This document shows, piece by piece, positions 1-64,000 of a stretch of DNA of 64,000 bases. The translations under genes and the position numbers were made by a program. The notes beneath the pieces are model-generated. The model was not told the origin of the DNA and made no database searches. It saw only the letters and a program-made list of their open reading frames with translations. Source of the DNA: a virus; the IMG/VR virus record IMGVR_UViG_3300022752_000055, positions 1 through 64,000 of that record; one strand, written 5' to 3'. Position 1 is the stretch's first letter. The number at the start of each line of letters is the position of its first letter.

Positions 1-113
1 TATTTTAATCCATTGTTAAATTCAACCACCAAAAACTTTGTTTCAGTGTCAAATTCTGTCCTTTTTATGTTTGAGGATTCAATTTCATTAATAATCTTCG
101 TCCCTTCTATCAT
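1..113 (-). CDS. KTSC-domain protein, partial (3' end outside window)
   Basis: Starts at ATG on the minus strand at 111-113 inside the 3' end of the next gene and runs off the left edge. The visible 37 residues contain ESSNIKRTEFD and TKFLVVEFNNGLKY, the core of the KTSC domain family (small beta domain, often in phage or nucleic-acid-related proteins). The KIINE near the start also fits the [IL]-x-E pattern of the tagged proteins here. The domain assignment is from recognition of the family motif; function unknown. Confidence 0.6.
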   Translation of the reverse strand, partial: MIEGTKIINEIESSNIKRTEFDTETKFLVVEFNNGLK

Positions 114-423
114 CTCTCTCTTTACTGCCATCTTTTAATGGTGTTAATTCGTTTATTATTTTTAATTTGTTGGTAATATATTCATTAAATTCTTCGGTTG
201 TGATATCAAAATAAGAATTTAATTCGCTAAATAAAGAATTTTTTTCATTTTGAAATTTACGATGTAATTCCATCATATCATTAGTATAGAATGGGGGTTT
301 TTCTAAATCTTTTTCACTCCATTCGTATTTTTGAAATAGTTCTCTCAATTCTTTATATGCCGAAAGAAGTTCTTTATCAAAATGACTATATTTTAAAAAT
401 TTTTCAAATGGTTTTAATTTCAT
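88..423 (-). CDS. hypothetical protein, 111 aa, charged helical
   Basis: Begins MKLKPFEKFLKYSHFDKELL. Rich in Lys/Glu/Phe with long predicted helices; no recognised family. An ATATTTAT motif lies 5 nt before its start (429-436). The 3' end overlaps the KTSC gene start by 26 nt, suggesting the two are translated together. Confidence 0.75.
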   Translation of the reverse strand: MKLKPFEKFLKYSHFDKELLSAYKELRELFQKYEWSEKDLEKPPFYTNDMMELHRKFQNEKNSLFSELNSYFDITTEEFNEYITNKLKIINELTPLKDGSKERDDRRDEDY

Positions 424-428
424 AATAT

Positions 429-436
429 ATAAATAT
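429..436 (-). promoter_or_regulatory. ATATTTAT motif (putative phage promoter)
   Basis: ATATTTAT on the minus strand, 5 nt before the ATG of the 88-423 gene. Confidence 0.45.
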
Positions 437-465
437 CTAAAAACCCCTCTTTTTAGGGAGGGGTT
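437..465 (-). terminator. terminator after hsp20
   Basis: Perfect 8-bp stem AACCCCTC/GAGGGGTT followed on the minus strand by a T run, 6 nt after the hsp20 stop codon. Confidence 0.75.
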
Positions 466-470
466 AATTT

Positions 471-857
471 TTACAACAAACTTATTCTTTTTTTCTTATC
501 CGTTTTCTTGTAGTTTGCAACAAAGACTGTAAGTATACCATCTTCAATTGTTGCTTCAATGTTGTCAGGGTTATAATCTTGTCCGATTTTGAATTTTTGT
601 GAAATAACTCTCTCTGAGTCTTCACCATTTAATTTGTATGTTCTTTTACCATCTATGTAAAGAACTCCCCCTTCCATTTCTACCTTTAAATTTGACTTAT
701 TAAAACCGGGTACATCAAAAAATAAGTAGGCACCATCTTTGGTGTAGTTTACCTCGTAAGGTTCTTTATCTGAATTTTTTGCAACCATACTACTATACGT
801 AGGTTGTCCGAAAAATCCATCAAAAAATTTGTCAAAATGTGAATTTGTGTAAATCAT
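471..857 (-). CDS. small heat shock protein, Hsp20/alpha-crystallin family
   Basis: 128 aa with an alpha-crystallin domain from about residue 28 to the end: FFDVPGFNKSNLKVEME, GVLYIDGKR and a strand ATIEDGILTVFV followed by a basic tail. Holdase chaperones of this family keep unfolded proteins soluble; T4-like marine phages often carry one. It is divergent from the ClpC-like gene next door, and the shared spacer of 169 nt holds promoter-like sequence, so both may serve virion assembly or proteostasis. Length is normal for a minimal Hsp20; the N-terminal arm is short. Confidence 0.9.
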   Translation of the reverse strand: MIYTNSHFDKFFDGFFGQPTYSSMVAKNSDKEPYEVNYTKDGAYLFFDVPGFNKSNLKVEMEGGVLYIDGKRTYKLNGEDSERVISQKFKIGQDYNPDNIEATIEDGILTVFVANYKKTDKKKRISLL

Positions 858-890
858 AGTTTTTTGTTTTGTTTTTTAAATTTATTTATT

Positions 891-898
891 TATCTTTG
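891..898 (+). promoter_or_regulatory. TAnnTTTG -7 box (Bacteroidota type) ahead of the ClpC-like gene
   Basis: TATCTTTG pointing at the unfoldase gene, 128 nt before its ATG. The leader contains several TGTCA/TGACA pentamers (903-990) that could be binding sites; this is an inference. Confidence 0.4.
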
Positions 899-1026
899 TT
901 TTGTCAAGTTATGTGCCAACAAAACATATTATGACAAAATGACATACATAGAAAATTTTCAGGACAATTTGACAAAAAATTTGGTAATGTCCTAAATTTG
1001 ATGAATTTTTGTAAAAATTATAAATT

Positions 1027-3087
1027 ATGAATGAATTAATGGATGATGATGACAAAATGATGAATAAGAAAAAAACTTCATCAGATAGTGATACACCAGT
1101 ATTAGACAATTTCAGTAGGGATTTAATTAAACTTGCTGAAAAGGGTAAATTAGACCCGGTTATTGGTAGAGAAAAAGAAATTCTACGTATCGCACAGATT
1201 TTATCTCGTAGAAAGAAAAACAACCCAATTATTATTGGTGACCCGGGTTGTGGTAAGACCGCAATTGTTGAGGGATTGGCAATTAAAATTGTTAATGGTG
1301 ATTGTCCAAAAAACTTGGTAGATAAGAGGATTGTTGAACTTGATTTGACTTCAGTTGTTGCCGGAACAAAATACAGAGGACAATTTGAAGAAAGATTAAA
1401 GGTTATTATGGAAGAACTCCGAAGTAATCCAAACATTATTGTCTTTATTGACGAAATTCACACCTTGGTTGGTTCAGGAAACTCTTCAGGCTCAATGGAT
1501 GGTTCCAACATCTTTAAACCCGCCCTTGCTCGTGGAGAATTGCAATGTATTGGTGCGACAACCCTAAATGAGTTCAGAAAGAATATTGAAAAGGATGGGG
1601 CGTTAGAACGCAGATTCCAAAAAGTTATTGTTGAACCATCTTCTGTTTCAGAAACAATCACAATCCTTAAAAGTGCTCGTGAAAAATATGAAACATACCA
1701 TAAGGTAACCTATAGTGATGAAGTGATTGAAGCTTGTGTTAAACTTGCGGATAGATACATCACGGATAGAGGTTTTCCTGATAAAGCGTTTGACATTTTG
1801 GATGAAGTTGGGGCAAGAATGCAAACTGAACTAAAAGTTCCGGAAGAAATTGAGATATTGAAAAAGCAGGCAGCAGAATTAAAACAAATAAAGGTGGATG
1901 TTGTTAAAAGACAACAATACGAAAAAGCTGCAGAGTTAAGAGACAAGGAGAAAAAACTTATAGCCAAATTAGACGCCGAAAAGAAGAAGTTTGAAGAACA
2001 GATGCAAAAAGAAAAACAAAAAATATCTGTTGAAGATGTTTATTCTGTTGTATCAACAATGACAAACATTCCCGTAAGTAAAATGAACGTGGATGATAAT
2101 AAAGCGTTAATCAATCTTGATAAATCTTTGATTGATAAGGTTATAGGACAGAACAATGCGGTTATTAAGATTGCAAAATCAATTAAAAGAAACAGATTAG
2201 GTATCAAAGACCCAAATCGTCCAATCGGCTCATTCGTATTTCTTGGTTCAACCGGTGTTGGTAAGACATATCTCGCAAAACAACTTGCAAGAGAAATGTT
2301 TGGTAGTGAAGATTCACTTATCAGAGTTGATATGTCAGAATACCAAGAGAAACATAGTATATCAAAAATGTTAGGCACTACCGCTGGTTATGTTGGGTAT
2401 GATGATGGAGGATTTTTAACTGAAAAAGTAAAAAATAAACCATATTCTGTAATTTTATTTGACGAGGTTGAGAAGGCTCATAAAGACATATTCACAATAT
2501 TACTTCAAATTTTAGATGATGGGTATGTGACTGACGGACAAGGTAGAAAAATCAACTTCAAAAATACTTTAATCATTTTGACTTCAAATATCGGAGTTAA
2601 AAAATTACAGGACTTTGGAACAGGAATTGGTTTTAGCACAAATGCTTACAGCAATGAAGAAGCTAAAAAACAAATGTTAATGAAAGAAATGAAAAACTTT
2701 TTCTCTCCTGAATTTATCAATAGGATTGATGATACAATAGTATTCAACACATTAAATTCTGACGATATTAAAAAAATTACTAAAATTGAATTAGATAAGT
2801 TAATGGAAAGAATTAAAGGGATGAATTATACTTTCACATATGATGATAAATTGGTTGATTTAATACATAAAGTGGGGTATGATGAAACTTATGGAGCAAG
2901 ACCAATTAAAAGAGCAATTCAAGATAGGGTTGAGGATTACATCTCAGAAGAAATACTTAAAGGTATTGTTAAAGAAGGAGAATCTAGATTTATTGATGTT
3001 ATTGACGACCAATTAGTTTTGATTCAATCGCCCGAAGTAGAAGAGGAAACCAAGAAAAGAACAAGAAAAAAGAGAGGGGTTAATTAA
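1027..3087 (+). CDS. ClpC/ClpA-like AAA+ unfoldase with ClpP-docking loop
   Basis: 686 aa with two AAA+ modules: Walker A GDPGCGKT at 71-78 and GSTGVGKT at about 407-414; Walker B motifs FIDEIHTL and [10 protein letters not shown]; arginine-finger region ALERRFQ in module 1 and FINRID in module 2. A UVR-like [15 protein letters not shown] segment near 296-310 marks the ClpC type, and the long ClpB coiled-coil M domain is absent. The N-terminal double-Clp-N domain is also missing. GIGF at about 530 matches the IGF/LGF loop that docks on ClpP, and this window encodes ClpP at 13655-14332, so a phage ClpCP protease is likely. Alternative: a disaggregase without protease. Confidence 0.92.
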
Positions 3088-4018
3088 TCCCTCTTTTTAT
3101 TTCTTCAATAATTTCATCATCAGTTAAAAAATAAGGTAATCTTATTAATTTAATACCTTCTAATTTACAAAAAATATTTTTTATCTCATCTCTCATTTTG
3201 GTTTTTTCGTATTCAATATCTCCACCAAAAAAATCAATAGATTTAAAATGTTGTATTCCGTCAAATTCAATACAAATATTTTTTTCCGGTATATAAAAAT
3301 CAAATCTTAAATTATTTTCATTTTTACATCCCAAAATAGATTTATTATAATCAAATTCAATATTATTTAATTTTAGGTAATCATAAATTTTTTTCTCCCC
3401 ATAACTAATTTTTTCTCTTTTATCAATACCTAACCAATCATTATAATCAACCCATCCTTTATTTTTATATGTTTTTTCAGGTTTTTTTGGAATGTCTGCA
3501 GGTATTTTATTTAAATCTAATCTCCTCCATTCTTTATACATTTTTAAATTTAAACTACGAGCCCATTTTCTGGCATCCTCAAAAGACATATATTGTTTTT
3601 GATTATCTTGTATTCTTCCTGTTCCTAAAAATTCACCCCAACCCTCCCATTCATTTTTATATGTGACATATGGATTATAAGGTATTTTAATATCATCATT
3701 AATAATATGTTTTATTTTTTTGGCAAAATCTGACTTACTAAATATTTTTTTTGATTTAATGATGATTTTACATTCATCGTAAGTGTAATATATATTATTT
3801 AATTTTTTCTTAAAAATTGGTTTATCTAAAAAACTAGACCAATTTATCCAAATATCTTTACCATAAAAAGTTACGGGATTTAATGGTGCTCTTTTTCCAT
3901 CGGACGAAATTAAATTTTTATAAATTTTAATATATTCATCCTTACTTTTTATAGATAACGAATTAACAAGTTTTTTTAATTCGCTATATTCATAAAATTT
4001 ATTTTTTATAACCGACAT
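3080..4018 (-). CDS. putative homing endonuclease: repeat DNA-binding region plus PD-(D/E)XK-like C-terminus
   Basis: 312 aa. Residues 1-200 hold several about 45-residue repeats, each ending in a W..F/W.G.. box (WINWSSFL, WEGWGEFLGTGR, WVDYNDWLGI); the same type of repeat forms the C-terminal half of the GIY-YIG protein at 14342-15064. The C-terminus (about 205-312) has GEKKIYDYL, LRFDFYIPEKNICIEFDG and GIKLIRLPY, an arrangement typical of very-short-patch/DUF559-like nucleases with a D...E.D core. Predicted selfish nuclease inserted convergently at the end of the unfoldase gene (8-nt overlap). Catalytic role is inferred. Confidence 0.75.
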   Translation of the reverse strand: MSVIKNKFYEYSELKKLVNSLSIKSKDEYIKIYKNLISSDGKRAPLNPVTFYGKDIWINWSSFLDKPIFKKKLNNIYYTYDECKIIIKSKKIFSKSDFAKKIKHIINDDIKIPYNPYVTYKNEWEGWGEFLGTGRIQDNQKQYMSFEDARKWARSLNLKMYKEWRRLDLNKIPADIPKKPEKTYKNKGWVDYNDWLGIDKREKISYGEKKIYDYLKLNNIEFDYNKSILGCKNENNLRFDFYIPEKNICIEFDGIQHFKSIDFFGGDIEYEKTKMRDEIKNIFCKLEGIKLIRLPYFLTDDEIIEEIKRGIN

Positions 4019-4093
4019 ATCCTGAATTATTATATATTATATAAATATCTACAAATATAGGATTTTTAGTGTAAAATAATTTTTTTTATAAAT

Positions 4094-4119
4094 AAAAAAA
4101 CCCCACCTTTAAAGTGGGG
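4094..4119 (-). terminator. terminator downstream of the 4181-4597 gene
   Basis: Stem CCCCAC/GTGGGG with the minus-strand T run at 4094-4100. Confidence 0.65.
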
Positions 4120-4180
4120 ATTTAAATTAAAATACTGAATTGTGTTTGGGTTTTTTATCATTCCCTTTTTTTATATTTAT

Positions 4181-4597
4181 TTAACCTCTATTTTGTGGTG
4201 GCCCGAATTTCATATTAAGATATGGTGTAATATCTTTGATTATCATATCATAAACTTTTTTTCCCTCAACACCAATTGTGTTGGTATTTTTCAAATTAAT
4301 TTTATATTCTTTCTGCACTAATGATTTACTATTTTTATTTACACCCCAACCCCATTCACCGGTAGTTGGTTTACAATTTATCCAAATACCATTTTGGTCA
4401 GTAACCTCACCTTTACTCAACGAAAGTACACCATACTTTTCCATCATTTTATCTTCTTTAAATCCTTTTGATGTTAATACATCTCTTAAAGCCGCAAATG
4501 TATGCCATTGTTTTCTTTCATCCGTATTTTGTTCGTTAACAACTCTTCTAACCAATCTTGTTAAATCAGATTCAGTTAATCTTACTATTCTTGCCAT
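4181..4597 (-). CDS. class-A tagged protein, 138 aa
   Basis: Start set at the ATG at 4595-4597, giving MARIVRLTESDLTRLVRR then VVNEQ, a clear class-A N-terminal tag; an in-frame start 27 nt upstream would bury it. By analogy with T4 capsid-targeting peptides, cleavage after VNE at about residue 22 is predicted. The remainder (FAALRDVLTSKGFKED.., TTGEWGWGVNKNSKSL) is a small alpha/beta domain I do not recognise. Preceded by ATATTTAT (4614-4621) and followed by a terminator, so it is a single-gene unit. Confidence 0.85.
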   Translation of the reverse strand: MARIVRLTESDLTRLVRRVVNEQNTDERKQWHTFAALRDVLTSKGFKEDKMMEKYGVLSLSKGEVTDQNGIWINCKPTTGEWGWGVNKNSKSLVQKEYKINLKNTNTIGVEGKKVYDMIIKDITPYLNMKFGPPQNRG

Positions 4598-4613
4598 AAT
4601 ATTAATTTTATAA

Positions 4614-4621
4614 ATAAATAT
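4614..4621 (-). promoter_or_regulatory. ATATTTAT motif
   Basis: On the minus strand, 16 nt before the ATG of the 4181-4597 gene. Confidence 0.45.
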
Positions 4622-4631
4622 CACATAAAAT

Positions 4632-4664
4632 AAAAAAACCCCACCTTATTAGGAATGGGGTTTT
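4632..4664 (-). terminator. terminator after the OmpA-like tagged gene
   Basis: Stem AAACCCCA/TGGGGTTT with A/T runs on both sides; 19 nt past the stop at 4683. Confidence 0.65.
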
Positions 4665-4682
4665 TATCGTTTTTTTTTTATT

Positions 4683-5396
4683 TTAAATTTTCTGTTTTGC
4701 CGAAATCACATTTTTTTTGTCTTTAACTTTTTGATAATCAGAATCACTAAGTTCGAAACAAACAATCCATCTTTTTTCAACAAAAACTTTTTCTTTTTCT
4801 TTTCTTTTATCGGGTGTGATATTCTTACGTACCACAAGGTCATCTTTGGCTTGTATAACGGATAAATCTGTTTTTGAACCTGAAACAACTAATTTAACAA
4901 ATTGTTCAGCATTAGCAGCTGAACTATTTTTTTCAGTTGCGGTACCTACAACAGGTTGTCCCACAGTAAATTTTACATTCGGGAATATATTCTTTACAAT
5001 ATCATAAAAATTATTTGCTCTTCTTTGTGCTAATCCTTTATTATCATATCCTCGACTTTGACCTACCGCGGATGCTCCACCAATAATTTTTATTGATATA
5101 GGGGTTCCTCCCATAGCAGAGTCCAAAGTAGCATTTGATATTGCCGTCATACCTTTTTTAAATTCGGTACTATTTGTATCAATTTTGTCTTCACCATTTT
5201 TAAATAAAGACCCATCCATTTTAATTGTTTGTGATTTTGTTCTTACATCTATTCCTCCAGGTCCGGGTGCACCTAAACCATCCCTCTCACCTCCAAAATA
5301 GTTTGGTTTATCAAACGGAGGTTTAGGTTGTTCGTTAATTACTCTTCTAACCAATCTATTTAAATCAGATTCAGTTAATCTTGTTATTCTTGCCAT
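4683..5396 (-). CDS. class-A tagged protein with OmpA-like domain
   Basis: 237 aa. N-terminus MARITRLTESDLNRLVRR + VINEQ is almost identical to that of the next gene downstream although the rest differs. Predicted cleavage after INE at about residue 22. Residues 75-195 resemble an OmpA-like peptidoglycan-binding fold: SLFKNGEDKIDTNS, ISIKIIGGASAVG and NKGLAQRRANNFYDIVK, the last matching the family's N..L...RA signature. A capsid- or tail-borne peptidoglycan contact role is possible but inferred. No signal peptide is present, unlike cellular OmpA. Confidence 0.85.
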   Translation of the reverse strand: MARITRLTESDLNRLVRRVINEQPKPPFDKPNYFGGERDGLGAPGPGGIDVRTKSQTIKMDGSLFKNGEDKIDTNSTEFKKGMTAISNATLDSAMGGTPISIKIIGGASAVGQSRGYDNKGLAQRRANNFYDIVKNIFPNVKFTVGQPVVGTATEKNSSAANAEQFVKLVVSGSKTDLSVIQAKDDLVVRKNITPDKRKEKEKVFVEKRWIVCFELSDSDYQKVKDKKNVISAKQKI

Positions 5397-5411
5397 AATA
5401 TAATTTTATAA

Positions 5412-5419
5412 ATAAATAT
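5412..5419 (-). promoter_or_regulatory. ATATTTAT motif
   Basis: On the minus strand, 15 nt before the ATG of the OmpA-like tagged gene. Confidence 0.45.
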
Positions 5420-5429
5420 CACATAATAC

Positions 5430-5458
5430 AAAAAAACCCACCTTATTATAGAGTGGGG
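5430..5458 (-). terminator. terminator after the peptidase gene
   Basis: Stem CCCAC/GTGGG with minus-strand T run, 8 nt past the stop. Confidence 0.6.
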
Positions 5459-5465
5459 ATTTAAA

Positions 5466-6305
5466 TTAAAATATTGAATTGTGTTGAGGTTTTTTATAAT
5501 CCTTTTTTTTGGTGTGTTTGACATAACCGAGGGATTCAATCATTTTTCGTCCCATATCAATTCCGTTAAACACGTCTTCAACCACAACATATTCATTTGC
5601 CGTATGGTAGTTGTAATAACCGATTGAGAAGTTAATACAAGAAAAATCAAATAGGTTTCTCAAAGCATAAACATCAGTGTATGGATGAATCATATACCTC
5701 ATATCTTCGTTATTCATACCTTCGGTTAATACTTTATCACATTTCTCAAAAAAGTCCGAATTTCGGTCAAATAATATGTTCCCATAACACTGCTCGGTAA
5801 TCATCCAATTCTCCGGAGCGTCAAATTGAATTCCGTATCCAACATTACTGAAAAACTCAGGGTCGGCCTTTCGTGAGCCGTGACAACCGGTTTCTTCCGA
5901 TACGAAGAATGCCGCCTTCAAATATGGTAATTCTTTTAAAAGTGTTAGACACGCAAATACACCACATTTATCATCACCTCCGATTCCGGTAGGTGCTCCT
6001 TCATTATTATACGCTTTAAGGGACAATTTAAGTTGTTCTTGTGCGTTTCTTAAGTTTTCCTCACGAACATTTATTGTGTCTATGTTGTGGACTGTATCTG
6101 TATGGGCGATTACACAGGGATAATAAAAATCTTCGGGAACTTCTTGTTCTTTTTTGGTTGCGTAAATATTATTGTAAATATCAATATGATATTCTATATT
6201 GTTCTCTAACAACCAGTTAGCAATATAAGCAACCATTCTTTCTTCTTGATAAGTTACGGTTGGGATGCTAAGAACTTCTTTTAATAAATCTATATCTTGT
6301 TTCAT
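5466..6305 (-). CDS. M20/M42-type zinc metallopeptidase
   Basis: 279 aa. Metal-binding motifs in the expected order: AHTDTVH (about 68), GGDDKCGV (about 109, bridging Asp), SEETGCHGS (about 136, catalytic Glu-Glu), FDAPE and a late His in YNYHTANEY (about 235). Closest in layout to peptidase T/deacylase families, without the dimerisation domain (short for M20). No tag and a host-type promoter TATCTTTG 4 nt before the ATG, so probably an early or host-directed cytoplasmic enzyme; substrate unknown. Confidence 0.85.
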   Translation of the reverse strand: MKQDIDLLKEVLSIPTVTYQEERMVAYIANWLLENNIEYHIDIYNNIYATKKEQEVPEDFYYPCVIAHTDTVHNIDTINVREENLRNAQEQLKLSLKAYNNEGAPTGIGGDDKCGVFACLTLLKELPYLKAAFFVSEETGCHGSRKADPEFFSNVGYGIQFDAPENWMITEQCYGNILFDRNSDFFEKCDKVLTEGMNNEDMRYMIHPYTDVYALRNLFDFSCINFSIGYYNYHTANEYVVVEDVFNGIDMGRKMIESLGYVKHTKKKDYKKPQHNSIF

Positions 6306-6309
6306 AAAA

Positions 6310-6317
6310 CAAAGATA
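6310..6317 (-). promoter_or_regulatory. TAnnTTTG -7 box of the peptidase gene
   Basis: TATCTTTG on the minus strand, 4 nt before the ATG at 6303-6305, implying a very short leader. Confidence 0.6.
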
Positions 6318-6335
6318 GGTAAAAAATGTGAATAA

Positions 6336-7448
6336 TTAAAATCTTCTTAGTTTTTTTATTACGTTTTCTTGTAATTTAAATAATTCGGGGTGATTTAATA
6401 ACAATTTGAATCCTTCAATATCAACGCTCCTAAATGTTTCCTTAGCGTGCCAATCATATGGGTTGAGAGATAACTTAATTTTTAATTTTAATGTGTTTTT
6501 ATCGACTTCATCTATTCTAAAACTATAATTGGTATCTTTCGGTAATCTTTCCCACTTTTGTATACTATATCCCATATCAAATATTTGCTTATAAATCTGA
6601 CTAACTTTAGCAATATCGTCATCTTCCTCAAGTTTATCTATAATTCTATCAAGTTGTCTTTCAACATCTCTATTATACATAACATCATCAAAATTGTTGG
6701 AATCTCTAAATTCATATTGATTTTCGTGCCACCCACCAAGGTTATATCCTCTACCATCAGACTTTTCTGTTTCACAAATTCTCTCAAATAATTCCTCAAA
6801 ATTTAAATCGGTATCTTGAACTAGCAAATACCACATTATAAGATTTGCGGGGGTTGATTTAATCATATCAAAATCCCGGTATAATTCAAAACCAATCTTA
6901 TTTAAAAACGTATTTAATTCTTCTTTAATTGAGTCCTTTGCGGTTATTCTAATTTCTTCATTCAAGTATGTATGATACTCGCTAACTATATTACTCGCCT
7001 CAGTATTAAAAAGTTCATCTATTGTTCTTGCCAAAATAGAACTCTCAGATTCTTCATTTAAATTAGTTTCTTTACCAAGAACCATTAACGATATCTCTTG
7101 GAGTTTCTTCATATTCTCTTCATTAAAGCTATAAAAAACTGAACCATACCCCTGCGTAAAATCATCGTATATACTTTCATAACTTTCTATATCAATATTA
7201 CTGTTTGAACTAATAGCCATTCTTGCAAACCATGCATCATCATCATCTAACCCCAATAATTCAAATAACTTTTCATCATCCGCAAATTCAAATGTGATTT
7301 CCGATTGTGCCCGATTACTTGCACGAGAAATTCTATATATGTCTTTATCGTAACGCTCAAGGGAATCTTCATTAAATTTACCTCTTGAATACATCCTTAA
7401 AGCTTTGTAAAATGTTAAATCGTCTTCTTCTTCTAATATAAATCTCAC
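6336..7448 (-). CDS. hypothetical protein, 370 aa, GTG start
   Basis: The GTG at 7446-7448 gives the N-terminus MRFILEEEDD, which resembles the short LEE-type tags, and lies 13 nt after an ATATTTAT motif; the first ATG would cut 17 residues. Very acidic; contains GYNLGGWHENQYEF and a C-terminal beta-rich stretch SFRIDEVDKNTLKLKIKL. No family recognised. Possibly a packaged or structural protein. Confidence 0.7.
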   Translation of the reverse strand: MRFILEEEDDLTFYKALRMYSRGKFNEDSLERYDKDIYRISRASNRAQSEITFEFADDEKLFELLGLDDDDAWFARMAISSNSNIDIESYESIYDDFTQGYGSVFYSFNEENMKKLQEISLMVLGKETNLNEESESSILARTIDELFNTEASNIVSEYHTYLNEEIRITAKDSIKEELNTFLNKIGFELYRDFDMIKSTPANLIMWYLLVQDTDLNFEELFERICETEKSDGRGYNLGGWHENQYEFRDSNNFDDVMYNRDVERQLDRIIDKLEEDDDIAKVSQIYKQIFDMGYSIQKWERLPKDTNYSFRIDEVDKNTLKLKIKLSLNPYDWHAKETFRSVDIEGFKLLLNHPELFKLQENVIKKLRRF

Positions 7449-7461
7449 AGAATTTTATTTA

Positions 7462-7469
7462 TAAATATT
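7462..7469 (-). promoter_or_regulatory. ATATTTAT motif
   Basis: On the minus strand, 13 nt before the GTG start of the 370-aa protein. Confidence 0.4.
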
Positions 7470-7527
7470 CCTTTGTTTTGAATGTTGGATATTTATTCTT
7501 ACATTTGTATAAGTTATTTGAAATTAT

Positions 7528-7929
7528 GGGGTAGGTATAGGCATTTGATTTCAGACATCAAGGGTAAGTGGCACGTAGGAGCAGGATTAACTCCTTATAA
7601 TATGATTCAAACTTTAAATGGCAAAACCATTTCTAAACTTTCTACTCTTGGTCTTATCAGAGAAGAAAGTGTTGTAGCTGCTTAATTAGTAGAGTACGAC
7701 ATTCGGGCCGGTGCACATACGCCTAGGAACAGAAGTGCTCACAGTGTAACACCACTGTAGAGTGTTGGAGCACATCAGACGGCTCTTGAAAATCCGGTTT
7801 GGGGATTTTTGGAAGTGATTATCTTAATCTGTAACTTCCTATTTGTCAGTTGAGAACTAATTGAATAAACGTGTAGTCACTTATTTTTGAGTAGGAAAGA
7901 CCACGGTTCGAATCCGTGCTACTCCACCA
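7528..7929 (+). ncRNA. ssrA: transfer-messenger RNA (tmRNA)
   Basis: 5' GGGGTAG (7528-7534) pairs with 3' CTACTCC (7919-7925), followed by A and an encoded CCA at 7927-7929. The T arm CACGG-TTCGAAT-CCGTG and the upstream AAACGTGTAG segment match conserved tmRNA 3' features. An internal reading frame ends GLIREESVVAA then TAA at 7683-7685, as expected for the proteolysis tag, with resume possibly at the GGC at 7620 (tag GKTISKLSTLGLI..). The longer open frame from 7482 is this tag plus non-coding sequence. Works with SmpB and host ribosomes to release stalled ribosomes; VAA-ending tags are read by ClpXP/ClpAP-type proteases. A terminator follows directly. Confidence 0.93.
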
Positions 7930-7934
7930 TACTA

Positions 7935-7966
7935 ATCCCTCTTTAACCGGAGGGGTTTTTTATTTT
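7935..7966 (+). terminator. tmRNA terminator
   Basis: Stem CCCTC/GAGGG followed by GTTTTTT, 7 nt after the CCA end. Confidence 0.75.
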
Positions 7967-7971
7967 ATGGT

Positions 7972-7979
7972 ATATTTAT
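7972..7979 (+). promoter_or_regulatory. ATATTTAT motif
   Basis: 15 nt before the ATG of the 7995-8285 gene. Confidence 0.45.
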
Positions 7980-7994
7980 TATTAAAAATATTTT

Positions 7995-8285
7995 ATGGCA
8001 AAAATTATAAGATTAACTGAAGCTGATTTAACAAGACTTGTTAGAAGAGTTATGAATGAACAAGAAAAAGGAAAAGTTGTACCATGTTCTAAAATTGGAG
8101 TTAAGACAAATGGATATTGTGATTCAATTACTCGAGAAGTTTTATTTGTACAATGTTCGGATTTAGGAGTTAAGACACCAGGGTATTGTGAGCATAAAAC
8201 AAAAAAACCCGTTGTTCAGTGTAGTAAAATTGGTGTTAAACACCCTGGTATTTGTTATAGGGATAATGGTAAAATTTGTAGGTAA
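7995..8285 (+). CDS. class-A tagged protein with three Cys repeats
   Basis: 96 aa. Tag MAKIIRLTEADLTRLVRR + VMNEQ, then three about 20-residue repeats: PCSKIGVKTNGYCD, QCSDLGVKTPGYCE and QCSKIGVKHPGICY. Each has a Cys pair ten residues apart, so after predicted cleavage at MNE|Q the mature product would be a roughly 73-residue array of small loops closed by a disulfide or metal. No known family. Flanked by its own promoter motif and a strong terminator. Confidence 0.85.
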   Translation: MAKIIRLTEADLTRLVRRVMNEQEKGKVVPCSKIGVKTNGYCDSITREVLFVQCSDLGVKTPGYCEHKTKKPVVQCSKIGVKHPGICYRDNGKICR

Positions 8286-8310
8286 TAAAATATTTATAAA
8301 TAATAATACG

Positions 8311-8338
8311 CCCCACTATTTTATAGTGGGGGTTTTCA
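8311..8338 (+). terminator. terminator
   Basis: Perfect 9-bp stem CCCCACTAT/ATAGTGGGG followed by GTTTTC, 26 nt after the Cys-repeat gene. Confidence 0.75.
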
Positions 8339-8347
8339 TTTTATGGT

Positions 8348-8355
8348 ATATTTAT
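8348..8355 (+). promoter_or_regulatory. ATATTTAT motif
   Basis: 4 nt before the ATG of the 8360-9823 gene. Confidence 0.45.
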
Positions 8356-8359
8356 CATT

Positions 8360-9823
8360 ATGAAAATTTCTGAATTTTTCCTATCTGAGGGTAGAAAAGA
8401 AGACATATTAAAAAAATATATGGAGGATTTTGATATCCAAGTTTTAGATAGAGTATTAAATGACCCCTTTACAAAATCAAGTAATTACAAATACGCCGAT
8501 TGGATACTAAAGAAATTAGAATTCAACTCACTTCCGTTGGCGATGGAAGTATTGGAATTGGTTAAACAATTTGACCGAGTTGGTAAAAACTTGGAAATTA
8601 AAGATATTAACCAATATCCTGATGTCGTAGAATTGAGAGCGGCGATAGAAGATTATAGTTCAAAGTCTCAAGAAAAAAAGGTTGACTCTGAAGCAAAAAA
8701 AATATATGAAGATGGTAGAATTCTTATTGTAAAACCATTGTCTCATAAGGCGTCTTGCAAATATGGTGCGGGAACCAAATGGTGTACGACACAATCTTCA
8801 CCAGGATATTACGAAAAATATACCACGGGTAACCAAGGACTTTATTATATCATAATGAAAGATTTTGATATAAAAAATAAGTTTTATAAAATTGCATTAC
8901 ATAAAGGAAATTATAATGTGGATACTTGGTATGATGCAGAAGATACTGTAATGCCACCAAGAGAAGTTGAGATATTAAAAGTGTTATTGGGTAAAAAAGC
9001 CTCTAATTTAATTGAAAATGATTTTAAAGAGAATAAAAATCAAGAATTAAAAGAATTTTTTAATATAAAGAATAATAATAGGATAGAGGTAATTAATAAT
9101 CTTTTTAATTCAAAAAAACCATTAACTTTTGAATTTAGAAACCCTCAAATAATTAGTGACAGTGAGGGATTGGCGGAAATGGATTTAATTGTTTATTTAG
9201 GTCAGGTAAATAATGATGATAGAATAGAACAAGGGATTTTGATGATTGAGTATAAAAAACAAGCAGATAACTCATATTTTTTTGACATTAGTTATGAACC
9301 GAGTGAAGGATTCACTCCTCCTGTTGAACTTAATAGTTTGTTTCATATGGGTATTAGTTTAACATTAATACTATCGGATACCTCTTCCAGAGGATTCAAA
9401 TACTTTTGTGATTTATTAAGTTCTCAAATTTGGAGAAGACTTTATAGAGATAAAAACCTAGAAAAATTTGTTTTGGGTGATAAAAAAGGTTGGAAACCAA
9501 ATAGAAGTAGTTATGGTTTTACATTTGAAAGAAAGGGTGGTTTAATTAATAAATTAGTTGATTATTTAGACAGCGGAAAAGAAGGAAGTGCAATGGATTT
9601 CTTGGAAGACTCCAAAATTGTTAGAATTATGACAAATCCTGATGGAACAAAAAAATATATTGGAAAAAATGGATATATTGAACCAAAAGGATATTTTAGT
9701 TCATTTTTTACATCTGCAAGAAACGCCGGAATATTAAGTTCTGAGAGAAAAAATAAAAAAAATATCTTAACAAAAGGCCCTAACTTTGATGATTTCAAAA
9801 AAGGAAATTTAGTCGCGATTTAA
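8360..9823 (+). CDS. 487-aa protein with TKWCTT motif
   Basis: N-terminus MKISEFFLSEGRKED contains the cleavage-like LSE|G. At about residues 130-145 the segment SHKASCKYGAGTKWCTT closely matches SFDASSRYGSSTKWCTT in the otherwise different 24296-25372 protein, followed in both by a YF.K(Y) segment and a hydrophobic strand. This motif recurs in phage proteins of unknown function as far as I recall. Followed 1 nt later by the next gene, so the two are co-transcribed. Confidence 0.85.
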   Translation: MKISEFFLSEGRKEDILKKYMEDFDIQVLDRVLNDPFTKSSNYKYADWILKKLEFNSLPLAMEVLELVKQFDRVGKNLEIKDINQYPDVVELRAAIEDYSSKSQEKKVDSEAKKIYEDGRILIVKPLSHKASCKYGAGTKWCTTQSSPGYYEKYTTGNQGLYYIIMKDFDIKNKFYKIALHKGNYNVDTWYDAEDTVMPPREVEILKVLLGKKASNLIENDFKENKNQELKEFFNIKNNNRIEVINNLFNSKKPLTFEFRNPQIISDSEGLAEMDLIVYLGQVNNDDRIEQGILMIEYKKQADNSYFFDISYEPSEGFTPPVELNSLFHMGISLTLILSDTSSRGFKYFCDLLSSQIWRRLYRDKNLEKFVLGDKKGWKPNRSSYGFTFERKGGLINKLVDYLDSGKEGSAMDFLEDSKIVRIMTNPDGTKKYIGKNGYIEPKGYFSSFFTSARNAGILSSERKNKKNILTKGPNFDDFKKGNLVAI

Positions 9824-9824
9824 T

Positions 9825-10169
9825 ATGAAATATAAATTATCAAACGAAAAATTTAGACAATTAGTTTTCAAGTTACTTAATAATGAATTGGAACAGGGTA
9901 GATTTGGTGCTTGGGTAGGTTCTTATGGGTATAGTAATTTACGAGTGAATGATGAATATGACGGACTTATGGTTCTTGTTGATGATGAAGATATAAGAAT
10001 ATATCCTGCGTTATATCAAAATATAATGGAAGCTCTTGGAATGAATATCTATCAAATAGAGGAGTTTTTACATATGTGGGCGACAACTGAATTACCCAAA
10101 AAAATGCCTTTGGGTAAAAAATACTTTTTAAGTGATAAATTTGTGGATATTATGACTTACCTCCCCTAG
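9825..10169 (+). CDS. hypothetical protein, 114 aa
   Basis: Begins MKYKLSNEKFRQLVFKLLNNEL, a loose relative of the MKYIITEEQ class-B N-termini. The body (FGAWVGSYGYSNLRVNDEYD, YPALYQNIMEAL) is not recognised. Ends with TAG, overlapping convergently with the next gene by 20 nt. Confidence 0.75.
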   Translation: MKYKLSNEKFRQLVFKLLNNELEQGRFGAWVGSYGYSNLRVNDEYDGLMVLVDDEDIRIYPALYQNIMEALGMNIYQIEEFLHMWATTELPKKMPLGKKYFLSDKFVDIMTYLP

Positions 10170-10380
10170 AAAGCTTGCGAAAATAGATATATAATCCAAA
10201 AAATACCCCCGCAATACAATACAAAACGAAGTTGGCTTTCCATAAACTTCCGGTCCATAATATTAGAGAATACTGAACGGCATCGAACCCAAAAGGATTG
10301 AAAAAAAGTGCCAACATTAAAAAGATTTGAGAGAGATTGTCTTGAAACGTTGCTCTCCATGTTTTTCTGTTTATCTCCAT
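10150..10380 (-). CDS. small membrane protein, 76 aa
   Basis: Two hydrophobic segments (LSQIFLMLALFFNPFGFDAV and ANFVLYCIAGVFFGLYIYF) with a basic C-terminus RKLSRGGKS. Resembles small transporter-assisting or host-like membrane proteins; function unknown. A second frame in the same place (10166-10387) has lower coding character. Confidence 0.6.
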   Translation of the reverse strand: MEINRKTWRATFQDNLSQIFLMLALFFNPFGFDAVQYSLILWTGSLWKANFVLYCIAGVFFGLYIYFRKLSRGGKS

Positions 10381-10442
10381 CCGTCATATATTGGGATTTA
10401 AAATTTATGTTACAATAACTTTTATAATACTTATAAATATCC

Positions 10443-10450
10443 TATCTTTG
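10443..10450 (+). promoter_or_regulatory. TAnnTTTG -7 box of the HAD gene
   Basis: TATCTTTG 4 nt before the ATG at 10455. Confidence 0.6.
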
Positions 10451-10454
10451 TTTT

Positions 10455-10961
10455 ATGAAAACAATTTTCCTTGATATTGATGGTGTATTGGCAACCTACA
10501 AGCAATATGTAATGAATAAAAAAAAATTTCAGGACAAAAACCCTATTGCGAAAGAATTAAATATAGCATATCCGTTTGACCCCAAGTGTGTTAAGATATT
10601 TAATGAAATATTGGATGAGACCGGTGCGAATATTGTATTGAGTTCAGATTGGAAAGAACTTTTTAATTTAAAAGAGTTGGATAAGATTTTTAAATTCAAC
10701 GGAGTTAATAAATCACCAATTGATGTTACAATAAGTGAACTTGCATCATTCGGTAATCAAACTATGAATAGGGCGTTTCAAATAGGGGAATACGTAACGA
10801 GAAACAATATCACAAATTATGTTGTTATTGATGATTTGAATGTTGGTAAGTATATGGTGATAACGAATGAGGAGAATAAGTTTGTTTTAACCAATGATTT
10901 TGAGGGGATTAAACAATTAAGTATAAAAAATAAAATTATAAACATTTTAAATAATGATTGA
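10455..10961 (+). CDS. HAD-superfamily hydrolase
   Basis: 168 aa. Motif I FLDIDGVLA (catalytic DxD at residues 6 and 8), motif II VLSSDWKEL (S/T), motif IV YVVIDDLNVG. Same architecture as phage HAD-domain proteins of the 5' nucleotidase/phosphatase type; substrate not predictable. Host-type promoter. Overlaps the next gene by 8 nt. Confidence 0.88.
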   Translation: MKTIFLDIDGVLATYKQYVMNKKKFQDKNPIAKELNIAYPFDPKCVKIFNEILDETGANIVLSSDWKELFNLKELDKIFKFNGVNKSPIDVTISELASFGNQTMNRAFQIGEYVTRNNITNYVVIDDLNVGKYMVITNEENKFVLTNDFEGIKQLSIKNKIINILNND

Positions 10962-11139
10962 TTTAAGAAAAATTTTGGAAGAAGAAGGTGTTATGAGAAA
11001 ATACGAAGGCGTTGCACCGGAAGGATTTGTTTTGGTTCACGAAAAAACATTGGAAGAATTAAAGATTTTTGATGTTTGGAAAGAATGGAAAAATGATGCG
11101 ATAACCATTAAAGAGATGAATAACAAAAATTTTGAATGA
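10954..11139 (+). CDS. small tagged-like protein, 61 aa
   Basis: Begins MIDLRKILEEEG, which matches the IRKxLxEE core of class-C tags; cleavage after LEE is conceivable. The remaining residues (FVLVHEKTLEELKIFDVW) are not recognised. Translationally coupled to the HAD gene. Confidence 0.65.
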   Translation: MIDLRKILEEEGVMRKYEGVAPEGFVLVHEKTLEELKIFDVWKEWKNDAITIKEMNNKNFE

Positions 11140-11145
11140 TTTTGG

Positions 11146-11153
11146 ATATTTAT
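11146..11153 (+). promoter_or_regulatory. ATATTTAT motif
   Basis: 5 nt before the ATG at 11159; lies just after the stop of the preceding gene and supports that start. Confidence 0.45.
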
Positions 11154-11158
11154 TAATT

Positions 11159-12529
11159 ATGGATAAAACAAGAAAATTAGTAGAAATTATTGAAAACCGA
11201 AATAAGTTAAAACAAATTAATGAAGGTCCTAGTATGGTTAAACTAAGTAACACTAGTTACCCAAATGTTAAATTTGATAACGACGGAACTAAAAATGATT
11301 ATGTTAACGATGCATTATTAAACGACATAAATAGGGCTGCCCAGGCGGCAGGAATTGTTGCAACAATAACAACCGCAAAAACAGGTCACAACTCTCTTAC
11401 AATTAATGGTCGTCCAAGCAGACATATGACAGGAATGGGTGTTGATGTTGCAATTTTAGATGGGATAGGGTCTGGCGGAGCGACTAATTCACGTAATGGT
11501 ATTGCTAGTTTTAGAGAAAAAGGTAATAACTTAAAAAATGCGTTAGTTTCTATGGGTTATGTGTGGAATGTGGAATCAGGGAACGATAAGGCGGTTCTTT
11601 GGCAAACAGACACCGGAGGAAATCATTACAATCACTTACACATATCTAATAAATCGGGTGAGTCTGAAACTAACCCGAGTAATCAAGAACAAAAACCGGG
11701 AGAAGAACAAAAATCGGGAGAAGAAAAAAAAACAGGTGAAAATTCGTCATCATCTAATTTATCTTCAGTTGCTTCTGACTTAACTAAAAAAGTAAGCGGA
11801 GGTAGAGGGGGTATGCGTTATTCTGATTCAGACACTCTTTTGGCTGACCTTGCAGCAAGTTTTTTAAATATGAAAGAATCTAGAGAATATAGTAATTTTG
11901 GTAAAAATGCTTCCATAGGGGAAAATAAAATTGTATTGCCTTCATCAGATAACACAACAATAGACGCACCAATCTCCGGTAAAATAGTAAAAACAAATCA
12001 ACTAGGGTGTAGAAATGAATTATCAATACTACATGAAGTTAATGGAGAGGAATACTATTTAACGTATTGTGATATAACTAATCCATCAGTTAGTATTGGT
12101 GATAATGTTAGAAGAGGAACAAGATTAGGTTCAATATCAAATGACATCTCAATTTACGTTTTTAATTTATTAGGTCAAAAGTTAGATTTTTTATCGGTTG
12201 GGAAAGAGGAGAAAAAAAATAAAAGAAATAAAGAAGAGAAAAATAAAGAAGTCAAAAAAAAGAAATATAGTAAAGACGATAGTTATACCTATTATGGTTC
12301 AAGTAACAAAAGAAGATACTCTGACCCAGACGATTTTGTTGTTGACGCATTAAAGTTGCCGTTTAAAGTTTTAAGTAGTTTAACTAAGGGAGGGTTAAAG
12401 TCCGTAACAAGCAAAAAAGTTGACGATGAAGAAACAGGTAAACCATTTGAACTTCCGGGTGGATTAAAATCCGTAACAAGTAAAAAAGTTGATGAGGAAA
12501 TTGAAAGAATTAAAAGATTATTAAAATAA
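11159..12529 (+). CDS. two-domain peptidase-like protein (M15-like + M23-like)
   Basis: 456 aa from the ATG at 11159; the longer open frame would add nine residues that precede the promoter motif. The N-terminus KLVEIIENRNKLKQINEGPS carries INE|G. Residues about 60-170 resemble an M15 D-Ala-D-Ala carboxypeptidase: SRHMTGMGVDVAI (H and D ligands) and NHYNHLHIS (HxH). After a Glu/Lys linker, about 240-340 resembles an M23/LytM beta domain (IDAPISGKIV, GDNVRRGTRLGSI), but I see no intact HxGxD, so this half may be inactive. The tail carries a duplicated GGLKSVTSKKVD segment. Likely virion peptidoglycan-processing protein. Confidence 0.85.
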   Translation: MDKTRKLVEIIENRNKLKQINEGPSMVKLSNTSYPNVKFDNDGTKNDYVNDALLNDINRAAQAAGIVATITTAKTGHNSLTINGRPSRHMTGMGVDVAILDGIGSGGATNSRNGIASFREKGNNLKNALVSMGYVWNVESGNDKAVLWQTDTGGNHYNHLHISNKSGESETNPSNQEQKPGEEQKSGEEKKTGENSSSSNLSSVASDLTKKVSGGRGGMRYSDSDTLLADLAASFLNMKESREYSNFGKNASIGENKIVLPSSDNTTIDAPISGKIVKTNQLGCRNELSILHEVNGEEYYLTYCDITNPSVSIGDNVRRGTRLGSISNDISIYVFNLLGQKLDFLSVGKEEKKNKRNKEEKNKEVKKKKYSKDDSYTYYGSSNKRRYSDPDDFVVDALKLPFKVLSSLTKGGLKSVTSKKVDDEETGKPFELPGGLKSVTSKKVDEEIERIKRLLK

Positions 12530-12530
12530 A

Positions 12531-12556
12531 AAAACCCACCAAAAGGTGGGTTTAAA
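12531..12556. terminator. bidirectional terminator
   Basis: Stem AACCCACC/GGTGGGTT with loop AAAA, A-rich on the left and TTTAAAGTTT on the right; serves the convergent 11159-12529 and 12580-12756 genes. Confidence 0.7.
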
Positions 12557-12579
12557 GTTTTCAACCTATTTTAAGTAAA

Positions 12580-12756
12580 TTATTTTGTTGTATCTACTGC
12601 GGTCTTAGTTGAATCACAACAAACTTTAGTTGAATCACAAGATACACTTGTAGAATCACAAACTTTTGTTGAATCAGTTGTTGTTGGTGTTGTTTTAGTT
12701 TCTCCACCACACGATGTCAATGCTACGATTGAAAGGATTGTTACGATTTTTTTCAT
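12580..12756 (-). CDS. small lipoprotein, 58 aa
   Basis: MKKIVTILSIVALTSCGG is a signal peptide with lipobox LTSC. The mature part is low complexity with four CDST(K/S) repeats (DSTKVCDSTSVSCDSTKVC), Thr/Ser/Cys-rich. Bacteroidota-style lipoprotein; a role as a superinfection or surface-modifying lipoprotein is speculation. Confidence 0.7.
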   Translation of the reverse strand: MKKIVTILSIVALTSCGGETKTTPTTTDSTKVCDSTSVSCDSTKVCCDSTKTAVDTTK

Positions 12757-12784
12757 TTTAATTTTTAATTTTTAATTTTTAATT
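12757..12784. repeat. short tandem repeat TTTTAAT
   Basis: Four near-perfect copies of a 7-bp ATTTTTA/TTTTAAT unit immediately upstream of the lipoprotein start; acts as an AT-rich leader and could vary in copy number. Confidence 0.7.
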
Positions 12785-12843
12785 AGTTTCATTTATAAAT
12801 ATATCAAACATTGGTTGAATTGTCAATTTTTATTTATTTTTTA

Positions 12844-13188
12844 TTAAAATAATATTTGAACGACAATAATAAGAAGTGCCAACAATAATGACAATATTGT
12901 TTTTAATGTAAAAGGTTCCTTAAATAAGGAATAACTCATAACTGAGAAAACAATCATCCCCAACGCAAATCCAATAATCCTACTAGGCCAAATTTCACCA
13001 TTAAATGCCTTTATAAAATATTTAACAGATTCCATAAAAAGCCAACTTATTGGAATACTAAGAAGTAATAATAAAATCTTATACTTATCATACCAACCGT
13101 ATTTATGACTAACTTGTAGTTGAAAAAAAGTTAAAATTTGTGCTACCAATCCATATAAAATGGCGTTAACTATATTTGAAAAGTTCAT
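12844..13188 (-). CDS. small integral membrane protein, 114 aa, four TM helices
   Basis: Four hydrophobic segments spaced as in small multidrug-resistance/EamA-half proteins (VNAILYGLVAQILTFF, ILLLLLSIPISWLFM, IIGFALGMIVFSVMSY, ILSLLLALLIIVVQILF). Looks like a host-type gene acquired by the phage; transport function not established. Confidence 0.75.
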   Translation of the reverse strand: MNFSNIVNAILYGLVAQILTFFQLQVSHKYGWYDKYKILLLLLSIPISWLFMESVKYFIKAFNGEIWPSRIIGFALGMIVFSVMSYSLFKEPFTLKTILSLLLALLIIVVQILF

Positions 13189-13295
13189 TCTGTAAAAATA
13201 GTAATTTATATTAAGGAATCAAAGAAATATCCATTCATTAATAAATAGATAATCTATGTTTAAAAAAAAAATTTGTCTAATTAATTTTTTTTATT

Positions 13296-13303
13296 TAGTT
13301 TTG
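13296..13303 (+). promoter_or_regulatory. TAnnTTTG -7 box
   Basis: TAGTTTTG 15 nt before the ATG at 13319. Confidence 0.45.
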
Positions 13304-13318
13304 TGGAAATTAAAAGTT

Positions 13319-13639
13319 ATGAAAAATATTAAAGATTTTTACGAGAAAAATAAAACACGAATTTTTATTGCGGTTTTATTCATTGCATTAATATGTTTTG
13401 AAATTAGTTATTTTAACTTATCTGATAAAGTAAAACAAAAAGAAACAGAAATTAAATTATTAAATAAAAAATACTTACCTTGTGATAGTTTAAAAATCAG
13501 AGTAGACAGTCTTGAGAATGAATTGTTTATTTTAAACACAGAATTGACCCGACATGAAATCACAAGAGAAGAAATATTTCATAAATACCCTAAGGTAGGG
13601 GAAGAATATCAATATTTTATCACAAATTTTACAGAGTAA
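13319..13639 (+). CDS. membrane-anchored coiled-coil protein, 106 aa
   Basis: Start taken at 13319 because the promoter box lies inside the longer frame that begins at 13256. One TM helix (IFIAVLFIALICFEISYF) followed by a coiled coil with Leu heptads (LSDKVKQKETEIKLLNKK, SLENELFILNTEL). N-in topology likely. Possibly a lysis accessory (spanin-like), but no lipobox partner is adjacent. 15 nt before clpP. Confidence 0.65.
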   Translation: MKNIKDFYEKNKTRIFIAVLFIALICFEISYFNLSDKVKQKETEIKLLNKKYLPCDSLKIRVDSLENELFILNTELTRHEITREEIFHKYPKVGEEYQYFITNFTE

Positions 13640-13654
13640 ATAAAAAAAACAAAT

Positions 13655-14332
13655 ATGAATAATCAATTAGAATTTCAAAAGTATTACACCAAACATTTGG
13701 GTAAAGGTTCATTAGACCTACACTATCACAATCAAGTTATTGAATCATCTATGACACCTTATATCCTTGAGGAAAGGGAAATGAGGGTTACACAGATGGA
13801 TATCTTTTCAAGATTACTTCGTGACAGAATATTATGGGTTGCAGGAGTTGTTGATGATAGAATGTCAACAGTAGTTCAAGCTCAACTTATGTTCTTGGAT
13901 AATACAGACAAGGCGGATATTACAATGCATATTGACTCCGGTGGAGGCTCGGTCAAATCAGGTCTTTCTATGGTTGATGTTATGAATTATATTGCTTGTG
14001 ATGTAAGAACTGTCAATACAGGAATGGCGGCTTCTATGGGTTCCGTATTGCTCGGAGCGGGCACAAAAGGTAAAAGAAGTTCATTGAGATTTTCAAGAAC
14101 TATGTTACATCAATCATCAGGAGGGTTTAGTGGTAACATTCAAGATGCCGAAATTGATATGAAAGAGTGGCATAAAGTTAATAAAACCCTTTTCGAACTC
14201 CTTGGTGAGTATTGTGGAAAACCTGCGGAAAAAGTAATGAAAGATGCTCAAAGAGACTTATGGTTGGATAGTCAGGAATCTTTAGATTATGGTATTATTG
14301 ATGAAATTGTTAAAACAAAAAAAATTAAATAA
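13655..14332 (+). CDS. clpP: ClpP-family serine protease
   Basis: 225 aa. Catalytic Ser in GMAASMGSVLLGAG (about 126), His in TMLHQSSGG (about 151) and the Asp region QRDLWLDSQES (about 200); MHIDSGGGSVKSGL is the substrate-binding strand. Head regions are complete, so it should form the tetradecamer. ClpP-fold proteases serve as prohead proteases in some phages, but the phage-encoded ClpC-like partner with its IGF loop favours an AAA+ protease. It could also digest the tmRNA-tagged products made from the ssrA gene in this window. Confidence 0.9.
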   Translation: MNNQLEFQKYYTKHLGKGSLDLHYHNQVIESSMTPYILEEREMRVTQMDIFSRLLRDRILWVAGVVDDRMSTVVQAQLMFLDNTDKADITMHIDSGGGSVKSGLSMVDVMNYIACDVRTVNTGMAASMGSVLLGAGTKGKRSSLRFSRTMLHQSSGGFSGNIQDAEIDMKEWHKVNKTLFELLGEYCGKPAEKVMKDAQRDLWLDSQESLDYGIIDEIVKTKKIK

Positions 14333-14337
14333 AAAAT

Positions 14338-14372
14338 AAGGTCAGGAATCTGACCTTATTTTTTTATATTGA
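14338..14372. terminator. bidirectional terminator
   Basis: Perfect stem AAGGTCAG/CTGACCTT with GAAT loop followed by ATTTTTTT; ends clpP and overlaps the convergent GIY-YIG stop. Confidence 0.8.
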
Positions 14373-15064
14373 TTCGCAATTCTACCTGTACCTAAAAAAT
14401 CGCCCCAACTAATCCACCCTCTTTTTTTATAATATCGCTCAGGTCTATTTGGAATGTTTTTAGGTAATTTGTTTTCCTTAGCAAATTTTTTATACTCAAC
14501 ACCGGAATTAATTTTTAAATCTTTAATTGTTTTTTTTGATTCCTCATATGAGATATAAGACACTAAATTATCCCAAACTTTATTTGTCCCCAAAAAATCC
14601 CCCCAACTAATCCATCCTTTTTTTAAATAAACTTCTCTAGGGTTTGATGGTATAAAGTCAGGAATATTATTAATGTTAATATACCACTTACTTTTAGAAG
14701 TTACTTTTAAATTTTGTTTAACCCAATCTTTTACTTCGGTATAACTCATTTTGTATTTAATTCCTGAACCCCCCTCACCACCTTCTGATGTGTTTGTTAA
14801 ATTATTAAATTTAGATAGGTAGTATTTTTCTCTTTCCTGCCAAATAATTTTATCGCACTCCTCTAAAATGATAAAATCAATTTGATAATTTTCTTTTATA
14901 ATCCAATAATCTTTGTGGGTTAATTTTTTATTTTTTTTAAAATCGTATTTGGTATTATGAATATGTCTTTTTTTTCGATGTTCGGGATTATCGGATTTCC
15001 CAACGTATCTAATGATATCAGGTTTTTTTTTACTAACTAAACCATAAATAAATGTTTTTTTCAT
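14342..15064 (-). CDS. GIY-YIG homing endonuclease
   Basis: Start at 15062-15064 (MKKTFIYGLVSKK), 4 nt after an ATATTTAT motif. 240 aa: residues 1-95 are a GIY-YIG nuclease (FIYGLV.., IIRYVGKSDNPEHRKKRH, catalytic Glu in WQEREKYYLSKF). The rest is two WISWGDFLGT repeats separated by about 60 residues, the same DNA-binding repeat as in the 3080-4018 protein. A self-mobilising nuclease; its stop codon sits inside the clpP terminator. Confidence 0.88.
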   Translation of the reverse strand: MKKTFIYGLVSKKKPDIIRYVGKSDNPEHRKKRHIHNTKYDFKKNKKLTHKDYWIIKENYQIDFIILEECDKIIWQEREKYYLSKFNNLTNTSEGGEGGSGIKYKMSYTEVKDWVKQNLKVTSKSKWYININNIPDFIPSNPREVYLKKGWISWGDFLGTNKVWDNLVSYISYEESKKTIKDLKINSGVEYKKFAKENKLPKNIPNRPERYYKKRGWISWGDFLGTGRIANQYKKIRSDS

Positions 15065-15068
15065 ACCT

Positions 15069-15076
15069 ATAAATAT
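15069..15076 (-). promoter_or_regulatory. ATATTTAT motif
   Basis: 4 nt before the GIY-YIG start codon on the minus strand. Confidence 0.4.
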
Positions 15077-15133
15077 AATAAAAAACAAAAAAAATCATAG
15101 TTATTATTCAGGTGGTCTAGTTTTATTTTTAAT

Positions 15134-15168
15134 AAAAAAAAGGGTGTCTTTCGACACCCTCTTTTTAG
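15134..15168. terminator. bidirectional terminator
   Basis: Perfect 8-bp stem AGGGTGTC/GACACCCT, loop TTTC, A run left and CTTTTT right; ends the 15240-20361 minus-strand block. Confidence 0.75.
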
Positions 15169-15239
15169 ATTTGGAATACCCCCTTTTTTTTTAAAAAAGA
15201 CCCGATTTATATCCCAAAGTATTACTCCTTGAGAGTAAG

Positions 15240-15932
15240 TTAACCCATAGCCAATCCTCCTGTTAGAGAGTCTATGGTTGGAATTTTACTTCCAGCATTT
15301 TTTACAGCATCAGATATACTTTTCGCCTTTCCTCCGAACATATTAAACAATTCACATACTTTACCTGAAAGTTTTTCTTCAAGACTTGACACAACTTCGG
15401 TATCTTTAAGAGAATTTCCCATTGTGTTTCTTAAGATGTCAGATATAAATCCGCCAAATTCTTTTTTTTCTAGAAAATTCATTAATGTTGCTTCAATAAG
15501 GGATTCTGCGATTAATCTTGTTAGTGTTTTACAATCTACAAAAGCCTTTATTAAATCTCCGGGTCTTGATGTTAAGTATGATATCATAAATTTTTTAAAA
15601 AATCCATTTGATGTAAAACCTAATTTAGTTAAAATCTTATCGATGATAGGTTCTGCTAACGTCTCAACTCCACCACCAAATAATCCTTTTAACATTCCCC
15701 ACAAATTAAAGTCCTCACTAATCAATCCTTCTTCATTTATTTTACGAAGTTCAACAATCGTTTCTCCAAAAATTGAGACTTGCTTATGTCGTGGTAAAAA
15801 TTTAAAAGTTTTAGAATTATATTCACCTTCAGCAATTAACTTTAATCGTGAGACTATAATTTTCTCTTCAATCATTAAGTTATCTTTCTTTTCTTTTATT
15901 TCTAAAAGTTTTTTTCTTATTTCTTTTTTCAT
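15240..15932 (-). CDS. putative virion protein, 230 aa
   Basis: Starts with a coiled coil (IRKKLLEIKEKKDNLMIEEK), then RLKLIAE|GEY, a possible [LI]-x-E cleavage point, then Gly-rich helices (GMLKGLFGGGVETLAEPIID) and a C-terminal SLTGGLAMG. Last gene of a six-gene minus-strand run 15240-20361 with 6-30 nt gaps. Its place next to other large non-enzymatic proteins suggests a structural or scaffold role; unverified. Confidence 0.75.
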   Translation of the reverse strand: MKKEIRKKLLEIKEKKDNLMIEEKIIVSRLKLIAEGEYNSKTFKFLPRHKQVSIFGETIVELRKINEEGLISEDFNLWGMLKGLFGGGVETLAEPIIDKILTKLGFTSNGFFKKFMISYLTSRPGDLIKAFVDCKTLTRLIAESLIEATLMNFLEKKEFGGFISDILRNTMGNSLKDTEVVSSLEEKLSGKVCELFNMFGGKAKSISDAVKNAGSKIPTIDSLTGGLAMG

Positions 15933-15938
15933 ATAAAA

Positions 15939-17099
15939 TTAGTTATTGTTATCAAGTCTATAAGCATTTTGTCTTTCAGGAGGTGTTCCAATTGGATTTT
16001 CTTTACCTGAGAAGAAATCAACGATATCGTCCATTTTTCTCGAACCACCCATAAATCCTAAATTCCAATTACCTTCACATTTTCCTTGTGATTTTTTCAA
16101 ATCTTTAGAACAGAATCTTCTTTTACATGCTTGGGCGTTTCTTTTCATTTCTTGGAATGCGGTTGTTGTTGCGTCAACACCATTCTCATATCCTCTCATA
16201 TATTCAACCAAAACTCCTTTACAATCTCTTTTATCAACCTGTTTAAATTCTGATTCTTGACTTACAACACCTCTCGATGCGGTTCTAACATCTTTCAAAC
16301 ATGCCGGGTTAACAAATATCTTCAAACCTTCTTTAACACCATATTCCGCACCACCAACAACATCAACTAAACTCCATTTAGGTTCCACTAAAGGTTGCTC
16401 GGCTTGGAATGCCCAACAAAAACTTCCGGGGTTATTGGGGTCTACTTTATCTTTGGTTCTTTGAAATCTATTTCCATATCTATTAATTAAAAAATCAATA
16501 ACTTCTGTTTGTTCTGCAGAGCCAGCTCCTCCAATAGTTTTTCCTTTTTTCTTAAAATAATCTTTACCATTAATTTTTTTCTGTTCGTAGAATTGAGGGT
16601 CAGAAAGGTTTATATTTGCAGCTTTGGCTTCATCATATGTCATCCATCCACCGGCTTTTATTTCTTGGTCGCTAGCGGTTGCTTTGAAATCGTCTGATTG
16701 TGCGGTTAACCCGGCACATTTCCATTTATATGTACCTTTTTTAACCCAAGAATTATTTGCCACCTTTGTTCCATCATATACATCAAATGTCATATCATTT
16801 TTGTATACTAGAACATCACCTGTAACATATTTAGGTTTATTAGTAACAGCACTTAATGAACCGTCTTTAGTTGCGGTAATTTTAATTGCCCTATTTCCAC
16901 CTACCTTGACAAAAGACCCATTTTTTAATGTGGGACAAACACTTTTAGCCTTTGTTATAAGGTCATTACCTGTTGGCGCAGCAAGTTGTTCGGATAAAAA
17001 TATTTTTTCTTCTAATTTATTTTCTAAAATAAATTTATAATCTTTATGTTGTTTTAATATTTCATTTTTTTCCGATTCTGATACTATAAATTTTTTCAT
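15939..17099 (-). CDS. class-D tagged protein, 386 aa
   Basis: MKKFIVSESEKNEILKQHKD begins a class-D leader that ends FLSE|QLAAPTG near residue 45. The mature part is beta-rich (VKVGGNRAIKITATKDGSLS, GTYKWKCAGL) with several Cys and a helical C-terminus (AFQEMKRNAQACKRRFCSKD). No family recognised. Six nt from the 230-aa protein gene. Confidence 0.8.
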   Translation of the reverse strand: MKKFIVSESEKNEILKQHKDYKFILENKLEEKIFLSEQLAAPTGNDLITKAKSVCPTLKNGSFVKVGGNRAIKITATKDGSLSAVTNKPKYVTGDVLVYKNDMTFDVYDGTKVANNSWVKKGTYKWKCAGLTAQSDDFKATASDQEIKAGGWMTYDEAKAANINLSDPQFYEQKKINGKDYFKKKGKTIGGAGSAEQTEVIDFLINRYGNRFQRTKDKVDPNNPGSFCWAFQAEQPLVEPKWSLVDVVGGAEYGVKEGLKIFVNPACLKDVRTASRGVVSQESEFKQVDKRDCKGVLVEYMRGYENGVDATTTAFQEMKRNAQACKRRFCSKDLKKSQGKCEGNWNLGFMGGSRKMDDIVDFFSGKENPIGTPPERQNAYRLDNNN

Positions 17100-17124
17100 T
17101 ATTTTTTTAATTTTATTTTAAATT

Positions 17125-18324
17125 TTATGCTACTTCTTCATCGTCAGTTGATGTTGTTGTTGTTTTTGTTGACGTTGTTGATGTTTGATTTAAATCGGTA
17201 TCCTCATCTTCATCATCCTCGAATGGTGTTGAGGTTGTTGTAGTTTTATTACAAACTTTGTCATAGGAATCCTGTGTAATCTCTGTTCCGGAAACACCCG
17301 CTCTTTCCAAATACCCTTGTGTAATAGTTCCAAAATTACCTGTTTGATACTTAGCAGGCATATTTAAACAAGCTTGAATTTCTTTTATTTTATTATTTTT
17401 ACAATTTTGACTAATTGGGAATGTTTCAGGACATGAAGTGTATTTACTTCCTCCTCCTGTACCACCACCTGTACCACCACCACCACCATCAACCGGAGGT
17501 GTATCAGGAAATTCCGGTGGTAATGGGTCTCCTGAATCTTTCATAAAGTACCATATAACAGCACCAGCAATACCTAATCTTAACGCCCACTTTCTTATAT
17601 CTTTCCAAGGCCAATTTTTTACTTTTTTAAATTTTTCTAAAAAAGATGAATCATTTTTTAAGTTATTTGCAGTATTTTTAGATTCTTTCGCAACTGCTTC
17701 AGCATCTTTAGTTACGGTACCCGCATCTTTAGTTACGGTACTCGCATCTTTAGTTACAGTACTCGCATCTTTAGTTACAGTACCTGTATTTTTAGTTACA
17801 GTACTCGCATCTTTAGTTACAGTACCTGCAGCAACTTCCAAATCTTTATAATTTTTAACAACCGCATTTGCAGTTGCTTCAGGGTATCCACTGTTTTTTA
17901 ATAATGCTAAACGGTCTGCTTCACTTGCATTTTTAAACTGCGTTGCAACCTTATCTTTATTATTATTAAATAAATTCTTACTGTAAGATTCCACAGCACC
18001 ATCAAACAAACCTGGATTTGCATTTTTAATTCTACTACCATCTTTTAAAACATCTTTAGTGAAGGCTGCTAAATCTTTTGCAGCTGCTTTACCAGCGGCT
18101 GCATTCTTAATAAAATTTTCCGCATTAGTGGCGTTACCTTTAAATATAGAAAAATCTTTTACTGTGCTTGAAAGGGCTTTAATGTCACCACCAAGAAGTT
18201 TTACAAAAAGTCCTCTTGATTGTTCGTTTATAAAATTAATTTCATAATTCTCACTAAGTGTTAAATTAGTATCATACGAACTTAATAATTTAAATTTTTT
18301 TATTTCCTCGTTTAACGTATTCAT
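17125..18324 (-). CDS. repeat-containing membrane protein with C-terminal PG-binding-like domain
   Basis: Start chosen at MNTLNEEIKKFKLLSSYD (18322-18324); an upstream in-frame start would overlap the preceding gene. Leader ends NFINE|QSRG. Domains: helical N-part, then at about 190-235 six or more heptad-length TVTKDAS repeats, a TM helix (LGIAGAVIWYFM), a Gly-rich linker and a C-terminal segment IKEIQACLNMP..TGNFGTIT that resembles peptidoglycan-binding repeats. The tail is Thr/Asp-rich. Architecture suggests a virion or injected membrane-spanning protein. Confidence 0.8.
   Translation of the reverse strand: MNTLNEEIKKFKLLSSYDTNLTLSENYEINFINEQSRGLFVKLLGGDIKALSSTVKDFSIFKGNATNAENFIKNAAAGKAAAKDLAAFTKDVLKDGSRIKNANPGLFDGAVESYSKNLFNNNKDKVATQFKNASEADRLALLKNSGYPEATANAVVKNYKDLEVAAGTVTKDASTVTKNTGTVTKDASTVTKDASTVTKDAGTVTKDAEAVAKESKNTANNLKNDSSFLEKFKKVKNWPWKDIRKWALRLGIAGAVIWYFMKDSGDPLPPEFPDTPPVDGGGGGTGGGTGGGSKYTSCPETFPISQNCKNNKIKEIQACLNMPAKYQTGNFGTITQGYLERAGVSGTEITQDSYDKVCNKTTTTSTPFEDDEDEDTDLNQTSTTSTKTTTTSTDDEEVA
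17711..17830 (-). repeat. tandem 21-bp repeats encoding TVTKDAS
   Basis: About six copies of GTTACNGTACTNGCATCTTTA on the plus strand, 21 bp each, in frame within the 17125-18324 gene; copies differ by few bases, so recent slippage or unequal crossover is likely. Confidence 0.85.
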
Positions 18325-18349
18325 ATTTATATTATTATTTATTTTATTT

Positions 18350-19582
18350 TTATAATCCTTGACTAAAGTCAAATTCTGCATTATTTAAATTAATATTTTC
18401 TTCCGGTTTTTCTCCTCCGCCTATCTTTTCAGCTCCGTATACTATTCCGGTTGTATTTACAAGTGATTGTCCTCCTTTACCCAATTTACCACCACCTAAG
18501 ACTTTTGACACCGTCCTACCTGGTGCCGAAACCACATTAAAAGCCCCTTTTAATATTTTTCCTATTGAATCAAGAATATTTTTCAGTATCTTACCCAACC
18601 CATTTATAATACCACTGAACCAACTATAAATTTTTGGTGAATTCTTTGAAAGATATTTACCAACTTCCGCCATTCTACTTGAAGCCCCTGCAGCACCTTT
18701 TTGTATGGTTTCTAACATACCTTTAAAAACCGGTGATGATTTTGCCGCTTTTGATAAACCTTGAGTAGAAGTTCCAAATTGTTTAAATATCCCTGAAATT
18801 GTTGCCTTTGAACTTTTTGCCGCCGCACCTGCAAAAACAAGACCAATAATATCGATTCCTGTGAAAAGTAATCTCATTATCATATTTTCGTCTTTATTTT
18901 CATAATCCCCTGTAGATAATTCATATATATCTAAGGCAACAACAACACCCCATACAACAAATTGAACGCCTTTTCCAATTCCTGTAGCCACTAAAATTGC
19001 GTCAAGAATTAATCCAACAGGATGATATAACGCACTTCTTAATTTTCTTGCCAAAAAAAGAGCTCCTTTTTTTAATATATTCAAGACATCAGACCATTCG
19101 CCTTTAGATAGTGCATTTTTGAATTTGTCTAACCCATTCCCAATTGTTTTTACAGTACTTGTAATCCCTGAGTAAGCTTCTTTCCCTTTTTGTTTAGCCC
19201 AATTAGTGAAATCCGAAACGCCTGATTTAATAGACCCCAAAATATCTTCATTCATAAGAACCATAAATTCTTCCTTCAAAGAATTTGAATTTCCTTCATT
19301 AATAACTAAAGAATTTAAACCCGTTCTAAACTCCTCAACTAAGGTTTCTGGTAAGTTATGGTTTGAATTTAAAGAACTTTCAAAAAATAATTTGAAATTA
19401 GATAAGTTTTCCCAAACATTACCCAAACATTTTTTTTCTTCTATATCATACAATTCATCTAAAAAAATTGCATATTTTTCATCTAAACTTAACATTTCAA
19501 CTATGGCAACATTTTTTCTTATAAGGCCGTGACTTTCTAAAATTAAATTTCTTTCCTTATTACTGATATTAAAATTTTTCAT
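18350..19582 (-). CDS. class-D tagged protein with hydrophobic helices, 410 aa
   Basis: Begins MKNFNISNKERNLILESHG. Further [IM]-x-E|[GD] sites occur at SLVINE|GN and VLMNE|DI before residue 120. The rest is helical and hydrophobic (FVVWGVVVALDIYEL, MRLLFTGIDIIGLVFAGAAA, GIINGLGKILKNILDSIG), Gly/Ala/Ser-rich, like internal or ejected virion proteins that form membrane channels. One-nt overlap with the next upstream gene. Confidence 0.8.
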   Translation of the reverse strand: MKNFNISNKERNLILESHGLIRKNVAIVEMLSLDEKYAIFLDELYDIEEKKCLGNVWENLSNFKLFFESSLNSNHNLPETLVEEFRTGLNSLVINEGNSNSLKEEFMVLMNEDILGSIKSGVSDFTNWAKQKGKEAYSGITSTVKTIGNGLDKFKNALSKGEWSDVLNILKKGALFLARKLRSALYHPVGLILDAILVATGIGKGVQFVVWGVVVALDIYELSTGDYENKDENMIMRLLFTGIDIIGLVFAGAAAKSSKATISGIFKQFGTSTQGLSKAAKSSPVFKGMLETIQKGAAGASSRMAEVGKYLSKNSPKIYSWFSGIINGLGKILKNILDSIGKILKGAFNVVSAPGRTVSKVLGGGKLGKGGQSLVNTTGIVYGAEKIGGGEKPEENINLNNAEFDFSQGL

Positions 19583-20091
19583 TATATTCCGTATTTAAGT
19601 TCTTCTTTTGTTTTAACAGTACATATTTTATTTTTTTTGTTATTTCCTGTAGAACACCAATCTTTAATTTGACCTGAGATTGTATTGACAACTTTATCCA
19701 TAAATCCACCTGAAAACCATTCACCTTCAATTGCATCATAAATTGTTTCTTTACCAATTGTTGGATATGCTTTTAAAACTCCAATAGAATTAGGTAAAGA
19801 TGTAAAAATTTTTGATGTAACATAATCAGTATCTCTTCTTCCTATACCCTCAATAGTTTTATAAAAAGCTGCGCAACTTTTAGGGATATCAATTGTTGGG
19901 GTTCCGGGATTAATTGGAATGTTATTTGGATATTTCATAAATTGTTTTGCAATTTCATTAAAATATTTCATATCCTCATCTTGTTCTTGGATTAAAATTC
20001 TATTTTCATTTAAAGTTTTTGATGAGTCATAATTCATCATTAATTTAATTCTATCTATAGATTCTTCCGGATTATATTTGTCGTGTACCAT
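19582..20091 (-). CDS. tagged protein, 169 aa
   Basis: The leader SIDRIKLMMNYDSSKTLNEN followed by ILIQE|QDED resembles class-C RIK..M leaders plus an IQE cleavage point. Mature region has IPKSCAAFYKTIEGIGRRD and Cys residues near the C-terminus. Unknown family. ATATTTAT at 20110-20117. Confidence 0.8.
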   Translation of the reverse strand: MVHDKYNPEESIDRIKLMMNYDSSKTLNENRILIQEQDEDMKYFNEIAKQFMKYPNNIPINPGTPTIDIPKSCAAFYKTIEGIGRRDTDYVTSKIFTSLPNSIGVLKAYPTIGKETIYDAIEGEWFSGGFMDKVVNTISGQIKDWCSTGNNKKNKICTVKTKEELKYGI

Positions 20092-20109
20092 ATTAAATTA
20101 TTTTTATTT

Positions 20110-20117
20110 ATAAATAT
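20110..20117 (-). promoter_or_regulatory. ATATTTAT motif
   Basis: 18 nt before the ATG of the 19582-20091 gene on the minus strand. Confidence 0.4.
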
Positions 20118-20124
20118 ACTATAA

Positions 20125-20361
20125 TTACCAAATCGTATTTGCAACACCTCTTTTTATTCCTGTGTCCCACTTCTCTCCTTTTAATCCCAACATATTCGCC
20201 GGTCCTCTTGCGGGTCCTCCCACAGTACCAGCCCATGTTGGCATTGCCTTTCCACTACCTCCACCTGCAGGTGCGGTGTCTTGTTCGGTAAATTCTTCTT
20301 TATCTACTGACTTTGCATTTTTTTTATAAAAACTAATTAAGTCGTCAACATTTAAATTCAT
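20125..20361 (-). CDS. small Gly/Pro-rich protein, 78 aa
   Basis: Start at 20359-20361 (MNLNVDDLISFYKKNAKS), 5 nt after ATATTTAT. Leader ends EFTEQD, then APAGGGSGKAMPTWAGT and a Gly/Ala-rich region. No family; probable small virion protein heading the 15240-20361 block. Confidence 0.7.
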   Translation of the reverse strand: MNLNVDDLISFYKKNAKSVDKEEFTEQDTAPAGGGSGKAMPTWAGTVGGPARGPANMLGLKGEKWDTGIKRGVANTIW

Positions 20362-20366
20362 AATTA

Positions 20367-20374
20367 ATAAATAT
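20367..20374 (-). promoter_or_regulatory. ATATTTAT motif
   Basis: 5 nt before the ATG of the 20125-20361 gene; supports that start over the upstream in-frame one. Confidence 0.45.
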
Positions 20375-20397
20375 TTTTGTTTTTGGAAAAAAATCAA

Positions 20398-20405
20398 TAT
20401 CTTTG
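20398..20405 (+). promoter_or_regulatory. TAnnTTTG -7 box
   Basis: TATCTTTG 4 nt before the lipoprotein ATG at 20410. Confidence 0.6.
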
Positions 20406-20409
20406 AGTT

Positions 20410-20928
20410 ATGAAAAATATAATTTTTATTTTGGTATTTTTATTAGTATCTTGTAGAACGTATGTTATGGAACGTTCGGACTTAACGTTAAGTGGTAAGT
20501 ATGTTGTGAGTAAACTTGAGGTAACGAGTGTAGACCAAAACACCACAAAAGATTCAATATATTCAATAGGTTCTGTATATGTAAACAATAACTACGGACA
20601 TCCATTTGATTCAATATCAATCAATAGATTTTACATTCATTTTGATTATTCGGTTGTCGCATTTAATATGTTAGGTGTAACTCAATTCGGTCAAGATATT
20701 TGGGAATATAAAAATATATTCTACAATGTTTGGTTTAATAACTCATTTTATTATGGAACTTTAGAATTTACGTATATAACAAGAAATGGTGAAACAAGGA
20801 GAATGATATTTTCTATTGAAGACGATGGATTTGAAAGTCTTCAATTGAAAAGTTCCGGATTTTGGCCGTATGGTGATTTAGGTGAGAAACAAGTTATGAC
20901 TCTTTATTTAACAAGAGTTGGTCCTTAA
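20410..20928 (+). CDS. lipoprotein, 172 aa
   Basis: Signal peptide MKNIIFILVFLLVSCRT with lipobox LVSC (Cys 15). Mature part is a beta-rich domain (LTLSGKYVVSKLEVTSVD, GTLEFTYITRNGETRRMIF) similar in look to host outer-membrane lipoproteins. Host-type promoter; likely expressed early and displayed on the host surface. Function unknown. Confidence 0.8.
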   Translation: MKNIIFILVFLLVSCRTYVMERSDLTLSGKYVVSKLEVTSVDQNTTKDSIYSIGSVYVNNNYGHPFDSISINRFYIHFDYSVVAFNMLGVTQFGQDIWEYKNIFYNVWFNNSFYYGTLEFTYITRNGETRRMIFSIEDDGFESLQLKSSGFWPYGDLGEKQVMTLYLTRVGP

Positions 20929-21230
20929 AGAATTTCTTTTTTTGGTAAAGAGTTTGGATTTACGGTATAATATTCATTTAGAAATGACATTAATTCTTCA
21001 TCATCTAATTCAATATCTTCATTAATTTCATATTCGTCATCGTCATCATCTTCATCATTAAAAAAATCTAATGATTCAACCACAATATCATAACCATATT
21101 CTAATACTAACGAATAATCAATTCTGTCCGTTCGACTTTCGTCTTCATCGTCTTCAATTGTTTTAAATGTAACATCTAAAATATTTTTTTCTAAATCTAG
21201 ATAATGATTTATAATTTCTTTAATTTCCAT
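20925..21230 (-). CDS. acidic protein, 101 aa
   Basis: Highly acidic (DDEDESRTDRIDYS, FFNDEDDDDDEYEINEDIEL), one helical domain, no recognised family. Convergent with the lipoprotein gene (4-nt overlap). May mimic DNA or act as a scaffold; inference only. Confidence 0.7.
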   Translation of the reverse strand: MEIKEIINHYLDLEKNILDVTFKTIEDDEDESRTDRIDYSLVLEYGYDIVVESLDFFNDEDDDDDEYEINEDIELDDEELMSFLNEYYTVNPNSLPKKEIL

Positions 21231-21267
21231 AACACATCTTTAATAAACAAATATCATTTAAAATTAA

Positions 21268-21290
21268 AAAATCCACATTTAGTGGATTAT
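21268..21290 (-). terminator. terminator
   Basis: Stem ATCCAC/GTGGAT with T run on the minus strand after the acidic 243-aa gene. Confidence 0.6.
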
Positions 21291-21314
21291 TTTAATAAAT
21301 TTATGTAAAAAATT

Positions 21315-22046
21315 TTAATTGTATTTGTTTAATCTATCAAACATTTCATTTATTTTATTTTTTTGTTCGATGAATGATTCAACTATATCTTCATCTACTA
21401 TCTCTTCCCATTCAATATCTTCAACATCTCCAACGTTTCTATCCATTCTACTAAATGCAGTATCTTTTTCTCCGTAATCTTCCAAATCATCAAATTCATC
21501 ACCATAATCGGTAAAATCATCGTAATCGTTTGTATCATAAAAACCTTCAGTCATGTCTTCTTCTTGCATTGGTCCGTCAGATACAAAATCATATGCCGGT
21601 TCCGCGTGTGAGTATAATGGTCCGTCAATTTCCTCATCAATCTCATCGTTAAATGCGGATTCCATTTTTTCGTAATCTTTATCGTCATCTTCATCCATTG
21701 CCACCGCCAAATTTGGGTCGCCATCCGCACTTACAGCCAATGCTAAATCTTCATCGTTATATTCATCTTCCTCATCAATTTCTTCCGTATAATCGAATTC
21801 ACCGGTAAAAGTGTCCTGAACGTCATCAAGTCCTTCGTTAATACCAAAATTTGTATATGGTTTAACGTTTCCTTTGTTTGTTACAACAAATCCTTCTTTA
21901 TCGTTTGCAAAATCTTGAACGTATAAGTCCTGAGTATTTGATACTGGTTGGTAAACTTGTTTATAACCGTTATATAATTCTCTGTGTTTATCTAAAATAT
22001 TAGATTTTTCTTTATTTGATAATTGTCCTAATGAATAAAAGTTCAT
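21315..22046 (-). CDS. class-D tagged acidic protein, 243 aa
   Basis: Start at MNFYSLGQLSNKEKSNILDKH (22044-22046); upstream ATG lies in the promoter. Leader continues to FGINE|GLDDVQD near residue 66. The rest is strongly acidic (FDYTEEIDEEDEYNDEDLAL, MDEDDDKDYEKME) and ends with a short coiled coil FIEQKNKINEMFDRL, as in phage scaffold or core proteins. Scaffold role is inferred from composition. Confidence 0.8.
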   Translation of the reverse strand: MNFYSLGQLSNKEKSNILDKHRELYNGYKQVYQPVSNTQDLYVQDFANDKEGFVVTNKGNVKPYTNFGINEGLDDVQDTFTGEFDYTEEIDEEDEYNDEDLALAVSADGDPNLAVAMDEDDDKDYEKMESAFNDEIDEEIDGPLYSHAEPAYDFVSDGPMQEEDMTEGFYDTNDYDDFTDYGDEFDDLEDYGEKDTAFSRMDRNVGDVEDIEWEEIVDEDIVESFIEQKNKINEMFDRLNKYN

Positions 22047-22061
22047 AATAATGATTTTATT

Positions 22062-22069
22062 ATAAATAT
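22062..22069 (-). promoter_or_regulatory. ATATTTAT motif
   Basis: 15 nt before the ATG of the acidic 243-aa gene. Confidence 0.45.
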
Positions 22070-22137
22070 GCAACATTTTTTGTTTTTTGTTTGATAAGTA
22101 ATTAAATAATGACTACCTTTAAAAAAAATAACAAATT

Positions 22138-22356
22138 ATGCAAACACTTATCTTTGACAGCACACTAAAAACAGTTAAACTCTATGAAGGAGAACCGGAA
22201 AACAGTAAAATTTTAATTACTTTTGATGACGTACCTACGGTAAAATCATCTCAGGAAGGATTTTATGAGGTATATCAGCGACCTACGGAATATGCAAACT
22301 CAATACCTGTGGCAAGATTCCCAATTGCCAATACAAACATGTATATTAAAAAGTAA
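22138..22356 (+). CDS. small beta protein, 72 aa
   Basis: MQTLIFDSTLKTVKLYEGEP starts a compact beta-rich protein with FYEVYQRP and a C-terminal VARFPIANTNMYIKK. Not recognised. Overlaps the next start by 1 nt (TAATG). Confidence 0.7.
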   Translation: MQTLIFDSTLKTVKLYEGEPENSKILITFDDVPTVKSSQEGFYEVYQRPTEYANSIPVARFPIANTNMYIKK

Positions 22357-22538
22357 TGCCGAACTTTGAAAAAATATTGAATGAGAATATCTCTCACGGT
22401 ATGATTCTTGACAGAGATGGGATTCTAAAAGCGCTAAAAATTTCTTATGAAATTGGTAAAGTGGAGATTTTAGAATCCCTCCTTTCTTTTGATATATCGG
22501 CAGAATTAAAAGAAAAAATTATTAAGGAATTATATTAA
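22356..22538 (+). CDS. hypothetical protein, 60 aa
   Basis: MPNFEKILNENISHGMILDR; helical, with ILNE in the leader that fits the [IL]-x-E pattern. Coupled to the upstream 72-aa gene; unknown function. Confidence 0.6.
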   Translation: MPNFEKILNENISHGMILDRDGILKALKISYEIGKVEILESLLSFDISAELKEKIIKELY

Positions 22539-23122
22539 ACAAAATTTCCGTAAAATTCCCACATTTTAGCCCCTAATCTCCTAATATAACTATTAATATT
22601 TTCAATTGAAAGTTCTTTTCCGTTATCTTGCAAATACTCCATTGTCCCTCTAATCATCATATGTTTAACCTCTTCGGCCATATCCAAAACTTCTTGGAAT
22701 GCTTCCTCATTAGGTGGATTTTCTCCGTAGTATCTATCAATGTGGTCTTTACCGGAATAAAGTAATGGTGACGCAGCGAACATATTAATGATTCCGCTTT
22801 CCCTAACTTTAATAAGAAATTTTCTTATTTTATTATATTTAAAATATTTTAATAAATCCCCATTATTTTCAAACCATTCTTCGGCAGATTCATCAATTGA
22901 TTTTTTTTTCGCAAATTTCCAAACATCATATTTTGATAAAATGTTTAATTTACTTCCATCATCCCAGTTAACCCCAATAATTTTATTTTCATTATCAAAT
23001 GGGTCTATTGTAATGTCAGTTACAACTCCTTGCATTCCTGAGTCAATACCATGCTTGTCTTCCATATGATATAGAATTATTCTATCACCAATATTTAATT
23101 CCGGATTTTTTGTATTTTTCAT
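22535..23122 (-). CDS. SH3-like N-terminal protein, 195 aa
   Basis: Residues 8-60 (LNIGDRIILYHMED, GMQGVVTDITIDPFDNEN, IIGVNWDDGSKLN) look like an SH3/KOW-type beta barrel. The rest is helical (FAKKKSIDESAEEWFENNGD, EEAFQEVLDMAEEVKHMMIR). Untagged. Unknown function. Confidence 0.75.
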   Translation of the reverse strand: MKNTKNPELNIGDRIILYHMEDKHGIDSGMQGVVTDITIDPFDNENKIIGVNWDDGSKLNILSKYDVWKFAKKKSIDESAEEWFENNGDLLKYFKYNKIRKFLIKVRESGIINMFAASPLLYSGKDHIDRYYGENPPNEEAFQEVLDMAEEVKHMMIRGTMEYLQDNGKELSIENINSYIRRLGAKMWEFYGNFV

Positions 23123-23126
23123 AACA

Positions 23127-23134
23127 ATAAATAT
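23127..23134 (-). promoter_or_regulatory. ATATTTAT motif (divergent pair, minus)
   Basis: 4 nt before the ATG of the 195-aa gene; faces away from the plus-strand copy at 23142. Confidence 0.4.
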
Positions 23135-23141
23135 TATAATT

Positions 23142-23149
23142 ATATTTAT
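23142..23149 (+). promoter_or_regulatory. ATATTTAT motif (divergent pair, plus)
   Basis: 6 nt before the ATG at 23156. Confidence 0.45.
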
Positions 23150-23155
23150 ATAAAT

Positions 23156-23776
23156 ATGAACTTTTTAATAACAGAATCACAATTAAAATTTTTAGTTGAA
23201 GGAATTGGAAATCCAAGGGTTGTTGAATCTTTGAGAAAGATGAATTCATTCACAAACAGAATGGTTAATAAGGTTGGAAAAAAATACGGACTTAACTTAA
23301 GATTATTATCTACATGGGGTCCGGCGGTTGGGGGACTTGTTATGCCACTTGATAATTTTATTAAAACCGGCGATTTTACATTAGATGAGAATCAAACGGC
23401 ATTGATTTTATGTGGCACCGCGGCAACTTTATTTTTTGATAATAAACCTTTAATTAAGGAATTGATTTTAAAAATTAAAGAAGAGGGGATTGAGGAGTCG
23501 TTTAAAAAAGTATTACGTAAAGGTAAGGATTTAAAATATGCGTTTACAACATTTATTGAATCTTTAAATGTTACAATCAATAGTGCTTCCGAGATATTAT
23601 CTTATGCATTTTTATTACCAATTATTCCGGATATTCAAGGAGTAATTTCAAGAAGTGCGGATATTGGTAAGACGGCAATTTTAATTGGTGAAAGAATGGG
23701 TGCCTCAGGTTTGATTTTGATTAGTTCAGCGGCACTTATATCATTATTAAACAAGATATTAAAAAGATTATCTTAA
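23156..23776 (+). CDS. class-B tagged membrane protein, 206 aa
   Basis: MNFLITESQLKFLVEGIG: ITE and LVE|G sites in a class-B-like leader. The body has hydrophobic stretches (WGPAVGGLVMPLDNFI, FTLDENQTALILCGTAATLF, ILSYAFLLPIIPDIQGVI, GASGLILISSAALISLLN). Possibly an injected membrane protein. No family known to me. Confidence 0.75.
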   Translation: MNFLITESQLKFLVEGIGNPRVVESLRKMNSFTNRMVNKVGKKYGLNLRLLSTWGPAVGGLVMPLDNFIKTGDFTLDENQTALILCGTAATLFFDNKPLIKELILKIKEEGIEESFKKVLRKGKDLKYAFTTFIESLNVTINSASEILSYAFLLPIIPDIQGVISRSADIGKTAILIGERMGASGLILISSAALISLLNKILKRLS

Positions 23777-24211
23777 TCTCCTGTATCTGTAATTTTCATC
23801 CATAGTTTCTTCTTCAGGGTATAAATTTACAAGTTTATTACAAAAAACCGGATAGTCCTGTCCCCAATATTCTAGAAAATTTTCTAAAACTACATCAATA
23901 TCATTACATAATCTCAAATAAAAAGTGGATTGGTTAATTGAACTTGGATTGTTAATGACTTTTTCACCGGGTATTATATTTTTCATAACTTTATCAGTAT
24001 CCTCATCTCCCGATGGAACTATATATATTGTATACATAAGGTATTTTATATATTGTCCCATTCTTATTAACTCCCTAAAATCTGTTAATTCAACTTTTAT
24101 TGTTATTGGATAAAAATTATCAATCAAAGGATAATTAACACTAAATGTGTGGGTTTTAAGAAATCTATTAACTCTTGCCAATAATTTATCTTGCGAAAAT
24201 TCATTTTCCAT
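23768..24211 (-). CDS. hypothetical protein, 147 aa
   Basis: MENEFSQDKLLARVNRFLKT opening, alternating strands ITIKVELTDFRELIRMG and YLMYTIYIVPSGD, basic C-terminus YRYRRLR. Not recognised. Convergent overlap with the previous gene. Confidence 0.7.
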   Translation of the reverse strand: MENEFSQDKLLARVNRFLKTHTFSVNYPLIDNFYPITIKVELTDFRELIRMGQYIKYLMYTIYIVPSGDEDTDKVMKNIIPGEKVINNPSSINQSTFYLRLCNDIDVVLENFLEYWGQDYPVFCNKLVNLYPEEETMDENYRYRRLR

Positions 24212-24295
24212 ATCACTATAAATACTAAAAAAAATAATAAGTGATTTGGTTGATTGAAACTTTTAATTTTCTTATTTTTTTAAAAAACATATTGT

Positions 24296-25372
24296 ATGCC
24301 AAGAATAGATGATTTAAAAAAACAACACCCCCAATTTAACATAACTTATTTAGATGTTATTAAGAGATTAGACATTTCAAAAACAGGTAAATATTCACCT
24401 GTAATATCACATATGATTAATGAAATCATAGGAAAAAGAATTACACATAAAAACGAGATTGATTCGGTAAAATCAAGATGTGATGAGTATGGTTTTGATT
24501 ATAAAGGATTGAATGATTATGAACTAGCAACTTCATACACAATATTAGATTATATTATTGGTAAAGATTGGGAGACTATGAGAGAATTTATGGATTATAT
24601 GGAGAGAGGTGTTATTGAAAATAAAGATGTCTTAACATATAAGAATATGGAAGATATTAGAGGTGCCGTATCAACCGCAACTTTAAAATTGTATTCAAAA
24701 GAACTTGAATCGCAAGTTCATAAAGAATTTGAAGATGATACTTGGGTTGCGGTTAGACCACTTTCATTTGACGCATCATCAAGATATGGTTCATCTACCA
24801 AATGGTGCACCACATACAAAAAAGAGAAAGAATATTTTGCAAAATATTTTTCAAGAGGGGTTTTGGTTTATTTTATCAATAAAATTACGGGTTATAAGTT
24901 CGCATTATTTAGCGAAGTTTATGAATTAAATAACGATATTTCGTTTTGGAATGCTGAAGATACAAGAGTTGATTTTTTACAATTAGATATTGAACCATAT
25001 CTTTTACCAATTATTAAAAACTTGGCAATGTCTAAAATTAAAAATAGTGATATGTTAAAATATGATGAGTTGGAAAAGGTTTATAATGATTGTGATTATC
25101 GTCGTAGTGTACCATTGTCGGCGGTTGAGAATCCCCCTCAACAAGACGAAGCTGAAGTCGCTCCACCACTTATGGCTTACACAGGAGATGTGGTTAATCT
25201 TACGATGGAGAGCGTATATGTGAATCCTAGTGTAAGACGGGGTTTGAGTTTAGTTACCAATGAATCCGGGGAAGATGAATTAGTTGCGGGTGATTATATT
25301 ATGTATGAAAATCCCCCTCATACCGATATGTTAGATGAAAGTGATTACATCGTCTCTCTAACAAGAGGATAA
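24296..25372 (+). CDS. 358-aa protein with TKWCTT motif
   Basis: Residues about 155-185, SFDASSRYGSSTKWCTT then YFAKYFSRGVLVYFI, match the equivalent block of the 487-aa protein at 8360-9823, while flanks differ. Conserved Trp/Cys and Tyr suggest a catalytic or metal site. C-terminus contains two NPP(Q/H) segments and a short beta stretch VNLTMESVYVNPSVRRGLSL. N-terminus lacks a clear tag. Function unknown. Confidence 0.8.
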   Translation: MPRIDDLKKQHPQFNITYLDVIKRLDISKTGKYSPVISHMINEIIGKRITHKNEIDSVKSRCDEYGFDYKGLNDYELATSYTILDYIIGKDWETMREFMDYMERGVIENKDVLTYKNMEDIRGAVSTATLKLYSKELESQVHKEFEDDTWVAVRPLSFDASSRYGSSTKWCTTYKKEKEYFAKYFSRGVLVYFINKITGYKFALFSEVYELNNDISFWNAEDTRVDFLQLDIEPYLLPIIKNLAMSKIKNSDMLKYDELEKVYNDCDYRRSVPLSAVENPPQQDEAEVAPPLMAYTGDVVNLTMESVYVNPSVRRGLSLVTNESGEDELVAGDYIMYENPPHTDMLDESDYIVSLTRG

Positions 25373-25388
25373 GTTTCAACTTTACCGG

Positions 25389-25396
25389 ATATTTAT
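25389..25396 (+). promoter_or_regulatory. ATATTTAT motif
   Basis: 5 nt before the ATG at 25402. Confidence 0.45.
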
Positions 25397-25401
25397 TTGA
25401 T

Positions 25402-26169
25402 ATGCAAAATCTGCAAGAATTATACGACAAATACCAAGTAACGGAAAAAAACATATCAACAGGTAATTTATCCCGACTTGAAAAAACAATAACTGAATTA
25501 GATAAGTTAGATAAGGTGTTATTATTAGCCTGCTCCAACAGATATAATTGGGATAAGGATGATGTTGATATACCAAAATCAACAATTATTGCAATGATAA
25601 TTCAGGAAGCTCTTGGAGATAAGGCAACTCTAATTGATGTTCCTGAATTAACCATTCATCCTTGCGAAGGTAATGTTTCAAGAAAAGATGGAAACTCCTG
25701 TGGTTTGAAAAAAGCACTACTTAAAGACGATAAAAAAAATCCATCAGGACTTCATAGATGTTGGGCTAGTCTTAACAATAATGATGACGAACTTTGGAGA
25801 ATCTCAAAAGAATTGTTTGAATCAAACGCGGTTATATTTTTTACTTCCGTAAGATGGGGACAAGCAAGTATGTTCTACCAAAAACTTATTGAGAGATTAA
25901 CTTGGTTGGAAAATAGACACGCAACTCTTGGTGAATCAAATGTGATTAAAGATATTGAAAGTGGTTTTATTTGCACCGGACAGAACTGGCACGGGTTAGA
26001 TGTTGTTGAGACTCAAAGAAAAGTTCATTCTTTTTATGGTTTCAAACCTAACGATAAGTTTTATTGGAATTGGCAATACACAAATAAGAGCACTGATGAA
26101 ACTCAAACATCTTATAAAGATTCGTTTGGGGCTTTCGCCAAAAAGTTTGGATTAGATAAGTTATATTAA
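25402..26169 (+). CDS. flavodoxin-fold NAD(P)H-dependent reductase-like protein
   Basis: 255 aa. LDKVLLLACSNRYNWDKDD and STIIAMIIQEAL form a flavodoxin-type first beta-alpha unit; AVIFFTSVRWGQASMFYQKL followed by IERLTWLENRH matches the FMN-site loop of NADPH-dependent FMN reductases. The C-rich insert HPCEGNVSRKDGNSCG is seen in some members. Cytoplasmic redox enzyme; phage role unclear (redox cofactor supply is speculation). Confidence 0.75.
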   Translation: MQNLQELYDKYQVTEKNISTGNLSRLEKTITELDKLDKVLLLACSNRYNWDKDDVDIPKSTIIAMIIQEALGDKATLIDVPELTIHPCEGNVSRKDGNSCGLKKALLKDDKKNPSGLHRCWASLNNNDDELWRISKELFESNAVIFFTSVRWGQASMFYQKLIERLTWLENRHATLGESNVIKDIESGFICTGQNWHGLDVVETQRKVHSFYGFKPNDKFYWNWQYTNKSTDETQTSYKDSFGAFAKKFGLDKLY

Positions 26170-26201
26170 GCCAATCAATATTTTTTATGAATTTGTTTGG
26201 C

Positions 26202-26498
26202 TTAATATAGAGGTCTTTTGTTCCATTGAATACTAATAAGTTTACGAACACCTAACATTTTTAAAAAATCTTTCACATCACCATTAATTTTTTTAACATA
26301 GTAACTATTAGGTAAATCTGGATTAATATCCAAAAATACATTTAATTCTTCCGGTAAATTTTCTTTTGGTTTTATATCATAAATTGATATCGTTATTGGT
26401 TCATAATCTTCTTGTGATGCAAATTCTTTATTCACACTTGGGGTTACCATAGTATCCAAATATATTCTCAAAAATTTTTTTAATTTACTAATTTCCAT
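26202..26498 (-). CDS. hypothetical protein, 98 aa
   Basis: ATG at 26496-26498 (MEISKLKKFLRIYLDTMV) preferred over a TTG 9 nt upstream. Alpha-beta: ITISIYDIKPKENLPEELNV, FLKMLGVRKLISIQWNKRP. The leader is amphipathic but lacks the E-site. Follows the DUF5872-like gene by 2 nt. Confidence 0.7.
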   Translation of the reverse strand: MEISKLKKFLRIYLDTMVTPSVNKEFASQEDYEPITISIYDIKPKENLPEELNVFLDINPDLPNSYYVKKINGDVKDFLKMLGVRKLISIQWNKRPLY

Positions 26499-26500
26499 AA

Positions 26501-26893
26501 TTACCAAGTTCTACACGCCCAATACCTTGCCTTCCAACGAGGCCCCGGATTTTCGCAGTTATGTCTCGCTCTAAATGACTTTCTTCTTGCAGGATTGTTC
26601 TTTTTAATAGTCATTCTTTTTCCGTGTGCTGATTTACCACCAAACCCGAAATTAACTTTAACAACATTTCCTTTGTCGTTTTTAACATACACCTTGAATT
26701 TTTTTATATCTCCCTGCATAATCTTACCCAACTGAACTTTTCTTCCTTTATATTCTGCTTCATTCAAACTATTATCGTCTGCAATAAAATCAGTCATTTC
26801 GGTTGAGCCATATTCATCTTCATAGATTATATTAATTTGTGAAACATAATATTCATTCAATATATCCTTAATAATAAAATTTAAATTTCCCAT
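26501..26893 (-). CDS. tagged protein with DUF5872-like C-terminus
   Basis: 130 aa. MGNLNFIIKDILNE|YY gives a short leader with LNE. The C-terminus NPARRKSFRARHNC and KARYWACRTW matches a domain widespread in large phages of T4-like lineage (DUF5872-type, as I recall), with invariant His/Cys/Trp. Middle strand set includes KVQLGKIMQGDIKKFKVYVK. Likely virion-associated; precise function unknown. Confidence 0.75.
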   Translation of the reverse strand: MGNLNFIIKDILNEYYVSQINIIYEDEYGSTEMTDFIADDNSLNEAEYKGRKVQLGKIMQGDIKKFKVYVKNDKGNVVKVNFGFGGKSAHGKRMTIKKNNPARRKSFRARHNCENPGPRWKARYWACRTW

Positions 26894-26933
26894 GTGTTGG
26901 ATTTTATAAATAAATACTCCTATATTTCACAAT

Positions 26934-27131
26934 ATGAAATTATTTTTTACCTTTTTGGTTCTAGTTAGTAAAATTTACTTGGGAGCAAGAATCCTATGGT
27001 GGGTTTTTTTAAAATTCACTTCACCTGAATTACATAGTTTTAGTGAAATTGAAGCATACGTCGTTCTTTTAATTTTCGATATGTGGATTGGAGGACAGAA
27101 TGTTGAAATTGAAAAAGTAAAGGAACCTTAA
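26934..27131 (+). CDS. small membrane protein, 65 aa
   Basis: N-terminal TM helix MKLFFTFLVLVSKIYLGARI and a second hydrophobic stretch IEAYVVLLIFDMWIGGQN. Directly upstream of the endolysin (58 nt), so a holin-like role is possible but not shown. Confidence 0.6.
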   Translation: MKLFFTFLVLVSKIYLGARILWWVFLKFTSPELHSFSEIEAYVVLLIFDMWIGGQNVEIEKVKEP

Positions 27132-27189
27132 ATTTAATTATTATTCATTTTAAGTATTTATTGTTAAATAAACACAAAAATATTTAACA

Positions 27190-27999
27190 ATGTTATTAAA
27201 AAATGGTTCAAAAGGAGATGACGTTAAAAAACTCCAACAAAAATTAGGTCTAACTGCTGATGGTAGTTTTGGTCCTGGCACAGAAGGTGCCGTTAAAAAA
27301 TGGCAAACAGAAAATGGTTTAACTGCTGACGGAATCGTTGGTGATGGAACTTGGAACAAAATGTTTGGTTCTGTAATTAAAGAAGATGTTGTAATCCCAA
27401 CCGGAGGTTCTTTAAAAATTGAAAAATTAAAAGGACATATCCCGGATTCGGTAATTGCAATGATTCCTGAAACCGCTGCAAAATTTGGAATAGATACTCC
27501 GTTGAAATTGGCACATTTTTTAGCACAATGCGGTCACGAATCGGGAGGATTTAAAATCACCAAAGAGAATTTAAACTATTCTGTTGACGGATTAAAAAAA
27601 GTGTTTCCAAAGTATTTTCCCGGTAATCTTGCAGAATCATACGCAAAGAAACCGGAAAAAATCGCAAACAAAGTTTATGGTAACAGAATGAAAAATGGTG
27701 ATGAAGCATCGGGTGATGGATGGAAATTTCACGGCCGTGGGTTCATACAATTGACCGGTAATGAAAATTATCAAGCGTTTGGTAAATCAATCAACGAAGA
27801 CATTACTTCAAATCCTGACTTGGTTGCAACAAAATATCCATTATTATCTGCCGCTTGGTTCTTTACAAGATGTTTACCAAAATGTGTTGACTCATCGGTC
27901 GCATCAGTAAAAGCCGTTACAAGATGTGTTAATGGTGGTGAAATTGGGTTGGACGATAGAATTAAACATTTTAACGAGTATTATAAATTACTATCGTAA
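27190..27999 (+). CDS. endolysin: PG-binding domain plus GH19 muramidase/chitinase-like domain
   Basis: 269 aa. Residues 1-60 are a PG_binding_1 repeat (GSKGDDVKKLQQKLGL, DGIVGDGTWNKMFG). Residues 80-265 are a GH19-type lysozyme: AHFLAQCGHESGGF with the catalytic Glu, then ANKVYGNRMKNGDE and WKFHGRGFIQLTGNENY. No signal peptide, so it needs a holin or cell-wall access. Own terminator follows. Confidence 0.92.
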   Translation: MLLKNGSKGDDVKKLQQKLGLTADGSFGPGTEGAVKKWQTENGLTADGIVGDGTWNKMFGSVIKEDVVIPTGGSLKIEKLKGHIPDSVIAMIPETAAKFGIDTPLKLAHFLAQCGHESGGFKITKENLNYSVDGLKKVFPKYFPGNLAESYAKKPEKIANKVYGNRMKNGDEASGDGWKFHGRGFIQLTGNENYQAFGKSINEDITSNPDLVATKYPLLSAAWFFTRCLPKCVDSSVASVKAVTRCVNGGEIGLDDRIKHFNEYYKLLS

Positions 28000-28018
28000 T
28001 AAAAAATTAAATTACTTT

Positions 28019-28055
28019 AAAAGACCCACAAAATACTTTGATGGGTCTTTTTTTT
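28019..28055 (+). terminator. endolysin terminator
   Basis: Perfect stem AAGACCCA/TGGGTCTT followed by a run of T. Confidence 0.8.
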
Positions 28056-28059
28056 TAAC

Positions 28060-28067
28060 TATCTTTA
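28060..28067 (+). promoter_or_regulatory. TAnnTTTA -7 variant
   Basis: TATCTTTA 15 nt before the ATG at 28083; a one-base variant of the host-type box. Confidence 0.35.
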
Positions 28068-28082
28068 TAAAAAAGAAAAATT

Positions 28083-28595
28083 ATGAGGAACTTTATCACA
28101 TTTTTAAAAAACATATGGGCGTTTCGTAAATCACTTTGGAAATTTAGATGGTGGGATTATCATTTCACATTAGATATGATGAAAACTTCTCTAAAAATAA
28201 TGTCCGACACCCTTGAAACGAAAGGTATTGAGGTTGATAGACCAAGATTGAAAAAAGTTGCCAAAATGAGAAGAGCAATTGAGATTATGAATAATCTTGA
28301 AGGAATTCAACATATAGAAACGGCGGAAAAAGAACTTGGCGAATTATTTAACGAACCATTTGAATTTAAAGATTCTGAGACTCATCACGGCTCGTATGAG
28401 TTAGTTGATAGACTTACTCCCGAACAAAAAGAACATAATACAAAAGTATATGCAAGAGCGAATGAAATAGAGGAACAAGAATGGGCGGAACTTTGGGAAA
28501 TATTTAAAGGACAAGATAATGCCAAGTATAGTCCTTTTATTGGTGAATGGGATGATTGGTTTGATGGAACCGGAATGAGGTCTTGGTGGGATTAA
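28083..28595 (+). CDS. hypothetical protein, 170 aa
   Basis: Aromatic, basic start (MRNFITFLKNIWAFRKSLWK, FRWWDYHFTLDMMKTSL), then helices (KVAKMRRAIEIMNNLEGI, EYELVDRLTPEQKEHNTKVYARANEIEEQEW) and a C-terminal DDWFDGTGMRSWWD. Similar proteins occur in marine phages, in my recollection, without known function. First gene of a plus-strand operon to 29829. Confidence 0.75.
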   Translation: MRNFITFLKNIWAFRKSLWKFRWWDYHFTLDMMKTSLKIMSDTLETKGIEVDRPRLKKVAKMRRAIEIMNNLEGIQHIETAEKELGELFNEPFEFKDSETHHGSYELVDRLTPEQKEHNTKVYARANEIEEQEWAELWEIFKGQDNAKYSPFIGEWDDWFDGTGMRSWWD

Positions 28596-28615
28596 AAATT
28601 AAATAAATTTATAAT

Positions 28616-28774
28616 ATGTGGAAAGTATATTTAACAATGTTTGTAATTACGGGAATTATTTCTTACCTTTGGGTCAGAGGAATTGATAATATGAAAAAAA
28701 ACAACCCCGATTATAAGGGTGATGACTTTTTAAAATTAGAAAATGATGAAGACGACAAAAATAACATTTATTAG
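28616..28774 (+). CDS. single-pass membrane protein, 52 aa
   Basis: MWKVYLTMFVITGIISYLWV TM helix then acidic tail DFLKLENDEDDKNN. Overlaps the metallophosphoesterase start by 32 nt; position between operon genes supports it being real. Confidence 0.6.
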   Translation: MWKVYLTMFVITGIISYLWVRGIDNMKKNNPDYKGDDFLKLENDEDDKNNIY

Positions 28775-29429
28775 TGATACACACGGAAAACACGAATATC
28801 TCACAAGTAAGAGAATGGGAAACATTCTTGGGAGTGGTGATATTTTAATCCACTGTGGAGATGTAAGTAATACCGGAAAATCACACGAAATAAAGGAGTT
28901 TTTAGATTGGTTTAGTAATACCGACTTTACTCACAAGGTGTTTATCGCAGGAAATCACGACTTCGGGTTTCAGTTAGTAAACACGATTGAGCCTGAATAT
29001 ATTGAGAAAGGAGTTCATTATCTTTTTGATAGTAGTGTTGAAATTGATGGGATAAAGATTTATGGTAGTCCTTGGCAACCTCAATTTTATGATTGGGCGT
29101 TCAATCTTCCAAGAGGTGAAAAACTTGCTGAAAAGTGGGCGAAAATACCCGGTAATACTGATATTCTTATCACTCACGGACCAGCGTTTAGAATGTTAGA
29201 CCACACCATACAAGGACAAATGGTTGGATGCGAAGATTTATTCAACAGAATTATGGATATAAAACCAAAAATTCACGCTTGCGGACACATACATTGGGCT
29301 TACGGACAAAAGAGTTTTAATGATGTTGATTTTATCAATGCCGCAGTTCTTAACGAAAGATACGAGCACGAAAACAAACCTATTGTAATAAATTATGATA
29401 CCGAAACAAAAGAATTTGAATATGAATAA
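28743..29429 (+). CDS. metallophosphoesterase
   Basis: 228 aa with the calcineurin-like motifs in order: ISDTHGKHEYL (D-x-H), ILIHCGDVSN (GD), VFIAGNHDFG (GNHD), ILITHGP (H) and HACGHIHWA (GHxH). Substrate may be a phosphodiester or nucleotide; adjacency to the cyclic-phosphate-processing receiver gene (8-nt overlap) hints at RNA 2',3'-cyclic-phosphate or related chemistry, an inference. Confidence 0.9.
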   Translation: MMKTTKITFISDTHGKHEYLTSKRMGNILGSGDILIHCGDVSNTGKSHEIKEFLDWFSNTDFTHKVFIAGNHDFGFQLVNTIEPEYIEKGVHYLFDSSVEIDGIKIYGSPWQPQFYDWAFNLPRGEKLAEKWAKIPGNTDILITHGPAFRMLDHTIQGQMVGCEDLFNRIMDIKPKIHACGHIHWAYGQKSFNDVDFINAAVLNERYEHENKPIVINYDTETKEFEYE

Positions 29430-29829
29430 TAAATTATTTTTGGATGATGTAAGAAATCCTATTGATTGTATTTTATACATAAAAGATAAGATTTATGCTG
29501 AAGAATGGGATATAGTTAGAAACTATAACGAATTTATTAACTATATTACAGAAAATGGTATACCTGATTTAATATCATTCGACCACGACTTGGCGGACGA
29601 ACATTATCACCCATCTATGTTTAATAATGATAGTGCCATATATAATGATAGACGGGAACACTTCAAAGAAAAAACCGGATATGATTGTGCCAAATGGTTA
29701 TGTGATTATTGTTCTCAAAACGGATTACCTTTACCAACATACTTGGTTCATTCCATGAACCCGGTTGGTCGGGATAATATCTTGGGGGTTTTAAAAACTT
29801 TTGAAAGATTTGAAAAAAGGGTGAAGTAA
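29422..29829 (+). CDS. cyclic-phosphate processing receiver-domain protein (cPPR type)
   Basis: Start at 29422 (MNNKLFLDDVRNPID) because the longer frame only repeats the end of the previous gene. Acidic pocket LDDVRNP, then ISFDHDLADEH, the Lys-containing YDCAKWLCDYC and a C-terminal TYLVHSMNPVGRDNI, as in the CheY-like cPPR family linked by genome context to cyclic-nucleotide/phosphate processing of nucleic-acid ends. A terminator overlaps its stop. Confidence 0.82.
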   Translation: MNNKLFLDDVRNPIDCILYIKDKIYAEEWDIVRNYNEFINYITENGIPDLISFDHDLADEHYHPSMFNNDSAIYNDRREHFKEKTGYDCAKWLCDYCSQNGLPLPTYLVHSMNPVGRDNILGVLKTFERFEKRVK

Positions 29830-29846
29830 TTTTCACCTTTTTTTTA
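29818..29846 (+). terminator. terminator overlapping the stop codon
   Basis: Stem GGTGAA/TTCACC followed by eight T; the TAA of the cPPR gene lies in the loop. Confidence 0.75.
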
Positions 29847-29853
29847 TATTTAT
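29846..29853 (+). promoter_or_regulatory. ATATTTAT motif
   Basis: 5 nt before the ATG at 29859. Confidence 0.45.
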
Positions 29854-29858
29854 TGATT

Positions 29859-30476
29859 ATGGAAGATATAAGTTTATTTCACAACTATCCAAAAAAACAT
29901 TTAGCATTTATCATAAGTGAGCTCATTAAGAAAGATTTTGATTTTGAGAATCCGTACTCGGATGATGATAATATAAACATTCTTGACGAAGCGGTAGAAC
30001 CATTTGGAGAATCCATATCAGATATTGATATGGAGTTTTTTGCAAAGATAATTAGAGACGATAAGGAATTAGCAATTGAAATTGCAAACTCAAAACCAAG
30101 CAAATCTTTATATGAAAGATTGGAAATACCGAAAGTAGACAAATACAACGTTAATTGGAAAGAAACCGGTTCTTGTACTTATGTAAGATATTTTAGAGAT
30201 ACTTGGGCCTCATACGATGAAAATTGGGTTGAATTAGCAATTGATAGTGCAAATAATGAAGGAACATATTATAAATTTGATGCGGAATATGATGCTGATT
30301 ATGAGAATTTTGATATGTATGATGACACTTACACAAGTATTGAAAAAATCACAGAAACAAAACAATCAGGGATTGATAAACTTGTTATTGAAAATACAAG
30401 TTATGCGATAGATTCACTTGATAGAAAATCTTTAATAATCCTTAAAAGTATAATTGATAAAAAGTTAGGACTTTAA
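29859..30476 (+). CDS. hypothetical protein, 205 aa, acidic
   Basis: ATG at 29859 (MEDISLFHNYPKKHLAFIIS); a TTG two codons earlier overlaps the promoter motif. Acidic, beta-rich centre (TGSCTYVRYFRDTWASYDEN) and C-terminal helix DSLDRKSLIILKSIIDKKLG. Not recognised. Confidence 0.75.
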   Translation: MEDISLFHNYPKKHLAFIISELIKKDFDFENPYSDDDNINILDEAVEPFGESISDIDMEFFAKIIRDDKELAIEIANSKPSKSLYERLEIPKVDKYNVNWKETGSCTYVRYFRDTWASYDENWVELAIDSANNEGTYYKFDAEYDADYENFDMYDDTYTSIEKITETKQSGIDKLVIENTSYAIDSLDRKSLIILKSIIDKKLGL

Positions 30477-30683
30477 CTTATTTTTTTGGTCTGCAAGGTC
30501 CCCTAACGTCATTTTTTTCTGTTTCCAAGGATTGAAACTCCTCTTCCACTTATATTCCACGTTTATAGGTCCATAAGGGTTCTTATTTAAGTCATATTTC
30601 CAAATTGAAGTACATTCGTCATCTTCATAGATGCGTTCAAATTTGGTGGGTTTCTCTACTTTTGGGTTGATTGATACTGCCAT
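30465..30683 (-). CDS. hypothetical protein, 72 aa
   Basis: ATG at 30681-30683 (MAVSINPKVEKPTKFERIYE), 6 nt after a TATCTTTG box. Trp-rich single domain (SIWKYDLNKNPYGPINVEYK, WKRSFNPWKQKK) like small phage RNA/DNA-binding proteins; function unknown. Confidence 0.75.
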   Translation of the reverse strand: MAVSINPKVEKPTKFERIYEDDECTSIWKYDLNKNPYGPINVEYKWKRSFNPWKQKKMTLGDLADQKNKLKS

Positions 30684-30689
30684 AGAATA

Positions 30690-30697
30690 CAAAGATA
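30690..30697 (-). promoter_or_regulatory. TAnnTTTG -7 box
   Basis: TATCTTTG on the minus strand 6 nt before the ATG of the 72-aa gene. Confidence 0.6.
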
Positions 30698-30708
30698 AGG
30701 AAAATTAA

Positions 30709-31965
30709 TTAATTCCCAAAAAAATCTTCTTTAAAAGATTTTGGATACTTACTTTTTCCTGGTGTAAAATAATACCAAGTATCTTTACTTGATTTAAAAA
30801 CTGATAATCCGTAAAGTCCATTATACAATAATGCTGAGGTTTTGGCTAAGTTTTCACTTGATTTTACTTGAATCGGAATCCAAGTATAATTACCATCTTT
30901 ATCCGATAATTTAACAATATAATCTATCCCAAAAATCATATCTACTTGATTACCTGGAGTTGAAAAATTTATAATATGATTATTACTTATATTGTTTTTA
31001 GTTAAGTATTCAATAAATTCTCTTTCTGCTTTATTACCCTTATTTGTTGAATAAGAAATACTATTTCTTGACTCGTAATAGTTATATTTTCCATCCTTAA
31101 ATAATTCATATTCTGCAAAACTAATAGTTGGTATTTTTACGTTTTTAATTGATTTAATTAACTTTAAATCCTCATCATTTGTTATAACTTGTTCTATTGG
31201 TTGTTGTTTAAAAAAAATTTCCGATTTTTCAAATTTGTCACCATTTCCTAATTTATTATTTTCATTTAATTTGTCTATCCATTTACACCAATTTGTATAA
31301 TTGGTATCAATTTTTGGTAACTCCGTCCAACTTTTATCGTCTTTTTTTACAATTGATGTAAAATATTCGGGTTCGTAATTTAATTTTTTATTGAAAAATT
31401 CTATCCATTCTTTAAGTGTTTTTGTTTCATCTAGTTTTTTTATTGAAACTAAATATTGTAATTTATCTGATAAAAAGATTTCTAAATCTACCAATGAATC
31501 TATATTTTCTTTAATCCATTTTTCATTAGGGGTATTAAATTCATAATCTCCTAATGAATATAGATATTTTTTATCTGTATTTTTTATATTAAGATATGTT
31601 TTTTCACCTTCTCCAATTATTAAAGACTTTAATTTTTTATTAGCATCCGTCCAATTATTTTCTAGAGTGCCCTTTATTTCTTGACAAAAAGTTTTTTCTT
31701 TTACTTTTGGTGTTTCAGGTATTTTTGACACCTCAACCGGAGATTCTTTTTCTTGTGTTAAAATATTTTTTGCTAAAGATAATTGTTCCGGAGATAACCC
31801 ACCGGCAACTCTTAAAATTTGTTGTAATTTTAATATATCTTTATTATTTCCTTGATAAGTGATTATGTCACTTTGAATTGAATAGTCATCTTTATTATCT
31901 TCCATAATGGTTCTTTTCACCAAAGATACTAACTCAGATTCAGTTAACCTAATAATTTTTTTCAT
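30709..31965 (-). CDS. class-A tagged PD-(D/E)XK nuclease-like protein
   Basis: 418 aa. Tag MKKIIRLTESELVSLVKR + TIME|D. The C-terminal 120 residues look like a restriction-endonuclease fold: NKGNKAEREFIEYL (helix with Glu), NQVDMIFGIDYIV (Asp in a beta hairpin) and WIPIQVKSS (Q-x-K), then ALLYNGLYGLSVF. Central region is helical and Lys-rich. If the tag directs packaging, this would be a nuclease carried into the new host, e.g. to attack host or competing DNA. The nuclease call rests on motif order only. Confidence 0.8.
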   Translation of the reverse strand: MKKIIRLTESELVSLVKRTIMEDNKDDYSIQSDIITYQGNNKDILKLQQILRVAGGLSPEQLSLAKNILTQEKESPVEVSKIPETPKVKEKTFCQEIKGTLENNWTDANKKLKSLIIGEGEKTYLNIKNTDKKYLYSLGDYEFNTPNEKWIKENIDSLVDLEIFLSDKLQYLVSIKKLDETKTLKEWIEFFNKKLNYEPEYFTSIVKKDDKSWTELPKIDTNYTNWCKWIDKLNENNKLGNGDKFEKSEIFFKQQPIEQVITNDEDLKLIKSIKNVKIPTISFAEYELFKDGKYNYYESRNSISYSTNKGNKAEREFIEYLTKNNISNNHIINFSTPGNQVDMIFGIDYIVKLSDKDGNYTWIPIQVKSSENLAKTSALLYNGLYGLSVFKSSKDTWYYFTPGKSKYPKSFKEDFFGN

Positions 31966-31971
31966 ATTTCT

Positions 31972-31979
31972 ATAAATAC
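31972..31979 (-). promoter_or_regulatory. GTATTTAT promoter-motif variant
   Basis: GTATTTAT on the minus strand, 6 nt before the tagged nuclease ATG; one-base variant of ATATTTAT. Confidence 0.35.
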
Positions 31980-31992
31980 CATGTAAAAATAA

Positions 31993-32018
31993 AAAACCCC
32001 ACTCTTTTGGGAATGGGA
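31993..32018 (-). terminator. weak terminator after the tRNA-like gene
   Basis: Imperfect CCCA/TGGG stem with minus-strand T run (31991-31996). Confidence 0.4.
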
Positions 32019-32027
32019 TTTATTTTG

Positions 32028-32102
32028 TGGTAGGACCAAGAATCGAACTTGGGGCACACGACATCTCTGCACGCTGCTCTAACCCACTGAGCTATCACTA
32101 CC
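32028..32102 (-). tRNA. degenerate tRNA-like gene, anticodon unresolved
   Basis: T arm CCAAG-TTCGATT-CTTGG and D arm GCTC..GAGC are intact and the acceptor GGTAGTG/TCCTACC pairs at six of seven positions counting one G-U. The 17-nt anticodon arm GCGTG-CAGAGAT-GTCGT has two mismatches next to the loop and lacks U33; the nominal anticodon would be GAG. Either a decayed tRNA or a tRNA mimic. Tail sequence has no CCA. Confidence 0.6.
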
Positions 32103-32106
32103 ATTT

Positions 32107-32397
32107 TTAATTTAACTTAATTCCGTCAATGTATTTTTTAATTGTTCTTCTAAGAGTTGGTTCATCAATATCATTCCATTTTCCATCTTCCAAATTGAAA
32201 ATTTTATTAACCATAAGTTTTTTATTTCCGGTTAATATTTTTCTTTTATCGTCAATTGTAATGAAATGAACTATGTTATCTAATATTTTTTGAGAATCAA
32301 CAGGATATGCTCTTATAAGATGTCTTAAAAATTCATCTGAAGTATTATCTTGATATTTTGATAAAATTTGTTTTTTTTCTTCTTCGCTGATATACAT
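32107..32397 (-). CDS. class-D tagged protein, 96 aa
   Basis: Start at 32395-32397 (MYISEEEKKQILSKYQDN), since the upstream ATG is part of the promoter motif. Helical; contains LDNIVHFITIDDKRKIL and a C-terminal RRTIKKYIDGIKLN. Unknown. Four nt upstream of the tRNA-like gene, likely co-transcribed. Confidence 0.75.
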   Translation of the reverse strand: MYISEEEKKQILSKYQDNTSDEFLRHLIRAYPVDSQKILDNIVHFITIDDKRKILTGNKKLMVNKIFNLEDGKWNDIDEPTLRRTIKKYIDGIKLN

Positions 32398-32401
32398 AAT
32401 C

Positions 32402-32409
32402 ATAAATAT
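32402..32409 (-). promoter_or_regulatory. ATATTTAT motif
   Basis: 4 nt before the ATG of the 96-aa class-D gene. Confidence 0.45.
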
Positions 32410-32433
32410 AGTATTTATTTTAAAATAATCAAA

Positions 32434-32556
32434 ATGGCAAAAGGTTCTAATGACTCAAGAAAATTAACTTTCGGAAAAAGAAAAAAAGGTAATGCTAAAA
32501 AATCTTTTAACAAACACAATCCAAGACCAAAAAAATACGTGGGACAAGGACGTTAA
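32434..32556 (+). CDS. small basic protein, 40 aa
   Basis: MAKGSNDSRKLTFGKRKKGN followed by KKSFNKHNPRPKKYVGQGR: highly basic with a conserved-looking GQGR end, like small phage nucleic-acid-binding proteins. The longer in-frame start reads through a poly-Phe promoter stretch and is rejected. Confidence 0.7.
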   Translation: MAKGSNDSRKLTFGKRKKGNAKKSFNKHNPRPKKYVGQGR

Positions 32557-32593
32557 TGATGGATAATCTTTAATATTATTCTTATATTTTACG

Positions 32594-32878
32594 ATGGAAC
32601 CGAAAAAAAGACTTTTTCGACTAATAGAGGTATATCTTAACGAGTATAGAAAAAATGCCGTTGAGGAAATTTATGGTAAGGGGACGAAAATTAAAATACA
32701 CACAATTAATCACAGCGTTTCAACTAAATCATTACTTATTGAAGCCGTAATTTATCTCGGAGATATAATAACTGAAGAAGTTATGGATAGAGAACTTGCG
32801 GATGTTATAATACGAGAGGCTCTCGATTATTTTTATCCGGAATGTTCCATTAAAACCATGATTAGGTGGGACACTTAA
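32594..32878 (+). CDS. hypothetical protein, 94 aa
   Basis: MEPKKRLFRLIEVYLNEYRK: helix, then a strand pair TKIKIHTINHSVSTKSLLIE and C-terminal EALDYFYPECSIKTMIRWDT. Related in layout to the small class-B/C bodies but without a tag. Convergent with the next gene. Confidence 0.65.
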   Translation: MEPKKRLFRLIEVYLNEYRKNAVEEIYGKGTKIKIHTINHSVSTKSLLIEAVIYLGDIITEEVMDRELADVIIREALDYFYPECSIKTMIRWDT

Positions 32879-33177
32879 TCATTAGTTTTCAATCTATGTA
32901 ATTCTGAGTTTTCTTTTTGTAGGAATTCAACTTTAACTGCAAGTGCTGCGACCTGTTCTGTTAACTTTAAAATGGTACTACGCATCTCATCTTTTTCTTT
33001 GCTACTTTGAAGTAACATCGCCTCCAATTTTGCAATTCTTTCTCTGCATTCATCACGAAGATATCCTTCGTCACTTTCTTTTCTTTGTGCTCTCTTTTCA
33101 TAGAATCTCCAAGCTGAAGACGAACCCAATACAGTTATTGCGGTTACAAGGACAGTCCAAATTGTTTCTTGAGTCAT
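32875..33177 (-). CDS. membrane-anchored coiled-coil protein, 100 aa
   Basis: N-terminal TM helix (IWTVLVTAITVLGSSSAWRF) then a long coiled coil (RIAKLEAMLLQSSKEKDEM, ILKLTEQVAALAVKVEFLQ). Typical layout of phage holin/spanin-associated or Rz-like inner-membrane proteins. No second spanin gene found next to it. Confidence 0.75.
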   Translation of the reverse strand: MTQETIWTVLVTAITVLGSSSAWRFYEKRAQRKESDEGYLRDECRERIAKLEAMLLQSSKEKDEMRSTILKLTEQVAALAVKVEFLQKENSELHRLKTND

Positions 33178-33225
33178 AGGCCATTGGTATATTACAATTA
33201 ATAAATATAAGAAAATTATTAAAAA

Positions 33226-33720
33226 TTAATCTCCTTTAATAATTGATAAAGAATGTTTTAAGAATTCTTTGGCTCTGGGTTCAATATGGCTAAAAGACAT
33301 TACTTTTTCTATGTCCGAAACCAATTCTTCCCCATGTTCGTTCTCTTTGTATAGTTCAATTATCTTATCCATCGCTCTATTACACTCCTTAGTTTGTTCC
33401 TCAAAATAGTTATAAGGCTTATAAGCTTTTAATGTATTCATAACATTATTTGCCAAATGAACCCCACCATCGTTAACATTTTCTAAATTATGATATGACC
33501 TAAGAGTCTCTAACGCATCAACCAAACCTCTAACACCATTTTTTCTAATTTTAATGTTTTCAACGTAGTCTTCATACTCATCTTCACCCATAACATCATC
33601 TAAGGATTTGGTATTTCCCTTATGACAAAACCTCATTTCTTCGGAGGTTTTTTGTTCGAAGAAATAATTTTTTCTTATTTCTTTTTTTTCTTCTTCTGTG
33701 ATTGTAAATCTTTTATTCAT
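33226..33720 (-). CDS. class-D tagged protein, 164 aa
   Basis: MNKRFTITEEEKKEIRKNYF leader with FFEQ. Helical body with HLANNVMNTLKAYKPYNYFE and ECNRAMDKIIELYKENEHG. First of four small genes running to 34254 on the minus strand. Unknown function. Confidence 0.75.
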   Translation of the reverse strand: MNKRFTITEEEKKEIRKNYFFEQKTSEEMRFCHKGNTKSLDDVMGEDEYEDYVENIKIRKNGVRGLVDALETLRSYHNLENVNDGGVHLANNVMNTLKAYKPYNYFEEQTKECNRAMDKIIELYKENEHGEELVSDIEKVMSFSHIEPRAKEFLKHSLSIIKGD

Positions 33721-33749
33721 AATTAATAAATACTTTAAAAATGAGAAAA

Positions 33750-33944
33750 TTATCTGTATAACCTTTCAGTTAATCCATAAACAAATTCCATTTCTTTTTT
33801 TATTGTTTGAATTTTTCTTTCATCTTCTTCAGATACGTTAATATTCTGTGCTTGAATCAATCTAATCTCTTCTTGTAATCTTTGATACTTGAAAAGTAAT
33901 TTATTGTAAGTGTCCGCTTTTTGTTCGTTAGTTAAATTTTGCAT
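33750..33944 (-). CDS. coiled-coil protein, 64 aa
   Basis: MQNLTNEQKADTYNKLLFKY then a continuous heptad coiled coil to the C-terminus (RLQEEIRLIQAQ, RKIQTIKKEMEFVYGL). Loosely like class-D starts. No catalytic motifs. Confidence 0.65.
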   Translation of the reverse strand: MQNLTNEQKADTYNKLLFKYQRLQEEIRLIQAQNINVSEEDERKIQTIKKEMEFVYGLTERLYR

Positions 33945-33984
33945 TTTTTATTTTTAATGTAATTTAGTTTTAAATGATTGTAAA

Positions 33985-34254
33985 TTAAGAATTGTATTTT
34001 ATTTTTTCATAAGCATCGTTTAGATAATCAATTGCCTTATGTATTTTTTGCCTATTTGTAGTTGAAACCTTTTTCCCGGTTTCAAACATATTTAACAATT
34101 CCTTTAATTTTAATACTATCTCCTCTGTTGAAGTTTCAATATCTTTGTTATATTGTCCTGATGGTTGGTTTGGGGTTGAGGTATATAATTCCAAATCCAT
34201 TGCGGTTTCAATAATTTTTATTAAATTTGATTCTGTTATTTTTATCTTTCGCAT
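33985..34254 (-). CDS. tagged-like helical protein, 89 aa
   Basis: MRKIKITESNLIKIIETAMD is intermediate between class A and B tags (KITESNL). The rest is helical with IVLKLKELLNMFETGKKVST. Coupled to the lysozyme-like gene upstream (16 nt). Confidence 0.7.
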   Translation of the reverse strand: MRKIKITESNLIKIIETAMDLELYTSTPNQPSGQYNKDIETSTEEIVLKLKELLNMFETGKKVSTTNRQKIHKAIDYLNDAYEKIKYNS

Positions 34255-34270
34255 TATCTATAATAATATT

Positions 34271-35005
34271 TTATGCCAACATTTCTGATGCATTTTTTAT
34301 TTTTCCCGGTCTAATTGTTCTCATAGCGTAAACCATATTGTCTAATTCTTCGGGATTAGTAATTCCCATACTAACAGAATCATTAACTTTTTTTGCAAAC
34401 TTTTTAAAATATCCAGGTCCATTCCAACTTGCATACGCAAAATTAAATAATAATTTAGGGTTGTTTTCAACAATACTTCTTGCCTCTTTTGATAAGAAAT
34501 TTTCAGCATTTTTCTTGTATTGTTCTTTCATAATTTTGCTAACAGAACTAATTAATTTATCTTTTAATTCTCCGCCAGTATAGTTATACGGCCATCTTCC
34601 ATTTTTTTGTGCGTTATCTATCATCGACCAAAACTCGGAACCACTATCTGATGTGTTAATTGTTCCCCCATGTTTTCTATCTATTCCAAACATGGTCTCA
34701 CCGCTTTTACCCATGGCGGTAAAACTTGAAGGAGACATATTTTTTCCTGATGTGCTTTTTGCTCCCGTAATTTTAAATTCGGGATGATAATACCCACCTT
34801 CCAAATTATTAATAATTGTTTTTGTAATTTCTTTAAATTTATCATCAACAATAGACCCGGTAACTTTTTTAGAAGATGTGGGTTCTACTGACTTTAATAA
34901 ATCTTTATCAACTAGTTTGTCCGAGAAATCACCTGAAAAGGCTCCCATCAATCCTTTTAATAAATCTTCAAGTTGGTCTTCACTTATTATTACGTTTTTT
35001 TTCAT
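34271..35005 (-). CDS. tagged virion lysozyme-like protein
   Basis: 244 aa. Leader MKKNVIISEDQLEDLLKGLM. Residues 65-225 resemble muramidase domains of large phages: IINNLEGGYYHPEF with a likely catalytic Glu in LEGGY, MFGIDRKHGG, then WPYNYTGGEL and LLFNFAYASWNGPGYFKKFA. Known family parallels are GH108-like/phage structural transglycosylases. Probably acts on peptidoglycan during entry, consistent with virion location. Assignment from motif order. Confidence 0.75.
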   Translation of the reverse strand: MKKNVIISEDQLEDLLKGLMGAFSGDFSDKLVDKDLLKSVEPTSSKKVTGSIVDDKFKEITKTIINNLEGGYYHPEFKITGAKSTSGKNMSPSSFTAMGKSGETMFGIDRKHGGTINTSDSGSEFWSMIDNAQKNGRWPYNYTGGELKDKLISSVSKIMKEQYKKNAENFLSKEARSIVENNPKLLFNFAYASWNGPGYFKKFAKKVNDSVSMGITNPEELDNMVYAMRTIRPGKIKNASEMLA

Positions 35006-35037
35006 ATACTTTGTTATTTTTTGATTGTCTCAATAAT

Positions 35038-35045
35038 ATAAATAT
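35038..35045 (-). promoter_or_regulatory. ATATTTAT motif
   Basis: 32 nt before the lysozyme-like ATG on the minus strand. Confidence 0.3.
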
Positions 35046-35067
35046 AACACTAACCAAACATATTTAT

Positions 35068-36147
35068 ATAAAAAGAAAAACTATTTCATCTGCAATTAAA
35101 ATATTATCATTAGAGGGTGTTCCACCATTTCAGGTTTATTCCTGTGATTACGCTTTAAATAATTGTCAACTTGTTGCAACATTAGAGAATCCGGTTCAAG
35201 CAATAAACGACATTATACTACCAAATCTTTTTGATAATTCACCAAACATAATTGTTAAAATTATTTCCTTTGATGGGTGTGAGACATTCACATTATTAAA
35301 TTGTGAGAATTTCCCAACACCAATGACAATGATTGTTGAGAGTCCTGATTCGTCAAATACCATATTTGAATTACCGTTAGTTAATGATGGTGTTTATGAT
35401 TTTGATGTTGATTGGGGTGATGGTACATCACAAAGAATCACTCAATGGGACGATGCAAATAAAGTTCATAATTATCCTGATAATGGTGAATATGAAATAA
35501 AAATATATATTAAAGAATTTACTGGTTGGAATTTTGCATACGCCGGGGTTCCTCAGGAGACAAAAAATAATCTAAAAAGTATTACAATAATTCCAAGTTT
35601 AGTTTTTACTGACATGGTAACCGCATTCACCAATTGTGAAAATTTGATTAGTTTTAATGGTACTCCAACATTTAGTGGTTCTACAGACTTAACCGATTTT
35701 TTCGCCAATTGTTACAGTTTAGAATCTGTTAATGGTATTTGGGATTTTAGTGGGGTTGAGAGTATTTCCTCATTCTTTTTTAATTGTAATTCCTTAACCG
35801 GAGGAACAATTAACGAATGGGGGTTGACAATGAATAATGTAAAATATGCATATAGTGTATTCGAAAATTGTTATTCATTTAATGGTGAATTAGATAAATG
35901 GAACATGAGTGGTGTGATATCAATGGGTACCATGTTTACCAATGCAGTATCATTTAATCAAGATATTGGAGGTTGGAATGTATCGGGAGTTACTGAAATG
36001 GATAGTATGTTCTACAATGCAACTTCATTTAATCAAGACCTAAGCGGTTGGTGCGTTACAAACATACCAACCGCTCCAGTAGATTTTGATGGTGAGGCAT
36101 TACTTTGGGTATTACCTAGACCGGTATGGGGAACATGCCCCACATAA
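35068..36147 (+). CDS. BspA-like (DUF285) repeat protein; start codon unresolved
   Basis: The open frame extends upstream to 34876 but that part is antisense to the lysozyme-like gene; after the ATATTTAT at 35060-35067 there is no in-frame ATG, GTG or TTG until ATG 35329. Content: N-terminal region with paired Cys, a PKD-like strand set (DFDVDWGDGTSQRI), then about five DUF285 repeats such as VSGVTEMDSMFYNATSFNQD, ending WGTCPT. DUF285/BspA repeats build surface-binding solenoids, so a tail fibre or adhesin role is plausible. Confidence 0.7.
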   Translation: MKRKTISSAIKILSLEGVPPFQVYSCDYALNNCQLVATLENPVQAINDIILPNLFDNSPNIIVKIISFDGCETFTLLNCENFPTPMTMIVESPDSSNTIFELPLVNDGVYDFDVDWGDGTSQRITQWDDANKVHNYPDNGEYEIKIYIKEFTGWNFAYAGVPQETKNNLKSITIIPSLVFTDMVTAFTNCENLISFNGTPTFSGSTDLTDFFANCYSLESVNGIWDFSGVESISSFFFNCNSLTGGTINEWGLTMNNVKYAYSVFENCYSFNGELDKWNMSGVISMGTMFTNAVSFNQDIGGWNVSGVTEMDSMFYNATSFNQDLSGWCVTNIPTAPVDFDGEALLWVLPRPVWGTCPT

Positions 36148-36531
36148 TTATTTAACTCTAGTTTTCAAATATTTTTCTAAGGGCATATCTGAGGGTTTGA
36201 TAGGGCTCCATTCTTTCTCACTATCTTTATCCCATCTTGTACCGGCACCAATACCAAAATCACTTTGTCTATTATTTCTTGTATGTGATTTTAATTTCAT
36301 TTTATTTTGAAATTCATCATCATCGTTGTACTTGTCTTCAATATCAAAATCAAAGTCTTTAATATAATTGATATCATCATTATCATCATCATTATCATCA
36401 TCAAATAACGATGGTTCATCTTCAAGTGGAGTATCAAATCCTTCAAACTCTATATCTTCATTATTTTCTTTAACTATTCTATTTACCAATCTAATTAATT
36501 CGGTTTCAGTTAATCTTATTATTTTACTCAT
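36148..36531 (-). CDS. class-A tagged acidic protein, 127 aa
   Basis: MSKIIRLTETELIRLVNR + IVKE|N tag, then an Asp-rich stretch (DEPSLFDDDNDDDNDDINY) and a basic C-terminus (KSHTRNNRQSDFGIGAGTR). Bipolar charge resembles DNA-organising internal proteins, an inference. Convergent with the BspA-like gene with no gap. Confidence 0.8.
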   Translation of the reverse strand: MSKIIRLTETELIRLVNRIVKENNEDIEFEGFDTPLEDEPSLFDDDNDDDNDDINYIKDFDFDIEDKYNDDDEFQNKMKLKSHTRNNRQSDFGIGAGTRWDKDSEKEWSPIKPSDMPLEKYLKTRVK

Positions 36532-36547
36532 AATTTTTTATTTATTA

Positions 36548-36555
36548 ATAAATAT
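36548..36555 (-). promoter_or_regulatory. ATATTTAT motif
   Basis: 16 nt before the ATG of the acidic class-A gene. Confidence 0.4.
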
Positions 36556-36566
36556 CATTAATAACG

Positions 36567-36680
36567 TTATTTATGAGTTAAAATTTCATATATAACTTGA
36601 ATGGTTATACCAAATAATACGGACGCAACCGCAAATATTACAAAATATATCAATCCAATATCCCAATTATTTTTTTTCAT
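36567..36680 (-). CDS. single-pass membrane peptide, 37 aa
   Basis: MKKNNWDIGLIYFVIFAVAS + VLFGITIQVIYEILTHK: one long TM helix. The start at 36678-36680 follows the stop of the upstream gene; the longer in-frame ORF overlaps that gene and is less likely. Confidence 0.55.
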   Translation of the reverse strand: MKKNNWDIGLIYFVIFAVASVLFGITIQVIYEILTHK

Positions 36681-36694
36681 TTTTATTAAATTTT

Positions 36695-37279
36695 TTATTT
36701 TATCACGAAAAATGATGTAGGTGTCACTTCCCCCAAGTTTATTTGCTCTTGTATCCAATCAAAAGAGGCACTTACAACTTGACGAGGTGTTATTTCCTCC
36801 GATTTTAATTGTTCTTCCACCACTTTTAGATGATAAGTACTTAAAGTCACATTAGGTTTTATTTCCACATATTTTACCGAGTCTAACTTTCTCCAACTAG
36901 ATGGTGGTGCTATGGCACATCTTGGTGTTACTTCCTCCTTTTCTAAATCACGCCAAATTTGTGTTGGTATTGACTCTTTTGGTGTTATTTCCTCCCGATT
37001 TAATCTTAGCTCCGCCAATTGGCAAATGAGATTCACATCTTTAACGGGTTTTATTTCCACCGATTTTAATTCTTCTTGCACCCTCATCAATTGATTTGTA
37101 ATACTGGTATGTGGTATAACTTCCTCTGATTTTAATTGTTTTTCCATAAATGGAAGGTAGTTTCTTCCAGCGTCCAAAGGTGTAACTTCCTCCGATTTTA
37201 ATTCTTCTTCCACAACCACAAATGAAAGTGGTTTATCCCATTTAGGTGTCACTTCCCCCGATTTTATTTGTTGTTCCAT
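36695..37279 (-). CDS. 22-residue repeat protein, 194 aa
   Basis: Nine imperfect copies of a 22-residue unit whose constant part is EEQLKSEEVTP and whose other half varies (e.g. LDAGRNYLPFM, KESIPTQIWRD). The frame is continuous with the upstream 99-aa gene: that gene's TAG at 37280-37282 is followed directly by this ATG in the same phase. It may be a separate protein, or a nonsense-split extension of the 99-aa gene. Confidence 0.65.
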   Translation of the reverse strand: MEQQIKSGEVTPKWDKPLSFVVVEEELKSEEVTPLDAGRNYLPFMEKQLKSEEVIPHTSITNQLMRVQEELKSVEIKPVKDVNLICQLAELRLNREEITPKESIPTQIWRDLEKEEVTPRCAIAPPSSWRKLDSVKYVEIKPNVTLSTYHLKVVEEQLKSEEITPRQVVSASFDWIQEQINLGEVTPTSFFVIK

Positions 37280-37345
37280 CTATGAGTCTGAAGTGAAACC
37301 ATTAGCAATAGGTGTCACTTCCCCCGATTTTATTTGTTGTTCCAT
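36720..37345 (-). repeat. ten-unit tandem repeat array, 66-bp period
   Basis: Units begin with GGTGT.A.TTCC.CC on the plus strand at 36720, 36786, 36855, 36924, 36981, 37047, 37113, 37179, 37245 and 37311. Spacings are 66, 69, 69, 57, then 66 five times, all multiples of three. The last two units share 35 identical bases. Conserved half about 36 bp, variable half about 30 bp. Confidence 0.9.
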
Positions 37346-37579
37346 CCATTCTTTTATAAGTTGTTGGGTTTCTTCGTAATCATAGGAAAACATATCGGAG
37401 ATGTCAGTCCAAACTGAATATAAAACCCATAATGTTCCGGACTTTTCCAATTCTAATATTACCTTATCATTCTTTTTAAAAAAAATAGAGTCAGGATAAA
37501 ATTTTGATTTAACCGAATACATATTTTCAAACAAATAATTCAAAAACTTAAACTCACTTTTTCTTATTTTATCTTTCAT
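37280..37579 (-). CDS. paralogue of the class-B body family, 99 aa
   Basis: Body FLNYLFENMY..KKNDKVILELE, VWTDISDMFSYDYEETQQL and IKEWMEQQ is clearly homologous to the tagged 55400-55732 protein (FLDYLFEG equivalents, WEDISNMFSLDYYETQEL) but with the N-terminus MKDKIRKSEFK in place of the class-B tag. Its last residues enter the 66-bp repeat array and it stops with TAG. Host-type TATATTTG box upstream. Confidence 0.75.
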   Translation of the reverse strand: MKDKIRKSEFKFLNYLFENMYSVKSKFYPDSIFFKKNDKVILELEKSGTLWVLYSVWTDISDMFSYDYEETQQLIKEWMEQQIKSGEVTPIANGFTSDS

Positions 37580-37598
37580 TTTTTTTAATTAACGAATA

Positions 37599-37606
37599 CA
37601 AATATA
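37599..37606 (-). promoter_or_regulatory. TAnnTTTG -7 box
   Basis: TATATTTG on the minus strand, 19 nt before the ATG of the 99-aa paralogue. Confidence 0.5.
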
Positions 37607-37625
37607 ATAATAAATCCCATAACAA

Positions 37626-37745
37626 TCAAAATAATATTACATTATGTTTAACCATTCTATTAAAGGTTCCGCGCTGATAGTATCTTCCGTCATTATAATT
37701 ACCATTATCTTTCAACCACCTTAAAACACTATTTAACTTCTTCAT
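37626..37745 (-). CDS. possible small basic protein, 39 aa
   Basis: MKKLNSVLRWLKDNGNYNDG followed by RYYQRGTFNRMVKHNVILF, starting inside the last codons of the 192-aa gene upstream (17-nt overlap). Basic; no support beyond overlap and codon content. Confidence 0.35.
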   Translation of the reverse strand: MKKLNSVLRWLKDNGNYNDGRYYQRGTFNRMVKHNVILF

Positions 37746-38307
37746 CTTTTTTTATTTTTAAATCACCCAAACTACTATTAGCAAGTTGGTCATCAAAATC
37801 CTTATACCCAAGAGATTGTGCGTATTCGTCATTCTTCTTTTTATAGAACTCCCTTTTGGTTTCGTTATCATTTAACTTATCTTCCGGTATTCCAAGTTCT
37901 TCAGCAACCGCCGCACGACATTGAGCCATAGTTCCCATCTCTATATTGATTGGTAAATCAGTTTCTATATTCTCTATGAACTGCTCAAATTGGTTTGCGG
38001 CTTCAAATGGCATACAATACACACCCTCATCTACCTGATAACCACTATCGTTCTGTCTATCGAATATCTCAACCCTACCCATTCTATATCTTTCTCCAAG
38101 CAAACTATACACACCATACCCTACGGTAGAATAATAATACCTACCTGAACGATTACTCTCATCCATATTAACACAACCCGGGTTTACTTCCATATAACCG
38201 GCAAGTTCGTTAGCCAAATACTCATTGGTGAGTTCTATACCATCCCTTTCAGCTTTGCGAGTGATGTTCTCTAAAAACCATTTTATATCTTGTCTTTTAA
38301 CTTTCAT
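37729..38307 (-). CDS. hypothetical protein, 192 aa
   Basis: MKVKRQDIKWFLENITRKAE, then NPGCVNMDESNRSGRYYYST and acidic/amide-rich helices ending DLKIKKDEEVK. Similar in style to phage proteins that modify host functions; not recognised. Host-type promoter at 38312-38319. Confidence 0.75.
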   Translation of the reverse strand: MKVKRQDIKWFLENITRKAERDGIELTNEYLANELAGYMEVNPGCVNMDESNRSGRYYYSTVGYGVYSLLGERYRMGRVEIFDRQNDSGYQVDEGVYCMPFEAANQFEQFIENIETDLPINIEMGTMAQCRAAVAEELGIPEDKLNDNETKREFYKKKNDEYAQSLGYKDFDDQLANSSLGDLKIKKDEEVK

Positions 38308-38311
38308 AGGG

Positions 38312-38319
38312 CAAATATA
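38312..38319 (-). promoter_or_regulatory. TAnnTTTG -7 box
   Basis: TATATTTG 4 nt before the ATG at 38305-38307 on the minus strand. Confidence 0.55.
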
Positions 38320-38322
38320 ATA

Positions 38323-38427
38323 CTATTTTTTGGATTTTGGAAATAATTTTAAAAGAATAAACATAATCCCAAATGGTATTAAACAACTTATAACGATACC
38401 AAGTAAACCTAATAATAAATTTTTCAC
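38323..38427 (-). CDS. possible membrane peptide, 34 aa, GTG start
   Basis: (M)KNLLLGLLGIVISCLIPFG continuing IMFILLKLFPKSKK; one hydrophobic helix with a basic end. Ends 16 nt before the 192-aa gene; GTG start and small size make it tentative. Confidence 0.4.
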   Translation of the reverse strand: MKNLLLGLLGIVISCLIPFGIMFILLKLFPKSKK

Positions 38428-38451
38428 ATATAATATATAGTTATTTTTATT

Positions 38452-38459
38452 ATATTTAT
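38452..38459 (+). promoter_or_regulatory. ATATTTAT motif
   Basis: 5 nt before the ATG at 38465. Confidence 0.45.
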
Positions 38460-38464
38460 AAAGT

Positions 38465-38806
38465 ATGAAATACCTCATTAACGAAAGTAAATTGGTAAAA
38501 TTGATTGGGAAATATATAGAGGCAAGATATCCTGAATTAATGAGGCTTGAATCTAGAAAAGTGTTCCATCAAGGAACCGGACATTACGGAAATATATTTT
38601 TTGACCCATCTCAAAGAAGTAATGTTTTTATGTATTGGTTTTATAATCCATATGATGTTAATTCCACTGAATTATTTCCCGAACTACAATTAAACGGAGA
38701 AATATTTAACGATATTGAAGAGACATTTGGTGAGGAAAATATGGGATATGTCCTTGATTGGTTTAATAAAACTTTTGGATTGGAAGCACAGAGTATAACA
38801 TTTTAA
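38465..38806 (+). CDS. class-B tagged protein, 113 aa
   Basis: MKYLINESKLVKLIGKYIEA, variant class-B tag with INE|S. The C-terminus IFNDIEETFGEENMGYVLDW then FNKTFGLEAQSITF has the same helix-plus-strand end as the 55400-55732 and 37280-37579 proteins. Followed 2 nt later by the next gene. Confidence 0.8.
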   Translation: MKYLINESKLVKLIGKYIEARYPELMRLESRKVFHQGTGHYGNIFFDPSQRSNVFMYWFYNPYDVNSTELFPELQLNGEIFNDIEETFGEENMGYVLDWFNKTFGLEAQSITF

Positions 38807-38808
38807 TT

Positions 38809-39174
38809 ATGAATGAAGAACAAAAAACTAAATTTAAGAAATTAGTTCAAAAACTTACCAATGAAGTTTTAGTTGAAATGAAAGAACATTTTGAAAATAC
38901 TGATGTTCCAGCACCTTGGATGCATGATTCTCTTGATGAGGATGAAGTTAATGCAATTAAAAAAATAATTATTTTAGATGTTTGGGAAAGTAGATTAACC
39001 GATTATTACAAGTTTGAAGTAAAAGTCATTCTTGATGGTAAAAAAATTACTCGTATGTTTGACCCTGTAGATACACTTGACTCTATAGATTACAGGTTGC
39101 TAGAAATTACAGGATTAAAAATTTACTTATATAGCGAAGAGGTTGAATCCGAAGATTTTAACCCTCAATTCTAA
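38809..39174 (+). CDS. hypothetical protein, 121 aa
   Basis: MNEEQKTKFKKLVQKLTNEV leader, then a beta-rich part (DYYKFEVKVILDGKKITRMF). May be a distant member of the same small body family. Unknown. Confidence 0.7.
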   Translation: MNEEQKTKFKKLVQKLTNEVLVEMKEHFENTDVPAPWMHDSLDEDEVNAIKKIIILDVWESRLTDYYKFEVKVILDGKKITRMFDPVDTLDSIDYRLLEITGLKIYLYSEEVESEDFNPQF

Positions 39175-39474
39175 TTAAACAATACCCGCAACTGATACTG
39201 TTCTTATTGGATTTTCCCCATCTATTTGACTATGAAAATACTTTTTCGCTGCTGGTTTTATATACTTCATCGCATCCCAAGGTAAGATGTCTCTACAAGT
39301 ATCAATAATGCTTGTATCTATATAAAGTTCCTTATGATTTTTAACATAACAGAATATAATTTTTTCGTCCTTATCTTGAATATTAATTTGAGTGTCTGAC
39401 TCATTATAAGAATCCGCAAAACCCTCAAATATTTTTTCAATAATCCTTATATAATGTTTCTCGTCTTTATCCAT
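39175..39474 (-). CDS. hypothetical protein, 99 aa
   Basis: MDKDEKHYIRIIEKIFEGFA then beta strands (QINIQDKDEKIIFCYVKN) and RTVSVAGIV end. Overlaps the next upstream gene by 8 nt; no recognised domain. Confidence 0.65.
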   Translation of the reverse strand: MDKDEKHYIRIIEKIFEGFADSYNESDTQINIQDKDEKIIFCYVKNHKELYIDTSIIDTCRDILPWDAMKYIKPAAKKYFHSQIDGENPIRTVSVAGIV

Positions 39475-40237
39475 TTTTTAACTTTATTGAATTAGGTTTT
39501 TTAGTTGCAAAATATCTAGAAACGTCCCTATGTTTTAATATCGGAGTTGTTGGTTTAATTATTTTTAATTTTCCATCATTCATTACGGCACCGGTTAAAG
39601 CATATCTTGGTAACACATTAACCCATATATTTAAACTATCGGGATACAACGACTTATCAGACATAAGAATGTCAACATCACTTAATACTGCCAAGTACAT
39701 TAATTTACCATATCCCATACCTTTTATATCTGAGTCAATTTTGGATAATGAAACTGAATAAGACTTTTCTGTTAATGATATTGCACCAAGATAATCATCT
39801 TCAAACCTTTTATTTAAATAAATAGAACCAACGCACATTTCAAGTTCAGGGTCAAAAAAAAAATATTGTTTATCATTACCATATTTTTTAATATAACATT
39901 CCAACTCACCCAACATTTTAATTTTTAAGAATTTTTTTGCCATAAAATAAGCCATGTTGGAAAGAACCTCAGGTTTTTTTAATTCCTCAGACATATCATC
40001 GGTGTCGTCATACTGAGCAGCTCTAGCATAATCTTTTACATCTCGTTTCTTAAATTTTTTTTGATAACCTAAAACTTTTTTAACATATTCTTTTACCGAA
40101 TTATTATATTCCTTATGGTTATCACCAATAACAATATCAAGTATGTCTTTATATGTAGGGCTCACCCTCATAACACCATCAAAAATGGTAATCTCATTAA
40201 TCTTTTTATATTGTTGTTCGGTTATAATGTATTTCAC
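39467..40237 (-). CDS. class-B tagged acetyltransferase-like (GNAT) protein
   Basis: 256 aa. Tag MKYIITEQQYKKINEITIF. Residues about 150-230 resemble GNAT: a beta strand YSVSLSKIDSDIKGMGYGK in which KGMGYGK fits the acetyl-CoA P-loop (Q/R-x-x-G-x-G/A), then LMYLAVLSDVDILMSD and SLNIWVNVL. Packaged toxins that acetylate host targets would be one option. The GNAT call is moderate. Confidence 0.65.
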   Translation of the reverse strand: MKYIITEQQYKKINEITIFDGVMRVSPTYKDILDIVIGDNHKEYNNSVKEYVKKVLGYQKKFKKRDVKDYARAAQYDDTDDMSEELKKPEVLSNMAYFMAKKFLKIKMLGELECYIKKYGNDKQYFFFDPELEMCVGSIYLNKRFEDDYLGAISLTEKSYSVSLSKIDSDIKGMGYGKLMYLAVLSDVDILMSDKSLYPDSLNIWVNVLPRYALTGAVMNDGKLKIIKPTTPILKHRDVSRYFATKKPNSIKLKNG

Positions 40238-40242
40238 TTAAG

Positions 40243-43200
40243 TTAGTTTTTATAAAACGTGATTGATTTTCCGTAAGTCGATGCGTAATAAATTCCTCTT
40301 GGTAATTCACTAACATTTATTGTGGTACCATTAGCAACATAACTAATATTTCTAACAATACTACCCAACACATTAGTAATAACCATATTACCAGGGATAG
40401 TTGATTTTATATAAATTTTATTCTTATTTGAAATATAGTAAAAACTTGATATTATGTCATTGGTACAAGCTCTTTGAATACTGTCAATTGGTGGTACCCC
40501 TACACATCCTATAGTTGATAAAACATATCTTCTTGTTTGATAACTACCATTACAAGGCGACCATGGTTCGTACGTAAAAGTACACGGTGTTACTGCAACA
40601 GTACTGTATTTTTGATATATACCTATTGATGGTGTAGACGGAACTAAATTTCCTACAAAGTCTCTGGTAAGACCAACATTCACACCTCCGGTGGCTGCAT
40701 AACAAGTGTCACTTAAAATATTCATATCCCAATTTTGGGGATATATACTAGAACTATCAACAATAAATTTGCTGTTGATTATTCTCTCACCGGTTGCCAA
40801 ACTAGTATTGGGGCCTAACGATGTTGGAGTAAAAGTTCCAACCGCTCCCTGATACCCACTAACCAAATGGTAGATATTATTTCCGTAAAAAATCTTACCT
40901 CTCTCAGATTGTGAGTATTTAGCGTAAAACCCGTTGTTAATCCAAAATACATTGTTTCTAATGTCGAATACTGTATCCGCAAATTGATTGGTTGTTGAAC
41001 CAGCAGCAATCGGTCTCCAAGCGTTTTGAAAATTCTGTTCTGCCGGATACCGAGTTGATTTGTTAATTGGGTACGGAGGCCAAAATATAAATCCTGTATT
41101 TGCATATGTTTGACCGTCCCCTAAAGCATCTCCACCTGCATTATAACCACTCATACGAGACATTGAACCTTCAACAAAGAAGTTATTCCAAAAACGTAAA
41201 TTTTTAACCTGTGTTGCGTATGTTCCTGTTGTATTAACATATGCGATGTTACTACAATTGATAAATTTATTATAACAAATTGTGTCATCATCCGGTCCTT
41301 GTATACCACCGGGTAAGTTAGTGCCAAACTCCATACCACCACTACAATCTATGAATGTATTATATGCGATAAATGAACTATCAAAATTATTAATAGTTTC
41401 TATTGCACCACCTAATAAACCTGAACTAGATGAGTTGGGGTTAGCGTACGCCCAAGAACCTGTAATTCTATTATTAGTAATTCTATATTTACTTCCAGAC
41501 AATAACATTGGGTCAGCACCTATATCGGCATTACCTAATGTATCTGTTATCCATCCGGTAGATTTAAAGTTACTGAATTTGTTATTAGATATTTCAAACC
41601 CACTAACAAAAGACACAATCCCGTAAGCAATATTACTAAAATTACAATTTGTTACTTTAATGTTATTACACTTACATCCATCACTTCCACTACAATAACC
41701 ACTATCACCAAACCAAAGACCAGCACAAGTATAAGCTCCTGACCTTTTATCGTTAACAGGAAATCTAGTGTCGTTGAATTGAATACCATCAATTACAATC
41801 CAACTAACATTAGCGAATGCTAATACATTTTTCTCATTAGATTTAACTGTGCTTGGATATGGGTATAATAAATTTGGCCCTTCCAATGACATATTTCCGT
41901 AATAGGTAAATACGATTGGATTGGTTGCAGTCCCGGATGGAAAGTTTCTACCTTCATATCCACCACCATACCATTTAACCGAGCCGGTTGTACTATATTC
42001 AGTACCATTTGCAAATACTTCTCCTCTTTTAAATGCAAATGTATCACCCGCCAATGCAATACCACTTAAAGTATTTAATTTCGCCAAGGTCTTCCAAGGT
42101 GTTGCAGGATTTTGTGCCTGTGTTACTGTGTAACTATCACTACCTGTGTTACTGAAATAAAATTTTCTACCTCTTGTTGTTGGTGATGTGCATGTTCTTG
42201 TTAAACTATCAGTTGGAGGAACTCCCGTACAACCAACCGGAGTAGATGTATATGTTCTTGTTTGAGTTCCGTTAATACAGGTACTCCAAGTTCCGTATGT
42301 GAAAGTACAAGGTGTTGGAGTAACAGAATTGTATTGATAAATTCCTATTGAAGGAGTTATTCCAACTGTATTACCACCAAAATCTCTTGTTAATCCTACA
42401 TTCGCACCACTATTAATTGCCGGTGATGTGCTTGTTAATCTATAATCCCAATTTAAAGGATTTGTATTTGTTGTATTCACCCAAATAGTTCCTGATGTGG
42501 AAATCTCGGTACCATCTAATGTAAAGTTAGTAACACTACCATTAGATAGTTTGTATATGTTGTTAGTGTGAGTTAAATTAGTACCATTTAATTGTCCGCT
42601 TCTTGTTAAAGATAAACCATTAGACGCCTGAATTATATTATTCTTGAGTACTATAATTCCAGCTGTAGCATCCGATGTTGCTAAAGAAAACATAATACCA
42701 CTACTACCTGCAGGGTTTGTATTAGGGACAGTTTGTAACATTACATTATTATAAAATTGTAAGTTAACCACCTTTGTTCTATACTGTCCGTTGTTATTAA
42801 TATAAACTACAGTGTTGTTATTAATAATCTTGTTATAATATATTTTATTATTTTGAATTAAATTATTAGCAACTCCATCATTAGTACTACCAAATTCAAA
42901 AATACCATTACAGTCATAAAATGTATTGTAAGCAATTATGTTATTTTCAATTACAGAACCTTCTTCAAAAAATTCTACACCTCCACCATCAAATGTATAA
43001 TCATAACTAGCGGCATAACAATCATGAAAGTAGTTGTTAGTGACAGTATTATTTGAACTAGATAGTTGAACCGGAACTCCACCATAATCATCATCAGGAT
43101 TAACCGATGTTGGTGTATTTCTTATCATTCTAAGATTTCCTATGTCACACGAATCTACTGTGTTACCGTTATTTCCGGGTGGAAAATACACACCATAACC

Positions 43201-43671
43201 GGTTCTATCCATCCTACATTTTCTAATAACTACACCCGTACATCCTTGATATGTAGCAAATACGTTTTGTATTTTGGCTTGTATATACCTATCAGTAAAT
43301 GAGATGGTTGTATCACTAATGTTCCAACCATAAAATGTTATGTTTGTACAGCCATTTAGCGTAATTAATACACTTATTGTTGAGTTTGTACCCCAAAATA
43401 ATGGGTCGGCACCGGTTCCATAAGTACCAAAGTAAATGTTAGATTTACTGTTTAATGTTAATGTACCTGTAAATTTACCACCTTTAGCAAATAAAACAGA
43501 ATCACCATTAGCAACATTACTTTGTGCCTTAGATAATGTTTTCCAAGGTGTTGCCGGATTTTGAGCTTGTGTTGTTGTGTAAGTATCATTTCCTGATTCA
43601 CTTACGTAGAATTTTCTTGCATTTGCCGTTATAGACAAAACAAGAAATAAACAAGTTAATAATTTTTTCAT
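40243..43671 (-). CDS. secreted duplicated beta-helix protein with T9SS-type C-terminal domain
   Basis: 1142 aa. Signal peptide MKKLLTCLFLVLSITANA|RK. Two copies of a pectate-lyase-like right-handed beta helix (each starting RKFY.S..G.D.YT.TQAQNPATPWKTL, with repeated NN.I...N strands), each followed by a Cys-rich thrombospondin-like module (CTFTYGTWSTCINGTQTR; CTFTYEPWSPC). The last 70 residues (MVITNVLGSIVRNISYV, INVSELPRGIYYASTYGK) match T9SS sorting domains of Bacteroidota. Would be exported through host type 9 secretion; possibly coats the cell or binds glycans. Very unusual for a phage. Confidence 0.85.
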   Translation of the reverse strand: MKKLLTCLFLVLSITANARKFYVSESGNDTYTTTQAQNPATPWKTLSKAQSNVANGDSVLFAKGGKFTGTLTLNSKSNIYFGTYGTGADPLFWGTNSTISVLITLNGCTNITFYGWNISDTTISFTDRYIQAKIQNVFATYQGCTGVVIRKCRMDRTGYGVYFPPGNNGNTVDSCDIGNLRMIRNTPTSVNPDDDYGGVPVQLSSSNNTVTNNYFHDCYAASYDYTFDGGGVEFFEEGSVIENNIIAYNTFYDCNGIFEFGSTNDGVANNLIQNNKIYYNKIINNNTVVYINNNGQYRTKVVNLQFYNNVMLQTVPNTNPAGSSGIMFSLATSDATAGIIVLKNNIIQASNGLSLTRSGQLNGTNLTHTNNIYKLSNGSVTNFTLDGTEISTSGTIWVNTTNTNPLNWDYRLTSTSPAINSGANVGLTRDFGGNTVGITPSIGIYQYNSVTPTPCTFTYGTWSTCINGTQTRTYTSTPVGCTGVPPTDSLTRTCTSPTTRGRKFYFSNTGSDSYTVTQAQNPATPWKTLAKLNTLSGIALAGDTFAFKRGEVFANGTEYSTTGSVKWYGGGYEGRNFPSGTATNPIVFTYYGNMSLEGPNLLYPYPSTVKSNEKNVLAFANVSWIVIDGIQFNDTRFPVNDKRSGAYTCAGLWFGDSGYCSGSDGCKCNNIKVTNCNFSNIAYGIVSFVSGFEISNNKFSNFKSTGWITDTLGNADIGADPMLLSGSKYRITNNRITGSWAYANPNSSSSGLLGGAIETINNFDSSFIAYNTFIDCSGGMEFGTNLPGGIQGPDDDTICYNKFINCSNIAYVNTTGTYATQVKNLRFWNNFFVEGSMSRMSGYNAGGDALGDGQTYANTGFIFWPPYPINKSTRYPAEQNFQNAWRPIAAGSTTNQFADTVFDIRNNVFWINNGFYAKYSQSERGKIFYGNNIYHLVSGYQGAVGTFTPTSLGPNTSLATGERIINSKFIVDSSSIYPQNWDMNILSDTCYAATGGVNVGLTRDFVGNLVPSTPSIGIYQKYSTVAVTPCTFTYEPWSPCNGSYQTRRYVLSTIGCVGVPPIDSIQRACTNDIISSFYYISNKNKIYIKSTIPGNMVITNVLGSIVRNISYVANGTTINVSELPRGIYYASTYGKSITFYKN

Positions 43672-43714
43672 TTTTTTAATTTTTTATATACAGTTAAAAA
43701 TCGTGCCAGTTTTT

Positions 43715-44209
43715 TTAAAAATCTATTCCTTCAACAAATACTGGAAGTCCAATATTTGGTTCCCAATTTTCTTTTATGTGCTCCATTACTTTCATTAATG
43801 AATCTGCGGAGTCTCCCTCATCAATTCCTTCAACAAGTATTTCATCCTTTTCTTTTGGAGTTACCAACTTTATCTTATTTCCGTTTTCAAAATATTCAAA
43901 CCCATATCCATCTTCATCAATTATATTACTTACTTGAAATGAATTATCGTCAAGTATCATAATATCTCTATAATCAATAAGGTCAGCATTAATGAGTCTT
44001 GACATTGCTTCATTTGAAAAAATTATTTCTTCAGCATCATCCGAAGGTTGTTCTTCTGTTTCAAATTCTTCATCAGGATTTTTAAGTATATGCAATTCTT
44101 CGGGAGTTAAAGAATCCTTACCAAACTCATACATTTTATCTAAGATTCTATCAACCTCTTCTTGGTTAATTAATTTCTTATATTGTTCTTCTGTTATTAT
44201 AATTTTCAT
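43715..44209 (-). CDS. class-B tagged protein, 164 aa
   Basis: MKIIITEEQYKKLINQEEVD tag; acidic helical body with SRLINADLIDYRDIMILDDN and C-terminal VMEHIKENWEPNIGLPVFV. First of a compact minus-strand series of tagged genes. Unknown activity. Confidence 0.8.
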   Translation of the reverse strand: MKIIITEEQYKKLINQEEVDRILDKMYEFGKDSLTPEELHILKNPDEEFETEEQPSDDAEEIIFSNEAMSRLINADLIDYRDIMILDDNSFQVSNIIDEDGYGFEYFENGNKIKLVTPKEKDEILVEGIDEGDSADSLMKVMEHIKENWEPNIGLPVFVEGIDF

Positions 44210-44221
44210 ATTTAATAAGTA

Positions 44222-44788
44222 TTACGGAATGTAAACTCTTACATTTTTATATCCTTTAGATGCTAAATAATCTTTGGCAAGGTTTTTAATTGAAAATTTA
44301 ACCCTTTGACTATTATATGCATCTTTTTTTAAAATAATTTTAATCTCCATTTCATATTTGGTGGTTAAATCAAATCTAATTGAATGAATGCTCTCACCTT
44401 CACCGGTTGATTTCATATATTTTTTTAAATCTTTAAGAAATTTCTCTCCAAATTCTTTTTTATTTATATAAGTTGTAAAAATGTGAAATCTATCAATTCC
44501 AATAGATTCGGCAATGTCGTCAAATTTTGTATCTGCTTCTTTTATGTGGGAGTAATCGCCTTTTGCATATCTTTCGGCATCAATATCCATAGATAAATCT
44601 AACTCATTCCTACTTTTATTATTTTCCAAATCCTTAAACTCATTATATGAGGAAAGTTTTAGTTCATCGTTGGGGAACTCTCTTCTAATTTCCTTCATAA
44701 AAACTTTAACATTTCTTGGGAGGTCAGATTCATCTCTATATACACTATGCTCTAATGTATTGTTATGTGTGTAAAAAATAGTTGGCAT
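44222..44788 (-). CDS. hypothetical protein, 188 aa
   Basis: MPTIFYTHNNTLEHSVYRDE, no tag; alpha/beta with FHIFTTYINKKEFGEKFL and YEMEIKIILKKDAYNSQRVK. Lies 12 nt from the 164-aa tagged gene, so cotranscribed. Unknown. Confidence 0.75.
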   Translation of the reverse strand: MPTIFYTHNNTLEHSVYRDESDLPRNVKVFMKEIRREFPNDELKLSSYNEFKDLENNKSRNELDLSMDIDAERYAKGDYSHIKEADTKFDDIAESIGIDRFHIFTTYINKKEFGEKFLKDLKKYMKSTGEGESIHSIRFDLTTKYEMEIKIILKKDAYNSQRVKFSIKNLAKDYLASKGYKNVRVYIP

Positions 44789-44793
44789 AATTA

Positions 44794-44801
44794 ATAAATA
44801 T
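44794..44801 (-). promoter_or_regulatory. ATATTTAT motif
   Basis: 5 nt before the ATG of the 188-aa gene; it overlaps the last base of the upstream stop codon. Confidence 0.4.
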
Positions 44802-45199
44802 TAACCCGCAATTGTTTTAACGGGAAGTTCAAATGTTTTCTCAAACCATATTTTAAATCCTGGCTTCCATTCTCCTCTACCAAAAGTTGAATTTAAAGTT
44901 TCAACAAGGTCATTTCTAATAATTTCAATTAGTGGTGCCTTTTCCGCCCAATTATTAATCATATTAATGTTACTTTCGGGGTCAAGACTTTCATAATATT
45001 CTTTAAATATATATTCAAAAAGTGGTTCGTATTCAATATTATTTTTATAATCATCATCATAAAACATAATGAGATTATCATCCATACTCTCTGTTTCATA
45101 GTTAAATGAAGATTCATTATATATCCCATCTTTAAACAAATGTTCCAAGAATAAAACAACCACCTTATTTAATCTATTTTCTGTAATAATGTATTTCAT
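44801..45199 (-). CDS. class-B tagged protein, 132 aa
   Basis: MKYIITENRLNKVVVLFLEH; body ends GFKIWFEKTFELPVKTIAG, the same W(F)xxxF-strand end as the 113-aa protein at 38465. Contains YDDDYKNNIEYEPLFEYIFK. Member of the small tagged body family. Confidence 0.8.
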   Translation of the reverse strand: MKYIITENRLNKVVVLFLEHLFKDGIYNESSFNYETESMDDNLIMFYDDDYKNNIEYEPLFEYIFKEYYESLDPESNINMINNWAEKAPLIEIIRNDLVETLNSTFGRGEWKPGFKIWFEKTFELPVKTIAG

Positions 45200-45203
45200 A
45201 ATT

Positions 45204-45467
45204 TTATGCGGTGTTAACCCATATTATTCTATAATTAAATACTTCCCCTGTATAATCCAAAATTTCATCTATATAATCTTGAATATCATCTTCCTGTTCC
45301 TGTTCGGTTCCGTCAACATAAATTGTTACGTTAAACAAACCATTTATAAGAGAATAAGATTCGCTCACATCTTTAGTCTCAACTTTTTCAACCTCATAGA
45401 ATTTTTCCGGCAACATAGTTGACAATAGTTTCTTAAACATTTTATATTTTTGTTCTATACTCATCAT
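45204..45467 (-). CDS. small body-family protein, 87 aa
   Basis: MMSIEQKYKMFKKLLSTMLP leader is helical but not a canonical tag; then FNVTIYVDGTEQEQEDDIQD and FNYRIIWVNTA. Overlaps the upstream gene by 4 nt. Confidence 0.7.
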   Translation of the reverse strand: MMSIEQKYKMFKKLLSTMLPEKFYEVEKVETKDVSESYSLINGLFNVTIYVDGTEQEQEDDIQDYIDEILDYTGEVFNYRIIWVNTA

Positions 45468-45772
45468 ATTATTTTTCCAATTATAACCTCAGGATATTTT
45501 TTATTTAGGTATCTTATCATAGATTGATTCAATTCTTGTTGGGTTATGTCAAGAATTGAATTTGCATCACCAAAGATTGGTCCATGTGAAAACCATACTC
45601 CATCATCATCATTCATAGGATGTCCCACAAGCATATTTTCATCATCAAAAATACCAACCCATGTATCACCAAATTCCATTTCTTCTTCACCATAAAAAGA
45701 ATCTTTAAATCTATCATCAAAATAACGAAACATTATTTTATCAATCTGCTTATCAGTTAATTCATTTCCCAT
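45464..45772 (-). CDS. hypothetical protein, 102 aa
   Basis: MGNELTDKQIDKIMFRYFDD; acidic with aromatic loop GVWFSHGPIFGDANSIL and helix QQELNQSMIRYLNKKYPEVI. Unknown; ATATTTAT upstream at 45777. Confidence 0.7.
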   Translation of the reverse strand: MGNELTDKQIDKIMFRYFDDRFKDSFYGEEEMEFGDTWVGIFDDENMLVGHPMNDDDGVWFSHGPIFGDANSILDITQQELNQSMIRYLNKKYPEVIIGKII

Positions 45773-45776
45773 AACA

Positions 45777-45784
45777 ATAAATAT
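45777..45784 (-). promoter_or_regulatory. ATATTTAT motif
   Basis: 4 nt before the ATG of the 102-aa gene. Confidence 0.45.
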
Positions 45785-45798
45785 AATAAAGATAAAAT

Positions 45799-45825
45799 AA
45801 AAAACCCCACTTTAAGGGTGGGGTT
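45799..45825 (-). terminator. terminator after class-A gene 45846-46391
   Basis: Perfect stem AACCCCAC/GTGGGGTT with minus-strand T run. Confidence 0.75.
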
Positions 45826-45845
45826 ATATAGTTTAAAATGTTTTA

Positions 45846-46391
45846 TTATAGATATTTGTGCCCTTGTTTAACGTTTTGAGGACTTGGTTCATCTTCTGGT
45901 TGTGCTTGATGCATAATTGGTGGTAATTTTTTACACCAATTTGCCTCAATAGAATCCACCAAACCTTTACTTAAAGTACCATGATGAGTAATTCCGGATT
46001 TAAAAGAATCAATATTTTTCATTGAAACAAATTCAGCTTCCCTAGTTATTGGAAGGTCTTTTTCAGGTATTGAAGAAGTTTTACATTTATAGATTATGGT
46101 AAAATCTATGTTATCTACGCTAGGGTTAAAACCTCCACCGTCGGCCAACCTACCTTTCTTAGCAGTAATTGATACCATTCTTGGTGTGTCGTATAACTCA
46201 AATTTTCCGGAAATATTAGTTATCATATATTGAATAATATCTTTACCCATAAAAAATGTTGATGTTGCATCTTTTAATTCAGCATTTAAATTATCATTTA
46301 AACTCTTAACATCTATATCTTGTTCCATAATAATTCTTCTAACCAATCTTGTTAAATCATTTTCTGTTAATCTTACAATTCTTTTTACCAT
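45846..46391 (-). CDS. class-A tagged protein, 181 aa
   Basis: MVKRIVRLTENDLTRLVRR + IIME|QDID tag. Body: beta-rich with FELYDTPRMVSITAKKGR and FTIIYKCKTSSIPEKDLP; no known family. Terminator 20 nt past the stop, ATATTTAT before the start: single-gene unit like 4181-4597. Confidence 0.82.
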   Translation of the reverse strand: MVKRIVRLTENDLTRLVRRIIMEQDIDVKSLNDNLNAELKDATSTFFMGKDIIQYMITNISGKFELYDTPRMVSITAKKGRLADGGGFNPSVDNIDFTIIYKCKTSSIPEKDLPITREAEFVSMKNIDSFKSGITHHGTLSKGLVDSIEANWCKKLPPIMHQAQPEDEPSPQNVKQGHKYL

Positions 46392-46406
46392 AATATATTT
46401 TTATTT

Positions 46407-46414
46407 ATAAATAT
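46407..46414 (-). promoter_or_regulatory. ATATTTAT motif
   Basis: 15 nt before the ATG of the 181-aa class-A gene. Confidence 0.45.
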
Positions 46415-46425
46415 ATGGATATTCA

Positions 46426-46788
46426 CTAATGATTAAACGAAGGTGGAATAAATTTCATTAAATCTCTAACTTTTTTCATATCATGTTTATCGGCAAACCA
46501 TTCCTTAATATATATCATTGATTCATTGCCATCCATAGAAAAAAAACTTGACACCATATTACACAACTCGTTTCCCCTATATATTTTTATGCGTTCACCA
46601 TCGTTCCAAACATTAAAAGATAATATGAGGGTTCGGTTATTTGAATATATGTAATATAATGTTGCCAAATCACTTTTAAAATTTAATGGGTTAAATCGCA
46701 ATTGTTTTGATTTTTCGCAAATCACACCATCACCAACATATGAATCCAAAAATTTAAAAATTACCTTATACATTTTATCTTTTACCAT
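46426..46788 (-). CDS. body-family paralogue, 120 aa, untagged
   Basis: Start at 46786-46788 (MVKDKMYKVIFKFLDSYVGD), 7 nt after TATATTTG; the longer frame runs through GC-rich non-coding sequence. FKFLDSY.. and the helix MIYIKEWFADKHDMKKV resemble the 99-aa paralogue at 37280. A body without a tag but with a host-type promoter. Confidence 0.7.
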   Translation of the reverse strand: MVKDKMYKVIFKFLDSYVGDGVICEKSKQLRFNPLNFKSDLATLYYIYSNNRTLILSFNVWNDGERIKIYRGNELCNMVSSFFSMDGNESMIYIKEWFADKHDMKKVRDLMKFIPPSFNH

Positions 46789-46795
46789 AATAAAG

Positions 46796-46803
46796 CAAAT
46801 ATA
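46796..46803 (-). promoter_or_regulatory. TAnnTTTG -7 box
   Basis: TATATTTG on the minus strand, 7 nt before the ATG at 46786-46788. Confidence 0.5.
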
Positions 46804-46829
46804 ATAAAACATAATTAAACCATCAAAAA

Positions 46830-46885
46830 AAGGGGCGGGGGGATTAAACCGACCGAAGGGAGGGGACGAAGTCCGGCGGTCAAGA
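46830..46885. other. GC-rich nested hairpin
   Basis: GACCG (46851-46855) pairs with CGGTC (46877-46881), enclosing GGAC-GAA-GTCC (46864-46874). This island is far more GC-rich than its surroundings. Could be a structured RNA or a cruciform; no family recognised. Confidence 0.4.
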
Positions 46886-46924
46886 AATAAACAATAAATT
46901 AATATTGTTTTACGCATTCCAAAC

Positions 46925-46932
46925 ATATTTAT
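46925..46932 (+). promoter_or_regulatory. ATATTTAT motif
   Basis: 2 nt before the ATGATG of the 36-aa peptide gene. Confidence 0.35.
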
Positions 46933-46934
46933 AA

Positions 46935-47045
46935 ATGATGAAAAAAATTAAAAGAAAACATTTAAGAAAAAAACTATTATTAATGCTACATAAGGGCATT
47001 AAATTCAAAGGGGAAAGCATCGCGAGAACCACCGGGTTATTATAA
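46935..47045 (+). CDS. small basic peptide, 36 aa
   Basis: MMKKIKRKHLRKKLLLMLHK continuing GIKFKGESIARTTGLL. Strongly basic, preceded by an ATATTTAT motif and followed by a hairpin. May bind nucleic acid. Supported only by context. Confidence 0.5.
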   Translation: MMKKIKRKHLRKKLLLMLHKGIKFKGESIARTTGLL

Positions 47046-47070
47046 AAAAACCCCTCCGGTAAATAGGGGG
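47044..47070 (-). terminator. terminator after the duplicated class-A gene
   Basis: Stem CCCCT/AGGGG with minus-strand T run, 6 nt past the stop at 47076. Confidence 0.6.
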
Positions 47071-47075
47071 GATAG

Positions 47076-47663
47076 TTATTTTGATTTCATATACTTAGCA
47101 TATCCTTTCCGGATTTTATTGGTGAAATGTTTTGAAAGTTCAAAAAATCCTTCAACATCATCGACCTCACCATTTTCATCTTCATACATAGTTAAAGTAC
47201 GCCACTCAATCTCCCCTCTATAATCCTTATAATCTTCGGCGTCAAATTCATTGGGGGTGGTTTCAGATATTGCAGTATCTAAAAACTCTTCAAAAATTTT
47301 AATTCTCCTTCTATAAAAAGTATCAACGGATTCAGTTATATCATCGTCATCATAAAATTCCATAACCCCATCATAATAACTTTCAATATCATCCCAATAG
47401 GTTTTTAAAATATATTCCATAAGTTCATCAAGTTCTTTGGGGGTTAAATCTAAACCACACATATCAACAACTTTTAAAACAATTTCATCAGCATACTCGT
47501 CTAAACTATATTCTTCAGGGTCAGTCTCAGTAAGAGAATCATTAACATATTCATCAATGTTTTCCATTCTTCTCTTTATGAATAAACTCATATCTTCATT
47601 TATAATCTTTTTAACAATTCTATTTAAATCCGATTCAGTTAATCTTACTATTCTGTTTGCCAT
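47076..47663 (-). CDS. class-A tagged protein with internal duplication, 195 aa
   Basis: MANRIVRLTESDLNRIVKK + IINE|D tag. The body repeats a unit: RRMENIDEYVNDSLTETDPE (about 30) and RRRIKIFEEFLDTAISETTP (about 120), the second preceded by DITESVD, which looks like a relict class-B tag (ITE). The same RRR..I..FLD..L..T.P core is the whole body of the class-B tagged 47755-48027 protein. So a body family appears with different tags. Confidence 0.82.
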   Translation of the reverse strand: MANRIVRLTESDLNRIVKKIINEDMSLFIKRRMENIDEYVNDSLTETDPEEYSLDEYADEIVLKVVDMCGLDLTPKELDELMEYILKTYWDDIESYYDGVMEFYDDDDITESVDTFYRRRIKIFEEFLDTAISETTPNEFDAEDYKDYRGEIEWRTLTMYEDENGEVDDVEGFFELSKHFTNKIRKGYAKYMKSK

Positions 47664-47678
47664 AATATATTTTTAATA

Positions 47679-47686
47679 ATAAATAT
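47679..47686 (-). promoter_or_regulatory. ATATTTAT motif
   Basis: 15 nt before the ATG of the 195-aa gene. Confidence 0.45.
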
Positions 47687-47696
47687 CTCATTATAA

Positions 47697-47725
47697 TAAA
47701 AAACCCCCTCACTAATTGGGGGGGG
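47697..47725 (-). terminator. terminator
   Basis: CCCCC/GGGGG stem with minus-strand T run, 30 nt past the 47755 stop. Confidence 0.6.
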
Positions 47726-47754
47726 ATTACGTTTATAAAATCTTTCCATATATA

Positions 47755-48027
47755 TTAACAATCTTCCTGTGAATTTATATAATATTGTTTTATATATTCT
47801 TCCTTATATTGTTTTATATAATCAATAATATCATCACCATTAAGATTATTAAAATTAAACAAAATCAAAGCAATTTTTAAATCCTCCATCACCCCAAGAT
47901 AAAAATGAGAATCATTTGAATAATCACAAGGGCTAGTCGCATCTAATACCGTATCCAAAAATTTATCAATAAAATGTAATCTTCTTCTAAGTGAAAGATT
48001 TTGTTCTTCTGTAATAATATACCTCAT
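47755..48027 (-). CDS. class-B tagged protein, 90 aa
   Basis: MRYIITEEQNLSLRRRLHFI: tag followed at once by RRRLHFIDKFLDTVLDATSP, homologous to both halves of the 195-aa class-A gene next door. C-terminal YIKQYKEEYIKQYYINSQED helix. Unknown activity. Confidence 0.8.
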   Translation of the reverse strand: MRYIITEEQNLSLRRRLHFIDKFLDTVLDATSPCDYSNDSHFYLGVMEDLKIALILFNFNNLNGDDIIDYIKQYKEEYIKQYYINSQEDC

Positions 48028-48112
48028 ATCTCATAAATACAAAAAAATTCCAAAAATTTTTTTTTATATATGGGGGACTAATTTTAAGAAGGGGGTCGTG
48101 TTCTAGGAAATA

Positions 48113-48140
48113 AAAAACCCCTCATTAATTGGAGGGGGGG
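48113..48140 (-). terminator. terminator after the HNH gene
   Basis: Stem ACCCCTC/GAGGGG with minus-strand T run, adjacent to the HNH stop codon. Confidence 0.65.
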
Positions 48141-48145
48141 GTTAG

Positions 48146-48877
48146 TTATAATATCTTATTACTCTTACTTAAATTATCCTCCGCCCATAATGGTTGAAGA
48201 TTACTATAATGTGATAATTTAATTAATTCCTCCTCACTTTTTGCAGATGAAATCGGGGTTATATGGTCTATATGCCATTCACCTCTATTCTCCCAAGTCA
48301 TCCCCTCCAAAAATTTTGTTTCCATATATAACTTAAACCCACCATAACTTATACCAACAATAGTTTCCGTATTTTTATCAAATTTTTTATACCCTTGTTT
48401 TCTAAATGAATTACGTATAAGGTTTCTTAACCTGACTTTCATCGCAAACAATTCGTCATTCTCCCATCTACGTTTCCATTTTTTATATAGACGAACTTTT
48501 TCTTTTTGTTTTTTTATTTCTTTCCATTCATCACTTTTATGATACTCTTTTAATTTATTATATTCTTCTTTTTTACTTTCTCTTTCCTTTATCTTTAATT
48601 CCCTCTGTTCTTTTTTTAGTTGTTTTTCTTTTAATAAAAGTTCTTTTTGTTTTTTTCTTTCTTCTCGTATAATTTTATTTTTTTCTTTTATTTTTTGTTC
48701 GTATTTTTTCCCATTCTCCTTTATTCTTAATTTTCCTTTTTCGGTCTTACTCCATTTATCAAAATTAACTTTATTACTTATCTTACGACAATTTTTACAC
48801 CTACCTTTTGGTTTTCCATTTTCACAATAAAATTCGTCAAATGGTAGTTCTAATTTACATTCACAACATATTTTCAT
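48146..48877 (-). CDS. HNH homing endonuclease with zinc ribbon
   Basis: Start at 48875-48877 (MKICCECKLELPFDEFYCEN), 4 nt after ATATTTAT. 243 aa: CxxC...CxxC ribbon (CCEC, CKNC) at 4-40, a long Lys/Glu coiled coil (about 60-150), then an HNH core WHIDHITPISSA, SNLQPLWAEDNLSKSNK near the C-terminus. Typical free-standing phage HNH nuclease; target probably a neighbouring gene or an allele-lacking relative. Confidence 0.88.
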   Translation of the reverse strand: MKICCECKLELPFDEFYCENGKPKGRCKNCRKISNKVNFDKWSKTEKGKLRIKENGKKYEQKIKEKNKIIREERKKQKELLLKEKQLKKEQRELKIKERESKKEEYNKLKEYHKSDEWKEIKKQKEKVRLYKKWKRRWENDELFAMKVRLRNLIRNSFRKQGYKKFDKNTETIVGISYGGFKLYMETKFLEGMTWENRGEWHIDHITPISSAKSEEELIKLSHYSNLQPLWAEDNLSKSNKIL

Positions 48878-48881
48878 AATA

Positions 48882-48889
48882 ATAAATAT
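48882..48889 (-). promoter_or_regulatory. ATATTTAT motif
   Basis: 4 nt before the HNH gene ATG. Confidence 0.45.
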
Positions 48890-49100
48890 AGGGGATTGTA
48901 CCCCATAAATCAAGATTTTTTCCAAAAATTTTTTTCTGTATATCACCCCCTCTTTTATAAACACCCCGTCGTTTTTTATATGTAGGGACATTTAATTAGG
49001 TAAGGGGTTAATTTTCTGGAAAAAATTATTTTGATTAACATAGACTATTGTCCCCCCTATTTCAGTCATTTTGTCATATATAACGGGGGATACCGGGGGG

Positions 49101-49226
49101 AGGGGGTAGTTATCCCCATCCGGGGGGGAGTTATCCACCGGGGTATGTGGATAAATAAAGTTATCCACATTATATCCCCCTCCCTATATAAGTTATTAAC
49201 ATTGTCATAGTGTCATGTGGATAACT
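49101..49226. other. DnaA-box cluster, candidate replication origin (module copy 1)
   Basis: Perfect TTATCCACA sites at 49146-49154 (reverse), 49161-49169 and 49216-49224 (reverse), with near matches TTATCCCCA at 49110 and TTATCCACC at 49131. Includes the sequences TGTGGATAAATAAAG and CATTGTCATAGTGTCA repeated at 50881-50950. The region 48900-49277 has no gene, and its G/C runs differ from the rest of the window. Origin function is inferred from box density. Confidence 0.6.
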
Positions 49227-49277
49227 TATGTTGTATATGTCTTGACAATGTCATACCTTCGTGTCAAATAATATCAT

Positions 49278-49697
49278 ATGTCATATAACAATTCAATGTC
49301 GGAAGAACAGATTCTCAAGTTTAATAAGTATGTTGCAAAGCACACCAAGAAGGTTATGATAGATAAGGTAATAGAGGTGGATAGACATAGAACGAAGTTA
49401 AAGGTTAGGGTATGTTCGGTTATTCCTCCCAACGGAAGATGGGGGAACTTCAGGATTAATGTTAAGGTATTGGAGTCAATGGTTGAGATGGCGGTTAGGG
49501 ATGATGCCGGTTTTATTGTTAGGGATAACAATGGGGACATTGTATATAAGTATGTTCCCCGTCGTTTACGTAGGAGTGAAGTTAATTGGGCGAACAATGA
49601 AATAAGGAGAAGGGTTGGTTATAGGGTTGAAGAGATGATAGAGTTCTTTGGTATTGAATCTTGGAGGGTTAAGGTTGAGAAGGTAAACCACTCATAA
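49278..49697 (+). CDS. basic protein in origin region, 139 aa
   Basis: MSYNNSMSEEQILKFNKYVA; then basic beta strands KVRVCSVIPPNGRWGNFRIN and a C-terminal helix NEIRRRVGYRVEEMIEFFGI. Codon use is more GC-rich than that of distant genes. Location beside the DnaA boxes suggests a role in replication or its control, unproven. Confidence 0.75.
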   Translation: MSYNNSMSEEQILKFNKYVAKHTKKVMIDKVIEVDRHRTKLKVRVCSVIPPNGRWGNFRINVKVLESMVEMAVRDDAGFIVRDNNGDIVYKYVPRRLRRSEVNWANNEIRRRVGYRVEEMIEFFGIESWRVKVEKVNHS

Positions 49698-50136
49698 GGG
49701 TATCTATATCAATATAGAAGTTTGCAATATCAAATGTTCTATTATCTTTAAGTCGTAGTTCCCGGGGGATTTCTTCGGACCTGCCAACGCTATTTAGAAT
49801 ATTTTCAATGTCTCTAACAAGGGGTCTAAAATATGCAACCCTTTCTTCTGAGGTCCCCCCTTCAAAGAATGTTGCAAAGTTTGATACACCCCAAAGAGAT
49901 TTACGTTCAGATGATGGGGATTTGGCATAATACTTTGTATAGAAGGTATCAATCTCATACTTTGGCATAAGTTCTTTTAACTTATATATGTCAATGTATA
50001 TGTCTAAGAATATTAATGAGGTATATTGTTCCACATCATCGGGGACCGCAAATCTAACAATAAATGGATATGTTTTTTTTAATATCTTTTTAACCGCCCT
50101 ATATGGGAAACTCTGTTCTACGTCCTGTTTATTCAT
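49669..50136 (-). CDS. hypothetical protein, 155 aa
   Basis: MNKQDVEQSFPYRAVKKILK; IFLDIYIDIYKLKELMPKYE and YFRPLVRDIENILNSVG. Reminiscent of the small body family with RAVKKILKKTYPF but without a tag. Convergent overlap of 29 nt with the previous gene. Confidence 0.7.
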   Translation of the reverse strand: MNKQDVEQSFPYRAVKKILKKTYPFIVRFAVPDDVEQYTSLIFLDIYIDIYKLKELMPKYEIDTFYTKYYAKSPSSERKSLWGVSNFATFFEGGTSEERVAYFRPLVRDIENILNSVGRSEEIPRELRLKDNRTFDIANFYIDIDTLMSGLPSQP

Positions 50137-50193
50137 ACATATAAATATGTCATATATATAAAAAACATATTTGGTGGAGTCAATAAGAAGTCG

Positions 50194-50201
50194 TACCTTT
50201 G
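50194..50201 (+). promoter_or_regulatory. TAnnTTTG -7 box with TTGG -33 candidate
   Basis: TACCTTTG 4 nt before the ATG at 50206; TTTGGTGG about 20 nt upstream could be the -33 element. Confidence 0.55.
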
Positions 50202-50205
50202 TTCT

Positions 50206-50625
50206 ATGATAAAATTAAAGACACGTACAGACACACTTACCAAAGCCCAAAAAAGAAGGGTTGTTGATGCTACCATTAAATGGTGCAATGCAAACTTGGG
50301 GGTTAATAACCGGAGAAAGAATAAGTTAACCTACTCCGTTATCGTTCAGACCCCCAAGATTGTTAAAATTATGAACGCCGAAGCAATGGGGATGTTTAAC
50401 CCCAAGTCCAATAAGTTAATTGTATTCCATAATAACACTGATACAGTTATGGAGATGGTCCAAACAACCATTCACGAATACACCCACTACTTGCAACCTA
50501 TCGCAAAGTATTATCAGTTCTTCAATAAGAACTATGGGTATAAGGACAACCCCTTTGAAGTTCAAGCATTCGGGAATGAGAAGTATTATAAGAAGTGTTG
50601 GAAGTCCATTAAAGGTTCATTATAA
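50206..50625 (+). CDS. putative zinc metalloprotein (HExxH)
   Basis: 139 aa. TIHEYTHYLQ is a zinc-binding HExxH motif, with NPFEVQAF about 35 residues later offering a third ligand Glu, as in SprT- or M78-like phage proteins. The basic N-terminus KAQKRRVVDATIKW could bind DNA. SprT-like roles in DNA-protein repair would suit its place near the candidate origin; this is inference. Confidence 0.75.
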   Translation: MIKLKTRTDTLTKAQKRRVVDATIKWCNANLGVNNRRKNKLTYSVIVQTPKIVKIMNAEAMGMFNPKSNKLIVFHNNTDTVMEMVQTTIHEYTHYLQPIAKYYQFFNKNYGYKDNPFEVQAFGNEKYYKKCWKSIKGSL

Positions 50626-50860
50626 GTTCCTGACACTTCGAAACGATGTCCTTGGGGGTGATATTCTCACCCCCATATTCGTATAGTCCCTCCACCTTCG
50701 CATCCACACAACTCCATTTCGTTGGAAGAATAGGTTTGTTAATCCATCCCCTCTTCGGTCTCTCAAAATATAATAGTCCAAGTGATATCCCACTCACACT
50801 TACCTCCACACATATCCGGTCCTCCGTTAATCTATTAATGTCGTATGTCAATTTGTCCAT
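50609..50860 (-). CDS. hypothetical protein, 83 aa
   Basis: Start at 50858-50860 (MDKLTYDINRLTEDRICVEV); the longer frame reaches into the repeat module. Beta-rich with GLLYFERPKRGWINKPI and an ITPKDIVSKCQELIMNL C-terminus. Not recognised. Confidence 0.65.
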   Translation of the reverse strand: MDKLTYDINRLTEDRICVEVSVSGISLGLLYFERPKRGWINKPILPTKWSCVDAKVEGLYEYGGENITPKDIVSKCQELIMNL

Positions 50861-50880
50861 GTGTATAACATAGTAAAAAA

Positions 50881-50952
50881 TGTGGATAAATAAAGCTCTT
50901 GACCTGACAGGAGGGAAGTTATCCACATTGTCATAGTGTCAGGTGGGGATAA
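50881..50952. repeat. DnaA-box module, copy 2
   Basis: TGTGGATAAATAAAG (50881-50895) and CATTGTCATAGTGTCA (50926-50941) repeat those at 49146-49160 and 49198-49213. Contains DnaA boxes at 50881-50889 (reverse), 50919-50927 and a near match at 50944-50952. The two copies bracket a 1.6-kb block of four genes. Confidence 0.8.
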
Positions 50953-51530
50953 CTTTTTGTTAAAATATTTGAAAATGTCAGAATGTCAGTCGAGGTTTGG
51001 AGTGGGGACAATCCCTTTCCCCAATTCTAACTAAACATATATAAACATTTCCTCCCACATTTTACCACCATTATTGGGTTCCTGATAGTATAAACCCCAC
51101 TTTTTCCCTTCTGACGCTATCAGGAAGACCACTTTTTTACTATATCTAATTTCCAGATAAAAAAAGATAGGTTAAACAAAATGCGGGGGAGTCCTCGTAG
51201 AGGACCTTCAGGAGTATATCTTCAACGGAAAATTGTTTTATACCCCCATTTATTCCAACGAAAAAGTGTATTAGAATGACACTTTTATGAACGATAATAT
51301 TCCCCATTCAACCGGACAATTCATGGTGGGAAAAGGTGGGAGTTATTAATCATATCTTTATAATCAGGTTTAACCTGACAAATAAGATATATAAGATAAC
51401 TCATAATACTGTCAGATTATTAATGTATTATCGGAAAAAATCCGATAGGATAGTTATTTCCTTACATATAGTCCTGACATCATACACCACATTAAAACGT
51501 CCATTAATATATGGGGGATAATATAAATGG
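50953..51530. other. non-coding region with inverted repeats
   Basis: No convincing gene; a 61-codon frame at 51336-51521 lacks a promoter or recognisable domain. Contents: AATGTCAGAATGTCAG direct repeat near 50975, CCTGATAG (51081-51088)/CTATCAGG (51117-51124), hairpin GTCCTC-GTA-GAGGAC (51191-51205) and ATCGGA/TCCGAT (51430-51447). Confidence 0.6.
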
Positions 51531-51622
51531 GGAAGAAATGATTAACTTATGAATGAGGACAACCCACCATCGTAGATGGGGGGAATTTGTTGTCCGGAGT
51601 GAATGAGTTAATCATTTCTTCC
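51531..51622. other. 92-nt nested palindrome
   Basis: Outer arms GGAAGAAATGATTAAC (51531-51546) and its perfect complement GTTAATCATTTCTTCC (51607-51622); inner GGACAAC (51557-51563)/GTTGTCC (51589-51595); apex CCATC-GTA-GATGG. Overlaps the last codons of the methyltransferase gene. Could be a large RNA hairpin ending that transcript or a cruciform in an origin region. Confidence 0.75.
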
Positions 51623-52402
51623 ATTAATAATAGATAATCTTTCTTTCTCTATATTACAATATTCTTCTGATATTTCTGAACCTATGTAGTTTCTCTTTGT
51701 TAGTATAGATATTTTGGATGTTGTACCTGAACCCATAAAAGGGTCGTATATAATATCACCTTCATTAGACCAAGATAGTATATGTTTCTTTACTAGTTCT
51801 TCCGGGAATATTGCAGGGTGTTTGAATGCAACCTTATCATTTGTTGTATTTCCTCCACCCACATAAAAATCCCATACATTATAATCCGGGACCATCTCCT
51901 TTATATAATAATCATTCTCATTAAACTCCCCATCCTTATTTCTTGAGAACTTCTTTTTTCTATACGTCCTCTTATCATTACATTTGTTACTTCTAGGTCT
52001 TAATGATATATTCGTTGTATTTGGTTTACCTTTGCTTAATACAAACATATATTCAAAACTCTGCTGATATCTTGTTCCGGCGTTTGGTGGCGGATTTAAC
52101 TTTCTATATATCATAGTGTCGTGCACATTAAAACCAATCTCATTAAAATATATCGCTTGCTTAAATGAACTTAACGTTTCTGACCCCTTTTTGGTCGCAT
52201 CATTAACAACCCATACAACAACCCCACCTTGCTTGGTAACCCGGTATAATTCCCTTGCAATGTCCTCAAACGGAAACGAATATCCATTGTATGCTCTCAG
52301 GTCATCGTATGGCGGAGATGTTATGGTTAAATCAATAAAATTATCATCCATCCTTCCCATCGTTATTAAACAGTCCTCATTATATGTCTTATTTATTTCC
52401 AT
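51608..52402 (-). CDS. DNA N4-cytosine/N6-adenine methyltransferase
   Basis: 264 aa from the ATG at 52400-52402. Catalytic TSPPYDDLR at about 30 (S/DPPY motif IV) precedes the AdoMet motif DPFMGSGTT near the C-terminus (motif I), the beta-class order used by many N4mC and N6mA enzymes. No restriction gene is nearby, so a lone protective or regulatory methyltransferase is likely. TSPP suggests N4-cytosine specificity, not certain. Confidence 0.9.
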   Translation of the reverse strand: MEINKTYNEDCLITMGRMDDNFIDLTITSPPYDDLRAYNGYSFPFEDIARELYRVTKQGGVVVWVVNDATKKGSETLSSFKQAIYFNEIGFNVHDTMIYRKLNPPPNAGTRYQQSFEYMFVLSKGKPNTTNISLRPRSNKCNDKRTYRKKKFSRNKDGEFNENDYYIKEMVPDYNVWDFYVGGGNTTNDKVAFKHPAIFPEELVKKHILSWSNEGDIIYDPFMGSGTTSKISILTKRNYIGSEISEEYCNIEKERLSIINGRND

Positions 52403-52452
52403 CACACACAATAATAATAAAAATATTGGAATAAGTTAATCATTTATTCCCT

Positions 52453-52460
52453 ATATTTAT
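52453..52460 (+). promoter_or_regulatory. ATATTTAT motif
   Basis: 5 nt before the ATG at 52466. Confidence 0.45.
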
Positions 52461-52465
52461 GTATT

Positions 52466-52783
52466 ATGGAAAACAAACTTAGAGTACTTAGAAGATTATA
52501 TGCGATTGAGAATCTAATTGAATATAGGTTGGATGATTATACTGACATGATTTTGTCTAATAATGATTCTAGATTTTTTGGGTTATGTAATGAGAATGAA
52601 GATTATTTTTATGAAGTTGTTAGTAGGTGGGTTATGGAACAAATGTATTATAATCACTTTAGTGATATTGATGACACATCTGAAGAGTGGTCTGAAATAT
52701 ATAAAATGATGGAAATGTATATTGATACATTATATAGTAAAAAAATTAAAGACTTTTTTAATAATAAATGTAGTGGGAAATAG
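52466..52783 (+). CDS. body-family protein, 105 aa, untagged
   Basis: MENKLRVLRRLYAIENLIEY: the LRR..AIENLI core matches the RRR..I..FL body of 47755-48027 but with no tag before it. C-terminus MEMYIDTLYSKKIKDFFNNK. Convergent and abutting the next gene. Confidence 0.7.
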   Translation: MENKLRVLRRLYAIENLIEYRLDDYTDMILSNNDSRFFGLCNENEDYFYEVVSRWVMEQMYYNHFSDIDDTSEEWSEIYKMMEMYIDTLYSKKIKDFFNNKCSGK

Positions 52784-53140
52784 TTATTTCTCTATATTAT
52801 TTTTATAATACTCCGCAATCTTATCGTAATACATTGTTTTAAAAAACTCTCTTAGTTCCTCTTCCTCATCATCTGTAATAATCATTTCCGGTTCTAATTC
52901 TCCTTCATCCCAATTTTCAAATATAGGGGAAATGTTATCAATATAAAAACCATCAATAACACTATCAATAAACCACTCAATACCTTTCTCTTTTAATCTT
53001 GTTTTGTAATAATTAAAAGTCCATATTGTTGATTCAAGAATAAGTTCATCAATGTCATTCAATCTTCTTACCACCATGTTGATGAGTTTTCTATCAACTT
53101 CTTCCTTTAATACTTTTCTTATTATTTGTTGTATACTCAT
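52784..53140 (-). CDS. class-C tagged protein, 118 aa
   Basis: MSIQQIIRKVLKEEVDRKLI: class-C tag with VLKE|E. The following VVRRLNDIDELILES again resembles the RRR..ID..L body. C-terminal EFFKTMYYDKIAEYYKNNIE. So this body occurs with tags A, B, C and none. Confidence 0.78.
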   Translation of the reverse strand: MSIQQIIRKVLKEEVDRKLINMVVRRLNDIDELILESTIWTFNYYKTRLKEKGIEWFIDSVIDGFYIDNISPIFENWDEGELEPEMIITDDEEEELREFFKTMYYDKIAEYYKNNIEK

Positions 53141-53697
53141 TTCTCTATGTTATTTCCCCCGCCATCTAGTTTATCTGTAAATCCCATTAACTTGTCAAAT
53201 GCCGGGTGTAATGATATCGGTTCCTTCTTTGTATCTCTCATTGCATCCCACGTGCTAGGTTTAACCTTCATATGGTTTTGAACCAAGTACTTTATCTCAT
53301 CAATATCCGTTCCATCAAATGTTAATATCCAATCCTTAAATTGTTCCACATAATTCGTAGATTTGTTCTCGTGCCCGTATGCCGTTGGTTCCCCCGTTTT
53401 TGGATTAATACCATATGTATCCATCTTCCCCAAGTCATGGAATAGTGCCGCCATAATCATATTGACATCATCAGGATAGTGATGATATGCCCTCTTTATA
53501 ACAACGAGTATATGTTTTAAACTATTTCCCTCCGGATGCCACTTCGGGTTTTGCTTTGCTCCCCATTGCTTAAATAACAACTTCTTTAATTCTTCCGGTA
53601 AAGTCCTAATTAACTCATTTGGCGTTGCAGGCAATTTTTCCTCACATATAAGGTTAATAACTTGTTTTATTCTCTGTATGTTTTCTTGTAGGTTCAT
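53137..53697 (-). CDS. class-C tagged HD-domain phosphohydrolase
   Basis: 186 aa. MNLQENIQRIKQVINLICE|E leader. HD domain: His in SLKHILVVIKRAYHH, HD in ALFHDLGKMD, His in YGHENKS and a late Asp in GFTDKLDGGG. Metal-dependent hydrolase of nucleotides, cyclic nucleotides or RNA 2',3'-cyclic phosphates. If packaged it would act early after injection, e.g. on a signalling nucleotide; inference. Confidence 0.85.
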   Translation of the reverse strand: MNLQENIQRIKQVINLICEEKLPATPNELIRTLPEELKKLLFKQWGAKQNPKWHPEGNSLKHILVVIKRAYHHYPDDVNMIMAALFHDLGKMDTYGINPKTGEPTAYGHENKSTNYVEQFKDWILTFDGTDIDEIKYLVQNHMKVKPSTWDAMRDTKKEPISLHPAFDKLMGFTDKLDGGGNNIEK

Positions 53698-54143
53698 ATC
53701 TTAATTATTAATACATTTGGTGTTATTCCTATTGCCGCTGCGGTGCATAATCTTGTATTACCCGCAACTAAATGATATCTATTTCCAAACTGAATTATCA
53801 TAGGTGGATTATAATCACCCGATTCCAAACTCTTTTTTAATTTGTTTGGGTTTGTTTTATTATACTTCTTTGCAATTTTTTCCACCGATTTTATATCTCC
53901 TTTATCTATTTCATTTGACTCCGTATTTTCCAACTTGGACCATATTGACTTTGTTAGTTTCTTTGGTTCCGCATTTTTAAATTTTTCTTTAACTTCCTTA
54001 ACCGAAATATCAATATCTTCATCCCTTGATAAATCCTGAACAGCCCTTTCAATCTCATCCATTTCTGAATTGATATATGATTTGGTGGATTCATTAATCC
54101 CCATCATCTGTTTAATCCTATGTATGTTTTCTTGTAAGTTCAT
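53694..54143 (-). CDS. class-C tagged ParB/sulfiredoxin-like protein
   Basis: 149 aa. MNLQENIHRIKQMMGINE|ST leader. C-terminal 50 residues LKKSLESGDYNPPMIIQFGN, YHLVAGNTRLCTAAAIG are a ParB/Srx-like nucleotide-binding core (the GxTR...A box). ParB-like domains may act as CTPases, nucleases or kinases. Overlaps the HD gene by 4 nt: an operon of tagged enzymes. Confidence 0.8.
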   Translation of the reverse strand: MNLQENIHRIKQMMGINESTKSYINSEMDEIERAVQDLSRDEDIDISVKEVKEKFKNAEPKKLTKSIWSKLENTESNEIDKGDIKSVEKIAKKYNKTNPNKLKKSLESGDYNPPMIIQFGNRYHLVAGNTRLCTAAAIGITPNVLIIKI

Positions 54144-54144
54144 T

Positions 54145-54561
54145 TTACTTTTTTTTCTTTACACAATTTGGATATCTTTTACCAAACATTGTTTTCATCC
54201 CCTTTTGGGTATATCCCGCCCAACATCTTTCAGTTATTTCACCTTCATTCTGCTCTTCTTTACGAGGTTTATCTAGTTCGTTAACAGATTTTACAAATCT
54301 ACGACATTTATCACTAACTCCACCCTTTTCGTGGTCGGTTATTGATATTTTAACCTTGTTGTAATTTATTGTAATGTTCGGATGATGGTTTTGTTGTTCA
54401 GCTATCTTCGCAACTTTATTAACAAAATCAATTGAATCATTAAACTCTTTGAATTTAAATGTTTTTTCCAATTTTTGCTTTGAGTCACCCCAACCTTTGG
54501 ATTCGTTTACATCCATTACCATTTCCAATAATGCTTGTCTTATATTTTCTTGTAAGTTCAT
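54145..54561 (-). CDS. class-C tagged pterin-dehydratase-like protein with CW-GY tail motif
   Basis: Start at 54559-54561 (MNLQENIRQALLE|MV). Residues 35-90 resemble pterin-4a-carbinolamine dehydratase: FKFKEFNDSIDFVNKVAKIA, then NHHPNITINYNKVKI and TDHEKGGVSD with the conserved His-His-Pro. The C-terminus CWAGYTQKGMKTMFGKRYPN, CVKKKK is a separate short motif seen on other phage proteins. 138 aa. Enzymatic or transcription-modulating role unknown. Confidence 0.82.
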   Translation of the reverse strand: MNLQENIRQALLEMVMDVNESKGWGDSKQKLEKTFKFKEFNDSIDFVNKVAKIAEQQNHHPNITINYNKVKISITDHEKGGVSDKCRRFVKSVNELDKPRKEEQNEGEITERCWAGYTQKGMKTMFGKRYPNCVKKKK

Positions 54562-54567
54562 AATGAT

Positions 54568-54575
54568 ATAAATAT
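54568..54575 (-). promoter_or_regulatory. ATATTTAT motif (divergent pair, minus)
   Basis: 6 nt before the class-C gene at 54559-54561; 5 nt from the divergent copy. Confidence 0.45.
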
Positions 54576-54580
54576 CCTGT

Positions 54581-54588
54581 ATATTTAT
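54581..54588 (+). promoter_or_regulatory. ATATTTAT motif (divergent pair, plus)
   Basis: 6 nt before the ATG at 54595; drives the class-B operon 54595-57100. Confidence 0.5.
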
Positions 54589-54594
54589 AATGAT

Positions 54595-55014
54595 ATGAAA
54601 TATATAATAACTGAGGAACAATTAAAAGGTATTAACAAAACAATTATTAAACTGATTGATACTGAAGGTATTTTTAAGGCTATTGATGTTGTTGGTGATT
54701 ATGATACCCTTAAAGAACTATTGGGTGATTATGAAATACCTAGACAACTTAAGATTGATACTATAAAAGAATTTATGAGTCAGAGAGCAGCAACCGGATT
54801 TCACCTCGGTGAATTTGATGAAGAACCAATACCTTATTTTGAAAATAATGATGGCTATCATCAAATTGAATATTTGGGACCATCAAAAGCAATAATTAAT
54901 GTGTGGGGTGGTTATAATGGTCAAACTGATTTGGGTGAATATGGAGTATCTTATGGAGATTTACCTGAAAAGTCATTAGATGACATAATCGAAATGTTAA
55001 TCAACCATTACTAA
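54595..55014 (+). CDS. class-B tagged protein, 139 aa
   Basis: MKYIITEEQLKGINKTIIKL; body with YDTLKELLGDYEIPRQLKID and IINVWGGYNGQTDLGEYGVS. First of seven tandem plus-strand genes, most with the same N-terminal tag. Stop overlaps the next start (TAATG). Confidence 0.82.
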   Translation: MKYIITEEQLKGINKTIIKLIDTEGIFKAIDVVGDYDTLKELLGDYEIPRQLKIDTIKEFMSQRAATGFHLGEFDEEPIPYFENNDGYHQIEYLGPSKAIINVWGGYNGQTDLGEYGVSYGDLPEKSLDDIIEMLINHY

Positions 55015-55397
55015 TGAAATATATAATAGACGATTTTAGTGAAGAGCAATTAATGAAAATTATTCGTAAATTTGTTCGTCACATATACGGAAAAGATTTA
55101 ACTATGGTTGAGGATAGTGAAAGATATATTAAATTCTTTTCAGTTGGACCGGTACCACCATACCATAGAAATATGGCGGGTCGCTTATGGGTTTATGATG
55201 ATAGATTAATAAACATAATTATGGACTTTTTTTCAACCGATTACGACCAAGCACTTGGTTTGGTTGCATTCTATTTCTCAAACAAATATGACATTAAAAT
55301 AATGGATGCCAAAGTTCCATCTCACGTATTTTTTGGTAAAATAGATTATTCACGATTTGACGATGAGAATTACCATATTGAAGATGATGAAGATTAA
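55014..55397 (+). CDS. class-B-like tagged protein, 127 aa
   Basis: MKYIIDDFSEEQLMKIIRKF: tag with an insertion after MKYII. Body GRLWVYDDRLINIIMDFFST then YFSNKYDIKIMDAKVPSHVF follows the family pattern (Asp-rich helix, W/F helix, end strand). Confidence 0.78.
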   Translation: MKYIIDDFSEEQLMKIIRKFVRHIYGKDLTMVEDSERYIKFFSVGPVPPYHRNMAGRLWVYDDRLINIIMDFFSTDYDQALGLVAFYFSNKYDIKIMDAKVPSHVFFGKIDYSRFDDENYHIEDDED

Positions 55398-55399
55398 TT

Positions 55400-55732
55400 A
55401 TGAAATATATTATAACAGAAAATAGTTTAAGGAGAGTTCAGTTTAAGTATTTGGATTACTTATTTGAGGGTATGCATGTAATTAAAATGCTTTCACCGGA
55501 TGATAATATATTTTCAGGGCCTAATGCAATATTTTGGAAAAAAAATGATAGTATATTATTGGTACTTAGAATTCGCGAAAAAAATAAATTAGAAGTTACA
55601 TATCCAATTTGGGAAGATATATCCAATATGTTTTCATTGGATTATTATGAAACTCAGGAACTTATGGAAGAATGGGCGGAACAACGTTTGGGGGTGGGAA
55701 AAGTCAAAGCCGCATCGGTTGATTTTTTTTAA
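55400..55732 (+). CDS. class-B tagged protein, 110 aa
   Basis: MKYIITENSLRRVQFKYLDY; body homologous to the 99-aa protein at 37280-37579 (WKKNDSILLVLRI, IWEDISNMFSLDYYETQELM, EEWAEQR). Shows that the body persists when the tag is replaced. Confidence 0.8.
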   Translation: MKYIITENSLRRVQFKYLDYLFEGMHVIKMLSPDDNIFSGPNAIFWKKNDSILLVLRIREKNKLEVTYPIWEDISNMFSLDYYETQELMEEWAEQRLGVGKVKAASVDFF

Positions 55733-55744
55733 TAAATTAAAATT

Positions 55745-56044
55745 ATGAAATACATTATAACGGAAGAACAAAACTATTATTTAAGAAGATTACGTATTAT
55801 TGATAATTTAATTAAAAGTTCTCTTGAAATGTTTGATTTATGGGGAATTAAAAAAATAGATGTTGATTATATGATTAAATTTCTCACAACAGATGTTACT
55901 GAATCTTATTTTTTTAAATTCAGTGACGACATTTATGTTGGCGGTGAGGAATATGATGAATTAACCGATTTTGTTGAATCGTATTTAAATAGTAGTTGGA
56001 GAGATAAACTTGAAAAAATAATAAAAAGTAAGAAAGGAAAATGA
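55745..56044 (+). CDS. class-B tagged protein, 99 aa
   Basis: MKYIITEEQNYYLRRLRIID followed by NLIKSSLEMFDL: same RR..IDNLI body type as 47755-48027. Ends in a Lys-rich tail. Overlaps the next gene by 4 nt. Confidence 0.8.
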   Translation: MKYIITEEQNYYLRRLRIIDNLIKSSLEMFDLWGIKKIDVDYMIKFLTTDVTESYFFKFSDDIYVGGEEYDELTDFVESYLNSSWRDKLEKIIKSKKGK

Positions 56045-56352
56045 AATACGTTATAACTGAAGAACAACAAAAAAGTTTAAAAAACCATATGTTAGAACTT
56101 TTAAATTATAGTTTTAAAGATAGTAATATTGTTTGTGAAATAAAAGTAACCGATGTTGAAGAAGATGATGATGATTATAACGACGGATTAAGATATGATA
56201 TTTACGTTTTCATTAACTCCTCGTTCACTAGAGCTGTCGGCATTTACGGATATAAAGTTGCAACACAAAGAAAAATAGATTCCTTAATGGAAGATTGGTT
56301 TGGATTAAATAAAAACGAATATTACGTTTCAATTTCCGCTAAAGATTGTTAA
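56041..56352 (+). CDS. class-B tagged protein, 103 aa
   Basis: MKYVITEEQQKSLKNHMLEL; strands CEIKVTDVEEDDDDYNDGLR and YDIYVFINSSFTRAV, then helix KIDSLMEDWFGL and end strand YYVSISAKDC. Family body with W(F)GL end. Confidence 0.8.
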   Translation: MKYVITEEQQKSLKNHMLELLNYSFKDSNIVCEIKVTDVEEDDDDYNDGLRYDIYVFINSSFTRAVGIYGYKVATQRKIDSLMEDWFGLNKNEYYVSISAKDC

Positions 56353-56353
56353 T

Positions 56354-56731
56354 ATGAAATACATTATAACTGAAGAACAAAATTTAAGATTATTCAAAAT
56401 AATGGAGAATCTTATGTTAGAAAAATTTCCTGAACTTGAATTTCCTTTAGTAAAAAAGAATATTCCATCAATAAGTAATCGTGGATATGGCTCATCTTTA
56501 GATGACTATTATCTAATTACAACATCATACAAAGATGAAGATGGTGAAACTTGGTTTAAAGAATTTGATGGTAGAGACCTTTACCAAGATTCCAAATGGG
56601 AAGTTAATGATAAATTAGAATTACTTCTTGATACGTTTGATGAAGAGTTTTTTATGGATTTCGTCAAACATTATTTTAACATAGACCTTAGAGAAAAAGG
56701 TAATAAAAAATATGATTGGGTTTTTAGATAA
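56354..56731 (+). CDS. class-B tagged protein, 125 aa
   Basis: MKYIITEEQNLRLFKIMENL; YYLITTSYKDEDGETWFKEF and end FMDFVKHYFNIDLREKGNKK. Same architecture as neighbours; sequence divergence is large, so the paralogues are old. Confidence 0.8.
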   Translation: MKYIITEEQNLRLFKIMENLMLEKFPELEFPLVKKNIPSISNRGYGSSLDDYYLITTSYKDEDGETWFKEFDGRDLYQDSKWEVNDKLELLLDTFDEEFFMDFVKHYFNIDLREKGNKKYDWVFR

Positions 56732-56740
56732 TTATACAAT

Positions 56741-57100
56741 ATGAAATACATTATAACAGAAGACAAATTAAAAAAGTTTCTAAAAAGACAATTTGGAGTT
56801 GATTTGACCGGTGATGTTGAAATGATTACTTCAGTTCATCAAATTCCTTCAGTATTTGCTAGATTCTTCAGCACAAGTGAAATTACTCGTCATTTGAACC
56901 ATTATGGACCAATGTATACAGTAAGAATAAATAAGACTGGTGAAACGTTTTTAATTCAGGATAAAGGTGGTAATGAGTTGTATATTTATACAAGCCTTGG
57001 TTATAGAATTAATGAAGAAATTTTTTTTGAAAGGATTGGAATGGAACCTATTATATCTGTTATGGATTTGATAGACCAATATTATAAAGAGGAAGATTAA
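56741..57100 (+). CDS. class-B tagged protein, 119 aa
   Basis: MKYIITEDKLKKFLKRQFGV; strands YTVRINKTGETFLIQDKGG and a C-terminal helix ISVMDLIDQYYKEED. Last gene of the class-B operon; convergent overlap with the minus-strand class-C operon. Confidence 0.8.
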   Translation: MKYIITEDKLKKFLKRQFGVDLTGDVEMITSVHQIPSVFARFFSTSEITRHLNHYGPMYTVRINKTGETFLIQDKGGNELYIYTSLGYRINEEIFFERIGMEPIISVMDLIDQYYKEED

Positions 57101-57564
57101 ACGTAAACGGGCACATTATTCTTTTCTTCTTCAGTTGGTGGAAATGCATAATATACGTTAAATAAACTATAGTGTGGTTCAAAACCTATATTTTCGGCTA
57201 ACTCCTCAATTTTTTGACTTAAAGCATATGGTTGTCCTTGATAACTTTTATCTATAAAACCTCTATCAATCTCACTTCCGTAATATAAAAACGTCTCTTC
57301 TTTTCTTGAATAATTACCCCAATTCTTACTTAGTTTCGTAAAGTATTCAGGTTTGATTTCTATTAGTATTCTTGCACCCCAAGTGTGTTTAGTTAATTCC
57401 CGATGGTGTTCCGTCTCTTCTTTTAATTCAATATAATAAACTCCCTCAACCCAAGGATAATCTCCTTTGTTTAAGATAATTTTATTTATCATCTTACCTA
57501 AAACTTCCTTTGATTGAGAATCGTCCTCTCTTAATACTTTTCTTATGGTTTCTCTTAAATTCAT
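57097..57564 (-). CDS. class-C tagged protein, 155 aa
   Basis: MNLRETIRKVLRE|DDSQ; body with ARILIEIKPEYFTKLSKNWG and IDRGFIDKSYQGQPYALSQK plus NVYYAFPPTEEEKNN. Unknown family. One-nt overlap with the next upstream gene. Confidence 0.8.
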   Translation of the reverse strand: MNLRETIRKVLREDDSQSKEVLGKMINKIILNKGDYPWVEGVYYIELKEETEHHRELTKHTWGARILIEIKPEYFTKLSKNWGNYSRKEETFLYYGSEIDRGFIDKSYQGQPYALSQKIEELAENIGFEPHYSLFNVYYAFPPTEEEKNNVPVYV

Positions 57565-58484
57565 TATGATTTTTTCTTAATTAATGAGAAGTAATATCTC
57601 ATAGTGTTAAACTTATCATCAGGTTCTACTATAAGTAATGGTTTATTATCATACATTGAATCCAATTTTTCTTTGATATCAACCCAATCTAAACTAGGAA
57701 ACCAAGTAGCATAGTTTTTTAATAAATCGTTCCAAGTTTTAAATGAATCACTAAAACCATTACCCCCGTTTCTGTCAGCATGTTTCCAAAATATATATGT
57801 GGTTCCTTCTTCGTCACCACTCTCATTATAAAAATTTGAAATATATTCCGCAATATCACTACCATACTTTTCCTTTAAATAATTTGCAATTTTTTTTTCT
57901 GCATCATGAAACTCATCATTATCTAAATGTGTATGTGTTGAATCAAGTATTTCATATGCTGTGTTCTTACAAGCCCACCAAACAACTACCGCAACTACTT
58001 TTTCTAATTTAAACGATTGAATTGCAAACTTTCTAAGATAATTAATTATCTCTTCATCTGTATATCTATTTCTTCTTCTTACAAATAAAGGTATTTCACT
58101 TTCTTCTTTTATTATTGATTCATCTATATTTTTACAATTTGGACGTGAACTACCATAGATATCAACTATAATCCCAAATGTATCAATTATTAAATCTTGA
58201 AGTTCATTCATAATTTTTTCTTCTTTGTTATGAACTGCCATAGTCTTCGGCCAATTTTTTGAGCCATGCCCCGAATCAAAATAAAGTGTAACTTTGAACC
58301 TTTGATACCTTTCTCCTGAATTTTTTGTTGCAAACTTTCCTAACTCTAACTTATAATCACAGATGTATTCTTTTTCTTCACTACTCCTTAAAAAATACTC
58401 TATCAGTTTTTTGAGTGGTACTGATAAATTTTTCTTTTTTTCCTCTTCTTTTAATACTTTTCTTATGGTTTCTTGTAGATTCAT
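57564..58484 (-). CDS. class-C tagged two-module protein, 306 aa
   Basis: Start at 58482-58484 (MNLQETIRKVLKE|EEKK). Residues 15-115 form one body (YKLELGKFATKN, TLYFDSGHGSKNW); near 118-135 the stretch NIDESIIKE|ESEIPLFVRR looks like a second, decayed tag; the rest is another domain (VVAVVVWWACKNTAYEILDS, YIFWKHADRNGGNGFSDSF). Appears to be a fusion of two tagged genes. Confidence 0.75.
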   Translation of the reverse strand: MNLQETIRKVLKEEEKKKNLSVPLKKLIEYFLRSSEEKEYICDYKLELGKFATKNSGERYQRFKVTLYFDSGHGSKNWPKTMAVHNKEEKIMNELQDLIIDTFGIIVDIYGSSRPNCKNIDESIIKEESEIPLFVRRRNRYTDEEIINYLRKFAIQSFKLEKVVAVVVWWACKNTAYEILDSTHTHLDNDEFHDAEKKIANYLKEKYGSDIAEYISNFYNESGDEEGTTYIFWKHADRNGGNGFSDSFKTWNDLLKNYATWFPSLDWVDIKEKLDSMYDNKPLLIVEPDDKFNTMRYYFSLIKKKS

Positions 58485-58488
58485 ATTA

Positions 58489-59310
58489 TTAATAACTTTC
58501 TCCCGTTCCTTCATAAATTAATTTTATACATTTGGATGGTATATTTTCAAATGTAAGTATATGATATTCATAATCCCCACCTCTATAATGTTTATCTTTA
58601 TACCAAGTAACTTCAGCACAATCTGTATTAATCAACCAAACATCATCATCCCAACTAGAATCAAACCAATAATTTTCATTTTCAGAGTCAGTCGCAAAAA
58701 TTGCTGGTTCACATTCTTCCTCACTAAAATTTTGTGAATAAGTTTTATAACAATCACCTACCGATGCTTGTAATCCTGTTTCAAGAATATTTTCTCTCCA
58801 AATAGGGTTTGATTTATGAATAACAAATCTATTAGGAAAATATTCATCACCCGCTGGCGAATATGTCTCTTCCTTTAATATTCTTCTTATGGTTTCTTGT
58901 AGATTATTTTTGTCTATTAACATTTCGTTAGGGTCAACACCCAATTCTTCTAAACTCCACAATATTTGGTTATATTTACCATCATAAATCTTTTTAACTA
59001 AATCATTTCTGTATGGTTCAGGGTTTGCGGTTTTTGTAATTGCATTGTAAATCCAACTATCCGGTTTCGCATCTAAAATATTTTTTAGTGTAATTAAATG
59101 AACGTATGGTTCTTTTAACCATTCTTTATAAGTTTTGGAGCTTGGGTCACCATCAATTGCTGGTGTTACAAACACCGCACCCACACTTATAAGTTTGTCA
59201 ACATCAAACGGGAGCCTATCCTCGTAAGGAATAGTATTTCTAGTCTCATCATAGTCATAAACTCTATCGTCTTCCTTTAATATTCTTCTTATGGTATGTC
59301 TTATATTCAT
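58489..59310 (-). CDS. fusion of two class-C tagged modules, 273 aa
   Basis: N-terminal tag MNIRHTIRRILKE|DDRV and a second full tag NNLQETIRRILKE|ETYS at about residues 133-147. Module 2 (FVIHKSNPIWRENILETGLQ, AIFATDSENENYWFDSSWDD, DVWLINTDCAEVTWYKD, FENIPSKCIKLI) has the layout of ADP-ribosyltransferase-like folds (H..., ...W.ID..., ...I). That assignment is weak. Cleavage at both tags would release two proteins. Confidence 0.8.
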   Translation of the reverse strand: MNIRHTIRRILKEDDRVYDYDETRNTIPYEDRLPFDVDKLISVGAVFVTPAIDGDPSSKTYKEWLKEPYVHLITLKNILDAKPDSWIYNAITKTANPEPYRNDLVKKIYDGKYNQILWSLEELGVDPNEMLIDKNNLQETIRRILKEETYSPAGDEYFPNRFVIHKSNPIWRENILETGLQASVGDCYKTYSQNFSEEECEPAIFATDSENENYWFDSSWDDDVWLINTDCAEVTWYKDKHYRGGDYEYHILTFENIPSKCIKLIYEGTGESY

Positions 59311-60200
59311 TAAGTGTTAACTTTTATCATATTATAAAAATAATTGGTAATTCCTTCAAAACTTTTTAAATTCTTTTGTTTCAAATCATCTCTTGTTTTG
59401 GAAATTAAATTTTCAAAATGTCGTAAAGGCACGCTACTATACATCGCGTTTATTTTTCTATCATCATCCTTATCTATTAAACCAATTTTAATAAATTCCC
59501 TTAATTTCCTTGTCGCAAATTCATCGGCAATTATCTCAACTTCTTTCATTGCTTTGGCAGCGTCCTCAACACTTACCTCACCCAAATAACATTCATACAT
59601 TTTATCATCACCATATTTTTTATATTGATATTGGTGTGCGATTTCGTGAGCCACCACAAATAAAAAAGACGATAATGGGTAATTAAAAATTGTTTCATTA
59701 AAGAGAACCCCATTATGTAACGCCAACCCCATCGCCGGAAATTTAAATTTGGAAACTTCTATCTTTTTGCAGTTTGAATTCTCTATAAATGATTTAATTT
59801 CGTCTATATATATTTCTGTTTCAGGATAAGTTGACATAATCCTATATAAGAATGGTCTAATTCCTTCCGTTTCTTCCTTTAATACTTTTCTTGTGGTTGA
59901 TTCTTTTATATTAACCGGAGTATCACAATCTAATCTTATTACGATTAGTTCAAGATGTGGTAAATAATCATTGATATTTTTACTTACAATATTTTCCATG
60001 TCGTGATTATGATAATCACTTTGAAGAATAACAAGATAATTTTTAATAATTTCACCATCTCCTGACTCATAGTCAATTACCCTAACTTGGACTCCGCATA
60101 AATGCTTAATATCCATACTCAAGACAATATCTTCAATATATTTGCACCACCTATCCTCCTTAAACTTATTTACCTGTGCTTCTGTTATAATGTATTTCAT
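59310..60200 (-). CDS. fusion: class-B module plus class-C-tagged zinc metallopeptidase
   Basis: Start at 60198-60200 (MKYIITEAQVNKFKEDRWCK). After a small body (GVQVRVIDYESGDGEIIKNY), an internal tag TTRKVLKE|ETEG lies at about 98-110. Module 2 carries FLFVVAHEIAHQYQYKKYG (HExxH zincin) with VEIIADEFATRKL providing the third ligand Glu. A class-C tag buried inside a class-B tagged protein fits modular shuffling. Peptidase would be released by cleavage. Confidence 0.82.
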   Translation of the reverse strand: MKYIITEAQVNKFKEDRWCKYIEDIVLSMDIKHLCGVQVRVIDYESGDGEIIKNYLVILQSDYHNHDMENIVSKNINDYLPHLELIVIRLDCDTPVNIKESTTRKVLKEETEGIRPFLYRIMSTYPETEIYIDEIKSFIENSNCKKIEVSKFKFPAMGLALHNGVLFNETIFNYPLSSFLFVVAHEIAHQYQYKKYGDDKMYECYLGEVSVEDAAKAMKEVEIIADEFATRKLREFIKIGLIDKDDDRKINAMYSSVPLRHFENLISKTRDDLKQKNLKSFEGITNYFYNMIKVNT

Positions 60201-60217
60201 TTTATTAATAGTTAAAA

Positions 60218-60535
60218 TTATACGCACTCATCTTCTATTGTATATCTATAATATTCTTTAACATCCTTCCCCATTTTTTCCTTAATAACATTTTTTATAT
60301 ATAAACAAAGGGGAGCAAATAATTTATTTTGCCAATCATTAAAGAAGTTTAACAAATAAGTTTCGGCAGAACTTGTTGATACCACTTCTAAATACTCGTC
60401 CTCAGTTTTAAATTCGCAAGGATAGTAAAGGTCAGTACCCTCATCAACTATCTCCCTAATCCACACTAAATCATCTCTAGTTCTACGAAGAATTTGTAAC
60501 ATTATTTCTTGAGATTCCGTTATTATAATTTTCAT
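60218..60535 (-). CDS. class-B tagged protein, 105 aa
   Basis: MKIIITESQEIMLQILRRTR then DDLVWIREIVDEG: class-B tag on an RR..D.VWIRE body related to the RRR..I family. First gene of the 57097-60535 minus-strand operon, with ATATTTAT upstream (60541-60548). Confidence 0.8.
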   Translation of the reverse strand: MKIIITESQEIMLQILRRTRDDLVWIREIVDEGTDLYYPCEFKTEDEYLEVVSTSSAETYLLNFFNDWQNKLFAPLCLYIKNVIKEKMGKDVKEYYRYTIEDECV

Positions 60536-60540
60536 CTTTT

Positions 60541-60548
60541 ATAAATAT
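60541..60548 (-). promoter_or_regulatory. ATATTTAT motif
   Basis: 5 nt before the ATG at 60533-60535; heads a five-gene operon. Confidence 0.45.
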
Positions 60549-60669
60549 CAAAAGATTAACTTATGGTTAAAATAAAATAATATACACCATCTACCTACCT
60601 TAAAGATATTTATAATATAGATAAATAGTGATGAAAATAGGTATATAATTTTTACATTAAACTATCCAT

Positions 60670-60771
60670 ATGAAAGTATTAAAAACTATAAAAAACTTCT
60701 TTGATGGTCTATTATTTTCTAAGGAGCATATTGAATATGAAATAATGAAGAGATTTCTAAATGGGAAATAA
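60670..60771 (+). CDS. small protein, 33 aa
   Basis: MKVLKTIKNFFDGLLFSKEH + IEYEIMKRFLNGK; amphipathic helix. The only candidate gene between 60549 and 60804. Weak support. Confidence 0.4.
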   Translation: MKVLKTIKNFFDGLLFSKEHIEYEIMKRFLNGK

Positions 60772-60804
60772 TATCACTAAAAATTTGTACTACGCGGCAT
60801 TCTG

Positions 60805-60877
60805 CACGCACGTGAGGACTCGAACCTACCATCTTCGGTTTTGGAGACCGATGTTCTACCAATTGAACTACGCACGC
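60805..60877 (-). tRNA. tRNA-Trp (CCA)
   Basis: Anticodon arm TCGGT-CTCCAAA-ACCGA gives anticodon CCA. D arm GTTC..GAAC; acceptor GCGTGCG pairs with CGTGCGT using G-U pairs; the T stem has two mismatches. CCA tail not encoded. Confidence 0.85.
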
Positions 60878-60885
60878 ATTTTATT

Positions 60886-61287
60886 TTATAATTTTATCTC
60901 GAACCTACCCCTCATAATTTCCAACTTATTATCCGGGACTCCGTGTTCGTTTACACCTCCGTGTCTATTCTCCACAACAACGTGAAAAACTATGTATCCG
61001 TATTTTCTTGCAATTATCTCATAAAACCTCATTTCCCATTCTTGGGTAAAGGTATTTGACACAACAACTGTGTTATAAAATAAACGGCGAAATAAACTTG
61101 GGTGCATTGCTTTATGAACTTTTCTTTTACAATCATTATGGGCGTCCTTTATTTTGGTATAATCAAATTTATATTCGCCATCTTTAATGAAGAACATATC
61201 GGCTTCAATGTGAAGTCCACCTAATGTTTTTGCAAATGTGCTTTTACCTGAGCCGGGGGCGCCTCTCAATAATGTTAGTTCTTTCAT
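60886..61287 (-). CDS. P-loop polynucleotide-kinase-like protein
   Basis: 133 aa. Walker A RGAPGSGKSTFAKTL at residues 8-22, DMFFI near 34 and an arginine-rich lid KRKVHKAMHPSLFRRLFYN. Similar to the kinase half of T4 polynucleotide kinase and N4BP2-like proteins, which phosphorylate 5' ends of nucleic acids. With tRNAs, cPPR and metallophosphoesterase in the window, RNA repair is a fair guess. Ends 9 nt from the tRNA-Trp gene. Confidence 0.85.
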   Translation of the reverse strand: MKELTLLRGAPGSGKSTFAKTLGGLHIEADMFFIKDGEYKFDYTKIKDAHNDCKRKVHKAMHPSLFRRLFYNTVVVSNTFTQEWEMRFYEIIARKYGYIVFHVVVENRHGGVNEHGVPDNKLEIMRGRFEIKL

Positions 61288-61487
61288 ATTAATCTAATTG
61301 TTTTTGGTTTAACGTGTTGTACCGGTGTTCTATCAAGGGTCACCTGAAAACCCCAACTTGGGATAAAATCATTATATCCCAAGAACTGACAGGTTCCTAC
61401 CCATCTTTCACCTTTTTCGGTTTCTACGGATATTCTTTTACCCATAAATTGTTCCCTCATTTTCTCTATTTGTTCCTGTTGTATCAT
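61284..61487 (-). CDS. SH3-like small protein, 67 aa
   Basis: MIQQEQIEKMREQFMGKRIS then beta strands VETEKGERWVGTCQFLGY and FQVTLDRTPVQHVKPKTIRL. Overlaps the kinase gene by 4 nt; promoter TACCTTTG at 61492-61499. Function unknown. Confidence 0.75.
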   Translation of the reverse strand: MIQQEQIEKMREQFMGKRISVETEKGERWVGTCQFLGYNDFIPSWGFQVTLDRTPVQHVKPKTIRLI

Positions 61488-61491
61488 AGAA

Positions 61492-61499
61492 CAAAGGTA
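61492..61499 (-). promoter_or_regulatory. TAnnTTTG -7 box
   Basis: TACCTTTG on the minus strand, 4 nt before the ATG at 61485-61487. Confidence 0.55.
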
Positions 61500-61524
61500 A
61501 GGTATGTTTGATTATCCGCCAAAT

Positions 61525-61854
61525 TTAATATAAATCTTCTGAGAATAATCTGTTCTCAAAATCTATTTTGTGTCCGTTTGCGGTGTGAATTTTGGCACCC
61601 TCTTCTCTATCTACAAATCTGTTTTTACTTGTAAGGAATCCCTGTATATGTTCACCGGAACAGTCTTCACCAATTTCACAAGTTCGTAAACCTGTTATTG
61701 AAGTCATTGTATACATACATTGGGCGTGTCTATGTCCGCAGAATACTAAACCCCTATCACAATTAACGGGTCGTATCATCGCTTCACTTGGAAGTTCTTT
61801 TTTTAATGGTATATTTAAATACCAAATCGCGGCACAGAGGATATATTCTTTCAT
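61525..61854 (-). CDS. conserved phage-type protein, 109 aa
   Basis: GLVFCGHRHAQCMYTMTSI and HIQGFLTSKNRFVDREEGAK are the core of a phage protein family I recognise by the GHRH...QGFLTS..RFVDR signature; function unknown. Operon with the next two small genes (3- and 1-nt gaps). Confidence 0.8.
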   Translation of the reverse strand: MKEYILCAAIWYLNIPLKKELPSEAMIRPVNCDRGLVFCGHRHAQCMYTMTSITGLRTCEIGEDCSGEHIQGFLTSKNRFVDREEGAKIHTANGHKIDFENRLFSEDLY

Positions 61855-61857
61855 AAT

Positions 61858-62067
61858 TTATTCTTTTACATAGTCCATTGTTTCTCTCATTTTGGCAATT
61901 AACGCCTCCAAACTTTCAGTGTTTAAATACAATCTACCCTTATAATCCGTATCATCAATATCTTTAAACTCCAACGTAATCCCATCAAACTCAGGTGTTG
62001 GCTGAATCCTTATATCTTGTTCTAGATGTGTTGTAATCTCTGTTTTAATCCAAACTTTATTTTTCAT
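61858..62067 (-). CDS. small beta protein, 69 aa
   Basis: MKNKVWIKTEITTHLEQDIR; strands ITLEFKDIDDTDYKGRLYL and a C-terminal helix LEALIAKMRETMDYVKE. Not recognised. Confidence 0.7.
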   Translation of the reverse strand: MKNKVWIKTEITTHLEQDIRIQPTPEFDGITLEFKDIDDTDYKGRLYLNTESLEALIAKMRETMDYVKE

Positions 62068-62068
62068 A

Positions 62069-62278
62069 TTATTTATTTTTTAATTGTTCGTGAGTAAGGG
62101 GGTCTCCACAGTCAACACAAGTATAGATTATTGTAAAGTAATCACCTTCATTGTGCAAGGTTTTATTAATAAAAGCCCCCGGTTCTTTTACATACTTGTT
62201 TGGATAAAAATAAGTTCTACTTATCGGTTTATGTTGGTTACAAAAGTCACATTTTCCAATTTCTATATTTCCACTCAT
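62069..62278 (-). CDS. zinc-ribbon protein, 69 aa
   Basis: Two CxxC pairs, KCDFCNQ (about 9) and YTCVDCGDP (about 54), form a zinc ribbon. Rest is basic and aromatic. Role unknown; may bind nucleic acid or bridge proteins. Confidence 0.8.
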   Translation of the reverse strand: MSGNIEIGKCDFCNQHKPISRTYFYPNKYVKEPGAFINKTLHNEGDYFTIIYTCVDCGDPLTHEQLKNK

Positions 62279-62290
62279 ATTATTTAGTTT

Positions 62291-62380
62291 TTAGTCGTTA
62301 TTTACAATGTTATCAAAAACTTTTCTCACACCCCACTTCACTATCTCCCAAATTATTATTGTTAGTATTATTATCTTCAT
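62291..62380 (-). CDS. single-pass membrane peptide, 29 aa
   Basis: MKIIILTIIIWEIVKWGVRK + VFDNIVNND. The longer frame overlaps the tRNA-Met gene, so only the short version is retained. Tentative. Confidence 0.4.
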   Translation of the reverse strand: MKIIILTIIIWEIVKWGVRKVFDNIVNND

Positions 62381-62395
62381 AAAAAAATATTTTTG

Positions 62396-62469
62396 TGGAC
62401 TCACTTGGGCTCGAACCAAGGACTTCAAAATTATGAGTTTTGCACTCTTACCTACTGAGTTATGAGTCC
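62396..62469 (-). tRNA. tRNA-Met (CAT)
   Basis: Perfect acceptor GGACTCA/TGAGTCC, D arm ACTC..GAGT, anticodon arm CAAAA-CTCATAA-TTTTG giving CAT, T arm CTTGG-TTCGAGC-CCAAG, A73. Could be an Ile-type (modified C34) tRNA; initiator features absent (the 1-72 pair is G-C). Confidence 0.93.
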
Positions 62470-62477
62470 AAATAAGG

Positions 62478-62609
62478 AAAACAGAAGATGGGTCGGTGGA
62501 CATCTGTTTTTATGATTGGCATTACTCTGTATTTGAAGGATTACCCTATTACCCCTCCGAATAGATAACTGTTTCTAATGTTACCACCATTATCTACCTT
62601 TCCCAATCA
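62478..62609. other. unassigned structured non-coding segment
   Basis: Hairpin AAAACAGA (62478-62485)/TCTGTTTT (62503-62510), then a 97-nt segment closed by TGATTGG (62513-62519)/CCAATCA (62603-62609) with internal TAGATAA (62562-62568)/TTATCTA (62590-62596). No ORF and no tRNA fold. Between tRNA-Met and a secreted-protein gene; may be a phage small RNA. Confidence 0.5.
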
Positions 62610-62619
62610 ACCTAAAAAT

Positions 62620-63000
62620 TTATTCGGTTTCATAACTATACATAATACCACTATCATATACAATACAATATAACATATGACTTGACACCTCAGGTTTGAA
62701 TTTTTTCATCATAAAATGACATTTTTCACCTTCACCATTGATACATTTCCAATCATACGTTACGTGAGTTTCATATGTTGTTTTTTCCGGTGCATCATAG
62801 GTTCTGTATTTCTTTTCACCAATGGTAAGAGACCAATCTTTTAAAATTACAAACATTTCTTTTGGATTATCGGTCGCAACTGTTTTCCATTCCTCTCCCG
62901 TCCATTCACTTTTAGTTGCTTGAATAACTCTGTTAAAATCTTGAGAATAACTAAATAAAGTTAAGAGTAGACCGACTACCATGAGTGTTACTTTTTTCAT
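62620..63000 (-). CDS. secreted protein, 126 aa
   Basis: MKKVTLMVVGLLLTLFSYSQ signal peptide with the SYSQ end common in flavobacterial exports; mature part DFNRVIQATKSEWTGEEWKT, EKCHFMMKKF, SHMLYCIVYD is a beta-rich domain with two Cys. Looks like a host-derived exported protein. Function unknown. Confidence 0.8.
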   Translation of the reverse strand: MKKVTLMVVGLLLTLFSYSQDFNRVIQATKSEWTGEEWKTVATDNPKEMFVILKDWSLTIGEKKYRTYDAPEKTTYETHVTYDWKCINGEGEKCHFMMKKFKPEVSSHMLYCIVYDSGIMYSYETE

Positions 63001-63014
63001 ATTGTTTTTTTTAG

Positions 63015-63086
63015 TAGTCCGGAGAGGAATCGAACCTCTATATACAGATTAGAAATCTGTCATTCTATCCGTTGAATTACCAGACC
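63015..63086 (-). tRNA. tRNA-Arg (TCT)
   Basis: Acceptor GGTCTGG/CCGGACT (two G-U), D arm ATTC..GAAT, anticodon arm ACAGA-TTTCTAA-TCTGT giving TCT, T arm AGAGG-TTCGATT-CCTCT, A73. AGA is the favoured Arg codon in this AT-rich genome. Confidence 0.93.
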
Positions 63087-63099
63087 GATTAATGATACA

Positions 63100-63107
63100 C
63101 AAATATA
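63100..63107 (-). promoter_or_regulatory. TAnnTTTG -7 box of tRNA-Arg
   Basis: TATATTTG on the minus strand 13 nt before the first tRNA base. Confidence 0.5.
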
Positions 63108-63111
63108 AAAC

Positions 63112-63138
63112 AAAAACCCGAACCATCAAAGTCCGGGT
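63112..63138 (-). terminator. terminator after the 238-aa gene
   Basis: ACCCG/CGGGT stem with minus-strand T run, 26 nt past the stop at 63164. Confidence 0.6.
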
Positions 63139-63163
63139 CTAATTATTTTAAAAAATAAATTTA

Positions 63164-63880
63164 TTAACCAAACTCTTCTTCAAATAGTGTTGTTGTTATA
63201 TTTTTTCGTTCGTTATATGTGTGATGTAATTCTGCGGTGTTATTTCGCATATTAAATAAAAAAAATCCTTGAGAACCTTCATCTCTTTCCCACCCACGAA
63301 AATTGTCTTCTAATGCTCTTTCACACCAATCTTCAACCGTACCTGTAACCGGAACACCATTTTCAAACCTATCTTCCATATATCCGCTACCATCCGAACC
63401 ATTATATCTTAACTCCATAATAGGTTCAACATCGGTAGATTCTTCTCTAATTGAATTAAATACATCTATACCTATGTCATTGTCTTTTGTTGTAAATTCT
63501 AAACTATTTCCGTCTGATGCCTCTGTATATACCATATAATGAATTAATCTAATTTCACTATTTATCCTATCAATTTCTATCTCAATTCTACCATAATCAA
63601 TATAATCAGGAAAATCTATTTTATCTTGGTTTCTTTCTCCAGCAATAAGAATCTTTTTAATAATTGGTATTAATCCTTCGGGTACTTCGACATAATAGTT
63701 GTTGTAAAAATTTGTAACTCTATCAAAATTAATATCTGATGTTTTATAAACTTCATAACTATATTCAAGTTCAACAATTTCAATATCTCCTTGACTTAAT
63801 TCATATGATTCAAGATATCTTGAGATTTTTCTAAGATATTTTTTATCTTCCGGTGATAAAATTGACATACTTTGTTCCAT
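63164..63880 (-). CDS. class-D-like tagged protein, 238 aa
   Basis: MEQSMSILSPEDKKYLRKIS then RYLESYEL; the leader resembles class D ([IL]SPEDKK.L). Body is beta-rich (NFYNNYYVEVPEGLIPIIKK, RIEIEIDRINSEIRLIHYMV, GSDGSGYMEDRFENGVPVTG). Not recognised. ATATTTAT upstream. Confidence 0.78.
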   Translation of the reverse strand: MEQSMSILSPEDKKYLRKISRYLESYELSQGDIEIVELEYSYEVYKTSDINFDRVTNFYNNYYVEVPEGLIPIIKKILIAGERNQDKIDFPDYIDYGRIEIEIDRINSEIRLIHYMVYTEASDGNSLEFTTKDNDIGIDVFNSIREESTDVEPIMELRYNGSDGSGYMEDRFENGVPVTGTVEDWCERALEDNFRGWERDEGSQGFFLFNMRNNTAELHHTYNERKNITTTLFEEEFG

Positions 63881-63885
63881 AAATT

Positions 63886-63893
63886 ATAAATAT
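63886..63893 (-). promoter_or_regulatory. ATATTTAT motif
   Basis: 5 nt before the ATG of the 238-aa gene. Confidence 0.45.
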
Positions 63894-63913
63894 CATCTAA
63901 AGATGTCTTTTAT

Positions 63914-64000
63914 TTATATTTCTTTAAGAATGTATTCGTGAGCAGAGTCCGAGTTTGATTGAAATAACAATCTCATCTTTTCCGCTTCCGCATAATCTTC
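63914..64000 (-). CDS. 3' end of a gene entering from the right edge
   Basis: Visible C-terminus EDYAEAEKMRLLFQSNSDSA then HEYILKEI and TAA. The start lies outside the window. Too little to identify. Confidence 0.55.
   Translation of the reverse strand, partial: EDYAEAEKMRLLFQSNSDSAHEYILKEI

Follow-up and report, generated by a model that had tools for sequence, protein, structure and literature searches.

The closest described system is the capsid-targeting sequence of phage T4, known for its cleavage rule and for the biology of the internal proteins IPI-III and Alt (PMC9026906). Short N-terminal propeptides (7 amino acids in Alt, 10-19 in the internal proteins) sit on unrelated cargo, end in [L/I]-x-E and are cut by the S77 protease encoded beside the scaffold and gp23 (PMC9026906), and in these respects T4 is the same as the system proposed below. 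T-even relatives carry varied sets of internal proteins, which were detected by means of their signal (PMC12373910).

The window considered here is a stretch of 64,000 nucleotides, positions 1 to 64,000 of record IMGVR_UViG_3300022752_000055, an IMG/VR fragment of a T4-like phage, 72 kb in length and with 129 called genes (the calls are greedy longest open reading frames, with no curated annotation). A sequence-only reading of it had claimed that about thirty proteins with unrelated bodies share three groups of N-terminal tags. All 26 of the start positions it named are in frame (7 in class A, 12 in class B and 7 in class C, as first grouped), with the tag beginning at an internal Met in four cases where the listed reading frame begins upstream (4597, 54561, 58484 and 60200). 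The tags are real, but they fall into five classes, A to E, rather than three. Class B has the form MKYIITE, class D the form EEEKxxI...H...LxEQ and class E the form NExIxRIKxLM..[IL]xE. Five of the proteins grouped under MNLQE remain in class C, and those at 53697 and 54143 are reassigned to class E; the tag at 53140 is corrected to MSIQQIIRKVLKEE. The count now stands at 37 of the 129 genes in the record, about a third, by profile searches, extending beyond the original list to tags such as those at 15939, 17125, 18350, 19582, 21315, 23156, 32107, 33226, 33985, 38465 and 55014. The bodies are indeed unrelated: the 37 proteins form 35 body clusters by BLASTP.

I consider it very probable that the tags are propeptides, exchangeable between proteins, that target cargo to a head of the T4 type, where an S77 protease cuts it and from which it is probably ejected into the host. 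The system would be T4 capsid targeting in a new and much enlarged form, a verdict that is well supported but indirect in the absence of virion proteomics or cleavage data. On this view the head would take up dozens of unrelated proteins, which are trimmed there and probably passed on to the host; no particle has been analysed.

The census rests on profile HMMs of the tags, run with a cut-off of E<=0.01 on the first 60 amino acids of 845 called genes from 26 contigs, of which 188 proved to be tagged. Decoys gave 0-1 matches per class in 356 internal segments and none in 845 shuffled N-termini. A seed-free test, which counts pairs of non-homologous proteins with a common N-terminal 18-mer, found 74 pairs in the window's record, as against 0 in internal segments and 1 after shuffling; the same count was 4 in crAss001, 1 in SPO1 and 0 in 57 kb of T4. 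The tagged genes of the window are listed in Table 1.

Table 1. Tagged genes and internal tags in the window. A slash marks the putative cut; E values are those of the tag HMMs unless another source is named.
Position	Strand	Feature	Evidence
4181..4597	-	Class A, tag MARIVRLTESDLTRLVRRVVNE/Q	E 1.7e-15; start at 4597
4683..5396	-	Class A, tag MARITRLTESDLNRLVRRVINE/Q	E 9e-16
7995..8285	+	Class A, tag MAKIIRLTEADLTRLVRRVMNE/Q	E 5e-15
11159..12529	+	M23-peptidase protein, probable divergent tag ending INE/GP	Peptidase_M23 1.4e-6; N-terminal alignment; below tag HMM cut-off
15939..17099	-	Class D, tag MKKFIVSESEKNEILKQH...	E 1.3e-12
17125..18324	-	Class E, tag MNTLNEEIKKFKLLSSYDTNLTLSE/N	E 1e-13; tag at internal Met, residue 20
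18350..19582	-	Class D, tag MKNFNISNKERNLILESHG	E 4.7e-10
19582..20091	-	Class E, tag ...EESIDRIKLMMNYDSSKTLNE/N	E 4.4e-14
21315..22046	-	Class D, tag MNFYSLGQLSNKEKSNILDKH	E 2.1e-10
23156..23776	+	Class B, tag MNFLITESQLKFLVE	E 4.8e-6
30709..31965	-	Class A, tag MKKIIRLTESELVSLVKRTIME/D	E 1.9e-14
32107..32403	-	Class D, tag MIMYISEEEKKQILSKY	E 7.5e-13
33226..33720	-	Class D, tag MNKRFTITEEEKKEIRKNYFFE/Q	E 6.8e-13
33985..34254	-	Weak class A, tag MRKIKITESNLIKIIETAMDLE	E 4.6e-4
36148..36531	-	Class A, tag MSKIIRLTETELIRLVNRIVKE/N	E 3.9e-12; AF2 model
38465..38806	+	Class B, tag MKYLINESKLVKLIGKYIE	E 5.2e-5
39467..40237	-	Class B, GTG start, VKYIITEQQ	E 2e-5
43715..44209	-	Class B, MKIIITEEQ	E 8.5e-7
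44801..45199	-	Class B, MKYIITENR	E 7e-8
45846..46391	-	Class A, tag MVKRIVRLTENDLTRLVRRIIME/Q	E 3.3e-13
47076..47663	-	Class A, tag MANRIVRLTESDLNRIVKKIINE/D	E 7e-13
47755..48027	-	Class B, MRYIITEEQ	E 9e-7
52784..53140	-	Class C, tag MSIQQIIRKVLKE/E	E 1.5e-7
53137..53697	-	Class E, tag MNLQENIQRIKQVINLICE/E	E 1.8e-11
53694..54143	-	Class E, tag MNLQENIHRIKQMMGINE/S	E 8e-12
54145..54561	-	Class C tag on pterin-4a-carbinolamine dehydratase	Pterin_4a 6.6e-22, ORF residues 39-105, after tag
54595..55014	+	Class B, MKYIITEEQ	E 9.8e-9
55014..55397	+	Class B-like, tag MKYIIDDFSEEQL	E 5.5e-4
55400..55732	+	Class B, MKYIITENS	E 7e-7; BLASTP junction
55745..56044	+	Class B, MKYIITEEQ	E 1.1e-6
56041..56352	+	Class B, MKYVITEEQ	E 1.1e-6
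56354..56731	+	Class B, MKYIITEEQ	E 7.5e-8
56741..57100	+	Class B, MKYIITEDK	E 1.8e-6
57097..57564	-	Class C, tag MNLRETIRKVLRE/D	E 2e-8
57564..58484	-	Class C, tag MNLQETIRKVLKE/E	E 1.4e-9
58489..59310	-	Tandem precursor: class C tag, body 1, internal class C tag, body 2	E 1.8e-8; internal tag E 1.6e-6
58870..58908	-	Internal class C tag NNLQETIRRILKE/E of the 58489..59310 precursor, residues 135-147	Not preceded by a start codon
59310..60200	-	Class B tagged precursor	E 7.5e-7; homology; sequence
59874..59912	-	Degenerate internal class C tag NIKESTTRKVLKE/E, cleavage-like end kept	Sequence
60218..60535	-	Class B, MKIIITESQ	E 1.8e-4

The point at which a tag ends is sharply defined in classes A and C. 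Within class A (n = 40), I or L occupies column 20 in 36 of the 40 proteins, column 21 is free, E occupies column 22 in 36 of 40 and column 23 is Q, D, E or S, beyond which almost no information is left (near 0 bits). In class C (n = 13) the ending is L-x-E-[ED], with the same drop-off, and class E members have an [L/I]-x-E ending by inspection. The motif [LI]xE stands at the end of the class A tag in 33 of 40 cases, as compared to a mean of 7.7 and a maximum of 16 after shuffling, and it occurs within residues 1-45 of 93% of tagged but 46% of untagged proteins; within residues 50-95 the figures are 34% and 44%. Judged from sequence alone, the boundary of A and C, [L/I]-x-E plus one residue, appears to be the cleavage rule of T4 gp21, a conclusion that is well supported but indirect. 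Cleavage had been proposed for class B as well, behind IITE, and here the proposal is doubtful: the cut site is uncertain because conservation passes IITE and continues to Q9 and L13.

That conservation beyond the supposed cut lends some weight to the idea that the tags dock to a part of the virion (scaffold, baseplate or tail) and remain there uncut, or are cut in some classes only, the terminal Glu serving as a helix cap. RaK2 and the viunalikeviruses are known for such an N-terminal docking motif, common to otherwise different tail spikes; it differs from the tags in being a tail-spike region of about 50 amino acids, with no protease site, no head linkage and few members (PMC3622015). I regard this explanation as unlikely, in that the unrelated classes A and C share the ending [LI]-x-E-[QED], its middle position free, which equals the cut site expected in the capsid protein (INE/A), and a degenerate internal tag, that of 59310..60200, retains VLKE/E while its docking part has decayed. 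The tail-spike version was set aside, no tail spike being found among the tagged bodies with Pfam matches.

The tags form amphipathic helices that are charged and lack a hydrophobic core. An AF2 model of the class A tag of 36148..36531 predicts a helix at residues 9-25, with pLDDT of 84 for residues 1-10 and 90 for residues 11-20. Shared N-terminal addresses are a general localisation strategy, and the tags might conceivably direct proteins elsewhere in the infected cell, such as to a phage compartment or the membrane. Nothing observed here points to this directly, and I give it almost no credence, given helices of this character and their link to head genes and a protease consensus.

Tags might also have spread as expression cassettes, 5' gene ends carried along by recombination with no role at the protein level. 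Some are near-identical in DNA, as would then be expected (those of 4181 and 4683, and the two inside 58489-59310). Class B codons tell otherwise, since their pairwise differences are mostly synonymous (123 as against 53 non-synonymous) and the stretches directly preceding the start codons show no likeness to one another. Moreover, internal tags are kept that have no start codon, and separate phage lineages use different tags of the same design: a 287-kb phage contig, the 484-kb phage LR756508 and the cultured Flavobacterium phage immuto have independent tag families of their own, and immuto gave no match to the window's tag HMMs. I find a mere by-product of recombination very hard to credit.

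The modular spread of the tags is also observed where the same body is found with different tags or none. Orthologues of the pterin-4a-carbinolamine dehydratase carry tag B, C or E in different phages. The similarity of 55400..55732 to an untagged protein of the relative G025 (131974-132828) starts by BLASTP at residue 8, directly behind the tag, and the window's record has what looks like a paralogue of it without a tag, 37280-37579. The G025 orthologue of the M23-peptidase protein has, by N-terminal alignment, a class E tag ending LME/GP. Two window genes, 58489..59310 and 59310..60200, are tandem precursors with an internal tag, and in G025 the second half of the latter (HExxH, metallopeptidase-like) stands as a gene of its own with a class C tag (121101-121703).

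Nearly all of 96 representative tagged bodies compared to Pfam and PHROGs are without known function. Those that match Pfam include pterin dehydratase, sigma, transglycosylase, L,D-transpeptidase, hydrolase and others; some bodies match PHROG entries for tail tape-measure, tail and baseplate-hub proteins, and one tagged relative matches ART-PolyVal weakly. For the ART-like second body of 58489-59310, an AlphaFold model (pLDDT 34) was discarded, and a wider search gave no homologue. Next to the capsid gene of LR756508, tagged proteins with YRGT resemble Alt-type ADP-ribosyltransferases by eye only, unconfirmed by Pfam. Basic charge, a hallmark of T4 internal proteins, is missing in the tagged bodies (median pI 5.6), which counts against the capsid-targeting reading.

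The prediction that a gp21-like prohead protease should accompany the tags is borne out in relatives only. Head genes are lacking in the 72-kb record of the window, which is a fragment: a search for the S77 family found no protease in it, and no terminase gene was found there. Tag-bearing relatives encode an S77 prohead protease and gp23 in every record examined with a head module, the two being together in 7 of 25 tag-bearing contigs; the protease is also present in all 8 of the further records, chosen for their capsid gene. S77 was lacking in 18 of the 25, and a home-made S77 profile gave no match on 18 contigs. The five largest S77-less contigs look like fragments, since they show no convincing terminase or sheath match. 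As head modules are missing where checked, the missing protease is not proof of absence. In the relatives, the S77 motifs align with T4 gp21 at His and Ser, 26 of 27 distinct capsid proteins have INE/A where T4 gp23 is cleaved, and of 30 loci of at least 10 kb, 24 have tagged genes, nearly all of class A or D, close to the capsid gene. Protease, INE/A capsid protein and tagged genes are observed in one head cluster of such relatives. Against the reading, no expansion of tagged genes is apparent by eye in the head regions of two other S77-bearing phages, K64-1 and ACG-2014g.

The window does encode another proteolytic system, a ClpA-like ATPase (1027-3087) and a ClpP-like protease (13655-14332), along with a tmRNA (7528-7929), and reading frames matching its ClpAP occur also in G025 and G002. 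The tags could then be N-terminal degrons or adaptor signals for phage ClpA/ClpP proteolysis. This reading was set aside as highly improbable: degron biology predicts neither the [LI]xE end nor clustering with capsid genes, and immuto, with N-terminal tag families of its own, has no Clp gene named in its annotation.

The capsid-targeting reading would work as follows. The N-terminus of the tag, an extended stretch plus an amphipathic helix or else a short helix, may act as a docking element that binds the core of the assembling prohead; once the head is assembled, cleavage by the S77 protease behind the Glu of [L/I]-x-E would free mature cargo inside it, and the cargo would then probably be ejected into the host with the DNA, like the T4 internal proteins and Alt. 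Scaffold docking, cleavage in vivo, presence in the virion, injection and any role of the cargo in host takeover or counter-defence are inferred. More speculatively, and with slightly less than even confidence, I propose that the heads are multiplexed delivery vehicles with dozens of effectors per virion. Each of several tag classes would bind its own component of the core, and copy number or order would be set in this way; as the defences of the host change, cargo would be swapped between tags and even joined into precursors that the protease splits. The effectors of some relatives would, on that proposal, include a sigma factor and cell-wall enzymes.

The tags give a rule that needs sequence alone, a tag plus an [L/I]xE end, for picking out those unknown proteins of large environmental phages that probably travel inside the particle and are first to reach the host; they would also add several natural capsid-loading tags from outside T4. 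T4 internal proteins that were found via their signal inhibit type IV restriction enzymes (PMC12373910), and the tagged sets are for that reason a candidate pool for counter-defence and takeover proteins.

How far does the likeness to known systems extend? The tag HMMs found no match in a 57-kb portion of T4 that includes ipI, 21-24 and the greater part of alt. The tags are lineage-specific, and the mismatch therefore bears on homology, not function. The T4 genome reads MELITE for Alt, MAKINELLRE/S for gp24 and FLTE/A for gp23, the slashes marking the T4 cut positions, and the resemblance of the tags to Alt and gp24 is by eye. T4 has four such cargo proteins, with at least 10 internal proteins reported across its relatives, as compared to 37 in this 72-kb fragment. 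The phages considered here also depart from T4 in that their tags have other sequences and fall into five classes, that one body can carry different tags, that tandem precursors occur, and that enzyme or sigma-factor domains can be recognised in part of the cargo. The phiKZ-type giant-phage head of SPN3US (gp245) is similar in being large, with many internal ejected proteins whose N-terminal propeptides are cut behind a Glu motif; it differs in that the motif is A-x-E and that its nine substrates have mostly long individual propeptides (111-254 amino acids) with no common short tag (PMC10052503). Finally, the polyvalent proteins of phages and plasmids likewise bear effector domains proposed to be co-delivered with DNA, but these are multi-domain chains, in contrast to the mostly small proteins found here, each with one address tag (PMC5512222).

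The sequence-only reading of this window, which covers bases 1-64000 of a 72,126-base IMG/VR virus record with no named host, had seen shared N-terminal tags on about thirty proteins. Every N-terminus it listed was located, and all are in frame. Tag profiles, searched at E<=0.01 against the first 60 residues of the 845 genes called in 26 contigs, identified 188 tagged proteins; the window's record has 129 genes, of which 37 bear a tag. Of the decoys, the 356 internal segments gave no more than one match per tag class, and the 845 shuffled N-termini gave no match. A seed-free test agrees with the profile search: within the record, 74 pairs of non-homologous proteins have an N-terminal 18-mer in common, as compared to no pairs for internal segments, one for shuffled ends, and four, one and none in the control phages crAss001, SPO1 and T4 (57 kb). 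Two further proteins were excluded from the count, and their N-termini (listed below, slash marking a putative cut) are closer to the classical T4 capsid targeting sequence (CTS) than are the tags.

I distinguish five classes: A (MxxIxRLTExDLxRLVxRVIxE), B (MKYIITEEQ), C (MNLQETIRKVLKE), D (an EEEKxxI...H element, then LxEQ) and E (NExIxRIKxLM, then [IL]xE). Conservation over the 40 distinct class A sequences runs to I/L, any residue, E and Q/D/E/S, beyond which the information is near zero, and class C has the same profile, abrupt end included. The motif [LI]xE occurs within the first 45 residues of 93% of tagged and 46% of untagged proteins, a twofold difference, with no excess further in (34% vs 44%). 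Since this motif is built into the class definitions, the information lies in three other features: conservation ends sharply, the middle position is free, and unrelated classes agree. Class B retains conserved residues (Q9 and L13) beyond IITE, and its cut position, or whether it is cut at all, is therefore left open. For one class A protein, AlphaFold run on the single sequence places a helix at 9-25, with pLDDT of 84 to 90 over residues 1-20.

The proteins behind the tags are indeed unrelated, the record's 37 falling into 35 body clusters. Pterin-4a-carbinolamine dehydratase, whose Pfam domain begins downstream of the tag, carries class C in the window and in relative contig G002, class E in G025, and class B in G007, G009 and G017. 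The similarity of 55400-55732 to an untagged G025 protein begins directly after MKYIITE, and the window's own record has what looks like another copy of that body without a tag, at 37280-37579. Two genes of the window encode precursors that contain an internal tag. In contig G015 an internal class A tag links a class B protein to a sigma factor, which is possibly packaged and injected. A tagged G025 protein is a possible packaged cell-wall enzyme.

Features of the window and of related sequences (L047, L073 and L103 are sub-stretches of G025, G015 and LR756508)
Feature	Source	Position	Strand	Remark
Hsp20	window	471-857	-	
ClpA-like ATPase	window	1027-3087	+	
Homing endonuclease genes, HNH and GIY-YIG	window	3080-4018, 14342-15088	-	
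tmRNA	window	7528-7929	+	
CTS-like N-terminus	window	8360-9823	+	MKISEFFLSE/G
CTS-like N-terminus	window	10954-11139	+	MIDLRKILEE/E
ClpP-like protease	window	13655-14332	+	
Untagged 1142-aa protein	window	40243-43671	-	signal-peptide-like start
732-aa ORF	G025	101722-103920		related-looking to 40243-43671
Precursor	window	58489-59310		full class C tag repeated at residues 135-147; no start codon
Precursor	window	59310-60227		decayed internal class C tag, VLKE/E kept
Class A tagged protein	G025	L047 2093-3106		peptidoglycan-binding and Tlde1/YkuD L,D-transpeptidase domains
Sigma-70 family factor	G015	86460-87383 (L073 10460-11383)		behind internal class A tag, inside class B tagged protein
S77 prohead protease	LR756508	L103 6480-8204		split by intein with LAGLIDADG domain
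Several tagged proteins	LR756508	L103 27696-33575		YRGT-like motifs; immediately behind capsid gene

The gp21-like head protease expected of the genome was not found in the 72,126 bases of the record itself, nor was a terminase; tag-bearing relatives encode a protease of the gp21 type (S77). Among 25 contigs with the MKYIITEEQ codon pattern, seven have both S77 and the capsid protein gp23; the five largest without S77 gave no convincing terminase or tail-sheath match either and so appear to be fragments. S77 is present in all eight further records, selected for their capsid gene. The alignment of the relatives' protease to T4 gp21 covers the conserved His and Ser motifs. Of 27 distinct capsid proteins, 26 have INE/A at the position where T4 gp23 is cleaved. 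Capsid-gene loci that span 10 kb or more number 30, and in 24 of them the neighbours include tagged genes, which belong almost exclusively to class A or D. Because the window's first genes match those adjoining the G025 head module, I infer that the head genes not found here are probably located immediately past the window's left end. The window's ClpP is labelled a head maturation protease in PHROGs, and its N-terminus reads like the housekeeping type; with ClpA, tmRNA and Hsp20 it makes an unusually full protein quality-control set for a phage fragment.

Other tag families, one set each, occur in a 286,648-base contig from a rumen Bacteroidales bin (probably a complete phage, with a short terminal repeat), in the 484-kb uncultured phage LR756508 and in Flavobacterium phage immuto, and several adjoin head genes. 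Two of these profiles had less clean decoys (2/193 and 2/112 internal segments matched). The YRGT-like proteins of LR756508 are possible ADP-ribosyltransferases, for which Pfam gave no confirmation. The head regions of K64-1 and ACG-2014g, both with S77, contain no comparable expansion as judged by eye, and the phenomenon is thus not general among T4 relatives.

T4 is the experimental model: the 10-residue CTS alone suffices for packaging, gp21 cleaves after L/I-x-E, and the internal proteins and Alt enter the host (PMC9026906). Ip2 and Ip3 are inhibitors of type IV restriction enzymes (PMC12373910). Most likely, the tags considered here would serve to dock cargo on the core of the prohead; S77 would then trim the cargo, which would exit with the DNA. 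Docking is strongly suggested; packaging, cutting and injection have not been demonstrated. No comparable expansion was found in the searchable literature, most subscription journals and bioRxiv preprints being out of reach. As compared to T4-type capsid targeting, what is new here is the far greater number of cargoes, the several tag classes, the tag swaps, the tandem precursors and the enzyme or sigma-factor domains of some cargo.

Follow-up and report, generated by a model that had tools for sequence, protein, structure and literature searches.

Several proteins of a virus genome fragment carry, in their interior, a second copy of the short tag with which they begin, which raises the question of whether formerly separate genes have been joined at these points and whether the joined chains would still be cut there. 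The window analyzed here comprises bases 1–64,000 of a 72,126-base IMG/VR virus record, a fragment from an uncultured phage with T4-like relatives. Small-protein genes of the window begin with one of three short tags, namely class A (M..IxRLTESDLxRLVRRVINE↓), class B (MKYIITE↓), or class C (MNLQETIRKVLKE↓), where the arrow denotes the predicted cut; an [IL]xE core forms the end of each tag in all three classes alike. According to the translations, a tag or its remnant also lies inside proteins of 273, 296, and 306 residues.

Inner tags in the window and related phages

In the related set, 213 proteins are strictly tagged, with an N-terminal propeptide of about 10 to 20 residues ending in [LI]xE, and P3 is I or L in 47 of 48 class-C tags. 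Inner tags were sought in 14 related records with a 13-position profile built on class-C start tags, at a threshold of 16 bits. Nine inner tags exceeded this threshold, every one of them scoring above 26 bits, compared with 0.1 expected in shuffled proteins. Hence, the inner tags at module junctions to which an earlier note on this DNA had drawn attention are real and far above chance. Searches of the 273-, 296-, and 306-aa proteins for polyvalent-protein domains gave no significant Pfam family and no PHROG of known function, and a phage collection contained no match for any of the three.

Modules of the fused proteins and their separate counterparts

The 273-aa protein (58,489–59,310, minus strand) consists of a class-C start tag (MNIRHTIRRILKE↓D), an N-module (residues 15–133; 58,912–59,268, minus), an inner class-C tag (NLQETIRRILKE↓E; 58,867–58,905, minus), and a C-module (residues 148–273; 58,492–58,869, minus). 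The second tag, previously put at about residue 133, is placed by the translation at residues 136–148, with the site as a whole reading NNLQETIRRILKE↓ET (residues 135–149) and the predicted cut falling after E147 (codon 58,870–58,872). At the DNA level, the inner tag matches the start tag of the neighboring gene (92% over 39 nt) and has 26 identical nucleotides with the protein’s own start tag. An IMG/VR search with the whole protein returned nothing, but an alignment of the C-module did find relatives. Six distinct relatives (G001/L125, L126, L127, L128, L129–131, and L133) have this module as a tagged gene of its own; it is fused in the window and G013 alone, and the N-modules of these two differ. 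L127 also has a standalone tagged gene of 120 aa that is homologous to the N-module (phmmer E = 7e-5; BLASTP 29% over 104 aa) and ends exactly at the residue where the linker of the window protein begins; the C-module gene lies two genes beyond it. The structure model of the 273-aa protein (mean pLDDT 45) was too poor to derive a function from it, and this attempt was dropped; in the low-confidence model, the C-half weakly resembles Tpt1/KptA and other ADP-ribosyltransferase-fold proteins (best Foldseek E value 0.1; 8tg3, probability 0.94). L133 (2855–12,339) represents a more distant phage in which many genes begin with a different tag (MKNLKTYKMFES, MKHLRRFNES), among them the standalone relative of the 273-aa C-module.

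In the 306-aa protein (57,564–58,484, minus), a class-C start tag (MNLQETIRKVLKE↓E) is followed by an N-module (residues 14–117), a decayed site, and a C-module (residues 128–306). The decayed second tag, which had been suspected near residue 120, was located at about residues 118–128 (KNIDESIIKE↓E; 58,101–58,133, minus) and keeps the IxE core; read to residue 129, the remnant is KNIDESIIKE↓ES, with a predicted cut after E127 (codon 58,104–58,106). The N-module stands alone in L126 (130 aa) and G003 (103 aa), and the C-module does so in G010 (211 aa). The G001 counterpart has 422 aa and contains a third module, inserted between the two, which is homologous to a standalone tagged gene of 118 aa in the window (52,784–53,140, minus).

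The 296-aa protein (59,310–60,200, minus) has a class-B start tag (MKYIITE↓A), an N-module (residues 8–92), an inner tag (NIKESTTRKVLKE↓E; residues 97–110; 59,871–59,912, minus) that is predicted to be an interdomain linker, and an HExxH peptidase module (residues 110–296; 59,313–59,873, minus). The inner site, reading NIKESTTRKVLKE↓ET at residues 97–111 with a predicted cut after E109 (codon 59,874–59,876), differs from a full tag by an additional codon (TCA) and an Ile to Thr change (ATA to ACA). The description of this protein in the earlier note, with a class-B start tag and a class-C core at about residue 98 right before an HExxH peptidase, stands as regards the two tags; since HEIAH occupies residues 185–189, however, the inner tag precedes the peptidase domain and not the HExxH motif itself.

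All 39 relatives of the 296-aa protein found in IMG/VR match only from about residue 89 on, which corresponds to the peptidase half, and in most of them the peptidase is a separate gene of about 200 aa whose start is usually tagged. The tag directly before the standalone peptidase belongs to class C in L007 (77% identical), L008, L009, and L016, to class A in L011, L012, L014, and L019, and to class B in L013, L021, L027, and L032; thus, tag classes swap on one cargo. Fused peptidases occur in three places. The window protein is one of them; in L018 the peptidase is preceded by a class-B module (join RIINE↓ET), and in L020/G014 by 300 residues of KWTEDEI repeats (join RILRE↓ET). In the peptidase tree, the window protein pairs with the unfused L007 (support 100/99) and L020 with the unfused L016 (98/100), while L018 sits inside a class-A group of unfused genes. 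Each fused peptidase thus groups with unfused ones, implying three fusions, which, judging from this tree, look independent in origin. The N-module of the window protein has a 55% identical counterpart among the modules of the 536-aa chain of G001, where the peptidase gene comes next. Long KWTEDEIRxEASKYxSxxEF-repeat proteins with a class-B-like start tag were also observed in G010 (L059; 3413–5272 and 6163–7296) and in G014, as carriers ahead of different tagged cargoes.

AlphaFold yielded a better model for the 296-aa protein (mean pLDDT 80), with an alpha-beta N-domain (residues 7–91) and a confident C-domain (about 110–293, mostly above 90). Residues 94–108, with pLDDT below 50, correspond to the inner tag and link the two separately folded domains; in the model, this stretch has the appearance expected of an exposed cut site. 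The H, E, and H of HExxH, as well as a downstream E and D, are invariant in 21 aligned peptidase sequences, and the module is a probable zincin. A SprT-like profile gave weak matches to nine of the 16 peptidase members scanned (best E value 0.0012) and none to the window protein. In a Foldseek search with the 296-aa model, the N-module dominated, and there was no peptidase match among the matches listed; bacterial genomes searched with the peptidase alignment contained no relative.

On its sequence, a protein of 195 aa (47,076–47,663, minus), absent from the earlier note, is a fourth fusion case in the window. It comprises a class-A tag, a module, a DDDDITE↓S site (codon 47,331–47,333), and a second module homologous to the first (self-alignment score 70, compared with 50 as the highest of 500 shuffles). 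Chains of three to about five modules occur in relatives. Examples are a 536-aa chain of G001 (joins PVIEE↓S, TITE↓E, KITE↓D, and SLTE↓S), whose modules have relatives that occur alone elsewhere, a 333-aa chain of L128 (three modules, NESILRE↓ET at both joins), and a 492-aa chain of G013 (joins LNE↓S, INE↓S, and RVLRE↓ET); homology confirms part of the joins in these three chains, not all.

Split versions in related phages, proposed as a check when the tags were first noticed, were thus found for both halves of the 273- and 306-aa proteins and for the peptidase half of the 296-aa protein. The inner motif sits where standalone homologues begin and standalone N-halves end, which bears out the idea of fused tagged genes. 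At the level of gene comparison, these data show fusion of formerly separate tagged genes for putative cargo proteins.

Retention of the cut core at the joins

Joins were located with alignments restricted to the mature portion of standalone tagged proteins, and [IL]xE was sought from 8 residues before to 4 residues after the predicted cut. The motif was present at 16 of 18 homology-defined joins of N-tagged fused proteins, against an expectation of 3.5 derived from these same proteins. Control motifs at the same joins ([IL]xD, 0 versus 3.6 expected; [IL]xK, 6 versus 4.2; [AFGM]xE, 3 versus 2.5) indicated no excess beyond [IL]xE. One of the two misses reads VTE↓E, and the position of the second (L015) seems wrong; among the 16 hits, that in G000_30709 probably results from misalignment, so that two of the 18 joins look artefactual in all. 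This strict test replaced an earlier, noisy one with loose class-B tags (35 of 60 versus 10.2 expected). In statistical terms, the test shows retention of the predicted cut core at the joins; in recent fusions, such retention may reflect lack of time.

Twenty inner sites were also compared position by position. All have E at P1 and I or L at P3, which is largely due to site selection (the list was picked for having [IL]xE, and only the 18-junction test is free of such choice), and P1′ is E or S in 20 of 20. A hydrophobic residue occupies P7 at eight of the 20 inner sites and in 48 of 48 class-C start tags (Fisher p = 2e-8). The T4 protease gp21 cleaves after L/I-X-E, and an aspartate in place of the cut residue prevents processing; within the IPIII tag, targeting depends on residues 4 and 7 and processing on residues 8 and 10 (PMC9026906), which correspond to P7, P4, P3, and P1 when numbered from the cut. 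By analogy with T4, then, the inner sites, in which P3 and P1 persist and P7 is often lost, would have preserved what processing requires and relaxed one position used in targeting. At decayed junctions (306-aa protein, 422- and 536-aa proteins of G001, L128, and L129), most of the tag is gone and [IL]xE is kept.

Candidate proteases

Peptidase_S77, the family of the T4 gp21-type prohead protease, was found in G001, G012, G013, G033, and G034 (E value 1e-23 or better), all of which have tagged or fused genes; the 72-kb fragment that contains the window gave no S77 protease match and no gp23 match. Given this protease in relatives and the core at 16 of 18 junctions, the fused chains are probably cut. 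The gp23 homologues of three relatives (G001, G013, and G033; not the window) have a conserved LINE↓A at about residue 60. By gp23, Flavobacterium phage immuto, which infects Flavobacterium sp. LMO8, is among the nearest cultured phages (42% over 57% of the query), and its genome (NC_055915) has an annotated prohead core protease and several tag-like starts, for example MKKSQLRQIIKE.

The window encodes a ClpA-like ATPase (1027–3087, plus) and a ClpP-type protease (13,655–14,332, plus), both in this one phage record. The latter matches Clp and head maturation protease profiles and was considered as the processing protease; it was rejected because of the ClpA-like ATPase in the same record and because the tag motif fits gp21 better.

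Origin of the fusions and DNA of the tags

The fusions had been attributed to the joining of adjacent genes. This holds for G001, where stop and start were lost between neighbors; for G014, recombination within tag DNA looks the likelier route. In the window, a standalone gene of 127 aa (55,014–55,397, plus) ends with GAAGAT-TAA-TT-ATG-AAATATATTATAACAGAA, the next tagged gene starting there. Its G001 orthologue reads GATGATGATGAGGATATTATAACTGAA; stop and ATG are gone, and the frame continues into the following IITE↓S module. Between the split and the fused DNA, ATTATAACNGAA (IITE) is kept. The second module of this 230-aa G001 protein had, by eye, seemed to resemble the window gene at 56,041–56,352, for which BLASTP finds no similarity; hence, only the first half of the pair is orthologous.

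The peptidase half of the G014 protein has 95.6% DNA identity to the unfused G010 gene from within the tag onward, and the part upstream follows a G010 repeat protein (69%) through the tag. Because the similarity to G010 switches in the tag, the exchange point lies there, and at least one fusion (G014) looks, from these alignments, as if it arose by recombination inside tag DNA.

Class-C tags have unusual codon choices, seen across unrelated proteins in the window, G001, G010, G013, and L126–L129: CTA for Leu2 in 22 of 35 (compared with 8% of all Leu codons of the genomes concerned), ATA for Ile6 in 36 of 39 (34%), AGG for Arg11 in 17 of 25 (12%), and ACC for Thr5 in 12 of 12 (15%). Inner tags share these choices with start tags. 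This retention of rare codons suggests that the tags spread as DNA cassettes or have an added role at the DNA level. It is conceivable, if somewhat doubtful, that tag DNA is a movable cassette combining head address and cut mark, and that recombination in it joins, splits, and reshuffles polyprotein cargoes while leaving delivery intact.

Other repeated elements and enzyme-like genes

An array of about nine units at a spacing of about 66 nt (41 nt conserved and about 25 nt variable) occupies 36,695–37,579 (minus). It is an open frame and lies behind a gene of 99 aa that itself has a 98% identical unit at its 3′ end. Similar arrays occur in G001 (131,974–132,828) and L126 (8205–8954); the array in the window resembles a store of alternative tails for a protein C-terminus. 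A conserved C-end tail of about 30 residues (CWxGYTQKGMKTMFGKRYPNCVKK) was seen at 54,145–54,558 (minus) of the window, at the C-end in L010, and in L057 (4646–4999), preceded by [IL]TE as if it were a further cuttable module. Three neighboring genes with MNLQENI-type starts (53,137–54,558, minus) gave a pterin-4a-carbinolamine dehydratase match, an HD domain match, and a weak ParB-like resemblance; such enzyme-like cargo may hint at host functions that are targeted on entry.

Discussion

Most likely, judging from the genes and their relatives, the proteins described here are capsid-targeted cargo fusions that are still cut at inner sites, a polyprotein-like variant of the T4 internal head proteins. 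In this scheme, small cargo genes with short N-terminal capsid-targeting tags would have been fused in frame, either by loss of stop and start between neighboring tagged genes or by recombination within near-identical tag DNA. The first tag would carry the entire chain into the forming head, where a protease of the T4 gp21 type would remove it and also cut the inner [IL]xE↓[E/S] site, so that two or more cargo proteins would be freed inside the capsid and delivered with the DNA. Once the genes are fused, the inner tag would no longer need its targeting part, which would decay, with the cleavage core held by selection. We assign the explanation as a whole, from tagged fusions through packaging and cutting to delivery, a probability of about 0.72. 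Packaging in the head is inferred, and cutting there and delivery to the host are likewise probable.

The fusions could be real and yet remain uncut. Each chain would then be injected whole as a protein of several domains, between which the old tag would provide no more than flexibility, an arrangement that has been proposed for many polyvalent proteins. Such multi-domain proteins are common in phages, the N4 virion RNA polymerase is packaged unprocessed (PMC5512222), and AlphaFold predicts the inner tag of the 296-aa protein to be an unstructured linker. A plain linker, however, need not hold I or L at P3 and E at P1 when the remainder of the tag changes, as 16 of the 18 joins do, and the L128 and G001 junctions have been shortened down to the cut core, which makes this reading unlikely. 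Persistence of the motif as a non-functional leftover of fusion, kept only because the fusions are young, would fit the full-length inner tags of the 273-aa protein, G013, and G014, which look recent, and the near identity (about 96%) of the fused G014 peptidase gene to its unfused G010 sister; [IL]xE is nonetheless kept at old, decayed junctions, and we consider a mere leftover improbable. Translation might also start internally at the inner tag, so that the second cargo would be produced as a tagged protein of its own. An ATG (M129) does lie seven codons ahead of the tag in the 273-aa gene, and a 234-aa ORF of L128 keeps an in-frame ATG at its inner tag. In the window, however, neither gene retains a start codon at the tag (AAT is present there in the 273-aa gene and GTT in the 296-aa gene), ATG, GTG, and TTG are all absent from the approximately 25 codons before the tag of the 296-aa gene, and decayed sites drop the targeting half while keeping the cut core, leaving very little room for this idea. 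Readings in which the motif belongs to a single conserved domain, resembles a tag by chance, or stems from faulty assembly are ruled out by split relatives whose genes begin or end at the join, by the expectation from shuffled proteins, by the codon choices shared with start tags, and by the occurrence of such fusions in many independent assemblies.

Cut cargo fusions, the reading preferred here, would resemble the T4 internal proteins (IPI–III and Alt; PMC9026906, PMC5694885) in the short N-terminal propeptide that ends in L/I-x-E and is cut after E, in the sharing of a tag by many unrelated cargoes, and in the S77 protease and gp23 capsid protein of related phages. In the T4 cases described (PMC9026906, PMC5694885), end propeptides are removed or core proteins are shredded, whereas the chains described here have the site in their interior as well, where domains meet, with two to about five modules per chain, and there are three tag classes and dozens of tagged genes. 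Several cuts per head protein are known from the giant phages phiKZ and SPN3US, where a gp21 homologue cuts after [A/S]-x-E (PMC10052503). The inner cuts in these proteins break up a propeptide that is discarded, and 13 of 14 sites remove N-terminal propeptides (PMC10052503); here, in contrast, folded domains lie on both sides of the site, each found alone elsewhere. Polyvalent proteins, known from phages and from conjugative elements, likewise combine several effector-like domains, including a zincin metallopeptidase, and have been proposed to be processed, with processing assigned to the chain’s own zincin domain (PMC5512222). Unlike in these proteins, the joins described here are copies of a capsid-targeting tag with the prohead-protease motif, and the modules belong mostly to unknown families of about 100 aa.

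A literature search of incomplete coverage found no description of cargo polyproteins cut by a prohead protease. The chains are polyprotein-like in that separately existing domains are joined in one frame, with a protease motif at the joins. RNA-virus polyproteins yield several products from one frame through short viral-protease sites at the joins. The chains share with them the single frame and the protease sites, predicted here, at the joins; they differ in being a small accessory cargo set of a tailed dsDNA phage, with the protease encoded apart and with split and fused forms both present in close relatives.

If the proposed scheme is true, prohead proteases are more than trimmers, in that they turn fused chains into sets of separate injected proteins, and gene prediction in these phages therefore reports too few delivered proteins and puts their ends in the wrong place. 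Mature cargo could then be predicted by a simple rule, [IL]xE↓[E/S] between modules. The scheme would account for the reshuffling of a large effector set at low cost, and it would represent a natural design for bringing several proteins into one capsid with a single address tag.
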